Source: Chrysaora quinquecirrha (Eukaryota > Cnidaria > Scyphozoa > Semaeostomeae > Pelagiidae). From it: a DNA stretch of 64,000 nucleotides. Within the stretch, counting starts at the first letter, position 1. Every line of letters starts with the position of its first letter. Of the stretch, positions 1-64,000 are shown in pieces. Location: contig JACTAT010000291.1 of assembly GCA_014526335.1 (NCBI GenBank), positions 126,996 to 190,995 on the forward strand. The letters run 5' to 3'. The notes beneath the pieces are model-generated. The model was not told the DNA's origin and ran no database searches. It worked only from the letters and a program-made list of their open reading frames with translations. Made by a program: the position numbers and the translations under genes.

Positions 1-769
1 CGCCTGTAGTGCTAGGAGTTTTAAAACTTGTTCTCCGTCTGTAGTCGCAAAACTGTCGGGCATGCCATTAAAGGAGAGTTAAATGCGTAAAGGTTGCTTT
101 ACACTGCAAGTAGATGCTTGGTACTGCAAGATTTCGTCTGTCATTTTACCGAACCTTGGGACCGCACTCTACCCAACCCTACTTCTGCCTTCAAATGATT
201 AACTCAAGTCTTTATTGAGTAGGTATAGCAGAGTGTTTGATTATATATGTTGCTTATATCTGTAATAGTCCCTAATTAGTGTTATTGCAATACGTAAATC
301 TTGTAATCAGAAACAATTTGGATATTATCTTTGCCTAAAGTCCAAATTTTTACTGCCTCCGTACATCACATTGCTTAACATTCAAAGAATGTTGTCATTC
401 TCGCCCAGAAATAATCATCTTGCATGTAGGTGTTTGTAGATCTAGTATCAAAATTGCGAACTCATTTCAAGAGTTTGCGTTATTGGTCTTTCACACTAAG
501 TTAATCGAAAGAAATTTGAATTATCTGGTGAAGTATTGAAGCATCATGTAAAAAACTTTGCTCCCTTTACTAATGGCAAGCGGAGCCAGAAACATCGAAA
601 CACCGGCAATAATTTAGGGCACCGACAAAGGGTGAATAGCTGAAGAAAAGGGCCAGAGTGGAAGATCTAGGTTTCAATTAAATAGACAGTTTGTGGGATA
701 CTTTATTGCGCTATTTATGTCAGTGGAATAGACATCCGCTGTCTGAGCACTCATCCCTTTTCAAACCTA

Positions 770-1488
770 CAGCGTGTTCTTCTAAACCAATTCTTTTTTC
801 GGTAGCCTTCTTTTTCGGAAATGTTTTCCTCGAAGCTATTCTCCTGAAAACGGCAGGTTATGGAGCTATCCAAAACCTTCTGTCGTCATAAGCAGAGAGT
901 CTCCGAGACTTTCAAGAGAGTCTCGGTTTGAAGTTTGAAACAGACTTCAATTTTACTAGTTGCCAGGGAAGACTTAATACCTGAGTCCCAGTTATCGCTC
1001 ATGAGATAGAGGCTAGCACTAGAATGTGTCGTTCAAACTGGCTTACCATGGCATTGGTCCAACATTTCATACTCTCTTATCATGCAAGTCATGCACATGT
1101 TCTAAAACTAACACAAACTAACACAAGTTCTAAACTAACACAAGTTCTAAAACTTTGAATGCTTATAAATTTCTGTGAAATCTGAGCTATACGGGTGTAG
1201 TCATGACGTCACAAGGGCATGGTCAAGAAAAACCATCAAACGGTAGTTGTATGGGGTGTCGGTGTGTTGGAGGAGCGAAAACAAACGACTCAAGCAATAC
1301 GTCTATTGCCAGGATACATTCGGGGTTGTGGAGGAGCGAATGGGTCTGGGATGAGGCAAGCAAGAATTTTGGCGCGAAAATTTTTCAGACTTCCAGAATT
1401 CGTGTCTTTTGAAAATCATGAATTCTGTTTTTGAAAGCCTTATGTTTTCGAAATTCGGAAGGTTTTAGAGGCTAAGAAGAACATGCCC
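770..1488. mobile_element. TIR element, GGGCATGTTC family (left arm, with internal insertion)
   Basis: Ends GCGTGTTCTTCTAAACC and GGCTAAGAAGAACATGCCC. The right-arm copy (61297-61657) is about half as long; the extra roughly 345 bp here sits between two occurrences of TTGCCAGG near 961 and 1309. Short ORFs at 1203-1434 are within it and are not credible genes. Confidence 0.65.
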
Positions 1489-1710
1489 CTAGTTTACATA
1501 CATTCGAATTATATTGTTATATTCTAAATAGTGCTATGTTAATCATCAAGTAAAACTATATATTAAACGTCCCTTGTCTAAGCATCCATTCCAAATTTGA
1601 ATCAAGGTTGCACAGAGTAACCTATGAAATGTCACTGGTGGAGACATCTGATTCTTAATGATTACATGTAATGCTATTTGTAAGTTAGTTGCGAAAATTT
1701 CAATTAATAC

Positions 1711-4700
1711 CTGAGGTGTCCGATCCCAGCCATCACTACAATGAACAATGACGGATAAACGACATCTATCAACAATGTCAGCAATTCGAACAGCTCCAGC
1801 AAGAACTGCCTATGATTTAACAAATAGCTTCATTATTAACATTGGCCATCCAAAGCCTTGTAGCCCTTGAAAGAATCGAGCATGTTAAAGAGTATCAAGT
1901 ATGCGTTACGCCAATTTAAAATCTTTTACGCCATGTATGCTTCAAGCACGATCATTAGCAAATCTGATTGTGCTATTTTGACACCTGCCCCCCCAAAAAA
2001 AAACTCCAAAAATTCTGTCTCGTTTCAGTTGGATTGCCAAGCATGACATCAATTGACGGTTAATGGGCCTAAAATTTCAAGTTCTAGGACCCCTAAACAA
2101 GGTGACGAATTTTTCTTATCGTTCTTGTTCCCACTTTTGAAGCTATAATGCAGCTTTTCCATCAATGTGTAAAAGGAATAATGGCGAGGGAATAAGCTTT
2201 GCTCTCATGATGTAGTAGATAAGTTTTGCTTTTTTGACATCTGCCGCCCAAGAACAGCTCCAAAAATTTTGCAGTTACTTTTCGAGTCGTTTTGTTGGCG
2301 TCCAGCAACCTTGTTTAATAGCAATATCTTCTACGCCCATAACAATGTACAATTAAAAATAAATACTTTCATGAGGTAATATCAGACAACCAAAATACCT
2401 TGATATGTTCTAGCCACCTTGAGGATTCCAGATTGCTAAGAAAGTGAGCATCGTCAATCGAAGGATAACACATATCTCGCAGCTTTCTTAAACTGAATAA
2501 AAACAAAATAGAGTAATGAGAATAATAACATCACTGAGGCGCTTATTTCACTTTTGGGACATAAAGAGGGGCGCTTATTCGAAGGGGTGCTATTTAGACA
2601 TAACACACGCTTCATAACATATGCCGCTTTTTAGATTTTTTACTAGCTCTTCGAGAGCCAATGGAGAGGATACCATCATGCTCACAGGTATTAAAAGTTA
2701 GAGTTTAGAATTTACTGCTGAAATACCTTATAGAGCAAGGTCAACAACATCACATAAGGCTTGTCTTAGAAATAGCAATCTTCTAATGTGGTGAAATGTG
2801 CTTTATTTATGCAATAGTGTCATTCGAAATCGCTTAAGTAAATACCTTTTCCACTAAGAAACATACCTTTCTCTCATGACGTGGATATTTTGTATATCAA
2901 GGAAAACTAATTCAGTATTTGGATAATTATCGCTGTCTTCATAACCACCACCTTTGGCCTTGAATAAAGTTACAAAAAATCATTAGAACCAAAAGGTATT
3001 TTGCTGGAATGGTACTGCCAGAAGTACAACACAGAGATCAAATACGAAACATACGATAATAATCTAACGCTGGATCACGTCTGCATCTTAAAAAAAGGAT
3101 GAACGAAGCCGTTTGAATTATGTCTCACGCAATTTCTTTTGCTAAAACTAAAAAAAGCTGCTTATTTTGGCTTTTGTATCTTACTTCGCTTAGGCCAACG
3201 TAAAGACCAGATAAATTAAATAGAAAAAAGTCTCCCATTCTTAAGTAAGTCTCCCATTCTCTACTTCTTAACACCCGTAAGTCTCCTCAAATCCTTCCTG
3301 TCCCGTGATACGAACAAAGCTACTTCATTTGCAAGACTTTTATTTAGAGAAGGAACAACAAAAAGGTCTTTCTCTTATATTACCTGGTTCGCAACAGCAT
3401 TTATTTTAGGTCTTGCATCCATGATATACAGTTTATGCCACTGCGGATTTGCATGAAGAATTGCCTTCAAAAAATAATGTTTTCAAAGTAAATCCTATGT
3501 AATGAAGACCCTATGTTATGAAAAAGTAGGAAATCAGAGAGCGGTTCTATTCGTAACAGAGATCAATTAAACTGCACCCAAGATACTTCGGCCTGACTGT
3601 ATTCTTCTGTGAACAAACTTCTCGCATGAGTGAGAGAGCAGCGTAGTGTAATGGTTAGCACTTGCGCCGTTTATGCTAGAGTGCCATGGTTCAAATGGAA
3701 TTGGATGCACAAATCTCAAGGTGTTAAACCCTTGCTTTCTGTTATTCGGATGATGGCCTAAAATGGCAGACACGCCTGAAAATTAATTGGTACGTGAAGT
3801 AAATCAAAAGACCCGATGGCAGTGACAACACATAGTGACAATGAAGAGACGATCTGACGTAAATGTTCAATAATTGACTGTAGAGCGAATGAGGTCTTCA
3901 GGATTAGCCACAACAGCCAGCAATCAAATGCCATATTGCCGGGTTCTGGAAAACCGAGGGGTAATTCACTCCTTGAAAATCTCGTACACCTTTGCTGGAA
4001 GTCCTATTGTTTTCTCGGAAATCCCTTGAAAGTCCTTTTGTTTAAATGGAAATCTCGTACGCCTTTTTGCAGAGTGAAATGCCCCTCGTGGAAAACAACA
4101 AGGACAAGATGGAAGTGTGTATGATTTCAAAAACAAGTTTTCGTCTAGCTAAGGCTACTCAGTCGATTTCTAAGACCTTACTCAGACCGTGATCTATATT
4201 TCGTGAAATGTAATATGTCTGAAGAAATTCATATGAAAGACGGGAATTCAAGGAATTTTCTTTGAATTTTCTGTGCTTCTACAAAACCGAGTTTAGAAGT
4301 GATCAAGTTTCAACCCTAAATGTTCCCCAGGCTTTGCACAAATTTCTTAACAAGAATATGATAAAGACAACAAGACACAATAATAAGACATAAAAATAAC
4401 AAGACTCTACTAGTTAGAAAATCATGAAACTCAAGGTAGCTATGTTACCTGTATGTATTTTTCATCATCCTTATTTCTTTTTATTCCACCAACACCATTA
4501 TTTGGTTGACTGCAGCGAGTGATTGATGCACTGTTATTAGGATGCAGCCATGATAAGACCTGGCAAGTATGAAATTAAATAAACTGGTGCATTTCTATTG
4601 CAGTTTCTATAAATGGGGAAAAATTCCTGAATTTACACAAATTTCCTCCTTTAGAAATAAAAATACCTTTTTCTCACGAAACATAGTAAAATTTCAATTC

Positions 4701-7700
4701 TGGTTTTATTTCTATATTTTGTAACTAACTAAAAGGGCCTCTAAACTTATTCTAAAATACGTTTAAAATGCCCTGCTGTTTTGAAAAAGAAGAAACAATT
4801 TACGCATTCTATATAGAATTCGCTTACAAGAAAGTGTAAAAGTTTTGTCGAACAAACGCTACACGAGGAAAGCAGAAAATAGACTCTTCCGATCTTATTA
4901 AACTGAAACTCTTTGTTTGAGCAAGCACAAAACATGAAAAATTTTGCTTTGCTTTCCTGTAAGTTTACGTTTTCAGGAAGATATAGGTATACATCAGTCT
5001 TCCGTGACTTTTGGAAGGTGATTCATGTGAATTCAGTTTCAAGAAACATTGAGAAAATCTGCAAATCGTTTCCTAAAATAATATAAGCTTTTGTGGCAAT
5101 TCAGTTGTTATCTTCTCTAAAAAACATTGCTTTGCAACCGTAAAATGGTGTACTTGACCAAAGCCAAAGAAATGAAAGTTACTTTAACTTACAGGTATTC
5201 TTGAACGACTTCTGAAGCTAGCAACTTTCACTACTTCTTCATCACTTGCTGATGAGGGAACACCAAGCTTAAAAAAAATAGAAATGGTCTTTATCATTTT
5301 TCATTTGCAAAGATGAATGGAGTCTTGCAAGAATAGACAAAAAGTTAGACAAAGACATCATTAAGTGAATATAAATTGCAAAAATCGCCTCAAATAAAAA
5401 CTATACAATTTGCACTATCAATGGAACTGAAAAGAGATATTTAAGAAGTTGAAAGGTATACTGGATAATCGAGACGTCGAATAATGTAAGCTGCACACCG
5501 ACACTTGGAATACTTGGGTTGACAGAGGCGAGTTGCTTGAATCCAAGACCAGGTTGGCATTTCACGAGAAAAGCTACAAATGCATTTGCGGCATCGTTTG
5601 CGGTTTTCTCATATGCCAACATTCTTTATTTTACGTTGGTTTTACAATAGCATTAGCATATTTAATGATGCAGCAAATAAATACCAATCAATAATAATAG
5701 GTATTGCACACAGTGCTTAGTATATTACTACGATTTAGTATTTTGACATTTTAAGATACAGGCTGTTCAGAAAAAAAGGAACACGCTTTAGAAATTGTTT
5801 TTATTTGCGAACCGTAGCTTCAAGGCCAATAAACTTTTCTCATAATACTTACTGTGTACATACACTCTTATGAGTAAAAGGATAAGCTTTCACATTTCAT
5901 CTTCACAAGAATATGCTGTAATTAATATCATTGGTAAATAAAAGCATGTGCACAAACTTAATGCAGATTTCATGCAATTGAAGATTTTCTGTTGCTGGGA
6001 TAAGTGACAGTAAGGGTTTATTGACACAACCATTGATTACTTTTAGGCCAAGGGTTTGAAAAATGATTGATTTAGACAGACAAAACTGCTTAAAATATTG
6101 TTTATGGTGAAGTGTGCTTTTTGTGAAGTACACATTGACTGTTCTTTGTGTTGGTTAAAAAAATACTGTCAAAAGTTTTGTTTCTTCCTAATGTTATTCA
6201 TGAAGTTAAGATTTACAAAGTGATGTCAGTATAATTCTCATTTCTTCAAAAACATGAGCACTAAATTTGATGCTCAGAAATTTAATTTTGACTTTGGTAC
6301 GAAGGCTTCTTTTCCGGGTTCCTTTTATTCGGAACACCCTGTATAAATAGGATTAAGTATAAGCTAAATAATACAAATTTGCTGACTTTGGAATAATACC
6401 GAGAGCGTAGGATAAAATCCACACTAGTCCCATGCCTTGATGTATACGTTCTGGTTGGTTATTGATCTTGGACCAACAGTGGATGGGGGAATTATCGAAG
6501 AAAAATTAGGGAATGTAGGGCATATGTCTGCAAAAAGGTTCATTGCTTAAGTACCGGTAATACTGAAATAAGCTAGCTATATAAGCAGAGAAAATTTACT
6601 TTTGGTCATCCAATGTCCAATGTTCAGGGACTGGCCGAGCATACTACTACTTTCTGCTTGATCAGGGGATAAGACAAAAATATGAATAGAATATAAGGTT
6701 CAACTATAAAAATTGCGAGCAATAGCAGAAACATTTTGGACATACTGATAGAAGTTTTACTCGTCTGACATTCCTCAGAGTATAAATGTCACAGACAGAC
6801 CGCAACAGCTGAGACATTTTGAAGTTTCATACAACTCAAAGATGACATATGAAAATAATGAAAAATAGATATGAACATTTACCACAGCTGGATATGTATC
6901 ACACAGTGAATAATCTCGATTGACCTCAGTAACTCGCCAGCAATCTGTTGGTAAACCCTGAAACAGAATGCAGACTCTATTACAAGGCACTGACAAATAT
7001 TAATGCTCTAATCGTGATATTCATAAGATCGTAAATATGGTGAGATTATCGTAGACGTATTATCTTTCAGGCCGGGCTAAAGTATCAACTTGGCCTGATG
7101 TCAAAGCACTGGATATTTGCTAAAGTTTTATATGAGTGACTAGCCCTTGCCCCGAGGCGCGCTGCGCGCGCCTCGGGTCGGGCTTTTGCGCTCCGCGGGT
7201 CACTTTGGACCCCCGCCTTGGAAGGGTTGTTTCTGAACGGGGTCATTGTAAATTACAAATCAATTTGATGAGAGGACACGATCACTGCTAGAAACGTATG
7301 AGGCAAAACAGTTTCAGTGGTGTCTCATGTTGCCCTTAGCGTAGAAGAAAGCCCCACTGTTATACGAAGTGGACGTGAATGTAGACGGGAAATTGAGTTT
7401 GATTGTATACATGGTTTGGGGAAGTATTGTATCACCGAGGTATTGCATCAACTGTTTGAAGCTTTTAGACTGGTTAGTCTTAACTTAGCTTCAATGACTG
7501 TCTGCACGAATGGCTTAGTCTTGAAGTGGAATGAAGCTTTAGCGTTTACAGTGCTTTAAGTGGAGAAGGACGTTGGTGTCCGTGAATCATGGACGGACGC
7601 AGTCCTTTTACGTTCTATACATGGCAGGTAGAAGGCACTGTTAGTGACCGTAACGATACTACAGGGTGGCCCAAAAAAAGGGACCCCCTAACTAAATAAT

Positions 7701-10700
7701 TTATAAATAATTTATTCGTAAGTTGGAATTTCATGAAATTAATATTACATGATATTCAACTTAAGTGAGATATATCATGTAAATATCATGAGGATATGGG
7801 TTAGTATCTCTGAATAAATTGACTTTAAAACTTTACAGTCCAAAAACGTACTGTAACAAAATATGCAACTTTATACTCTTACGTAATCCTTACGCAACAA
7901 AACAGAAAAATCAATAACTCATTCTTTCAGTGAAATAATATTCAAAGTGTCTTCAATCCTGCTCAATACACTTCTCTAATATGACTGACCATACATTAAT
8001 GGTCGAGACAATTTTACTCTGGGATAATTATTCGCCTTCACGAACGATTGCAGTACAGTACGCAATGATGGAATATAAACAGCTGGTTTTGGACATCATG
8101 AATTTCATTTCCCATTGTGCCGAGATGGAAGCTCTTATCACTAACATATTTCTACACGATAGCGCACTTGACTTAAATATTGCCGTGTATAAATTTATTA
8201 AAATTACTCCTTGGGAAAATTTATTCAGAAACTATTTACCTAAGGGGTCTCTTTTTGGGCCACCCTGTACTTTTCAAGAGACCTTCGTATGGAAGGAGAT
8301 TAGTGACAATGAGGTGACATGGCACCGGTAAATCTGCGACGCTGGAAAGTGCTGTTGATGTAGAGGAAACCTTCGTATTAGCTGCTCTGTGACCAGTAGG
8401 AATGTCAGAAATACTGATCTGGCAGGGGCATCATGGGGTGCGCCCACTCACTGTAGCAGGATGTTTTCGTTCAAAGAAACAAACTAAGATTTTTTTCCTT
8501 CGAATATCGAGAAAACAAACAGAAATTATACACAACCAAGCTATACGAACAGTTGACGAATTTGTTCGCCTAGGCTGACTGTTAACAGAACTATTGCCCT
8601 GCCTTTCTGTCCCGGAGAAGGGATAAAGAAAGGGTCCCCGAAAGTGTTCGTTCAAATAAACGAACCAAGAATTGTTTCTTCGAATATCGAAAAAAAGGGG
8701 GCATAAGCCGCATAAGTAATATTTGTAATTGCCCTGCCTTTCAGTTGTAGAGGAGGGATTAGGAAAGGGAATCCAAATGTACAGAAATGTCAAAGTTTCG
8801 TGCAGCGAAGCAAGTCGTGAATTCTGTAGCAAGCCAAATGTAGGGAAGTGTCAAACGGGCAAAAGTAAAATTAGTAATTGCAATGTGATGTGAGATCGAC
8901 ATGCAATGTGGATATATGAATTCGAGCTTTCTGTTCTGCTTGTCTTTTCGTCTTAATGAACAGAACAATTGTAGCCTTTGGCCATGAGGGCATGTTTTGC
9001 CTTTACTATTTTCATAAGCAGAGCTGTTGCCCAAACCCCCGAATGTGTTCTTTCAAAAAAAACCAAGAATGTATTCCTTTGAAAACAGAAAAAACAAACA
9101 GAAATTATACACAACCAAGCTACACGAATGATACGAATAGTAAAAGAATTTTTTCGCTAAAGCTGACTGTAAACAGAACTATTGTCCTGCCTTTCAGTCC
9201 TGGGGAAGGGTTAAGGAAAGGGTCCCCGAATGTGTTCGTTCAAAGAAAAAAACCAAGAATTTTCTCCTTTGAATATCGTAAAACGAACAGAAATTATACA
9301 CAACCAAGCAAAAGAATAATACTAATAGCTAAAGGACTTTTCGCTAAAGCTGATTGTAAAAACAGAACTAATGCCCTGTCTTTCAGTATTGAAGTAGGGA
9401 TTAGGAAAGGGGATTATTCCCGCTGTGAAAACAACAGACCCATTGTTCTTCATGGCACGAAATTCTAGATCAAAGAAGGGTGAGCCCCAATTACCCTAGA
9501 AACGGGAGCACGTTTGCAAAAAATGACTTCAAACTCTACGCCTACCCCACAGGCGGCAACTTGAGGTGCAAGCGCCAGCACCGTAGCTTCTACGGTAAGA
9601 GAGGAGTTCGCGTGACAAAATGGTGTCATAATCCCCTTACTACTTTAGTATATAAGAAACGCAACTCGCGAGGGATGAACGCAACTTGCTTTTTTAACCC
9701 AGGTTGAAATTTTGTTCGGGTTGTGTGTGATTGTTTCCACCATGTAAACCCAAATTTAGTTCAACAAGGTTGAGTTTCATTGTCAAAGTCTCATAAGAAG
9801 CTACAGGAGACAATATTGTTATGTTATCTTAACGCGAGTTGAAAAACACCCATTGAATGCAAATAAAATTTGAAAAAAGCATCTAGCGTGAATTTAAAAC
9901 TGAGTTGAGCTTTCTCGTATAATGCCTCAAACAAAGTAAGAAATATAGCATCGTACAGTTCTCTTGTGTAATGCTCGTGTAAGGCCTCATACAAAATGTA
10001 ATGCTCGTCTAAGGCCTGACACAAAATGTCGTGAGATGCTCGTGTCAAGCCTCATATAAAGAAAGGGTTGGAAATCAATAATTTGATATTATTAAATATA
10101 TACCTGCCGGTTGTACTCTCTTCGAGGATCATAAATATCCCAGCCATTCACACGGAACTCATCGTGGTAATCGAATGCAAAAAAATTCTACAATAAAAGA
10201 AAAATAAAAATTGTGGAATCAACACCACCATTATAGACCGGCTTCAGGTGGGGTCAAGTGCCACTCGAGGAGGTCATTAATGTCATAGTGATTTTTCGAT
10301 AGCATTTCACATGGACTTTCAAAAAAAGTTTGGTAAACGGTCGTTTTTTGCTGCGTTCGTGAAATACGGGGGTCAGAAAACCAGGGGGTCGACATAAACA
10401 AAAATATTGACAGAGAATTTTGGGCAACATTCTAGCGAACTGGGTAACCGGAATTTTAAAGTAGGTTTGGACTCTTTGGTGGTCGGTGGTCATTTTAAGA
10501 CTTGGGAACATTCTGGCAAATCAATGGTTGTGACGTCATCGATGACGTAGAAAAGTTACGGTCAGTGAAAATCTGACTTTTCAATTTTGTGTTTTTAATG
10601 ATATGGTCGGAAAGAACATCTCAAATGGAGCAAAAAATTATACAATACCAATTCGATTTGGCTTAATACTCAGAATTTATTATGATTAGAAATTTGTGTG

Positions 10701-13700
10701 ACGTCATCAAAACGCAAAACTGATATTTTGAGTCTTAACGTTTCGTGCACAAATTTTTCTTTTGATGTGTTCAGCGTTACTTTTAGGATAAAAGCATCAT
10801 GTTCTCTGTCACTTACGCTAATTTTTGTCATTTCAAACCTTTAATTACGAAGAATTCTCGTGATTTCTAATGCGATGCAGCTAGGGTTCCGAACTACTAT
10901 GAATGTTGAAAAAGATGAAAAGCTTGAAACGTTTTCTGCTTACTTTCTCCGAGAATGGTAATATGATTGAGCTGGATAGAGCGAAGTACTAAAAAGTGGA
11001 TCTCAAGGTAATCATATACAAAAAATATGGACACTGCTTACAAAGGTTGAACAGCCGTATTTTGATACGTGGTTAGAGGGAACAGTCACTTGGTTAGGAA
11101 GAAATGCTACAAGAAACAGGGGAACAGCCATGGAGGGTTGAGTTTCATTGCATAGATGAAACTCCATAACACCAATAGGTATGTCCATTTCAGTCAACAA
11201 GATCGGCGAAAGACAGGAGAAAATTGCGCGGCTACTTGCCAGCTACTAGCGATTGCTGAAATGAACTGGAGCGAATCTTAGCGAAACCAATCGACCGATT
11301 CAGTTTGAGTTCAATATTTCGGCAGCAAACTTTGTACCAGAATAGGAGCCACAAGTCAGATAATATCTAAATCTGCGAACTTACCCTATAAATCCTATTT
11401 AGCCTTTTTCTTGCGTTTTTTCATTATTATCATTCAGCGCTCGTCTCTGCTATTATTGGAGAACTCACAGTGGCTTTTCCCACAAAGCCGCACTTACAGA
11501 GTTATACATTTGTCAACGTAACAACTTGCGAAATGCGTCTCTCACCTTGCTACTCTAAAAAGTTAATCAAAATTCTTTGCAAAAGTCAATTCCAATAGCC
11601 TATCGGTTACTGTTATCTTGTATAAATCTCTGTATTATGCCTATTAAGACTGATGAAAAGTGGCACACTTCGTACTTTGACACGAAAGTGAACGGATTTT
11701 TCTGTGTTTAAGGTGAGCCGTAGTATTTGAATTCCTCTCCACTCCACCACCAAGCCTTGTTTCAAACTAGCCATATCCGCTGACGATAACCGCCTTCATC
11801 TACACCTACACCTGTGCCTATGCCTTCGCCTACTCCTATGCCTTCATCTACACCTACACCTGTGCCTATGTCATCGCTTATGCCTTTGCCTATGCCTTCA
11901 CCTATAGCTGTGCCTATACCATTGCCTATGCCTACACCTTTATCTGTGCCTTAGCCTACATCTATGCCTACATCTACACCGACGCCTGTGCCTATGCCTT
12001 CGCCTACACTAATGCCTACATCTCACCTAAACCTGTACCTAAGGCTTGTCCGATGCCTATGCCGTCATCTACACACACGCCTGTGCCTATGCCTTTGCCT
12101 ATGCCTTTGCCTACATCTCACCTACGCCTGTGCCTTCGCCTTCGCCTATGCCTTTGCCTACACCTATACCTATCCCTTAGCCTAGACCTATGCCTTCATC
12201 TACACCTACACTTGTTCCTATGCCTTCGCCTATGCCTTTGTCTACAACTTATCAACATAGGTGTCTGTCGTCTTCCCGAGCATTTACGGCTACATAAATC
12301 AAATAGAAGACCATGGTCATAAAAATTTAATTCGCTCTATCTAGCTCAATCATATTACCATTCTCAGGGAAAGTAAGCAGAAAATGTTTTATCTTTTTCA
12401 TCTTCTTCAACATTCATAGTAGTTCGGAACCCTAGCTGCATCGCAATAGAAATTACGAGCATTCTTCGTAATTTAAGGTTTGAAATGACAAAAATTAGCG
12501 TAAGTGACCGAGAACATGATGCTTTTATCCTAAAAGTAACGCTGAACACATTAAAAGAAAGATTTATGCACGAAACGGTTAAGACTCAAAATATCAGTTT
12601 TGCGTTTTGATGACGTCACGCACTTCAAATCCTAATAACTTCTGAGTATTAAGCCAAATCGAATTGGTGTTTTATAATTTTTTGCTCCATTTGAGATGTT
12701 CTTTCCGACCATATCATTAAAAACACAAAATTGAAAAGTCAGATTTTCACTGACCGTAACTTTTCTACGTCATCGATGACGTCACAACCATTGATTTGCC
12801 AGAATGTTCCCAAGTCTTAAAATGACCACCGACCACCAAAGAGTCCAAACCTACTTTAAAATTCCGGTTACCCAGTTCGCTAGAATGTTGCCCAAAATTC
12901 TCTGTCAATATTTTTGTTTATGTCGACCCCCTGGTTTTCTGACCCCCGTATTTCACGAACGCAGCAAAAAACGACCGTTTACCAAACTTTTTTTGAAAGT
13001 CCATGTGAAATGCTATCGAAAAATCACTATGACATTAATGACATCCTTGAGTGGCACTTGACCCCACCTGAAGCCGGTCTATTAGTAGTCTCAACCTTTG
13101 GAATACGAATAATGCTACAGTATTTTGTTGTGGTTGTTAGTATGGAAAAGGGCGATTTCGTTGGGTTTCCTGGCTACATCAATACTGGTTTCAAGAATGT
13201 ATATTAGTCGATAAGTCTTTTACGATAAAATGAGCTTGTTATATCAGCAAAGGCAAGAAAATTCTTTAACTTTACTAAGCAAAGTATGGACATAAAAAAC
13301 GAAGGCTACCTACTGCAAAGGAGCGCCGAAGGCTACCTAATGCAAAATTTAGTGATAATAGCGCATTTATAAACAGTTACATACGTTTGGCAACGTTTAA
13401 CTGTTGTCCAAGCATAAGCAATACACACTTTGGCCGTAAATTGGGTTGCTTGAAATCTTCAGTTACTTTCTAAATAATCGACCACTAGGCCAAGTTTCAT
13501 TCAATGTTTTTTAAGATCAGAGGCACTTACCATTCCTGATGATATCGGAAACGCATGGGTCTAAAAAAAGAAGAGAAATAAATTTTCATCCTAACAGAAC
13601 AATCGGTCAAATGCAAAAAAGTACATATACAATTCTTTTCGCACAAAGTATCTTGCAAGTATCTCACTGCTCACTCTCTTCACGTGAAATGACATCTGTC

Positions 13701-16700
13701 TCTTAGGTTCCACTTTACCGTATATATTACAAGTCGTGTAATTAATTATAATTCTGAAGAAGGTGAAATGACACCATTGAAAAAAAAACAAGACATTCAA
13801 GTGGAAAAAAATTTGTCGTTCTTCAAGTAGACAAACAATAGACCAAGGCGGGATCTATACCCAGATGCGGCTCGAAATGCACCAATCAGAAAGAAAGGCA
13901 AAATTGGCATTGTGTTTTAAACATCAATCAGCAATAGTTGGGCAAAACAATGAAAATTAATTGAAGAGTCCAAGTGAGAAAACGAACTCTTTCTGTCTAC
14001 ACAGAACCAGCTTTTTGGTTTGGATGTGGACACAGATTCCAAAACGCTGAGATGAAACGAGGATCTAGCCCTGCCAATTATTCGAAAAAAATTCCTGGTT
14101 GTAATTTTCCGCACGCTCTGGGTGATCTAATAAATGTTGTCATATAGCAGAATCATGTTTAAGGGTAGGTGGTTGCCTAGAGTTGCGAGGTGGTTGCTCC
14201 CTTTGCCTTCCTCTTTTCCAGTTCTCAGGCAGCATCAAATTTTGACTTATGAAAATCAAAGCCATAGAAAAAACCAGAAAAAATATCAATGCATATTTCA
14301 AATAATCAAGATATTGGATGACCGAATCGGCGAATAACACTTTTTTCTACCATTTCATGTTAAAAAAAAAACTATGCAAATTTGGCCAAATGTACAGGAA
14401 CATACTACAAGCGGGGACAAATGGGAATAAGGGATCGATTTCACGACCTTTCGTTCCACATACAAGCACCGAGCTAAAGCTATACTTGCTAAAAAAGAGC
14501 TGTTTATTGTCATCTGATTGTTCTTAACGATGCCTTCTTGTGGCAACTGAAAAGCTTACTTCCCTATTGAAGGTAAATCTATTGTTACACATTTGGCAAG
14601 AAAGGGTGACGTACAAGATTCCAAAGAGCGAATGCCCCTTGTGCGTATCTTTCAGACTTGAAAAAGGATATGGACATCGATCAAGAACACTTGCATGCAT
14701 ATTCCAGAATCTTAACATTTTTAGCTCATCCAAATGAACAAAATGGGCAATCAGCGCACGGAACGTGTTTAATTTTATACAGTGGAAGGGGAGTATGAAC
14801 TATCTCCAAACGAGAATCAGGTGGATCTACTCAAAAACCTATTTCGAGATAAATGCATAGAAACCCAGTTGTCTAGAAACATTTTGTACACTTTTTCCAG
14901 GAAGTCATGATGCTTCCTTTTTTCATCAAAACGTTTAAATAATAACATGACTTCTGAGAATTCAAAAAGGGACATCAAAACTAAAAATACTGAAATAACT
15001 TACTTGAATTGCATCAAATATCTTTTTCCTCGAGTTGTTCTCTTGTTTCACCATAAATTTCAAACTTCTCATATCCTAAAGATGAAAATAAATGTAAGAA
15101 AATTGATTGTACATACTGAATTTGAATTTGAACGATCAAGTCATTCATTCGAGCACAGAACGGTAGATTTCTTTTCCTATGGGTTTCTAAACCAAGCAAT
15201 ATTCCTTTTAACTACCAGCTGTTTAGTATATAATGAAACGGGCTTGCCATTTCTGACTCTTTGAAATGTTACAAGATAAAGTGTTTCTGTTACCATGAGC
15301 ATTCATTACCTTGCAAGTTATATCAAGCCCATATGCTCTGTCCACATTTTTTGTTGACGCTCCAATCTTTTCTATTCTGACAATATTACACAAAGGTGTC
15401 TCAGCACATACATAGTCCTACAAATATAAAGGATTAGAATACTGATAAATTATTTTTAATGTCTTATGTTTAAAGTTGCGAGAAAAAGTGCTTTCTTGCA
15501 CTATTCAGAGAATAATGTTAGAAAAAGTCTTTTTCCTCTGTCAGATAAACAAAGCTTGAATGTCCAAAGATTTCCACTTTTTCTACAATTTTGAAATCTT
15601 GTACTACTCACAGTCTTATGTTTAGTTACTTGTGAGAAAAGACTTCCTTTTAATCTTAAAAACAAGAAATTTGACAGAACATCCAGTATATTTAAATACA
15701 AATTCTCAAATTTTGATGAAGCATATCAGTACATGTCTCGTTTTCTTCAAATTTCAACTTGCATCTTCGGTTTAATAAAAAATGTTGTCACCCAACCACA
15801 ATCACCAGCAATTACTTTGTTGGTAGGAGACAGTAACAATCACTTTCTCTTTTGATGTTCCAATTACATCACAAGAGACAGGGATGAGACTGAGCATCAT
15901 TAAAAAATGTTGAACCAATTTAAACTTTTTTTCTAATCTGTCCCATGGTTCACATTTGCCAAATGGCAAATAATTATAGAATTGAATTTATTTTGTTCCA
16001 GTTGAATAAATAATGCTTGTTTTGAACAATGCTATGTTGAAAATCGAAAAATTTATCTGGGAAGCCAGATGCCTTGGTATGGTAAAGTAAGACATTTTCT
16101 TGAAGTAATTTTGAATTACTTCCCTCAGACCATGAAAACATACACATCCGGTTAAGGTAGTAGCTGTCAGTAACAATCATCCTTTGGGGGAAATAAATTT
16201 TTTTAAATCATGCACACCCACCAGACCAAATTTTCTCTGTTTTTAGTTTAATAAGCATATAGTGATTTGGAAATTTTAGCCTTCTCTGGCAGTTATTTTT
16301 ATAATTCAACCATAAAGGGATAAGGCAATCGGGGCAACATGTTTACAAGAATTTTCCCATATCATTGTTAACGTTTCTGAATAAATCATTTCATTGAGAC
16401 AATGATTAAATGATTTCCCAGTGAGTATGCTTGCTACATGACTTCTTATGAGCTTTTCAGCAGAAAGGGTTAAAGAAAATTGACCATTCAGAAAGAAGAC
16501 AAAAAGAAATAGAAAATCTGAATGAACTTACATCTTTTCCTTGAAAACTTAATCTGTAGTTTGTTATAATCAGAGATCCTAATTTTCTGCCAGTGAATGG
16601 ACACAAGTATGTTACATCTGGGGCTAAAACATGAAAGATTTTTACTGATTAATCATCAGATTGATATTCAAGTTAGCAATTCCCTTTAAATGCATTTTTG

Positions 16701-18159
16701 ATAAGAAAAACTCTGGGGGGAAGATAGATCTTATATGTCTGATTGAAATTACACTAACCTGTTACTTTGACATTTTCACCACCCAATAGTGAAATATCAC
16801 CTGAATTCACATCAGTCTTTTCCAATGTCTAGACAGAGAAATGAAAATTTCTGTTTTGTGCTATAGGCTAAAGTTCTCCAACACATTACAGTTGGCTTAA
16901 TCATAATCACAAACCGGCAGAAATGCAGGTCTTTCTAATTGAAGAGCCCACCAGTGACTTGCATTATGTTCGTAATTTGTAAAAGTTAACCCCACCTGAA
17001 CCCACCTGAATTCCCCTGAACCCACCTGAACCCAGCAGTCAAAACTGCTGAACCCACCTGCTCACACCTTAGAGCAATGAAACTTGTTAATGGGCTTTAA
17101 AAAGCTTTCGGGAATATGCAATTAGCGCTCGTTTACAAATCGGGGCTCTCTCGAATTTCTCTAGGGTCATAATCAAGATATTGGTTTTTATTAGAAACCT
17201 CTTTGCGAAAATTTTCTTAAAAAAAATGATAAAGTTAACACGCAAAAACTTGCGCTTTTTCCTCACCTTTTTCGAATCGCAAGTAACTAATAGCCGCATG
17301 CTGCTGATCAAAATAACATTTGGTTCGGTATGGACAACGACAATTTATACGAGCCTGGTCTTGAAGAGAAAAATCAAAAATGAGGAAAAAACAAGTCTTG
17401 TGCGTTTGTTAAATCCATCAAATCCAAAGAAGCTAGTTGTCAAAAGTTAATTTCGAGAGATTTCAGGCAGAAATCTCATGCATTTTTCTGCCATTAATGC
17501 ACGTAATGCACCCCTTATAAGACCTTCGGTTTTGCCGTAAAGGCAAAAGGATTTCCAAGGGATTTTGATTAAAGTCATAGAATTTCTAGCAAGGATGAAC
17601 AAATTTTCTATTGTGAAAATCGGGGTTCATTCGTTCCTTGGTAATTCGTTCCTCCGAGATTTTCTAGAGAACCCCGATTTGTAAACAAGCACGAGGTGCG
17701 TTTTCCCGAAAGCGTTATTAAAATTTCATTGTTCTAAGGTGAGAGCAGGTGGGTTCGGCGGTTTTGACTGCTGGGTTCAGGTGAGTTCAGGTGGGTTATT
17801 GCTGGGTTCAGGTGGGGTTATTGCTGGGTTCAGGTGGGTTCAGGTGGGTTTAGCTGGGTTCAGGTGGGTTTAACTTTTATAAATTACGGCATTATGTTTC
17901 TCTTATCATTAACCAGGGATTTGGTCTTGTATTTATCATCTTATTCTGGAATTTGAATGAGCAGCCTATAGACATTGTACAGGCCAAGTTTATCTGTCAT
18001 ATACAATGCAGTGCATGTCCATGGAATCTAGCATAAACAGCTTCAAGGGAGTTTGGAGATCATATTCACCTCATCTTCCTCTTCATCACCAGAATCATTT
18101 ACAACATGAAGACCAGTATCAACATCAGTGTGGATCACTTTTCTGCTCGATTCAGCCAT
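1711..18159 (-). CDS. MTMR1/2: Myotubularin-related phosphatase, 3' partial, frameshifted (left arm)
   Basis: Fourteen minus-strand exons: 18159-18070 (ATG), 16828-16759, 16623-16532, 15417-15310, 15075-15004, 13560-13531, 10187-10105, 6957-6883, 5267-5193, 4559-4449, 3464-3384, 2958-2867, 2492-2399, 1809-1711. A 5'UTR part of exon 1 runs to the acceptor at 18208. Together they encode the acidic N-terminus, the GRAM-PH domain and the phosphatase domain through the P-loop HCSDGWDRT. Later exons lie outside the window. Exon 7 is 83 nt, not 84: one C of a CCC run (right arm) is missing at 10140/10141. The frame shifts after the NGW codons and reaches a stop in exon 9 (complement of 5231-5233), which would remove the catalytic domain. 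This could be a null allele, a decaying duplicate or a sequencing error. All other exons match the right copy in length and frame. Confidence 0.9.
3627..3775 (+). repeat. tRNA-derived SINE fragment (left arm)
   Basis: GTAGTGTAATGGTTAGCAC resembles a tRNA D-arm/A box, and GGTTCAAATGG lies about 35 bases downstream in the B-box place. It lacks a foldable anticodon stem, so it is not a working tRNA gene. Mirrored at 58650-58800. Confidence 0.65.
5759..6341. mobile_element. MITE, CAGGGTGTTCC family (left arm)
   Basis: 583 bp, TA-flanked (5757-5758, 6342-6343), ends CAGGCTGTTCAG and CGGAACACCCTG. Family member of 62745-63331; the corresponding right-arm intron (56230-57101) has no copy. It lies in MTMR intron 8. 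Confidence 0.8.
7150..7185. repeat. GC-rich hairpin
   Basis: CCCCGAGGCGCGC and GCGCGCCTCGGGG-like complement around a TGC loop, in otherwise AT-rich DNA. Left arm only. Confidence 0.7.
7662..8267. mobile_element. mariner-type MITE, CAGGGTGGCCC family (left arm)
   Basis: 606 bp with inverted ends CAGGGTGGCCCAAAAA, flanked by TA at 7660-7661 and 8268-8269. It is about 80 percent identical by eye to 55134-55731, but the flanks differ, so the two are separate insertions. The 116-codon ORF at 7981-8331 lies inside and shows no transposase motif. Confidence 0.8.
8461..9410 (+). repeat. Tandem repeats of about 187 bp (left arm only)
   Basis: Units begin near 8461, 8644, 9045 and 9232 with a GTGTTCGTTCAAA motif. 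Each includes AACAGAAATTATACACAACC and ends with TTAGGAAAGGG-like sequence. Unit 2 is internally deleted and a 250-bp unrelated stretch separates it from unit 3. The right arm has none of this. Confidence 0.75.
10234..13081. mobile_element. 2.85 kb long-TIR non-autonomous DNA element (Harbinger-like)
   Basis: The ends are inverted repeats of about 750 bp (10234 to about 10984 and about 12331 to 13081), starting TAGACCGGCTTCAGG and ending with its complement. Copies of TTA flank it (10231-10233 and 13082-13084), a 3-bp target duplication. The right arm near 52070-52090 has a single CTA and no element, so it serves as the empty site. The 1.35 kb core has no transposase ORF and contains a CCTAYR-type tandem array. 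A TTA/TWA duplication is typical of PIF/Harbinger; CMC/EnSpm also makes 3-bp duplications, so the superfamily is inference. It sits in MTMR intron 6. Confidence 0.85.
11797..12255 (+). repeat. Degenerate hexamer array inside the long-TIR element
   Basis: About 450 bp of variants of CCTATG, CCTACA and CCTTCG. Every 6-bp unit keeps reading frames open, which produces low-complexity Pro/Thr/Met or Leu/Cys ORFs with no biological meaning. Confidence 0.9.
13651..14497. mobile_element. Left-only insertion opposite the pogo-like site
   Basis: About 850 bp present in the left arm exactly where the right arm carries the pogo-like element: flanks CGCACAAAGTA and AGCTGTTTATTG pair with the two sides of 50580-51169. 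The ends show only a weak inversion (TTGCAAGTAT / ATACTTGCTA). It contains a copy of the dispersed repeat seen at 21577-21970. No coding potential recognised. Confidence 0.6.
13830..14250 (+). repeat. Dispersed repeat (third copy, inside left-only insertion)
   Basis: Shares CCAAGTGAGAAAACGA, TTATTCGAAAAA and the AGGGTAGGTGG..GCGAGGTGG block with 21577-21970 (opposite strand) and 42590-42835. Ends not defined. Confidence 0.55.
16981..17888. mobile_element. Mutator-like foldback element with 10-bp TSD (left arm)
   Basis: 908 bp, ends CGTAATTTGTAAAAGTTAA and its near complement, flanked by perfect GCATTATGTT at 16971-16980 and 17889-17898. Just inside each end is an array of ACCCACCTGAACCC-type units, in opposite orientation at the two ends (about 16990-17070 and 17745-17870). 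The 10-bp duplication suggests a Mutator-like origin; no transposase. The same insertion is at 47145-48083. Confidence 0.8.
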
Positions 18160-18208
18160 TTCTTTTCTTGTTTTATCTTCAAATGATCACCTTGCTCTTT
18201 GTGAAGTC
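18160..18208 (-). other. 5'UTR part of MTMR exon 1 (left arm)
   Basis: Mirror of 46825-46873. The acceptor CAG lies immediately above 18208 and the sequence leads into the ATG at 18159. Confidence 0.55.
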
Positions 18209-20741
18209 CTGAAGTTGAAAAAGAAACTAATTAGCCCAATTTACTAATGCTTATCAAAACTGATGCGGCTAGAGTGCTGTTTAGCAAGTCAAACTATGAA
18301 GAAAGTTTGTGAAATGAATTGGGTAAAAGTTATACCGTTCACGTTTTTGGGTTAAGGACACAGACACGTTTAAGGGCACAGTTAGGAATAGTACATGGGT
18401 GAGCGTCCCCAAACATACTGTCTTTCAAAACAAAAAAATCATGTTTTGGATCAGTCGTCCAAAGTAGAATGTACTATTTTACCTCGAAATCATCATAACT
18501 ATGTGTGAAATAAAGCTGTAGCCACCTGCTAAATTTGGTCAACTCACTACGACTCTCTTGATGGCTTATTTCTGATTTATTTCCTCAAGTTGGGGCCTCT
18601 ACCCCCAAAACCACTTGGGGATAAAAGTGACTCATCCAGCTAAGTGGGTCAAGCCTGGTGGTGGTGGTGGTGGTGGGGGTACTTAAGATATTTTGGGTAC
18701 TGGAGACATGGCATCCAAAAGGGTATCATTTTCATGATTTTAATATAAACATTGGTCTTAATTTTCTGAAAATTGGTACAAATTAGGGTTTTGATTTCTC
18801 AAAAATTGGTATTAACTTTATAAAAAACGCCTTTCATCTGGTTTGTTTTCACTTTTGTTAGTGAAGTTTGACTTGAACTGACATATTATGTATACTAGAT
18901 TTAAGTATTTGAAGTAGTGTAGGAATTACTGTTTTCATATAGTTTTGTGTATATTTTCAAGAATTTGGTATAAATTGGGCTGAGCAAACTTTCCATTCTT
19001 TTATCAGTTTAAACAGCTCCAGATCTTTTATCAAGCTGACTTGACCAGATGGGTGGCAAATTTACTGTTTTAAGTTGGCAATGTGGTGAGTTGATCTGGT
19101 GCCCTGCAAAAAATCTGTTGTAAATGTAAGAAAGTCTGAAATGTGAAAAAATTGATACTTTTTGTTATTACTGAACCCAGATTTTTTTGGCAAATGACAC
19201 CAGCCAAAATTTTTCTAGATTGTCCCCATGTAGCAGGTTTTGTGTTATAAAGCTCAGGATTGCATAGAACTTGGGGGGGGGCTCATATAGTTTGGGTAAT
19301 TCCTGTAATCAGTACCACCCATAGATAAGTGTAGTGTGGTCATTGTAAGACCACCAAGACAAGATCACCATGACCAAGTATTCACACTAGAAACGTAGAC
19401 AAAGACAACAACTTTAAAACTTGTGGGTTGCAGCAGTAGGCCCATTTTGGACTTCCTAGTCTAACGTTGTTTGATTCGTGTATAAATAAAGTAAATACAA
19501 ACCTATTTCATTCTCTTTATTTGGAGTTTTACTAAAAAGAGCACCAGGAAGCGAAAAGTTGACAAGGACGGTCAAAATGGAGAAAATCTGTTCTTCACTG
19601 CTTCACTCTTCAAAGCAAACGACATTGAACTGAATTGATGTTGTAAATGCAAGCCAGGGAGCGCAAAGCTCATGTGTTTGCGCTGCGGTGGCGCTTCTGG
19701 TCCACCCATAGCCTAGCACAGAAGGAGTCAGAGTGGTCATACCTGTGGCCCCAAGAACTGTACAGGGGTACATGGTACAGTAGAAGATGCCAAATTGGCC
19801 GACTAAAATATATGATGAATTGTAAGAGTAATTGTAAATGTAAACTGCTTGAGCGGTGGTTTGGGGCGGCAGTTCCAATATCCCCGAACGTAACAGGATG
19901 CACTTTTTTAATGCATATAAAGCAACTTGACTTTTGTCCAACCTTCTAAGTTGCTTAAAATTTTAGACATTTCAGCCCTAAGTTGCTTAAAATTTTAGAC
20001 ATTTCAGCCCTCAAAGTTACTTAAAATTTTTTTACGTAACAACCATCCCTGAATTCGCGGGTCAAAATCGTCAACTGTTAAGCCTACAACACGACTTTTG
20101 TGGAAAAAAGTTAGCTATAAACGAACTTCAACATAAGAACGAACAATTTCTTAACAACAAGAAAGAGAATAAGCTTAGTAGTTGTTTGACTTCTTAGTAG
20201 CTTACAGTAATTCAATTGAGCCATCAAGTTGCTTAATGTTAAGGTCAGTTCAGCCCTAGTTGCTTATTGAGCGGTTGCTTATTAAAAAAAAAGTATAACT
20301 GGGAAACAACGTTGTGGGCCGACTTTGCAGTGCGCTGACTTGTCTAGAAAGCCTCTGAAAACTATGCAGACCGAGAATTCACACAAAAAACAAATATTGA
20401 AATGACATACAGTATGTTCAGCTGATTCAAGTTTAAAATATAAATCTTAACAGACCTATATAAGTGTTGTTATTTACTATTTACACTAACTGAAAGATGA
20501 TATTACATTAACTTTCACCAATTCAAACTTTGAAATATAAGAAACAAAGATGGGAATGTAAATGGGAAAGGGCTGGCTCAAATAATCAAGCCCCTAAAAA
20601 TCTCTAGGCCTATGAAGTTAAAGTCAAAACATCCTATTCGCACTGCGTTTTCAAGAAAAAAACTACAACACAAAATAAAACAAAACTCAACTTATTATGG
20701 GTACAATATTCAAGAGGAAAGTGTTGTGTATATACCGTAGG
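18209..20741. other. Region upstream of MTMR, left arm: no gene recognised
   Basis: It holds a short GGT run (18658-18675), a 32-bp direct duplication (19947-20010) and several TAAGTTGCTTAA motifs. ORFs of 70-110 codons at 19600-19950 are not preserved in one frame in the mirror (44870-45200). The MTMR promoter and noncoding first exon should lie here but are not visible. Confidence 0.6.
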
Positions 20742-21218
20742 GCCGTATGTCTTCGAATGGATGCCCCCGGCGAATCGATTTCGGAAGAGGCATTTACTCT
20801 TAGGTGCCTAATTTCCGTTCCCTCAGCTAATTAATTTTTTGAAAAATTTCAAACCCCGCTTATCAAGTTTGCATTAATATTGATGTTGATATATTTTACT
20901 AAACTAACTTTGACGTTCTTGGTTTGAAAGTTCACTTGTACACTCAATTTGTTGGTTAGAACTATGGATTTCCTTAGCCTATAAGCACAATAGGGCTCCT
21001 CGCTTTGCGTTTCAGCAGTTTTCATACAAAGTTTGTCAAGCAAAGTTCGAACCCCCCGTTTATTCTGACCTCCCGCCAATAAGATCCTGGCGGTAGTGTC
21101 AACTCCCCGCCAGTCCGACCCCCCCCCCCAGCAATTAGGCATCTAAGTAGACTAGAAAGCGTTCGTACAAAGGGGAGGCGTATCCGTTCAAGTGAAAGGC
21201 GCTTTCGAAGATATACGG
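20742..21218. mobile_element. TIR element, CCGTATGTCTTCGAA family (left arm)
   Basis: About 477 bp. Outer inverted ends are CCGTATGTCTTCGAA / TTCGAAGATATACGG, with an inner inversion CTTAGGTGCCTAATT / AATTAGGCATCTAAG (20799-21147) and a C-rich tract. Counterpart at 43616-44103. No gene. Confidence 0.65.
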
Positions 21219-21378
21219 TTATTCACCATGCCACCAATGTCTTGGGATGACATCAACAGCTTCTTATATACTACTCCCAACAATAAATTTATAATTTTAG
21301 CCATTATCACGCTTTTTACAAAAATATCAATATTATTTTAAAGGACAGGGTTGAGAATTTTTAATAAAAACAATTGAG

Positions 21379-24300
21379 TTATGAATGTAGACCCCACATC
21401 TTTTTCAGACTCTGTAATGCATCCATTAATTTAGTGATCGGACCAAGTTTATTTTCAGTCAAAGCCTCCAGGGCGTTCGACGGCAATAATAGCAGTGCTT
21501 TCCCATCTATCTCCTACAAAATACATTATAAAGTATTAATCATAATCATAAATTAGTATTAAAATTCTAAAATAACATGAGAACTAATTTTGGTGAATGC
21601 AGGTATAGAATTGTCATATCCTCAGACTTCACCGAGATCGGGATAGGACAAATTAATATGTTCCAAGAAACGTGGACACCAAAGTGGACACCAGACTGCA
21701 AACTTAGTCTCTCGTCTTCGTCTAATATCTTCCAACTAACGTTTATCAACACAATTATTGGTAAAGAGAGCAACTACCAAGCAATTCTAAGCAGCGACCC
21801 ATCCTTAGCATTATTCTGCCATCGAAGCATTTTGCTGGATCATCCAGGATGTGCAGTGTAAATAACCAAAAAGCCGGGTTCGTGTAGACGACAGAAGCAG
21901 GTCGTTTTCTCACTTGGAATTTTCAATTATTGGCCATTCAACTGTATTCCGTTAGCCGATTGGTGATCAAAATCCAATACCAGTTCAGCTTCACTTGTTA
22001 GATTGATGCATTTCGATTCGAATTTGGGTTTATATTCCTCCTTAGCCAAATGCCTCGGCTGTTCCTGACGTTTACACTCTGGAGGATGGTCAGACGAAAT
22101 AAGCTTTTAAAAATGCCCTTAAATGTCTCCGCTTTTTGTCACGATTCTAACATCTTCGCATTGATTGTGTTATGGTGTGATGTCTGCGGACTGTATTCAA
22201 TATTTCAAAAGTGATGTAGGTCCCACGACTCCTGAAAGGTTGTCTTGGTGCTTTCCAAATTGCCAGAATTTTTGGACTAACTGATAACCGTCAGAAATGG
22301 AGCGAGACGATTGAAAAAGGTCGAATTTATACCAAGATGCAGATCGAAATGCACCAATAAGAAAAAGTTTCCGTTGTTTTTTGCTATTTTGAAATTTTGT
22401 ACTGCTCCGTATTTCACCAAGTAAACTAACCTTTTTACAGAAAGGAGAGGGTCGATGTTGCGCTCATTAAGAATTCAGACCTTTAGTAGACCTTTAGACC
22501 TTATAGTGTTCCATGCATTTTGGCAAACAACCGATCATCCATTCCACATTATTTCATTTCCATTTTTTTCAATGTCAATTATTTGAGAAGCCCTTCAGCA
22601 AATTGCTGGTTTTCAAGGGGCTCTCTTACTACAAACTAATAATTATTAACATGCAAAGTCTAAAATCCTAATTTATGACATTTATGCAATAATCATTTTA
22701 AATATTACTTCATCAAAATAAAGGAAAAATGAAGCAAGAGATAAAAAGGGCAATGACGAATTCTGAAGCTTATGCTTTAAATTACTCTTCAGCTTGGTTG
22801 GGTAGAATCAGTAAAATAGTAAGAACATGTTCGACCACATGAAAACTGCAAGTTGGTTAAAAGATTAAAACGCGCATACCTGTTTTTCAAAAGTCATTGC
22901 ATGATCCTGACAGCCGATTGCAGCTAAGAAGTCCATGACCTCTGAAACACTCCATGTTCTGGGATCTTTGCTACGAACGAATTCCTCATCAAGCATATTG
23001 AGTGGGTCAAAGCCTCTGTCTTGTGTAGAAGATGAAGGTCCACCGGGAGAGTCGAGGAACTGCGGAGGAGGCATCGTAGATGTGCTTGGTTTTATGTCCT
23101 CCAGATCTTCACCAGTTTGCGAGTCAGGAAGAGCAGGATCCTCAATATCTAATTCAAATCAATATATATAAATTAGTAAATAAGTCGAAGGGTGTATCAC
23201 TTCTAAAATAGGCGTAAGAGAATAGAGGTTTCCGCAAAAGATGGCGGCCGTTTCTGTCAATCCCTTGTTTTTCTTAAGGTTTTTCGAAGGGAATTCTGGG
23301 AATAATTTCCTTAGCTAAAAATTCAACGTCTGCAGCTTTGTAAAAAATGTAACTAAGGGAATTATTCCCAGAATTCCTTTCGAAAATCCTTAATGAAAAC
23401 AATAGGCAAAACCGCGGCCATCTTTTGCGGAAGCGTCTATTTTGGGATTTTGGGACTCTGTCTTTTGCCGTGATGTTTCTAAGAGTTATTGAGATTTACA
23501 GAGATTTATAAAGGGATTTCTTCACATGTTCTGGATATTTTAAACTTGTCTTTGGACAAATATCTTTAATAAAGAATCTGCAAATAACTGTAGTAAGCCT
23601 TAAAGACTGAAGTATTTAAAAGAATACATGCACTTTTCTCAGTCGTTGTCTACTATTGTTCTGCACGGGAGAATTAAAACCTGGGCACATAGATTTATAT
23701 GATTTATAAGGTTATAAGAATAAAGGGCTTGTTGTAGAAGGCAGGAAAAAAAGATGAGATGGAAGTTCATTAAATAACTTTACAGCCTAAGGCTTTGAAA
23801 ACCAAGACCAGTTTCGTTTCTGAGAAACAATGAAAGGATGTGAAGAAAAAAACATCTAAAGACCAGTCGAAATGCTCTCGACTTTTGAGTCGACAACGCT
23901 TGACGTTATTTTCGAGCAAAGAGCCGGTTGGTAGATATCGAGCTGTGTTGAGTGATGGTGAGAGTTGTCGGGGAAAGGTTGAACATCCTAAAATTACATA
24001 TTTATGTCTCGATTTCACTCGACATCTATATTGTTTTGACTTGAAATGTTAATGACCAAGTTTTTAGAGCGTTCCAGCGCCCCCCCGCTGACAAAAGTCT
24101 ATCAGAGAAGGCGACGTTTGATTTTTCGTATAAATACGGAAATCGATTCCCTCGACTTCAAAATTGTTCAGATCGCTTTTATACCACCACTTAATTTCTC
24201 TCTTGTGGAGTAAAAGGTCGAGAACCTATGAACAAACTAGACAAAAGAAGAATGAGAAGCAAGCATAGATATTATACTGTCTCACTTACATTGGTTATTG

Positions 24301-27300
24301 CAATTAGAATCACATTTTCCATTGAGGAACCTCTCATCTGATATGAAGTGTGGGCAACATTTTAACATTGAACATACTCGAGCAAAGTATTTTGCAACCA
24401 GATTTTGTTTGCTTGGAGCACGAACTCTTCTTAAAAATCTCTTGCCTGTTTTACCAGTAATTTCCAAACATATAACACTGTCTAGTTTTAAATCTTTATG
24501 TTGCTTTGTTTGGTAAAATTCTTTACTGAACAGTTCCAAGACCTGGTTAGGATCAATAGCTGCATTAATCACGTGATGCAAACATTTCCGTATGCAGTTC
24601 TGATGAGGTGGACCGGTCAGTGCACCAGCAGATGAGTCAGGTAAATTGAGAACTTCGTTTTGATTTAAGTAAGGTCCACAAGCGCAATGTTGATTGAAGT
24701 GAATTACAAAATTCCCTGACTTTGGAAGAACTAGAATGAGAATAAGAATGAACAAATAAGACAAAAATAGAAGCATAAGATTAACCAGAAAAAATGACCA
24801 ATTCTTAAATTTTAATAACGTATAAGTTTACCTTTTTGTGGAGCAGGACTTCTGGGTGAAGATGATATCTTCAGCGATGCAGAAGGTTTCTTCTCAACCT
24901 GGCTTTCTCGCTTGACCTTTCCGTGTTTCAAAGTCGGCATATTCCCTGCAGATTGACCAACAGGCATCGGCTGAGCGGTGTTCTCTCTCGAAAACGATGT
25001 AGACGGTGAATTAGTTTGAAGCCTCGGTGATGATAATCGATAATTGAAATTTCTTCTCTTCATTCGAATGCCCTCCAACAGAGGATCAGGCATCTGTGAA
25101 CTGAAAGGTTTCGAAAATATCAATTATTACTCAATAATCATTCACGAAACCATTTGTATAAAGAGAGAAGATAAACGAGACCACGATTGAAAAGGGAAAT
25201 AAAAACGTGTCAGACGCCTGGGCCTACGTACCTCATATATAATTGTTGTAAGCAAAATCTAACAGCAAAAAACGAAAAGCAGAGAAAAAGACGGTGGAAA
25301 GAATAGAAAATAAATGTAGTCTGAGATATAGATATAATGGGAAATAAAAACGAAGATGAAAAAGATATAGTGAGAAATAAAAACAAAGAAACAAATCTGA
25401 AGAATTAATTTGAAGAATTAAAAAGGGTCTCTTACTCTGGCTGGTTTTTTAATTACTGTTTTTTAACTTTTGAAAGGGTGTTTTAGCGCCAGTCACTAGG
25501 ATCTCAGCAGTAGGTTAACAAATGGAGACCCCAGTCCTAGCGGTGACGCTACCGTGGCTGGGCTCTAACCCTGACCACACTGAGCTCCTGACACCACCAG
25601 TCAGCTGGATTACACCACAACGCCAAAGCACATCGCTACATAACGTACAGCTTTAAGAAACTCGATACCCTTCGGGAAGCCATGATGACCAATCTGCTAA
25701 AATGACTTAAAAACCACCTGAGTAACCAATTATCCGCTCTTGAATCTTCTACAACATGACATATCGATATCAAATCTACTGCGAAATGAAGCAAATGTGC
25801 TACCTCGACGCAGTAGTAAAGGATAGAAGCAATTGCAAATGAGGCATAAACTCACCCAGGTGGTTGCAGAGGATGACTGTTTGTCTCACACCATCCAACA
25901 GGAAACAAATCAAGTGATTCAAAATCACACCATTGATCAAACGATGAATCCCAGCCATCAAAATGAATTCGAAGTAATGGTCCTCTGCTTTCAATAATCG
26001 TTGCAGGGCAAATAAAGGACGACTCGCGTAGATCAACTGCTTCTAATTTCACTCCAGTCTGAAACGGTGCTATCCTTTTTTCTTGCTGAAAATATCAAAC
26101 AAAAATACATTGACTGAGACGGAAAACATTTTTATTATGTATTTTTCCCAGGACCAGTATTTTTTCTTGGAGCCGGAGATCGTGAAGCAATAACAACAAC
26201 AATGTTTTGGCAGTGTCATTAAGACCCCGTTTACACTGTGCCAGATTAATTTAATCCACATCAAATTAGTCCACTTCGGTTTGCGTTAACACTTGAACGA
26301 ATCTTGATGCGGATTAAATGAATCTGGCACATTGTAAACTGGGTCTTAATGACACTGCCAAAACATTGTTGTTGTTATTGCTTCACGACTTGCCAAATTT
26401 AATTGTCAAATTAGAACCTACAATATAATCCCGAACAAAACTCAATGAGTCCTGCGCAGAGTTTCTAGTACAGGAAATTGCGACAAAATGCATTGGGCAA
26501 AATAGGGCATTTGGTGTAAAATAACACATTGATGTACCGTGACACACTGAACATGTAAAAAGTATAACCATTTAGTAAAACCGAGGTTTAGAATGAGGTT
26601 ATAAGGCAACCAAGGCAACCAGGCCTACACTAGATCTATATATAAAGGTACTGGCGTTCCCTGGAAAAATTTGCATGCACATTCATTGACAGTAAAATTC
26701 TGCAAAAACTGCATGTTCCTTCTTTTCTTAAAAAATTAAGCACAAAAAAATCTATAAAAGCTCAGAAGGAAACCGAAACGAGATGTTATAAGAACAAAAG
26801 AAAAAAACTTTACCATTTGCTTAAAAAGAGAAGCAGGAGCAGCTTTCCCACCAGTTTTGGCAAAATATTTGCTCCAGTCGAAATTCCTTCCACTGTATTC
26901 TGCAAATGATAATAAAAACAAAGCGTGGTGATATTTGCACCAATTATACAAAAGGAAATAAATCATGAAAATAATTGATATTTATGTACAATAAACATCG
27001 AGTAGCTTTATTTATTAACAACAAACTTAACTTAAGCAAGTAGAAATGCTACTTCGAATAAACTTAGGGTATTGGTCGAAATATACATAATTTATGAACT
27101 TTATATATCTTTTATTTTGCTGCTTTCATAGGATATGAAATGTATGGATATGAAATGCAAACATATATACTACAAAACTGTATAGATATGCATAGAAAGA
27201 CACATAATGTTCCCAAGAAGGCACACTCTCTTTCTCTCTTTCTCTACAGCTGGATTCAACAATATGATATCGAAGAAACAGCCTTACAAATCTTAAGTCC

Positions 27301-30300
27301 ACAAGGAGATGTTTTTTTTGGAATACATCAGCTCAGCCAAGAAAACAAAAACACAACGTTTGCCAATGTCAAAGATTATTATATCGAGAATACAAATAAT
27401 AGATTTAAATTGGTCAACGCTGATTAGCACCTTGAATATTTCAAGGGAAACTAACAGATATCCCACAAATTAAATTGCAAAACTAATAAGAAGCTTTAAA
27501 GTTAATGGGCGAAATTGATTAGCGTTGATGCAAATAATTGTTTGTAATACAAATGTGTACACAACACACGAGGTTAAAGATCATTTACTTTAGAGAAAAA
27601 TTTATAAAAATTTTTATAGTATTTACCTTTCGGTGTAGTAAGATTGATTTTGTGATTTTTGCACCAATTTATAGGGAAAATATTCAAAGAACTTGAATGA
27701 CAAATGAAATACGTCGAAGAACCATCGATTTGAGCGATGAAATAATTGAATCGAAGCAGTTTAACAACTGTTGCAACAACAATACTTCCCGGATTCTGTG
27801 GATCAATTGCTTCAAAAGTGAAGTTTTCTTCAAAGTGGCCATAGCGACTAGGTGGGGTTCCCATTGATTCCTACAAAACAAAAGCTTCAATCACCAACAA
27901 CTCTGATGAATATTAAAACTGAAAATTAATAGTGTCGTAAAAATGAAACTAGGTTTGAAGCTTATGGTGGTATGGTCATTAAAAGCGTTTGATCGTACTT
28001 GAACAAAACATTCTTGAGGAGCGTCACGAGAGTTCTGTAGATCTTCTGCCAGAAATTCATTCCAGTCAGTCAAAGTATGTTTCCAGCCTAATGAAAAAGT
28101 TAGCTAACAGTAATTGTTTCATAACTTAGAAATAGAAATGTTACCTCAAGAGAAATAGCATACATTCAAGAACAGTCGTCGCTTTAAGTTGAAAAGAAGT
28201 TAGCAAATGGTTAGTCCTACATACATGCTAAACAGGAAACAGCTAATACGCAAGACTTGGGGCAATATGGAGTTTTGAAAATCATTTGTACTTCAGAAGC
28301 AAGTACATATACATAAAGATGTATTAGGTAATAAAGGAACGTTATATCAACATAAAATGTCGGACGCAAAAAATGGAAATAAGAACTTCTAAAAGCACAC
28401 TGTGGCCTTTCGGACTTTTGTCATATCAAAGTGCGTAATAAAAACTATCATTTATGTTTTATTAGGCAAAAGCTGATGATGAAATGAGTCTGAAAGGCCT
28501 CAGTGTGCTATTGAAAGGGAATTTTCGTAGTTAGTTTTTAGTTAAAAGTTTTTATTCTCATTTTTACATACAGCTGTATGCACTATCATACTTTATATGG
28601 TAAGAAATGAATATTATAACACAATGCTTCTACAATAGACTTTCTTATACCCAAGCCACATTCCCAGTAAGTCCATCCAAGTAAAAAAAGCAAAACTATT
28701 GATAGTCAATTATCGTATTTTCTTCTAATAGGCGCCGCGGCGCTTGTTTTGCTCAACCATTTTTAGGTGCGGCAATAGAGTGTATATAGAGTGCCTGTGA
28801 GCTCATACTGTCTTTTCGAAATCCACATTCTACCATTGCTTCTAATAAGCGCCGCATTTAGGTGCGGCGCTTATTAGAGGGCGGCGATTATTTCGCTCAA
28901 TCAATATGAGGTGCGACGCTAATTAAAGGGCGACGCTTAAAAGAGGGCGGCGCTTATTAGAGAAAATACGGTACTTTACGTTTTGGTTAGTGTGGTACTT
29001 CCAGTTACTAATAAGGTTGAATTTTACAAGAAACTTGACATACCAGTAGGTGGATGAAGACTGTGACCAACCAGTGATGACCAACCAACAGGATGAATTT
29101 CACTTGATAAAAAATGACACAGAAAATCATCACTATTATCAGCATCAAGTCCATCATATCGAAGTCTCAATCTGTCACCGACGATATCTACAATCGTAGC
29201 AACGCACATTGAAACATGATTATGTCGATCACCAACTTCAACTTTCATTCCAACTTCAAATTTGTTATAATTTCCTTTTTGTACCTACAAAAGAGTAGCA
29301 TTCTTCTATTAACAACGCGTTTTTTCAACAGCCACAGGCATTACGAGCCAACAAATAATGTTGCATGGCATGAGGCTAATTTATACGTCGTGCAAAAATG
29401 AAAAATATTCGACTTTGGCATGGCACAACTGCAACGTTTAAATCATGCCGCAAAACTGCAAATGGCACTCCCTTGGCTAGGCCGGGTTTGTCTACTGCTC
29501 GATTGTGGTTTGACTTCATTTTATGGGTTGTACTTTCTGTTACAGAAAATTTATGAAGCAAAATTTGTAAACGGGATTATATTAAAGTATGGAAACATTT
29601 TTGAAAAGAAATGTGCAGTGTTTGCTGTTTGTAAAAAGAAATAGGTCAATTCTGAAAAGAACTTCAAGATTCTTTGTTGCTGACGAAGCCAGAAAGTTCA
29701 ACATTGTTGTTGTTGGGCCTTTTACGTTCTCAGTTAAAAACTTTTCGTAATTATAGAATAACGGAAACGTTTTGTAAAATGACTCATTTTTTAAGTGTTT
29801 GGTATTTAAAAAATGGTTTGAATAATTTTATGGGCTGCAGTAAGCCCTGGCATAAAAGAAACTCAAATAAAGTAACTACAACAGCCCAAACGTTGGTAAA
29901 TTAAACATAAATCAGGAAAAAAATTAGAAACTGTTTTAGGCTAAAACGAAAAATTAGATTTCTTTTAAGCGAGTGTTTACTGTATACTGTATTGTTCGAG
30001 CCTTTAACTGTTTCGGCAATACAGGCTTCCACAAAAGAAGGCGGCTGTTGCGTCTTATGTTTTATTGAGGATTTTTGCAGGGAATTCTTGGAAAATTTCC
30101 TTAGTTACTGCAGCTGAACACAAACACGTTGAGGTCGTTGCATTCCCTAAACTGAGGAAGCCATTCCAAGAATTCCGTTGTAAATAAAGTTCCAGTCTAA
30201 ATAAAAGAAGAGGACTGACAGAAACGTCCAGCATCTTTTACACAAGCCTCCGTTACACATTTTCTGAGCCAAATTCGCACCAAATTACAGTTATATGACA

Positions 30301-33300
30301 TAACCATGTCACGACGCATAAAGAAGCTTTCGGAAATCTTTAACTATCTTTCAATAATTATAGATAAAGAAGTCTCGCAGCTGTGGAAAAGTCTAAAATA
30401 TTTCATTTGTTAGCTACCTGAAGTCAAAAGCTTTAAAAAAATGTATACCCTTTCAAGGAAGTCATTTGAGAATGTTCTTGCACCAGATAATTTTTTGAAT
30501 AAATACTGTTGCCAATTTGATCTTCTGTTCTTAATTGCTAAAATCCAATGACAGATAAGTTTGCTATGTTTCCAGTTGTAATGAGCTAGCTAACAGACCT
30601 TTTCAACGCGAGGCCTCCACGATAGAATTTTCAAAATTTCAAGACATCGGATGCTTAAATCGTACAAAAAATCCAAAACGTAGTCTAGGTACGAAGTCTC
30701 GCAGTCCTAGCACATGTATTATTGATTTTAAGAGTGTTCAAAGTTGCCGATTCTATAGATACTGTGTCCATGGAAAGCGACGGACTAATGATGAAAGTTT
30801 CAACCCAACCTGTCTGACCCCTTATAAAATCTTCAATTTCTAACGCTAATTAAAAAGTAATTCAAGCACTTACATAATAGCTAGAACATTGCTGTTAGAC
30901 AAAATTTTTGTAGCTTAATACGAATTTGGAATCGAAAATTCCATGTCTCGAAATTTGAAAAAATCCATAATCGCGGCCTTTCGTCAAAAAGGTCTATTCT
31001 ATATAAGGCCTGTACACAACACTCTTTTCCTAATAAAACTGCTAGAAACAATCGCATTTTCTTACAAATTCTTTAAATTACTACACAAATAACTTGTAGG
31101 TCTTTCACAAAGACTAAATGGGCAAAATGAACAGAAGCCAATCCATTGTTATGAAAGTCTTATATTGAAACAAAGCAGTGTAATGTTAGCAAGCAAAACA
31201 GGTCCAGCACTTGCTTCATAAAAAGCGGTAGAGTGAAGAATTTCTTTGTAAGCAAGCGAATGGATTGATGGGAACATAGTCTTGCGGACACATTGGAAAA
31301 ATATCATAAGTTTGGCAAACAAGCTCACTATGGCAACTTGTAACAATAAAAGCACGATTTGTTATTGTACAAACGGCGAAATGAAATCTTCATATAATAC
31401 ACAACTACTTCTCGGGCTTACCTACAGGAGGAATAAGCAGCCTTTGAACGCTATAACACCAACCGACTGGGTGCACATGTCTTGATCTGACATCAAACCA
31501 GAAATTATCACTACTTTCATTTTCAAATCCTTCATAACGCAATAACATCATATTTCCTTTCACATCTAAAATCGTGGCAACCCAATAAGCAGTTTCTGTA
31601 TCTTTAGGAACATCGTTTCCACAATTGACAACTTCTACTTTCATTCCAATGTGAATTTCACTCAAAGTGGGAGGCTTAATTGTCTGTAAAGCAAAAATGA
31701 AATGAGATATAGGACAAAACACAAAATGATAAGGAGACGCTGAGCCTAACAAAATCATTTCAGAACACTGCATCTCAAGAGAAGACAAGATTTCCTAACT
31801 GTAAAGATACAAGGCCTAGGCCAAACGATCAAACATTGTTTGCCAAATATTTGGAATATGCTTTTCAATCAATCTTTGAACGTTTGGCCACGTCACAAAA
31901 CCATGTTATAAAAAATGTTGCAGTGACAAGGATAAGCAAGCAAACAGAATTGACTAAACACAGCCTTGCTGACACACTATTGTCTAAGAAAAACTTCTTA
32001 CGTGAAATGTATTGTCTGAAATATTTGCAAGAGAAAAGAAAAAGCATTGTCTGAAAAAGTTCAACAACGCTTTTCGTTTGACACAAGCAAAAAAATGTTT
32101 GACAAGCATTGTTTTGTGGCATTGCCAAACGGGAAAACACTTTGCTTGACAAGCAAACTTTAACTGTTTGACAAACAATATTTGATCATTTGGCTAGGCC
32201 CTGGTCCTGGCCACGTCCAAAAACATTGCTTGACAAGCAAAAATAACAAAATTTGTGGCTTGATGTTTTTGAAAATGATCAAAAACCTTTTTGCTCGACG
32301 AAAACAAAAAATGTTGGAAGAGCAATATTTTTGGACGTGAACAAACAGTAAAACACTTTGCTTGACAAGCAAATTTCAGCTGTTTGGCAAACAATCTTTG
32401 ATAATTTGGCCAGAACCTACCTTTTAAGTCGTAACTTACATGTTTAAAAAGATTCTCATTTGCAGGTTTATCTCCAGTCAACTTAAGATAATCAGCCCAG
32501 TTAAATTCTTGATCAATCCAGCTAGAGGCAGACTGTGCAGAACTGGTTGGGAGCTCTGTAAAGATATTTATTTCCTCTGTAAAGATATTTAAAACGTTTT
32601 TGTACGCAGCCTGCTTAGCTCTTATTTAACAGGGTGTGTAGTAAAGTCAGGGAATAGATACTCAAAATAGGGTCGAAAGAAATTGCCAGTAAAACAAAGC
32701 ATGGTTCAAGGCTTAAGACGGGTGCAAACCGTACAAAAATTGTTGGCCAACATGTTGCCTGGAAATATGCCAAGATGTTCGCGAGGCTTGCCATACCATC
32801 ACAACATCTGAGATGTTTGGGGTTCCTGGCGTCATTTTTACAAATGATCCTTTCCAAACAAGGCTGAGGGCGTTCGAAATAAAGTTCGGAAATGGAAAAA
32901 TGTTGTGCCAACATGTTTAGAGATATAGAAAACTGTACCAACACGTAAATTTGCTCAAATCGATGAAAATGTCAGCAAACATTTTTAAAATTTTTTAAAA
33001 AAGGAGGCCAACATTTTTTCGTTAACATGTTGTTTGTTTGACAACATCTATATAATAGCGGAATTGTTGGTGGCGATGCTGGCCAACAGTTGACACGGTT
33101 TGCACCCGGCGGAGAAGCTTATCATTGCACTTTGTGCACTGTTGTTGGCGTCCGTTAAAAAGTTTATGAACATACAAGTCGCAGTTAAAACTCAAGTGAG
33201 CATATTGAAAGCCTTTTATTTAGAATTGTCTGGACATCAGGCTAAAAAGGTTCTTATTTGTCGGGTAGAAAATATATAATTTCAAGCAGTGTTCGCAATA

Positions 33301-33668
33301 AATGAAGGTTCTTATGTGCGGGTTTTTACTGTATTTCAAAATTTATACAAAACATATTAGAACATTCTTAAGCTATATTTTATGATCTACAATAGTTATT
33401 ATTACATACCACCCTGTATTTCACACAGAATTGAAGGATTTCTAAGATTTTTCTATGGATTTCTCGGAGATGGCGGACCTACAACATTTGGAAAAGGATT
33501 TCCTGATTTCACTTTAGATTCCAGAGCAGGGGATACGATATTTCAGCAGCGATACACCCCTCGACTGTATCTACCGAATGCTATGATCAATTTGGATTCA
33601 AAATGCTAGCCTAAGAGGCACATAAACAGCATTATTGTCTCACCTTGAAGAGTGTCCACTGTGTCCAT
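21379..33668 (-). CDS. SFMBT: SFMBT-type Polycomb protein, complete (left arm)
   Basis: Thirteen coding exons on the minus strand: 33644-33668, 32440-32555, 31422-31683, 30449-30537, 29044-29284, 27999-28087, 27627-27870, 26814-26899, 25856-26085, 25100-24832, 24730-24290, 23148-22880, 21513-21379. They total 2496 nt, 831 aa plus stop, and all splice phases agree. Domains: MBT1 about 25-134, MBT2 135-244, MBT3 245-355, MBT4 356-461, Ser/Pro/Lys-rich linker 462-550, SLED 551-697, acidic/Pro linker, SAM 764-831. MBT4 keeps the methyl-lysine cage pattern (D402, F426, W429, F433); MBT1-3 lack the full set. The order 4xMBT-SLED-SAM and the length match SFMBT1/2 (about 870-890 aa). The start is the ATG of an exon ending in phase 1, which joins exon 2 to make Glu. 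Family role: nuclear chromatin binding and repression with Pho/YY1; SAM mediates partner contacts. No canonical AATAAA is seen just after the stop. Confidence 0.93.
21577..22370 (-). repeat. Dispersed repeat in SFMBT intron 12 (left arm)
   Basis: Related to 13830-14250 and allelic in part to 42240-42835. It includes CAGATCGAAATGCACCAAT near 22345. ORFs here are not credible genes. Confidence 0.5.
23221..23441. mobile_element. Foldback MITE, GCAAAAGATGGC family (left arm)
   Basis: 221 bp almost entirely self-complementary hairpin. Arms start AATAGAGGTTTCCGCAAAAG and contain GGAATTCTGGGAATAATT. It lies in SFMBT intron 11. Allelic copy at 41427-41646, relatives at 30021-30251 and 34845-35041. 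Confidence 0.75.
25475..25625 (-). repeat. Possible second SINE (left arm)
   Basis: On the minus strand TTGTGGTGTAATCCAGCTG, then GGTCAGGGTTAGAGCCCAGC, resemble tRNA-like A and B boxes. It lies in SFMBT intron 9; mirrored at 39225-39385. Confidence 0.45.
26178..26390. repeat. 213-bp near-perfect hairpin (left arm)
   Basis: The inner part is a MITE with AAGACCCCGTTTACA..TGTAAACTGGGTCTT ends. Outside it both sides carry inverted copies of ATCGTGAAGCAATAACAACA through GGCAGTGTCAT. In the right arm (38508-38670) only one side has that outer segment. It lies in SFMBT intron 8. Confidence 0.75.
28713..28971. mobile_element. GCGGCGCTTATTAG-rich TIR element, left arm only
   Basis: Ends CGTATTTTCTTCTAATAGGC and CTTATTAGAGAAAATACG. 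Several internal copies of GCGGCGCTTATTAGAG in both orientations. The right-arm intron (36015-36781) lacks it. A related GGCGCTTATTTCACTTTTGG relic is at 2541-2595 and mirrored near 60195-60250. Confidence 0.65.
30021..30251. mobile_element. Diverged foldback MITE of the same family (left arm)
   Basis: Begins ACAGGCTTCCACAAAAGAAGG and ends TTTTACACAAGCCTCC, with CTTGGAAAATTTCC / CCATTCCAAGAATTCC arms inside. It lies in SFMBT intron 4. Confidence 0.6.
31811..32203. mobile_element. TIR element, GGCCAAACGATCAAAC family
   Basis: Ends AGGCCTAGGCCAAACGATCA and the near complement TGATCATTTGGCTAGGCCCT. The interior repeats TTGTTTG and CTTGACAAGC motifs. It lies in SFMBT intron 2. A third family member enters the window end at about 63911. 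Confidence 0.65.
32204..32420. repeat. Second segment of the GGCCAAACGATCAAAC family
   Basis: Abuts the previous element. Starts with TCCTGGCCACGTCCAAAAAC and ends GGCAAACAATCTTTGATAAT followed by TTGGCC. Shares the CTTGACAAGCAAA motif several times. Confidence 0.5.
32720..33107. mobile_element. TIR element, GGGTGCAAACCGT family
   Basis: 388 bp with ends GGGTGCAAACCGT..GTTGGCCAACATG and GCTGGCCAACAG..ACGGTTTGCACCC. SFMBT intron 1, spacer region. No ORF of interest. Confidence 0.7.
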
Positions 33669-33754
33669 AAGTTTTTGCTAGCAAGGAAAATGTAAAATAT
33701 ACCTTTTAACACAGTTGAGAGTTAAATAAATGATAATGTTAACGGTAATTGCAC

Positions 33755-34254
33755 NNNNNNNNNNNNNNNNNNNNNNNNNNNNNNNNNNNNNNNNNNNNNN
33801 NNNNNNNNNNNNNNNNNNNNNNNNNNNNNNNNNNNNNNNNNNNNNNNNNNNNNNNNNNNNNNNNNNNNNNNNNNNNNNNNNNNNNNNNNNNNNNNNNNNN
33901 NNNNNNNNNNNNNNNNNNNNNNNNNNNNNNNNNNNNNNNNNNNNNNNNNNNNNNNNNNNNNNNNNNNNNNNNNNNNNNNNNNNNNNNNNNNNNNNNNNNN
34001 NNNNNNNNNNNNNNNNNNNNNNNNNNNNNNNNNNNNNNNNNNNNNNNNNNNNNNNNNNNNNNNNNNNNNNNNNNNNNNNNNNNNNNNNNNNNNNNNNNNN
34101 NNNNNNNNNNNNNNNNNNNNNNNNNNNNNNNNNNNNNNNNNNNNNNNNNNNNNNNNNNNNNNNNNNNNNNNNNNNNNNNNNNNNNNNNNNNNNNNNNNNN
34201 NNNNNNNNNNNNNNNNNNNNNNNNNNNNNNNNNNNNNNNNNNNNNNNNNNNNNN
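33755..34254. other. Assembly gap of exactly 500 N
   Basis: Unsequenced run of 500 N between the two palindrome arms. The round number suggests a placeholder length. The right-arm counterparts of SFMBT exons 1-3 (left arm 31422-33668) would have to lie here or be absent. Open reading frames running through this block are artefacts. Confidence 0.99.
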
Positions 34255-34557
34255 AAAATTGAAGATTTTATAAGGGGTCAGACAGGTTGGGTTGAAACTT
34301 TCATCATTAGTCCGTCGCTTTCCATGGACACAGCACCTATAGAATCGGGAACTTTGAACACTCTTAAAATCAATAATACAGGCGCTAGGCCAGTGAGACA
34401 TTGTACCTAGACTACGTTTTAGATGTTTTGTGCGATTTAAGCATTCGATGTCTTGAAATGTTGAAAATTCCATCATGGAGGCCTCTCGTTGAAAAGGTCT
34501 GTTAGCTAGCTCATTACAACTGGAAACATAGCAAACTGATCTGTCATTGGATTTTAG

Positions 34558-37500
34558 CAATTAAGAACAGAAGATCAAATTGGCAACAGTATTTATTCAA
34601 AAAATTATCTGGTGCAAGAACATTCTCAAATGACTTCCTTGAAAGGGTATACATTTTTTTAAAGCTTTTGACTTCAGGTAGCTAACAAATGAAATATTTT
34701 AGACTTTTCCACAGCTGCGAGACTTCTTTATCTATAATTATTGAAAGATAGTTAAAGATTTCCGAAAGCTTCTTTATGCGTCGTGATATGGTTATGTCAT
34801 ATAACTGTAATTTGGTGCGAATTTGGCTCAGAAAATGTGTAACAGAGGCTTGTGCAAAAGATGTTTGACGTTTCTGTCAGTCCTCTTCGTTTATTAAGGA
34901 TTTTAGAACGGAATTTTGGGAATGGTTTACTCAGTTAAGGGAATGCAACGAATTCAACTTGTTTGTGCTCAGCTGCAGTAACTGAGGAAACTTAATAAAA
35001 ACATAAGACGCAACAGCAGCCTTCTTTTGCGGAAGCCTGTATTGCCGCAACATGCAAAGGCTCGAACAATACAGTATACAGTAAACACTCGCTTAAAAGA
35101 AATCAGATTTTTCGTTTTAGCCTAAAACAGTTTCTAATTTGTTTCCTGATTTTTGTCTAATTTACCAAAGTTTGGGCTGTTGTAGTTACTTTATTTGAGT
35201 TTCTTTTATGCCAGGGCTTACTGTAGCCCAAAAATTATTCAAACCATTTTTTAAATACCAAACACTTAAAAAATGAGTCATTTTACAAAACGTTTCCGTT
35301 ATTCTATAATTACGAAAAGTTTTTAACTGAGAACGTAAAAGGCCCAACAACAACAATGTTGAACTTTCTGGCTTCGTCAGCAACAAAGAATCTTGAAGTT
35401 CTTTTCAGAATTGACCTATTTCTTTTTTACAAACAGCAAACACTACATATTTCTATTAAAAAATGTTTCTGTACTTAAATATAACCCCGTTTACAAATTT
35501 TGCTTCATAAATTTTCTGTAACAGAATGTACAACATAAAATGAAGTCGAACCACAGTCGAGAAGTAGACAAACCCGGCCTAGCCAAGGGAGTGCCATTCG
35601 CAGTCGCGGCATGATTTAAACGTTGCAGTTGTGCCATGCCAAAGTCGAATATTTTTTCATTTTTGCACGACGTATAAATTAGCCTCATGCCATGCAACAT
35701 TATTTGTTGGCTCGTAATGCCTGTGGCTGTTGAAAAAACGCGTTATTAATAGACGAATGCTACTCTTTTGTAGGTACAAAAAGGAAATTATAACAAATTT
35801 GAAGTTGGAATGAAAGTTGAAGTTGGTGATCGACATAATCATGTTTCAATGTGCGTTGCTACGATTGTAGATATCGTCGGTGACAGATTGAGGCTTCGAT
35901 ATGATGGACTTGATGCTGATAATAGTGATGATTTTCTGTGTCATTTTTTATCAAGTGAAATTCATCCTGTTGGTTGGTCATCACTGGTTGGTCACAGTCT
36001 TCATCCACCTACTGGTATGCTAAGTTTCTTATGAAATTCAACCTTGTTAGTAACTGTTAGTACCACATTAACCAAGGTGTACAGTATTTGACTACCAAAG
36101 GAAAACATTCATAGCAGTCATTGCAGGCAAAGTCTGCAATACTTTCTAATGTTCTTCTTCAAATGATTATTGCTTCATACTTCGTCTTGAAAGTCTAAGC
36201 ACTGCCATAATTTCTAATTAGAGCATTCTGTACATCAGGTTTTGCTTTTTTTACTTGGATGGAATTACTGGGAGTGTGGCTTGGGTATAGGAAAGTTTAT
36301 TGTAGACGCATTGTGTTATAATATTCATTTCTTACCATATAAAGTATGGTAGTGCATACAGCTTTATGTAATAAATGAAAATAAAAACTTTGAACCAAAT
36401 AAAATATTAAGTTTTTTTTGTAAATAGCACACTGAGGCCTTTCAGACTTTCATCGGCTTTTGTCTAATTTCTTAGTTTATTTGGTTCAAAGTTCTTTTTT
36501 TCATTTTTTGTGTCTGACCCTTTATGTTGGTGTAACTCAACTTTATTACCTAATATAGCTTTTTGTTTATGTACTGATTTTCAAAAGTCCATATTGCCGC
36601 GAGTCTTGCATATTAGCTGTTTTCTCTTTAGCACATATGTAGTACTAACCATTCGCTAACTTTTTTTCTAAGTCGTCCAACTTAAAGCGACGACTGGTCT
36701 TGCATGTACGCTATTTCTCTTGAGGTAACATTTCTATTTCTAAGTTATGAAACAATTACTGTTAGCTAACTTTTTCATTAGGCTGGAAACATACTTTGAC
36801 TGACTGGAATGAATTTCTGGCAGAAGATCTACAGAACTCCCGTGACGCTCCTCAAGAATGTTTTGTTCAAGTACGATCAAACGCTTTTAATGACCATACC
36901 ACCATAAGCTTCAAACCTAGTTTCATTTTTACGACACTATTAATTTTCAGTTTTAATATTCATCAGAGTTGTTGGTGATTGAAGCTTTTGTTTTGTAGGA
37001 ATCAATGGGAACCCCACCTAGTCGCTATGGCCACTTTGAAGAAAACTTCACTTTTGAAGCAATTGATCCACAGAATCCGGGAAGTATTGTTGTTGCAACA
37101 GTTGTTAAACTGCTTCGATTCAATTATTTCATCGCTCAAATCGATGGTTCTTCGACGTATTTCATTTGTCATTCAAGTTCTTTGAATATTTTCCCTATAA
37201 ATTGGTGCAAAAATCACAAAATCAATCTTACTACACCGAAAGGTAAATACTATAAAAATTTTTATAAATTTTTCTCTAAAGTAAATGATCTTTAACCTCG
37301 TGTGTTGTGTACACATTTGTATTACAAACAATTATTTGCATCAACGCTAATCAATGCTAGGGTATTTCGCCCATTAACTTTAAAGCTTCTTATTAGTTTT
37401 GCAATTTAATTTGTGGGATATCTGTTAGTTTCCCTTGAAATATTCAAGGTGCTAATCAGCGTTGACCAATTTAAATCTATTATTTGTATTCTCGATATAA

Positions 37501-40500
37501 TAATCTTTGACATTGGCAAACGTTGTGTTTTTGTTTTCTTGGCTGAGCTGATGTATTCCAAAAAAAACATCTCCTTGTGGACTTAAGATTTGTAAGGCTG
37601 TTTCTTCGATATCATATTGTTGAATCCAGCTGTAGAGAAAGAGAGAAAGAGAGTGTGCCTTCTTGGGAACATTATGTGTCTTTCTATGCATATCTATACA
37701 GTTTTGTAGTATATATGTTTGCATTTCATATCCATACATTTCATATCCTATGAAAGCAGCAAAATAAAAGATATATAAAGTTCATAAATTATGTATATTT
37801 CGACCAATACCCTAAGTTTATTCGAAGTAGCATTTCTACTTGCTTAAGTTAAGTTTGTTGTTAATAAATAAAGCTACTCGATGTTTATTGTACATAAACA
37901 TCAATTATTTTCATGATTTATTTCCATTTGTATAATTGGTGCAAATATCACCACGTTTTGTTTTTATTATCATTTGTAGAATACAGTGGAAGGAATTTCG
38001 ACTGGAGCAAATATTTTGCCAAAACTGGTGGGAAAGCTGCTCCTGCTTCTCTTTTTAAGCAAATGGTAAAGTTTTCCTTGGTTTTTAAACTTATCTTCGT
38101 AGTTGCCTTAAGAGCTACATAGATGCTTTTTTGTGCTTGAGAACAAATTTTTTTTAAGAAAAAGAAGGAACATGCAGTTTTTGCAGAATTTTACTGTCAA
38201 TGAATGTGCTTGCAAAATTGTGCCTTGGAACGCCACTTCCTTTTTATATGGATTTAATGTAGGCCTGGTTGCCTTGGTTGCTACATTCTAACCACAGTCT
38301 AAACCTTGGTTTTACTTCATGGTTGAACTTTTTACATTCAACATGTACAGTGTGTCACGGTACATCAATGTATTATTTTTACACCAAATGCCCTATTTTG
38401 CCCAATGCATTTTTTCACAATTTCCTGTACTAAAAACTTTGCCCAAGTCTCATTGAGTTTTGTTCGGGATTCTAATGTAGGTTCTAATTGGGCAATTAAA
38501 TTTGGCAAGTCGTGAAGCAGTAACAACAACAATGTTTTGGTAGTGTGATGAAGACCCCGTTTTCAATGTGCCGGATTCATTTAATCCGCATTCGTTCAAG
38601 TGTAAACGAAACCGAAGTGGACTAATTTGATGTGGATTAAATTAATCCGGCACAGTGCAAACGGGGTCTTATAATCCGGCTCCAGGAAAAGATTCTGGTC
38701 CTGGAAAAAATACAGAATAAAAATGTTTTCCGTCTCAGTCAATGTATTTTTGTTTGATATTTTCAGCAAGAAAAAAGGATAGCACCGTTTCAGACTGGAG
38801 TGAAATTAGAAGCAGTTGATCTACGAGAGTCGTCATTTATTTGCCCTGCAACGATTATTGAAAGCAGAGGACCATTACTTCGAATTCATTTTGATGGCTG
38901 GGATTCATCGTTTGATCAATGGTGTGATTTTGAATCACTTGATTTGTTTCCTGTTGGATGGTGTGAGACAAACAGTCATCCTCTGCAACCACCTGGGTGA
39001 GTTTATTCCTCATTTACCACTGCCCCTACCCTTTACTACTGTATCAAGGTAGCACATTTACTCATTTTGGCAGTAGATTTGATATCGATATGTCATGTTG
39101 TAGAAGATTCAAGAGCGGATAATTGGTTACTCAGGTGGTTTTTAAATCATTTTAGCAGATTGATCATCATGGATTTCCGAAGGGTATCGAGTTTCTTAAA
39201 GCTGTACGTTATGTAGCGATGTGCTTTGGCGTTGTGGTGTAATCCAGCTGACTGGTGGTGTCAGGAGCTCAGTGTGGTCAGGGTTGGAGCCCAGCCACGG
39301 TAGCGTCACCGCTAGGACTGGGGTCTCGATTTGTTAACCTACTGCTGAGATCCTAGTGACTGGCGCTAAAACACCCTTGCAAAAGTTAAAAAACAATAAT
39401 TAAAAAACCAGCCAGAGTTAGAGACCCTTTTTAATACTTCAAATTAATTCTTCAGATTTGTTTCTTTGTTTTTATTTCTCACTATATCTTTTTCATCTTC
39501 GTTTTTATTTCCCATTATATCTACATCTCAGACTACATATCTTTTCTATTCTTTCCACCGTCTTTTTCTCTGCTTTTCGTTTTTTGCTGTTAGATTTTGC
39601 TTACAACAATTATATATTTGGTACGTAGGCCCAGGTGTCTGATACGTTTTTACTTCCCTTTTCAATCGTGGTCTCGTTTATTTTCTCTCTTTATACAAAT
39701 GGTTTCGTAAATGATTATTGAGTAATAATTGATATTTTCGAAACCTTTCAGTTCACAGATGCCTGATCCTTTGTTGGAGGGCATTCGAATGAAGAGGAGA
39801 AATTTCAATTATCGATTATCATCACCGAGGGTTCAAACTAATTCACCCTCTACATCGTTTTCGAGAGAGAACACCGCTCAGCCGATGCCTGTTGGTCAAT
39901 CTGCAGGGAATATGCCGACTTTGAAACACGGAAAGGTCAAGCGAGAAAGCCAGGCTGAGAAGAAACCATCTGCATCGCTGAAGATATCCTCTTCACCCAG
40001 AAGTCCTGCTCCACAAAAAGGTAACCTTTAATAAAGTTACAGAATTTTTCAATTTTTCTGATTAATTTTTAGCTTTTATTTTGGTATTATTATTTTTTCT
40101 TATTCTCATTCTAGTTCTTCCAAAATCAGGAAATGTTGTAATTCACTTCAATCAACATTGTGCTTGTGGACCTTACTTAAATCAAAACGAAGTTCTCAAT
40201 TTACCTGACTCATCTGCTGGTGCACTGACCGGTCCACCTCATCAGAACTGCATACGAAAATGTTTGCATCACGTGATTAATGCAGCTATTGATCCTAACC
40301 AGGTCTTAGAACTGTTCAGTAAAGAATTTTACCAAACAAAGCAACATAAAGATTTAAAACTAGACAGCGTTATATGTTTGGAAATTACTGGTAAAACAGG
40401 CAAAAGATTCTTGAGAAGAGTTCGTGCTCCAAGCAAACAAAATCTGGTTTCAAAATACTTTGCTCGAGTATGTTTAATGTTAAAATGCTGCCCATACTTC

Positions 40501-43445
40501 ATATCAGATGAGAGGTTCCTCAATGGAAAATGCGATTCTAATTGCAATAACCAATGTAAGTGGGACAGAATAGTATCTACGCTTGCTTCTCTTTCTTCTT
40601 TTGTCTAGTTTGTTCATACGTTCTCGACCTTTTACTCCACAAGAGAGAAATTAAGTGGTGGTATAAAAGCGATCTGAACAATTTTGAAGTCGAGGGAATC
40701 GATTTCCGTATTTATACGAAAAATCAAACGTCGCCTTCTCTGATAGACTTTTTTCAGGGGGGGGGGGGCGCTGGAACGCTCTAAAAACTTGGTCATTAAC
40801 ACTTCAAATCAAAACAATATAGATGTCGAGTGAAGTCGAGACATAAATATGTAATTTTGGGATGTTCAAACTTTCCCCCACAACTCTCACCATCACTCAA
40901 CATAGTTCGACATCTATCGACCGAGTTTTTACTCAACAAAAAGTCGAGGGTTGTCGACTCAAAAGTCGAGAGCATTTCGACTGGTCTTTACATGTTCTTT
41001 TCTTCACATCCTTTCATTGTTTCTCAGAAACGAAACTGGTGAGCTTGAAGGAACGCTTTTTTTCTTGGTTTTTAAAGCACTAGGCTGTAAAGATTTTAAG
41101 GCACTTTCATCTTTTTTTTCCTGCCTTCTACAACAAACCCTTTATTCTTATAACCTTATAAATCATATAAATCTATGTGCCCAGGTTATAATTCTCCCGT
41201 GCAGAACAATACTAGACAACGACTAAGAAAAGTGCATGTATTCTTTTAAAATACTCAAGTCTTTGAGACCAAGTTAAGTTATTTGTGGATTCTTTATAAA
41301 ATACATTTTTGGAATGCCATGTTTAAAATGTCTTTATAATGTAAAGAAATCCCTTTATAAATCTCTGTAAATCTCAATAACTCTTAGAAACATCACGACA
41401 AAAGACAAAAAGTCCCAAAATCCCAAAATAGACTCTTCCGCAAGGATGGCTGCGGTTTTGCCTATTGTTTTCATTAAGGATTTTCGAAAGGAATTCTGGG
41501 AATAATTCCCTTAGTTACGTTTTTTACAAAGCTGCAGACGTTGAATTTTTAGCTAAGGAAATTATTCCCAGAATTCCCTTCGAAAAACCTTAAGAAAAAC
41601 AAGGGATTGACAGAAACGGCCGCCATCTTTTGCGGAAACCTCTATTCTCTTACGCCTATTTTAGAAGTGATAGACCCTTCGACTTTTTACTAATTTATAT
41701 ATATTGATTTGCATTAGATATTGAGGATCCTGCTCTACCTGACTCGCAAACTGGTGAAGATCTGGAGGACATAAAACCAAGCACATCTACGATGCCTCCT
41801 CCGCAGTTCCTCGACTCTCCCGGTGGGCCTTCATCTTCTACACAAGACAGAGGTTTTGATCCACTCAATATGCTTGATGAGGAATTCGTTCGTAGCAAAG
41901 ATCCCAGAATATGGAGTGTTTCAGAGGTCATGGACTTCTTAGCTGCAATCGGCTGTCAGGATCATGCAATGACTTTTGAAAAACAGGTATGCGCGTTTAA
42001 ACTAACTTGCAGTTTCCATGTGGTCGAAGAATCTGTTTTTCTTATTATTTTCTGTAATGTAATTAAATGCATACGCTGAAGAATGTAGAACGGAGGATCA
42101 GTTGGTTGCCAAAATGCTTGAAACGCTAGGTTTGAGTTCTTAATAAACACCATCGTCCCTCTCTCTCTTTAAAAAGGTTAGCTTGTCTTTGAGCAGTACA
42201 ACATTGTAAAATTGCAGGAAACAACGAAGACATCTTCCTACTGATGCATTTCGATCCCCATCTGGGTACCTCTTCCCCTCTTCCCCTCGAATCTCAACCG
42301 TCAATTCGATTTTGGCCCTGGTACCGGCCATAAAATCTGCCAAAATGCTGGCAATTTTGGCCTAGGCATAAAAACAAGATGTAGATTCCGAAAGCAGATG
42401 TTCTTAGAAAGGAAATGCAAAGAACTTAATTGATAACTGCAAGGCAAGATTCAATATCTCATGAAGCATCATTTTTTGGTTTTTATAGATGTTTTACATA
42501 GTTTTCGGCCTATTTTGTTGTGAAATTTTGAAGAAACTGTGACGTCACTCTATTGTTTGGGCAGCCAATCAAATTGCGAATAGACAAGGCCAATTATTCG
42601 AAAAAGATCCGCACTGTAATTTTCTGCATAATCTGGATGATGCAGCAAATGCTATCCTTTTGCAGAACCATGCTTAAGGGTGGGTCGCTGCTTGGAATTG
42701 CGAGGTGGTCGCTCTCTTTACCAGTAATTGTGTTGACGAACGTTAGTTGGAACATATTGTTTTGCCCTATATCCCCCAATCTCGGTGAAGTCGGAGGATA
42801 TGACAATTCTATACTATAAGTATGCATCAAAATTAGTTCTCATGTTACACTCTGTTTTTTATAAGGAACCTACCTCAAGGCCTAGTTCTTAAAGTTCCTT
42901 ATTTTTGGACCTCTTTTTAGGCATTTGTAGTTCAAAAAGTTCCTTAATAGTTCCTTAATTTTAACTGCACATACAGTGATCATAACAATAAAAGAGAGAC
43001 ACGTGCATGTGAGCAAAGCTCGAGACTACTCAAGGAAACATTTGATACATGCTTAACGTACCATTTATGTGGTTTTCGACTGCAAATGAATGGAACCGGC
43101 TTTCTTATTCTTGATTATTTGCAGTGATAAAAGCATTCAACATTGAAAGGTTCCTTAATGATTTTCTCTTTAGTAGTATAAGTTCTTTAAATTTTTGGGC
43201 CTTGTACATGTAGGTTCTTTTATAAAGTGGTTCTTTATAAAAAAGCTTGTATTTTAGAATTTTAATAATACTTTATGATTATAATTAATACTTTATAATT
43301 TATTTTGTAGGAGATAGATGGGAAAGCACTGCTACTATTGCCGTCGAACGCCCTGGAGGCTTTGACTGAAAATAAACTTGGTCCGATCACTAAATTAATG
43401 AATGCATTACAGAGTCTGAAAAAGATGTGGGGTCTACATTCATAA
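34558..43445 (+). CDS. SFMBT: SFMBT-type Polycomb protein, 5' partial (right arm)
   Basis: Second copy, exons 4-13: 34558-34646, 35774-36014, 36782-36870, 36999-37242, 37980-38065, 38767-38996, 39752-40020, 40115-40555, 41718-41986, 43311-43445 (stop TAA 43443-43445). Exon lengths and phases match the left copy exactly and all exons are open. The first three exons (start codon, all of MBT1) are not in the window; the sequence stops at the N gap about 300 bases upstream of exon 4. Amino-acid differences from the left copy include F/V, A/S, S/L and H/Y in SLED, and T/I and D/N in or next to SAM. The MBT4 cage residues are unchanged. Apart from the missing 5' end nothing suggests a pseudogene. 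It is either the second allele or a duplicated gene cut by the gap. Confidence 0.9.
34845..35041. mobile_element. Diverged foldback MITE of the same family (right arm)
   Basis: Counterpart of 30021-30251, with ends AGAGGCTTGTGCAAAAG and CTTTTGCGGAAGCCTGT. Confidence 0.6.
38552..38670. mobile_element. Small hairpin MITE (right arm)
   Basis: AAGACCCCGTTTTCAATGTG to GTGCAAACGGGGTCTTA, with GGATTAAAT arms inside. Counterpart of the core of 26178-26390. Confidence 0.65.
39225..39385 (+). repeat. Possible second SINE (right arm)
   Basis: Mirror of 25475-25625, with TTGTGGTGTAATCCAGCTG and GGTCAGGGTTGGAGCCCAGC. Confidence 0.45.
41427..41646. mobile_element. Foldback MITE, GCAAAAGATGGC family (right arm)
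   Basis: Right-arm counterpart of 23221-23441. One end carries GCAAGGATGGC instead of GCAAAAGATGGC. Confidence 0.75.
42240..42835 (+). repeat. Dispersed repeat in SFMBT intron 12 (right arm)
   Basis: Right-arm counterpart of 21577-22370. Only part is shared with the left arm, so each copy carries its own indels. Confidence 0.5.
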
Positions 43446-43615
43446 CTCAATTGTTTTTATTAAAAATTCTCAACCCTTTCCTTTAAAATAATATTGATAT
43501 TTTTGTAAAAAGCGTGATAATGGCTAAAATTATAAATTTATTGTTAGGAGTAGTATATAAGAAGCTGTTGATGTCATCCCAAGTAATTGGTGGCATAGTG
43601 AGTAACCGTATATCT

Positions 43616-44103
43616 TCGAAAGCGCCTTTCACTTGAACGGATACGCATCCCGTTCTTATGAACGCTTCCTAGTCTACTTAGATGCCTAATTGCTGGGGGG
43701 AGGTCGGAATAGGCGGGGGGTTAGAACTACCGTCAGGATCTAATTGGCGGGGGGTCAGAGTAAACGGGGGGTTCAGACTTTGCTTGACAAACTTTGTATG
43801 AAAACTGCTGAAACGCAAAGCGAGGAGCCCTATTGTGCTTATAGGCTAAGGAAATCCAAAGTTCTATAAAAAAAATTGAGTGTACAAGTGAACTTTCAAA
43901 CCAAGAACGTCAAAGTTAGTTTAGTAAAATATATCAACATCAATATTAATGCAAACTTAATAAGCGGAGGGTCCTTACAAGAGCAGAGGGGTTGGAAATT
44001 TTTCAAAAAATTAATTAGCTGAGGGGACGGCAATTAGGCACCTAAGAGTAAATGCCTCTTCCGAAATCGATTCGCCGGGCGCGTCCATTCGAAGACATAT
44101 GGT
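43616..44103. mobile_element. TIR element, CCGTATGTCTTCGAA family (right arm)
   Basis: Counterpart of 20742-21218, with ends CCGTATATCTTCGAAAG and CATTCGAAGACATATGG. It lies in the SFMBT-MTMR intergenic region. Confidence 0.65.
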
Positions 44104-46824
44104 CCAACGGTATACATAACAATGTCCTCTTGAATAATGTACCAATAATAAGTTGAGTTTTGTTTTATTTTGTGTTGTAGTTTTTTTTCTTGAAAACGCA
44201 GTGCGAATAGGATGTTTTGACTTTAACTTCATAGGCCTAGAGATTTTTAGGGGCTTGATTATTTGAGCCAACCCTTTCCCATTTACTTTCCCATCTTTGT
44301 TTCTTATATTTCAAAGTTTGAATTGGTGAAAGTTAATGTAATATCATCTTTCAGTTAGTGTAAATAGTAAATAACAACACTTATATAGGTCTGTTAAGAT
44401 TTATATTTTAAACTTGAATCAGCTGAACATACTGTATGTCATTTCAATATTTGTTTTTTGTGTGAATTCTCGGTCTGCATAGTTTTCAGAGGCTTTCTAG
44501 ACAAGTCAGCGCACTGCCAAGTCGGCCCACAACGTTATTTCCCAGTTATACTTTTTTTTAATAAGCAACCGCTCAATAAGCAACTAGGGCTGAACTGACC
44601 TTAACATTAAGCAACTTGATGGCTCAATTGAATTACTGTAAGCTACTAAGAAGTCAAACAACTACTAAGCTTATTCTCTTTCTTGTTGTTAAGAAATTGT
44701 TCGTTCTTATGTTGAAGTTCGTTAATAGCTAACTTTTTTCCACAAAAGTCGTGTTGTAGGCTTAACAGTTGACGATTTTGACCCGCGAATTCAGGGATGG
44801 TTGTTACGTAAAAAAATTTTAAGCAACTTTGAGGGCTGAAATGTCTAAAATTTTAAGCAACTTAGAAGGTTGGACAAAAGTCAAGTTGCTTTATATGTAT
44901 TAAAAAAAGTGCATCCTGTTACGTTCGGGGATATTGGAACTGCCGCCCCAAACCACCGCTCAAGCAGTTTACATTTACAATTACTCTTACAATTCATCAT
45001 ATATTTTAGTCGGCCAATTTGGCATCTTCTACTGTACCATGTACCCCGGTACAGTTCTTGGGGCCACACGTATGACCATTCTGACTCCTTGTGTGCTATG
45101 GGCGGACCAGAAGCACCACCGCAGCGCGACCAGCTGAGCTTGCGTTTACAACATCAATTCAGTTCAATGTCGTTTGCTTTGAAGAGTGAAGCAGTGTGAA
45201 GGACAAATTTTCTCCATTTTTGACTGTTCTTGTCAACATTTCGCTTCCTGGTGTTCTTTTCAGTAAAGCTCCAAATAAAGAGAATGAAATAGGTTTGTAT
45301 TTACTTTATTTATTCACAAATCAAACAACGTTAGACTAGGAAGTCCAAAATGGGCCTACTGCAACACACCCACAAGTTACCTATAAAGTTGTTGTCTATC
45401 TAGACTACCTGTGTCTGCGTGAATTCTTGGTCATGGTCATCTTGTCTTGGTGGTCTTATAATGACCACACTACACTTATCTATGGGTGGTACTGATTACA
45501 GGAATTGCCCAAACTATATGAGCCCCCCCAAGTTCTATGCAATCCTGAGCTTTATAACACAAAACCTGCATGGGGACAATCTAGAAAAATTTTGGCTGGT
45601 GTCATTTGTCCAAAAAGTCTGGGTTCAGTAATAACAAAAAGTATTAATTTTTTCACATTTCAGACTTCCTTGCATTTACAACAGATTTTTTGCAGGGCAC
45701 CAGATCAACTCACCACATTACCAACTTAAAACAGTAAATTTGCCACCCATTTGGTCAAGTCAGCTTGATAAAAGATCTGGAACTGTTTAAACTAATAAAA
45801 GACTGGAAAGTTTGCTCCTTGCATGCAAGATTTAGCCCACGCAGCTCTTTCCTCGATTTTTTTTAAATGACCACACAGCAAAATGAACAATGATTGCATG
45901 ACCTTTCTATTGTTCTCTTTGCCACACAAAACACCACAACATTTTTTAGGCTATCACAACTTGCCCGTGTGAAATCAAACTTTCCAGTCTGGTGGGGGAT
46001 ACTTGACTAAGTTTCTGATAGGGATGTGCTGCTCGAGCAATAGAATGTCTACCCATATTTATACCAAATTCTTGAAAATATAGCCAAAACTATATGAAAA
46101 CAGTAATTCCTACACTACTTCAAATACTTGAATCTAGTATACATAATATGTCAGTTCAAATCAAACTTCACTAACAAAAGTGAAAACAAACCAGATGAAA
46201 GGCGTTTTTTATAAAGTTAATACCAATTTTTGAGAAATCAAAACCCTAATTTGTACCAATTTTCAGAAAATTAAGACCAATGTTTATATTAAAATCATGA
46301 AAATGATACCCTTTTGGATGTCATGTCTCCAGTACCCAAAATATCTTAAGTACCCCCCCCCCCACCACCACCACCAGGCTTGACCCACTTAGCTGGATGA
46401 GTCACTTTTATCCCCAAGTGGTTTTGGGGGTAGAGGCCCCAACTTGAGGAAATAAATCAGAAATAAGCCATCAAGAGAGTCGTAGTGAGTTGACCAAATT
46501 TAGCAGGTGGCTACAGCTTTATTTCACACATAGTTATGATGATTTCGAGGTAAAATAGTACATTCTACTTTGGACGACTGATCCAAAACATGATTTTTTT
46601 TGTTTTGAAAGACAGTATGTTTGGGGACGCTCACCCATGTACTATTCCTAACTGTGCCCTTAAACGTGTCTGTGTCCTTAACCCAAAAACGTGAACGGTA
46701 TAACTTTTACCCAATTCATTTCACAAACTTTCTTCATAGTTTGACTTGCTAAACAGCACTCTAGCCCCATCAGTTTTGATAAGCATTAGTAAATTGGGCT
46801 AATTAGTTTCTTTTTCAACTTCAG
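44104..46824. other. SFMBT-MTMR intergenic region, right arm: no gene recognised
   Basis: Mirror of 18209-20741. An insertion of about 234 bp at 45818-46051 is right-arm only. An AATAAA occurs near 45274, without a convincing upstream gene. Confidence 0.6.
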
Positions 46825-46873
46825 GACTTCACAAAGAGCAAGGTGATCATTTGAAGATAAAACAAGAAAAGAA
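46825..46873 (+). other. 5'UTR part of MTMR exon 1 (right arm)
   Basis: A pyrimidine-rich acceptor ending in CAG at 46824 precedes 49 noncoding bases before the ATG. The left arm has the same arrangement (acceptor just above 18208). A separate noncoding first exon is therefore expected in 43446-46800, but I could not locate it. Confidence 0.6.
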
Positions 46874-49800
46874 ATGGCTGAATCGAGCAGAAAAGTGATC
46901 CACACTGATGTTGATACTGGTCTTCATGTTGTAAATGATTCTGGTGATGAAGAGGAAGATGAGGTGAATATGATCTCCAAACTCCCTTGAAGCTGTTTAT
47001 GCTAGATTCCGTGGACATGCACTGCATTGTATATGACAGATAAACTTGGCCTGTACAATGTCTATAGGCTGCTCATTCAAATTCCAGAATAAGATGATAA
47101 ATACAAGACCAAATCCCTGGTTAATGATAAGAGAAACATAATGCTGTAATTTATAAAAGTTAAACCCACCTGAACCCAGCTAAACCCACCTGAACCCACC
47201 TGAACCCAGCAATAACCCCACCTGAACCCAGCAATAACCCACCTGAACTCACCTGAACCCAGCAGTCAAAACCGCCGAACCCACCTGCTCTCACCTTAGA
47301 ACAATGAAATTTTAATAACGCTTTCGGGAAAATGCACCTCATGCTTGTTTACAAATCGGGGTTCTCTAGAAAATCTCGGAGGAACGAATTACCAAGGAAC
47401 GAATGAACCCCGATTTTCACAATAGAAAATTTGTTCACCCTTGCTAGAAATTCTATGACTTTAATCAAAATCCCTTGGAAATCCTTTTGCCTTTACGGCA
47501 AAACCGAAGGTCTTATAAGGGGTGCATTACGTGCATTAATGGCAGAAAAATGCATGAGATTTCTGCCTGAAATCTCTCGAAATTAACTTTTGACAACTAG
47601 CTTCTTTGGATTTGATGGATTTAACAAACGCACAAGACTTGTTTTTTCCTCATTTTTGATTTTTCTCTTCAAGACCAGGCTCGTATAAATTGTCGTTGTC
47701 CATACCGAACCAAATGTGATTTTGATCAGCAGCATGCGGCTATTAGTTACTTGCGATTCGAAAAAGGCGAGGAAAAAGCGCAAGTTTTTGCGTGTTAACT
47801 TTATCATTTTTTTTAAGAAAATTTTCGCAAAGAGGTTTCTAATAAAAACCAATATCTTGATTATGACCCTAGAGAAATTCGAGAGAGCCCCGATTTGTAA
47901 ACGAGCGCTAATTGCGTATTCCCGAAAGCTTTTTAAAGCCCATTAACAAGTTTCATTGCTCTAAGGTGTGAGCAGGTGGGTTCAGCAGTTTTGACTGCTG
48001 GGTTCAGGTGGGTTACTGCTGGGTTCAGGTGGGTTCAGGGGAATTCAGGTGGGTTCAGGTGGGGTTAACTTTCACAAATTACGAACATAATGCAAGTCAC
48101 TGGTGGGCTCTTCAATTAGAAAGACCTGCATTTCTGCGGGTTTGTGATTATGATTAAGCCAACTGTAATGTGTTGGAGAACTTTAGCCTATAGCACAAAA
48201 CAGAAATTTTCATTTCTCTGTCTAGACATTGGAAAAGACTGATGTGAATTCAGGTGATATTTCACTATTGGGTGGTGAAAATGTCAAAGTAACAGGTTAG
48301 TGTAATTTCAATCAGACATATAAGATCTATCTTCTCCCCAGAGTTTTTCTTATCAAAAATGCATTTAAAGGGAATTGCTAACTTGAATATCAATCTGATG
48401 ATTCAATTCTAAATCAGTAAAAATCTTTCATGTTTTAGCCCCAGATGTAACATACTTGTGTCCATTCACTGGCAGAAAATTAGGATCTCTGATTATAACA
48501 AACTACAGATTAAGTTTTCAAGGAAAAGATGTAAGTTCATTCAGATTTTCTATTTCTTTTTGTCTTCTTTCTGAATGGTCAATTTTCTTTAACCCTTTCT
48601 GCTGAAAAGCTCATAAGATGTCATGTAGCAAGCATACTCACTGGGAAATCATTTAATCATTGTCTCAATGAAATGATTTATTCAGAAACGTTAACGATGA
48701 TATGGGAAAATTCTTGTAAACATGTTGCCCCGATTGCCTTAACCCTTTATGGTTGAATTATAAAAATAACTGCCAGAGAAGGCTAAAATTTCCAAATCAC
48801 TATATGCTTATTAAACCAAAAACAGAGAAAATTTGGTCTGGTGGGTGTGCATGATTTAAAAAAATTTATTTCCCCCAAAGGATTATTGTTACTGACAGCT
48901 ACTACCTTAACCGGATGTGTATGTTTTCATGGTCTGAGGGAAGTAATTCAAAATTACTTCAAGAAAATGTCTTACTTTACCATACCAAGGCATCTGGCTT
49001 CCCAGATAAATTTTTCGATTTTCAACATAGCATTGCTCAAAACAAGCATTATTTATTCAACTGGAACAAAATAAATTCAATTCTATAATTATTTGCCATT
49101 TGGCAAATGTGAACCATGGGACAGATTAGAAAAAAAGTTTAAATTGGTTCAACATTTTTTAATGATGCTCAGTCTCATCCCTGTCTTTTGTGATGTAATT
49201 GGAACATCAAAAGGGAAAGTGATTGTTACTGTCTCCTACCAACAAAGTAATTGCTGGTGATTGTGGTTGGGTGACAACATTTTTTATTAAACCGAAGATG
49301 CAAGTTGAAATTTGAAGAAAACGAGACATGTACTGATATGCTTCATCAAAATTTGAGAATTTGTATTTAAATATACTGGATGTTCTGTCAAATTTCTTGT
49401 TTTTAAGATTAAAAGGAAGTCTTTTCTCACAATTAACTAAACATAAGACTGTGAGTAGTACAAGATTTCAAAATTGTAGAAAAAGTGGAAATCTTTGGAC
49501 ATTCAAGCTTTGTTTATCTGACAGAGGAAAAAGACTTTTTCTAACATTATTCTCTGAATAGTGCAAGAAAGCACTTTTTCTCGCAATTTTAAACATAAGA
49601 CATTAAAATAATTTATCAGTATTCTAATCCTTTATATTTGTAGGACTATGTATGTGCCGAGACACCTTTGTGTAATATTGTCAGAATAGAAAAGATTGGA
49701 GCGTCAACAAAAAATGTGGACAGAGCATATGGGCTTGATATAACTTGCAAGGTAATGAATGCTCATGGTAACAGAAACACTTTATCTTGTAACATTTCAA

Positions 49801-52800
49801 AGAGTCAGAAATGGCAAGCCTGTTTCATTATATACTAAACAGCTGGTAGTTAAAAGGAATATTGCTTGGTTTAGAAACCCATAGGAAAAGAAATCTACCG
49901 TTCTGTGCTCGAATGATTGACTTGATCGTTCAAATTCAAATTCAGTATGTACAATCAATTTTCTTACATTTATTTTCATCTTTAGGATATGAGAAGTTTG
50001 AAATTTATGGTGAAACAAGAGAACAACTCGAGGAAAAAGATATTTGATGCAATTCAAGTAAGTTATTTCAATATTTTTAGTTTTGATGCCCCTTTTTGAA
50101 TTCTCAGAAGTCATGTTATTATTTAAACGTTTTGATGAAAAAAGGAAGCATCATAGAATTTGACTTCCTGGAAAAAGTGTACAAAATGTTTCTAGACAAC
50201 TGGGTTTCTATGCATTTATCTCGAAATAGGTTTTTGAGTAGATCCACCTGATTCTCGTTTGGAGATAGTTCATACTCCCCTTCCACTGTATAAATCTAAA
50301 CACGTTCCGTGCGCTGATGGCCCATTTTGTTCATTTGGATTAACTAAAAATGTTTGGATTTCTCCAATACTGTATGCACGCAGATGTTCTTGATCAATGT
50401 CAATATCCCTTTAAAGTCTGAAAGATACGCACGAGGGGCATTCGCTCCTTGGAATCTTGTACATCACCCTTTCTTGCCAAATGTGTAACAATAGATTTAC
50501 CTTCAATACGGAAGTAAAATTTTCAGTTGCCACAAGAAGGCATCGTTAAAAACAATCAGATGACAATAAACAGCTATTACAGTTGACATCCGCTAGCTTG
50601 ACTGCCCGCTATCTCGAACATTCGCTGTCTCGAACGATTTTCCATTTTCCCCTCGTTTTGGTATAAGGGTTTGTATAGAAAAATCATCCGCTACCTCGAA
50701 CCCCGTTATCTCGAACATTCGCTGTCTCGAACCATTTTCGATTTCCCATGGAGGAAAACCTGCTCTTTATCTCGAACTTTGCCAAATTTTCTGCTTAACT
50801 GGCTGAAAAGACAGGCTGAAAATATGTATAAGTTCACCTAGCGGAGCGGGAATGGCAGCAGCTAGTTGATATGCTACCCATGTATGCAATAGATGAAGCT
50901 GTTCTCTTTCGAGATGTGCTGCATCGCCATTATCTCAATTTCACCAATAGTAGGGATGAAAGCGGATGAGCTTTGACTCCTATGTAAGAAAAACCAGACT
51001 TGTTTGATGAAATTTGGGATCAGTAACCCTGCATGCTAATAGGGGTTCCTTTTCTGACTTAAAAGCTATAATTTTTTATATCTAAATGGGGCATCCGTTA
51101 TTTCGAACATTCGCTATCTCGAACAAATTCCAGTTTCCCTTGAGAGTTCAAGATAGCGGATGTCAACTGTACTTTGAGCGAAAAGAATTGTATATGCACT
51201 TTTTTGCATTTGACCGATTGTTCTGTTTGGAAGAAAATTTGTTTCTCTTGTTTTTTTAGACCCATGCGTTTCCGATATCATCAGGAATGGTAAGTGCCTC
51301 TGATCTTAAATAACATTGAACGAAACTTGGCCTAGTGGTCGATTATTTAGAAAAGAACTGAAAATTTTAAGCAACCCAATTTGCGGCCAAAATGTAGCCT
51401 GCGTGCAGACTCAAACTCTTCTCCTAGAAAGAGTAACCAAATTATAATCCCAAGACTTTTCTTGGGATATAGCAGCAAAACATGAAATGCAAGACATTTT
51501 CATTTGCTGAACTTCTTCAAAAATTAAACTCTTCTGTGATTGAAAACTCGAAAAACTAGCTTCCAATTCCGCTGCGAGGGTGAGTCAGAAAGAACTCAAC
51601 ACGCGCCGCAGCTGAAAAAGCGCCGCAGTGCATCGACGGCTGGTTGGCATGAAAGTGAGGTCGTAGTTTTTGCTGACTCAGCAGTACAAGCTTTCGTTCA
51701 TTGTTGCGCAGACTCTACTCTTTCTCGGAGAAGATTTTGAGGCTGCACGCAGGCTACCAAAGTGTGCATTGTTTGTGATGCTTGGACAACAGTTAAACGT
51801 TGCCAAACGTATATAGCTGTTTATAAATGCGCTATTATTACTAAGTTTTGCATTAGGTAGCCTTCGGCGTATTTCTTTATTTCCATACATTGCTTAGTAA
51901 AGTTAAAGAATTTTCTGGCCTTTGCTGATATAACAAGCTCATTTTATCGTTAAAGACTTATGGGCTAATGTACGTTCTTGAAACCAGTATTGATGTAGCC
52001 AGGAAATCCCTTGTTCCATACTAACAACCACAACAAAATATTCTGTAGCATGTTTGATATTTCAAAGGTTTACACTACTAGAGGTGGTGTTAATTCCACA
52101 ATTTTTATTTTTCTTTCATTGTAGAATTTTTTTGCATTTGATTACCATGACGAGTTCCGTGTGAATGGCTGGGATATTTATGATCCTCGAAGAGAGTACA
52201 ACCGACAGGTATATTTTTAATAATATAAAATTACCGATTTCCAATCCTTTGCATGAAGTCTTACTTAAGCATTACAAGATCATTTTGCATCAGGTCTTAG
52301 GTGAGCATTACATTTTGTATAAGGCCTTACACGATAATTACACAAGAAAACTGTACGATGCTATATTTCTTACTTTAAATGAGGCTAAATATATTCGGAC
52401 TTATCAAGGCTTTTTCTGACACCGTATTAGATATGATAGTCACCACTTATCATGACAAGTCTTTGATATTTAGTTGTGCAACGTTTCGGGAGCGATCCGT
52501 CTCCCATCATCGGGCAATGAGAAATGTTGTTTCTTGCCTATTTATTGCAAAGGTCGGATCGAAAGTTGTGAAATTAACCGGACCTGCGAGGAAGCTCGGA
52601 ATTTTTGGCGCTCAATTTTTAAAATTTATGGCACCAAAATTGCGTTCACTGCAACTTTTGATGTTATTCAACCAGATTTCTGGGATTGAGTAAGATACTT
52701 GATTGATACAAGGAGTTGATAGAACCGAGTGAATGCTTTCTTTAACAAGTCTGTTTTTCCAGTTCTTATCCTCATCAATCACTGAAGTGTATTAAGGGAA

Positions 52801-55800
52801 TAAAAAGTACACCTTATATTTTGTTTAGACAAAGATGGACGGATTTTCTCACTTGTTCCTCTGATGTATGGCAGGTTCATAGAACATTTATGCTCCTCTT
52901 TGTCAGCCTCAGTATTCTGTCTGGGCTTTGAGATTTTTCTCGTGACCTTGCGTATGTCTTCTTGTTCATAATCATTGGCCTTTAGAACGCTTGAGATCCT
53001 TTTGTACTCATTATCTAGATCATCAAGATTGCTCGTGATTGATTTTGCTCTGTTGAAGAGAGAAGATATGACACTGTTTTTGACACTGTCTAAGTGATGC
53101 GAGTTCGCATTCAGGTATTGGTCAGTGTGAATGGGCTTCCTGTACACTGATACGCTTAGACTTTTATTGGCATTCCGTTGAATCTCAGTGTCGAGGAAGG
53201 CTAGTTTTCCATCATTCTCTACCTCTGTAGTGAATTTCAATTTCACATGTAGGGAATTGATGTGCTTATAGAAATCTTCCATCTTGTCCCTCTTCATAAT
53301 CACGAACACATCATCTACATATCTCTCCCATACTTTTGGTTTCTCAATGTATGAATCAAGGGCAAAAGATTCTTTTTCTTGCATAAAAATCTCAGCAACA
53401 ACAGAAGAGGCAGGTTTTCCCATTGCTACTCCATCTGTTTGTGAGATAAAGTTAAGTCGAACTCTATCATCTCAATCAACTTATCCACAGGTATAGGAGT
53501 TTTTTTGTTTAGATCTCTGTCTTTTCGGAGTAAATCACTTATGATTCTCAAAGAGTCCTTAATAGGCACGTTGGTGTATAGCGAGTTGACATCGAAAGAT
53601 ATCATCATTTCATCGTCTTCTATCTCAACATTACGGATGAATTCCGAAAATTCTTTTGAGTTCTTTGCATGTCCCCTTTTCTTGATGTAGTGTTTCAAGA
53701 TTTCCGCAATATACTTTGAGAGGTTTTCTAGTGGTGTACCACTACAGGACACTATAGGTCTGATAGGAAAACCCTCTTTGTGTATTTTGGGAAGTCCATA
53801 GAAACGTGGAGCATGAGAATCGGAAGGTTTGATATTCCGATATGTTTCATCTGAAATTATTTTCATGTCATGTAAGCCTTTAATAAGCTTCAGACCTTGG
53901 CGCTTAATTTTGTTAGTTGGATCGCATTTCAGATATTCATAAGGGCCATTCTCGATGTGCTGGGTGCACTTTTGAATATAGTCCGAGCTGTTGAGAAGAA
54001 CAGTCGCTCGCCCCTTGTCAGCAGATAGGATCTTAATGCTATTATCTTTCCTTAGATCACTCAAAGCCTTCCTTTCTTTTCTAGAAATGTTATCTTTAGG
54101 AAGAGCAGAATTCGTTAGGATGGTGCATATTTCTGCTCTTACGCAGGCTCCATCACTTACCGACATGGTATCTGTTTTTTCGAGATAATCTAATTTTCCT
54201 TCCACTTCTGCTATTATATCCTTTTTGGGGATATAAGTGGGCGCAAGACCGAAGTTCAAACCTCGGGACAGAAGAGATTTTTCGGACGATGAGAGATCTT
54301 TGCTGGATAGGTTAATGATCCAGCGATCTTTGTCTACCTCTATGCCATTGTCATTATTGGTAGTGTTATTTCTTTCAAGAAGGTTGTTGTATTTTCTCAC
54401 ATGTCTTTCCCTTATTTGAGACATTGTCTTATCACAACGGGCCTTCTGAATTGATTGCACTCTTTCAAAATGTTCAGTTGAGAGAGTTCGTTTAATTTCC
54501 ACTTCGAGATCGTTTATTGAAGTCTTAATTCGATCTCTAATGCAGTGGTTCAAATGGATTCTCTCTTGCAATTGAAGTTTACTGGTACATCTCGCAGTCT
54601 TGACCTTGCACCTAGGTCTAAATGAGGCATTATACGAGAAACCTCGACTCAATTTGAAATTCGCGCCGGGTGCTTTTTTCGAATTTTATTTGCAATGGGT
54701 GTTTTTCAACTCGCGTTAAGATAACATTTTCATATTGTCTCCTGTAGCTTCTTATGAGACTTGGACGATGAAACTAAACCTTTTTGAAATAAGTTTGGGT
54801 TTACATGGTGGAAAAAATCACACACCACCCGAACAAAATTTAACCTGAGTTGAAAAAGCAAGCTGCGTTCATCCCTATGTAAAACTTTTGCAATACCCAG
54901 TGCTTTGATCACAGGCTATGTTGATACTTAAACCTTGGCGTGAATTTCATCCTAAGCTGAGTTTTTTATGTTGATTTTGTTGATTATACGTGATTTTTGC
55001 TATGGTGTCTTGAAGTGTTGATTCTTACTGATTCTTAGTGATGACTTGATTCTTAAGATTTTCTTTGGTGCTTTATTTGTTATTGCAAACAGTCGTCTAA
55101 AGTATCATATATGAATAAATGCCTACATATATACAGGGTGCCCCAAAAAAGGGACCCCCTTGGGTAAATATTTTCTGAAGAATTTTTCTCAAGGAGGAAT
55201 TCTATAAAATTTATACCAGGAAATATTCAACTCAAGTACGATGTCGTGTAGAAATATTTTGCTGATAAGAGCTTCCATCTTGGCGCGATTAGACATTGTA
55301 TTCAGAATGTCCAAAAACCAGCTGTTTATATTCCATCATTGCGTACTGCAATCGTGTGTGAAGGGGAATCATTATCCCAATGCATAATTGTCATGACCAT
55401 TAATTCGTGGTCAGTCATATTAGAAAAGTGTATTGAGCAGGATGGAGGACATATGAACATTTGAACATATCAGTTGACTGAAAGAATGAGTTATTGATTT
55501 TTCCGTTTCGTTGCCTAAGGATAAAAAGTTGCATATTTTGTAACAGTATGTTTTTGGATAGAAAAGTTTTAAAGTCGATTTATTCATATACGCTAACCCA
55601 TATCATCATATCTCCAAGAAATATCTCACTTGAGTTGAATAAAATGTAGTATAAATTTCGTGAAATTCCTACTTGAGAATAAATTATTTATGAATTATTA
55701 AGCTTGGGGGTCCCTTTTTTGGGCCACCCTATATAATACTTCAGAAAGATATTTTGAATAAAACACCTTTGTGAGAAGAAACGTAGATGATAAAGCCAAA

Positions 55801-58800
55801 AGCTAGATTTCACAAAAGCATAAATATTTGTAAACAGAGGCTATCATTCTGTGAACTCAACGTAATTTGTCTTCATTAAAGATCACCGTCTGGTAGAACC
55901 GTGTTACGAAATCATGCGATGATCTTAGGCTTATTACTTGAGTCGAAGTTAGTGCAATCGAGTTCAACTGCTGGACGCTCAACCAGTCTGAGCGATTTCG
56001 GTGTGGTGTTAGTCTCGGCTTGATGAGCGATAGCTGATCCTCAGGTAGTAACTAAGTCTACGATGATCTTACCATATTTACGATCTTATGAATATCAGGG
56101 ATAGAGCGTTGATAATTACCAATGATTTGTAATAGAATCTGCATTCTGTTTCAGGGTTTACCAACAGATTGCTGGCGAGTAACCGAAGTCAATCGAGATT
56201 ATTCATTGTGTGATACATATCCAGCTGTGGTAAATTTTCATGTTTTTTTTTATTATTTTCATACATCATCTTTGAGTTGTGCGAAACTTCAAAATGTCTC
56301 AGCTGTTGCGGTCTGTTTCTGACGTTTATACTCTGAGGAGTGGCAAACGAAAATTTTTAATGTCCAAAATGTTTCTGCTATTGCCCGCAATTTTTAAAGT
56401 TAAACCTTGTATATTCTATTTATATTTTTGTCTTTTTATCTCCTGATCAAGCAGAAAATCGTAGTTTGCTCGGTCAACCCCTGAGAAGGACTTTATATGA
56501 CCAAAAGTAAATTTTCTCTGCTTATGTAGCTTATTTCAGTATATAATTCTTCTATAATTCCCCCACCCACTGTTAGTCTAAGATAAATGAGCAACCAGAA
56601 CGTATATATCAAGGCATGGAATGGTGTGAATTTTGTCTTATGCTATCGGTATTATTCCATCAATCTGGTCAACCCAAAAACGCCTTTGTGTGCAGTGCAG
56701 CTTAATTATTAAACGTCTCCATTATCCAGTATACCTTTCAATATTTTTAAGTGGTATAATATTGTGAGAAACAGCCGAAAAACTGAGAAGTGCGACCTAC
56801 GTACCTGGCATCACACTGTGGCGAATATTCATACAGAGCAAGCTTTCTGTATTGTAGCTATGCAATCCTTTTGAATGGATGGTAGAACTGTCCGAGAGCT
56901 AAAAACTAAACGAGGGTGGGCAGCAGCAAAACATTTAGCAAGTGCCTTTTTTACTTGGTTTTTCGAATCGCAACGAGACGTTGCCTATCAAAGGCATTTT
57001 TAGGTAAACAGGGCATTTTTGCGTACCATACATTCCTTTCATTCATTCCTCTCCATTCACCTTTCAAACGATTTAGTATAAAGTGATTTTTTGTTTTTTA
57101 GCTTGGAGTTCCCTCGTCAGCAAGTGATGAAGAAGTAGTGAAAGTCGCTAGTTTCAGAAGTCGTTCAAGAATACCTGTAAGTTAAAGTAACTTTCATTGT
57201 TGTGATTAAAACTTGGTTCTGATGTTCGTGTAGCAGTTTCTTTAATTCTGGTCAAACACATCATTTCACAATTTCGAAAACTGTCTGTACTCGCAATTGC
57301 CGCAAATCGTTACATTCCTATAGCAATAGACTTCCAGACCTCCTCAATTTTCTTGAACTTGATTCACATTATCACCATTCATAAGTCATCGAGGACTGCT
57401 GCATATATCTTTTCTAGAGCATAAAATTACAAGAATGACTGCAGGAAATCAAAGCAAATTATTCACATTTTGTTCTTACTTAAACATAGAGTTTTACTTT
57501 AAGAAATTCGAAAATGTCTCTCGAATGCATTTATATAGGCTACAATTAAGATTATATAGGCTACAACTCGCTCTTGCGTCAATCTAATGGCCTAAAGTTC
57601 CTTCGGCCTTCTCTTGCTTTCGTGCTGGTAAATAAAAGTCGTCTAAGCAGCTTTTATACTGCAAACTACTGAAAATTTCTCTGACTTTAAGTCACACGGG
57701 GCTTTTTCCGGAAGATACTTTGAGCTCTTATAGCAAGCAGAAGAATGGAAATTATAGTGAAAAGAAAAACACTGCGGCTTTTAACTTGTTAACAACTTTC
57801 ACTAACTAACATTTGATTTAAAAGTCTCAGAATAAGTTTAGAGACCCTTTAAGTTGTGTGGTAAAAAATGTTTGGTAAAGAAATAAATTTTTATTTCTAA
57901 AGGGAGGAAATTGCGTAAATTCAGGAATTTTTCCCCATTTATTGAAACTGCAATAGAAATGCACCAGTTTATTTAATTTCATACTTGCCAGGTCTTATCA
58001 TGGCTGCACCCCAATAACAGTGCATCAATCACTCGCTGCAGTCAACCAAATAATGGTGTTGGTGGAATTAAAAGAAATAAGGATGATGAAAAATACATAC
58101 AGGTAACATAGCTACCTTGAGTTTCATGATTTTCTAACTAGTGGAGTCTTGTTATTTTTGTGTCTTATTATTGTGTCTTGTTGTCTTTATCATATTCTTG
58201 TTAAGAAATTTGTGCAAACTAGTCTGGATGAAACTTCAGTTTCCCAAGGAACGATATATTAAGCCTGGGGAACATTTAGGGTTGAAACTTGATCACTTCT
58301 AAACTCGGTTTTGTAGAAGCACAGAAAATTCAAAGAAAATTCCTTGAATTCCCGTCTTTCATATGAATTTCTTCAGACATATTATATTTCACGAAATACA
58401 GATCACGGTCTGAGTAAGGTCTTAGAAATCGACTGAATAGCCTTAGCTAGAGCAAAGCTTGTTTTTTTAAATCATACGCACTTCTTGTCCTTGTTGTTTT
58501 CCAGTATCCGGCAATATTGCATTTCATTGCTAGCTGTTGTGGCTAATCCTGAAGACCTCATTCGCTCTACAGTCAATTGTTGAAATTTACGTCAGGTCGT
58601 CTCGTCATTGTCACTGTGTGTTGTCATACGTACCAATTAATTTTCAGGCGGGTCTGCCATTTTATGCTCTCATCCGTTTCACGGAAAGCAAGGTTTTAAC
58701 ACCTTGAGATTTGTGCTGCCCATCCTCCATTTGAGTCATGGACCTCGAACTTGAACCGCGCAAGTGCTAACCATTACACTACGCTGCTCTCTCACTCATG

Positions 58801-61800
58801 CAGAAGTTTATTCTCAAAAGAAATACAGTCAGCTCAAAGTATCTTGGGTGCAGTTTTATTGATCTCTGATACGAATGGGACCACTCTCTGATTTCATATT
58901 TTTGTCATAACATAGGGTTTTCATTACGTGGGATTTACTTTGAAAACATTATTTTTTGAAGGCAATTCTTCATGCAAATCCGCAGTGGCATAAACTGTAT
59001 ATCATGGATGCAAGACCAAAAATCAATGCTGTTGCAAACCAGGTAACATAAAAGAAAGACCTTTATGGTGTTCCTTCTCTAGATAAAAATCTTGCAAAGG
59101 AATTAGCTTTGACTAAAAGAACCGTATCTTAAAACTAGGTTTGATAATGAAGCAAGTACCTTTAAACTAGGTTTTCTCTTTTTAATTTAAGACATTACAA
59201 GCATAAAGGAGTTCATATCATTGAGTTATACAAAACTTCGAAATTGCAATAATCATTTTCGGGCATAATTAAAAGCTTTTTTCGTCTGACACTCCTCAGA
59301 GTATGAACTTCAGAAAAAGACCGAAACAATGAACTAAGGCGGAATTTAGCATCTTTGTATAAATTCCGCCTTAGATCATTGTTTCGGTCTGTTTCTGACG
59401 TTCATACTCTGAGGAGAATCAGACGAAGAAAGCTTTGAAGTATGCCCGAAAATTATTCCGCTGTTTATCGCAATTTTGAGTTCGTATCACGGGAAAGGAA
59501 GGATTTGAGGAGACTTACGGATGTTAAGAAATAGAGAATGGGAGACTTACTTAAGAATGGACTTTTTTCTATTTAATTTATCTGGTCTTTACGTTGGCCT
59601 AAGCGAAGTAAGGCACAACAACGAAAATAAGCAGCTCTTTCTTAACAAAGAAATTGTGTGAGACATAATTTAAACGGCTTCGTTCATCCTGTTTTTAAGA
59701 TGCAGACTTCATTCATTGTGAGATTATTGCCGTATGTTTCGTATTTGATCTCTGTGTTGTACTTCTGGCAGTATCATTCCAGCAAAATACCTTTTAGTTC
59801 TAATGATTTTTTTGTAACTCTACTTAAGGCCAAAGGTGGTGGTTATGAAGACAGCGATAATTATCCAAATACTGAATTAGTTTTCCTTGATATACAAAAT
59901 ATCCACGTCATGAGAGAAAGGTATGTTTCTTAGTGGAAAAGGTATTTACTTAAGCGATTTCGAATGACACTATTGCATAAATAAAGCACATTTCACCACA
60001 TTAGAAGATTGCTATTTCTAAGACAAGCCTTATGTGATGTTGTTGACCTTGCTCCATAAGGTATTTCAGCAGTAAATTCTAAACTCTAACTTTTAATACC
60101 TGTGAGGGTGATGGTATCCTGTCCAGTGGCTCTCGAAGAGCTATTAAAAAATCTTGCGGCATATGTTATGAAACGTGGGTTATGTCTTAATAGCACCCCC
60201 TCGAATAAGCGCCCCTCTTTTTGTTCCATGAGTGAAATAAGCGCCTCAGTGATGTTATTATTCTCAAACCTCTTTTTGTTGTTTATTCAGTTTAAGAAAG
60301 CTGCGAGATATGTGTTACCCTTCGATTGATGATGCTCACTTCCTTAGCAATTTGGAATCCTCAAGGTGGCTAGAACATATCAAGGTATTTTGGTTGTCTG
60401 ATATTACCTCATGAGAGTAGACCATTGTATTTATTTTTAGTTGTATATTGTTACGGGCGTAGAAGATATTGCTATTAAACTGAGTTGCTGGACGCTAACA
60501 AAAAGACTATAAAAGTAACTGCAAAGTTTTTGGAGCTGTTCTGGGGCGGAAAATGTCAAAAAAGCAAAACTTATGTACCCTCGCCTTGAATGCACTAGAA
60601 CAAATTGCTTAAATTATACATTGATAGAAATACTGCATTATAGCATCAGAAGTGGAAGCAAGAATGATAAGAAAAATTCTTCACCTTGTTTAGGGGTCCT
60701 AGAACTTGAAAATTTAGGCCCATTAACCGTCAATTGTTGTCATGTTTGGCAATCCAACAGAAACGAGGCAAAATTTTTGGAGCTTTTTTTGGCTGTAGAT
60801 GTCAAAAAAACAAAATCGGATTTAGTATAGCGTACAAGGTTTTATACGAGCGTAACGCATACTTGATACTCTTTACCTACTTGATTCTTTCAAGAGCTGC
60901 AAAGCGTTGAATGGCTATTGTTAATAATGAAGCTCTTTGTTAAATTATAGGCAGTTCTTGCTGGAGCTGTTCGCATTGCTGACATTGTGGATAGATGTCG
61001 TTTATCCGTCATTGTTCATTGTAGTGATGGCTGGGACCGCACACCTCAGGTATTAATTGAAATTTTCGCAACCAACTTGCAAATAGCATTACATAAAATC
61101 ATTAAAAATCAGATGTCTCCACCTGTGACATGTCATAGGTTACTCTGCACAACCTTGATTCAAACTTGGAATGGTTGCTTAGACAACGTAGCTACGTTAA
61201 GTAAAGGAAAGATAGAGTTTTATCTGATGATTTAACATAATCTCCTTTACACACTATTTAGAATAACACAAGATAAGTCTAATTTATGTAAACTAAGGGC
61301 GTGTTCTTTTTTACCTTAAAAGCCTTCCGAATTTCGAAAACAGAAGGCTTTCAAAAACAGAATTCATATTTTCAAGGAACATGAATTCTGGAAATCTGAA
61401 AGTTTTCAAGCCAAAATTCTTGCTTGCCTCGTCCCCAGACCCATTCGTGGAATATATCCTGGCAACTTGTAAAATGGACGTCTCTCTCGGGCTTCAAACC
61501 GTGAATCTCTCGAAAGTCTCGGAAACTTTCTGCTTTTGATGACAGAAGGTTTTGGATAGCTCAAAAACCTGCCGTTTTCAGAAGAATGGCTTCGAGCAAA
61601 ACCCATTCCGAAAAGGAAGGCTACAGAAAAATGAATTGGTTTAAAGGAACATGCCCTATGTTTAATATGGGGCTGGTTGCTCAGACAGCGAGCGTCTATT
61701 CCATTGACGTAAATAGCGCAATAAAGTAGCCGACAAACTGTCTATTTATCTGAAAGCCAGATCTTCCAGTCCGGCACTGTTTTCCAGCTATTCACCCTTC

Positions 61801-63835
61801 GTCTGTGCCCTAAATTATTACCAGTGTTTCTTTGAAGAACTAAACGTTTTTCGTTCTGTCCATGTTTCTGGCTCCGCGTGCCAGTAGTAAAGGCAACATA
61901 AATTTTTAAGTGATGATTTAATAAAGTCTACTTCACTCGCTATTTTGATAAGATAGTTCAAGACAATCAAGGAAATCTCTTTCAATGAACTCAGTGAGAA
62001 AGGCCAACGACGCAAACTCCTGTAATGAGTTCGCAATTTTGATACAAGATCTACAAACACCTACATGCAAGATGATTATTTCTGGGCGAGAATGACAACA
62101 TTCTTTGAATGTTAAGCAATGTGATGTACGATGTCGATAGAAATGTTGATTGTAGGCAAAGTTCATGAGCAAATTGTTTCTGAATACAAGATTAGGTGTT
62201 GCAATAACACTAATTGGAGACAGTTACAGATAAAAGCAACATGTATAATCAAACATTGTGCTATACCTTGTCATAAGAGACTAGAGTTAATCATTTGAAG
62301 ACAGAAGTAGAGTGCGGCTCCAAGGCTCTGTAAAATAACAGGCGAATGCTTTCAATACTAAGCATCAACTTGCAGTGTAAAGCAACCTTAACTCATTTAC
62401 CTTGCATGTTATGGCATGCCTGACAGTTTTGTAACTGCAGACGGAGAACAAGTTTTAAAACTCCTAGCACTACAGGCGAGATCAGATAATCTCAGATTGA
62501 TTCGTGAATTTGTCTTGTCCCTGATTCAATTAAAGTTAAAGTTTTATTAACTTGAATGTTTTGATTATTTTTAGCTTACGTCGATGGCGATGCTCTTACT
62601 GGATCCATATTATCGCACAATAGAAGGTTTCGAGGTATGCTTGATACACGTCGCTTCAGACTATTTCACTTGTATATGAATTCAGCAACATCTGCTTAAC
62701 TGTGTTGGTAACTAAGCTTTTACCAGTCTGCCCTTTGTATACTACAGGGTGTTCCAATAAAAAGGAACCCGCTTTAGAAATCGCTTTTAGTAGCGAACCG
62801 TAGCTTCAAGGCCAATACAATTTTGTCATATTACTAACTGTGTATACACACTCTCGTGAGTAATAGGATGCGTCTTTTCATATTTCATCTTCCCAAAAAT
62901 ATACTGTAATGAATTTCATTGATGAATAAAGCATGTGTAAATAAACTTTATGCACATTTCATGCAATTGAGGTTTTCTGGTGTTGAAATAAGTTACAGTA
63001 AGGGTTTATTGATACGACCACTGGTTAGTTCAGGTCATGGGTTTGAAAAATGATTGATTTAGAAAACAAAATTCTAGAAAACATTGTTTAAGACGAGTTG
63101 TGCTTTTTGAAGTGGCTACATATTTGACTGTTCCTTGTGTTGACAAAAAAAAATATTGTGCCGAAACTTTTGTTTCTTCCTAGTGTTATTCATGCAGTAT
63201 ATCATTATAAAGAGATGTTTTCGTAATTCTTCTTCCTTCAAAAACATGTCTGCCAAATTTCATGCTCAAAAATTAATTTTTGACTTAAGTACGAAGGTTT
63301 CTTTACCGGGTTCCTTTTTTGGAACACCCTGTACTTGTCCATTTGCTTTTGGTTATTTTGAACAATTTCGAATTTGGGACTTTCTGTGACTCATGACTAG
63401 ACTGTTGGTTTCAGTTCTTCATTGCCATTCATTTCTAAATATAGCAATTAGAACTAATCTCAATGATGATTTAAAGCTCGTGTTAAATTTGTTATTTTTA
63501 AGTCTTTCCTTTAAGACCCTGCCGATTGTGTTCTGGTATTTCTATATACCCAAAAAAGAATGTGAATTCTTTCATGGAGGAAAACGTCTCTTTCACGCCT
63601 TCTTTGCTATTTGAGCGCTCCGTAGTTTTCTTGCTTCATAACCATGTTGATGATGCAATCTTCTGAAAATTTCAATTTCTTTGCTTTAGTAGCTTTATTA
63701 CAAAACTTAATTTTGTTGTATCAGCTACACAAGTTCGTTTTCTTTACTGCATTAATTTCTTACACAGAATAAAAACTTTATTTTCAGGTTTTGATTGAGA
63801 AAGAGTGGTGCAGCTTTGGACACAAGTTTTCACGG
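46874..63835 (+). CDS. MTMR1/2: Myotubularin-related phosphatase MTMR1/2, 3' partial (right arm)
   Basis: Sixteen exons: 46874-46963, 48226-48295, 48439-48530, 49644-49751, 49986-50057, 51260-51289, 52125-52208, 56155-56229, 57102-57176, 57992-58102, 58962-59042, 59829-59920, 60291-60384, 60951-61049, 62575-62634, 63788-63835. They give 427 codons in one frame and continue beyond the window. Residues 1-40 are acidic; GRAM-PH spans about 55-150; the inactive-to-active phosphatase fold starts near 155. The P-loop HCSDGWDRT places Cys382 and Arg388 as the CX5R pair, so this is a catalytically competent family member. Conserved stretches such as [20 protein letters not shown] and the [11 protein letters not shown] block match MTMR1/MTMR2 rather than MTMR3/4 or 6-8. 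Family activity: removal of the D3 phosphate from PI3P and PI(3,5)P2 on endosomes. A 5'UTR acceptor precedes exon 1 (exon starts 46825); the upstream noncoding exon was not found. Intron 7 holds a Penelope-like insertion on the opposite strand. Confidence 0.94.
47145..48083. mobile_element. Mutator-like foldback element with 10-bp TSD (right arm)
   Basis: 939 bp counterpart of 16981-17888, flanked by AACATAATGC at 47135-47144 and 48084-48093, the reverse complement of the left-arm duplication. The terminal minisatellites (about 47160-47285 and 47970-48065) differ in unit number from the left copy. It lies in MTMR intron 1. Confidence 0.8.
50580..51169. mobile_element. pogo/Tigger-like non-autonomous element, right arm only
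   Basis: 590 bp with inverted ends CAGTTGACATCCGCTA and its complement, each flanked by TA (50578-50579 and 51170-51171). The subterminal sequence repeats TCGAACATTCGCT..CTCGAAC several times in both orientations, as in Tigger/pogo MITEs. No transposase. It lies in MTMR intron 5. Confidence 0.85.
51395..51756. mobile_element. hAT-like MITE, right arm only
   Basis: 362 bp with termini TAGCCTGCGTGCAG and CTGCACGCAGGCTA, and 8-bp flanks CCAAAATG / CCAAAGTG (51387-51394, 51757-51764; one mismatch). The left arm near 13430 has one CCAAAGTG and no element. An 8-bp duplication suggests hAT; no transposase. Confidence 0.75.
52612..52788 (-). pseudogene. Remnant of PLE endonuclease C-terminus
   Basis: In a different frame from the RT, the minus strand reads [19 protein letters not shown] followed by a short tail and a TGA. 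This resembles the region C-terminal to the GIY-YIG core in PLEs, where an NW..R..KE.I pattern is common. An internal deletion appears to have joined the RT end directly to this tail. Family assignment of so short a piece is inference. Confidence 0.5.
52779..54618 (-). pseudogene. PLE reverse transcriptase, frameshifted
   Basis: Two adjacent minus-strand reading frames, 54618 to 53426 and 53423 to 52779, together cover the PLE RT fingers, palm and thumb. The shift falls just before the TDGVAMGKP segment (about 53430-53460), between catalytic motif A and the YVDD motif. The second frame ends soon after the [15 protein letters not shown] stretch. In complete PLEs a GIY-YIG endonuclease follows; here its catalytic part is missing. 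The copy is non-autonomous unless the frameshift is a sequencing error. Confidence 0.88.
54890..56060. other. Non-homologous intron block, right arm
   Basis: MTMR intron 7 segment with no match to the left arm, where 7055-9665 occupies the same place. It contains the MITE 55134-55731; the rest shows nothing recognisable. Confidence 0.6.
55134..55731. mobile_element. mariner-type MITE, CAGGGTGGCCC family (right arm)
   Basis: 598 bp with ends CAGGGTGCCCCAAAAAAGGG and AGGGTGGCCC, TA on both sides (55132-55133, 55732-55733). Same family as 7662-8267 and in the same MTMR intron, but at a different site. Confidence 0.8.
58650..58800 (-). repeat. tRNA-derived SINE fragment (right arm)
   Basis: Reverse complement of 3627-3775, with the same A-box-like GTAGTGTAATGGTTAGCAC. 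The middle part differs (GCGCGGTTCAAGTTCGAGG). Confidence 0.65.
59283..59427. repeat. Hairpin with TATACTCTGAGGAG ends
   Basis: TCGTCTGACACTCCTCAGAG and its complement close a hairpin around AAGGCGGAATTTAGC / TAAATTCCGCCTTAG. Half-copies of the end (GACGTTTATACTCTGAGGAG) occur at 6763-6806, 22062-22108 and 56306-56352. Confidence 0.65.
61297..61657. mobile_element. TIR element, GGGCATGTTC family (right arm)
   Basis: 361 bp with ends GGGCGTGTTCTTTTTTACC and TTTAAAGGAACATGCCC. Largely self-complementary inside. It lies in MTMR intron 14. Confidence 0.65.
62745..63331. mobile_element. MITE, CAGGGTGTTCC family (right)
   Basis: 587 bp with inverted ends CAGGGTGTTCCAATAAAAAG and TTGGAACACCCTG, flanked by TA (62743-62744, 63332-63333). 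It lies in MTMR intron 15, beyond the palindrome boundary. Confidence 0.82.
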
Positions 63836-63910
63836 GTAAGCTGCTGGAATTCTTGTTCCATTTGACTGCGACATTTGAAGCTACAAAGTATGCCAAAAGT
63901 AAAATAGGGC

Positions 63911-64000
63911 TCTGCCCCAACGATCAAACATCGTTGGTCCTACATTTCAAATTTGCTATTAAATGTTCGACCGTTTGGCCATGCCCAAAAACATTCCAAC
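63911..64000. repeat. Start of another GGCCAAACGATCAAAC-family element
   Basis: CCAACGATCAAACATCGTTG near the start and CCGTTTGGCCATGCCCAAAA near the end resemble 31811-31900. Truncated by the window edge. Confidence 0.5.

Follow-up and report, generated by a model that had tools for sequence, protein, structure and literature searches.

The window, by which we mean the whole stretch of 64,000 nucleotides that was analysed, contained two collinear copies of one pair of genes, a myotubularin-related gene (Mtmr) and an Sfmbt/MBTD1-like gene (Sfmbt), arranged in mirror order around an assembly gap. We consider the copies, with a probability of about 0.85, to be two uncollapsed haplotypes of a single Mtmr-Sfmbt locus that were scaffolded head to head by the assembly. 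Left uncorrected, such a join would double two genes, invent an inversion or palindrome, and could be miscounted as a gene duplication. If the copies are an allele pair, the local difference between the haplotypes would be about 6%, with patches of 0-20%, in a medusozoan; were about 6% typical of the genome as a whole, the animal would stand among hyperdiverse species.

BLAST analysis of the whole window gave an inverted collinear match that ran from the pair 1 and 62478 to the pair 30839 and 34256, and the single N run in the window was exactly 500 long. The alignment chain of the arms consisted of 19 blocks with 21,847 ungapped columns and 93.97% identity, with unmatched stretches between the blocks. 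At E values up to 1e-20 over such a length, a chance origin of these matches would not be credible. The arm spans of 30.8 kb (arm 1) and 28.2 kb (arm 2) are lower bounds, because the alignment begins at base 1 of the window and arm 2 continues into Mtmr exons; beyond 62478, two more myotubularin exon matches were found in arm 2 between 62575 and 63829. The two copies were collinear without rearrangement. An inverted repeat of 28-31 kb with a 500-N centre, carrying the same two genes in mirror order, had been proposed by the sequence-only reading, and both claims were borne out, the former including its coordinates (collinear match and N run) and the latter by an identical order of the Sfmbt and Mtmr exons in both arms. 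The same reading had the arms meeting at a placeholder gap. Indeed, the arms met solely across the assembly gap, and the homology extended to its edge. In arm 2, homology to arm 1 set in at the second base (34256, matching 30839), and contig 1 went 2.9 kb further, so that neither a spacer nor an inner breakpoint is present in contiguous sequence. No breakpoint of the repeat was visible in the window, the inner end being the gap and the outer end lying beyond the window edge.

Table 1 Features of the window (coordinates are those of the window; strand as + or -, a dot where none applies).
Feature	Position	Strand	Remarks
Arm 1	1..30839	+	Partner is arm 2; homology touches the left window edge and probably goes on
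Arm 2	34256..62478	-	Matches arm 1 in reverse complement
Inner end of contig 1, without counterpart in arm 2	30840..33754	+	2,915 bases; 2 further Sfmbt exon matches
Placeholder gap between two contigs	33755..34254	.	500 N
Sfmbt/MBTD1-like gene, copy 1	21379..32571	-	Four MBT repeats and SLED (Pfam)
Sfmbt/MBTD1-like gene, copy 2	34554..43445	+	Starts near residue 318 of P0001 and is truncated by the gap
Myotubularin-related (MTMR1/2-like) gene, copy 1	1711..16627	-	Later exons would be located beyond the left window edge
Myotubularin-related (MTMR1/2-like) gene, copy 2	48435..63829	+	
2,853-bp insertion private to arm 1	10230..13082	.	Inverted ends of about 755 bp, 96% identical; target duplication not clear
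134-bp insertion private to arm 1	3955..4088	.	Bounded by inverted ends; the 8-bp sequence TGGAAAAC is duplicated at the target
2,237-bp insertion private to arm 2	52386..54622	-	Reverse-transcriptase-type protein; flanked by the 6-bp duplication GCCTCA
361-bp insertion private to arm 2	51396..51756	.	Bounded by inverted ends; the 9-bp target duplication contains a single mismatch
Substitution-free tract, 1,048 aligned columns (indels ignored)	26981..28028	+	Partner 37898-36841

The transcription of both genes was directed away from the centre in both arms. The best protein matches of Sfmbt were the EukProt protein P0001 (66%) and the Rhopilema esculentum protein P0002 (69%), the Rhopilema relative being named "MBT domain-containing protein 1-like isoform X2"; a Hydra vulgaris relative (52%) was named "scm-like with four MBT domains protein 2 isoform X1". 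The protein evidence points to a medusozoan cnidarian as the source. The closest full-length relatives carry a SAM domain, and the C-terminal part of Sfmbt aligned to these SAM-bearing relatives, although Pfam did not show a SAM domain in the matching open frame. Ten open frames were scanned against Pfam and six matched; no match was obtained for the other four, namely this SAM-region frame, the one preceding the first MBT repeat, and the two frames of the retroelement. For Mtmr, the identity was indicated by a Pfam match and by the best PDB matches of the active-site exon, which were MTMR1 and MTMR2 structures. A query that we take to be the human MTMR2 sequence also gave collinear tblastn matches to this gene.

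The unpartnered end of contig 1 contained Sfmbt exon matches at about 31423-31695 and 32440-32571 on the minus strand. The first 190 residues of P0001 gave no credible match within the window (best E 0.25), although with this query from another species a weakly conserved exon could escape. The Cys-rich part of these residues is well conserved in the Rhopilema protein. Since the 5' exons were not found and copy 2 begins only at about residue 318, both Sfmbt copies run into the gap. Judged from these matches, a centre of 500 bases could not hold what the two copies lack, if both are complete.

Coding sequences were compared over 20 exon segments (2,991 nt), ten per gene, and were 97.99% identical (Sfmbt, 98.42%; Mtmr, 97.01%), close to the value of about 98-99% claimed earlier. 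Because tblastn matches set the limits of the segments, some intron bases may be contained in a few of them; the two Sfmbt exons present only in arm 1 were left out, and one arm-2 segment was placed through 24 bases that match arm 1 exactly. The segments differed by 51 synonymous and 9 non-synonymous changes, giving a dS of 0.083, a dN of 0.0038, and a ratio of 0.046, and no internal stop was found in either arm. According to the part of PMC8270832 concerned with them, OctA allele pairs of the barnacle Balanus improvisus, each pair from one of four individual adults, have a dS of 0.061-0.12, a dN of 0.0048-0.0069, and a dN/dS of 0.042-0.11. In this comparison with one gene, the dS and dN/dS of the two arms were inside the range, whereas the dN was slightly below it.

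Substitutions averaged 6.0% over all aligned columns and were distributed unevenly, ranging from 0 to 20.2% per 500 columns (chi2 880, df 43; 44 blocks, each of 500 columns except the final one with 347). The rate was 3.9% inward of position 14495 versus 10.7% outward of it, in the outer 14 kb, and over 15.1-18.6 kb the arms were very much alike (0.2-1.0% per 500 columns). The longest substitution-free run was 1,048 columns, versus a maximum of 195 in 500 simulations with a uniform rate. A single duplication followed by even divergence without exchange was thereby ruled out, the uneven rates and the 1,048-column run both being at odds with it. Within this run exons and introns were alike unsubstituted, and both flanks differed by several percent. 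From its sequence, the run would represent either a recent shared segment or a conversion tract. As regards gene conversion, the overall identity of the arms was 94%, and some tracts differed by 0-1%; however, such tracts fit haplotypes too. The mosaic is thus consistent with recombining haplotypes of differing coalescence age and also with real arms that undergo gene conversion, a point that counts against the haplotype explanation.

Between the arms, 29 unmatched stretches or indels of at least 20 bp were counted, and the junctions of nine were read directly. Three of these nine had target duplications of 6-9 bp, the empty site being preserved intact in the opposite arm, one further junction showed a 2-bp TA overlap, and the remaining five, including that of the 2,853-bp element, were without a clear duplication. 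For the junctions read (9 of 29), the differing transposon content and presence/absence insertions asserted from the sequence were thus found, with private insertions in both arms. That insertions with a target duplication and an empty site opposite occur in both arms counts for haplotypes. The arm-2 retroelement of 2,237 bp is putatively Penelope-like. Its coding region (52782-54685, minus strand) contained two overlapping open frames of 419 and 230 codons in differing frames, and hence this copy looks frameshifted. The interior of the 2,853-bp element (about 11792-12246) was a degenerate array of hexamers of the CCTATG/CCTACA type.

How the join could have arisen may be outlined as follows. 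The two contigs would represent the two haplotypes of a very heterozygous medusozoan, presumably assembled separately because of their difference of about 6% and their many insertions. Both would have broken in the 5' part of Sfmbt, within about 3 kb of one place. A scaffolder, probably of the Hi-C type, would then have set the homologous ends adjacent, with one contig flipped and a fixed 500-N spacer between them. When allelic contigs break near the same place and their neighbourhoods match, a contact-based scaffolder that ignores heterozygous overlaps can presumably join the ends. In our analysis the 500 Ns are read as a placeholder, and 500 Ns between contigs have been reported by one 3D-DNA project in the part of PMC10320752 describing its assembly. 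As stated in part of PMC7203741 (purge_dups), where heterozygosity is high, which applies to most insects and marine animals, haplotigs and overlaps remain among the primary contigs, and such overlaps are, to the knowledge of its authors, not handled by Hi-C scaffolders such as SALSA. Artificial palindromes can arise by erroneous scaffolding, according to a passage of PMC7953838.

The sequence-only reading had put forward either haplotypes joined in assembly or a real palindrome, and its lean toward the former is supported, indirectly, by an Sfmbt gene cut at the gap on both sides, the lack of a spacer or breakpoint in contiguous sequence, the mosaic divergence, and values of dN and dS in or near those of the barnacle OctA allele pairs. 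Several values nevertheless count against allelism. The 6% mean exceeds the heterozygosity of Aurelia coerulea, 2.08% by k-mers (one medusozoan figure, taken from part of PMC13243523), the 10.7% of the outer 14 kb is high for alleles, and the dN lies just below the barnacle OctA range as given in the portion of PMC8270832 cited above. In favour of allelism stand the neutral diversities cited in the same portion, 8% for Ciona savignyi and 16% for Caenorhabditis brenneri.

The strongest rival, which we regard as improbable though worth weighing, is a real inverted segmental duplication: a palindrome of a Polycomb-type gene (Sfmbt) and a myotubularin gene whose two arms, of an age sufficient for a divergence of 6%, would both be functional, with patchy gene conversion, independent gain of transposons on each side, and an unassembled centre of more than 500 bases. 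The mirror order is as in true palindromes, the near-identical tracts could be conversion tracts, and palindromes of Botryllus schlosseri were judged real in the part of PMC12448946 that treats them. Assembly of a real palindrome centre is difficult as well, so contig ends at that place prove little alone. On the other hand, no breakpoint or spacer was seen in contiguous sequence, the centre must conceal the 5' exons of Sfmbt and, for copy 2, a further 2.9 kb or so if both copies are complete, and gene conversion is needed as an extra assumption. The absence of internal stops from the 20 exon segments and their dN/dS of 0.046 count against it too, although a pair of functional duplicates would give the same picture.

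A much smaller chance is given to contigs from different individuals or cryptic species that were pooled, or to homeologous chromosomes of a polyploid, scaffolded together. The dS of 0.083 and the 10.7% of the outer arm are high for one diploid animal and would suit such an origin, but the stretches of 0.2-1.0% over 15.1-18.6 kb speak against two well-separated species. Hardly any weight falls on a fold-back artefact of library preparation (an amplification chimera or a missed adapter, with a molecule read as its own inverted copy), for although such artefacts yield palindromic reads, as described for Pacasus in part of PMC6218980, the copies would be near-identical with all insertions common to both, and the 6% divergence of the arms and the private insertions with target duplications rule it out.

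Among known systems, the head-to-head haplotypes that we favour resemble the haplotypic duplication described in part of PMC7203741 in that collinear divergent copies, each at a contig end, lie on one scaffold; they differ in that the copies are here head to head and not dovetailed. Such duplication is recognised by purge_dups from read depth. The palindromes of the 2013 assembly of Adineta vaga (PMC5916493 and PMC7953838, in the sections on them) likewise show homologous genes mirrored along a single scaffold, whereas the present case, in a cnidarian, is limited to two genes and a single gap junction. In the relevant section of PMC5916493, palindromes were recovered in that A. vaga assembly and none was detected in A. 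ricciae, and it is noted that some collinearity breaks may be scaffolding errors, true differences being left possible. The sections of PMC5916493 and PMC7953838 in question do not declare the A. vaga palindromes false outright. The Botryllus schlosseri palindromes, as presented in the part of PMC12448946 mentioned above, also consist of blocks in mirror order, in a marine animal of very high heterozygosity (3.63% by k-mers); in contrast to the present pair of genes, the block there comprises more than 50 genes, and it was judged real after checks of read depth, duplicated BUSCO genes, and structural errors.

A description of the locus was not found in the literature searched by general terms (titles and the beginnings of abstracts). 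The window gave no match to Rfam at gathering thresholds and no gene in a tRNA scan, and the block at 14.5-19.0 kb had no match in a phage collection. Arrays of a 10-bp unit (TGGGTTCAGG / CCCACCTGAA) were present in both arms, at 16987-17872 and 47161-48063, as two opposed clusters within the longest of the highly similar blocks. In addition, a direct repeat of about 600 bases (5757-6343 and 62743-63333, 81% identical) was observed outside the mirror register and is probably a dispersed element.
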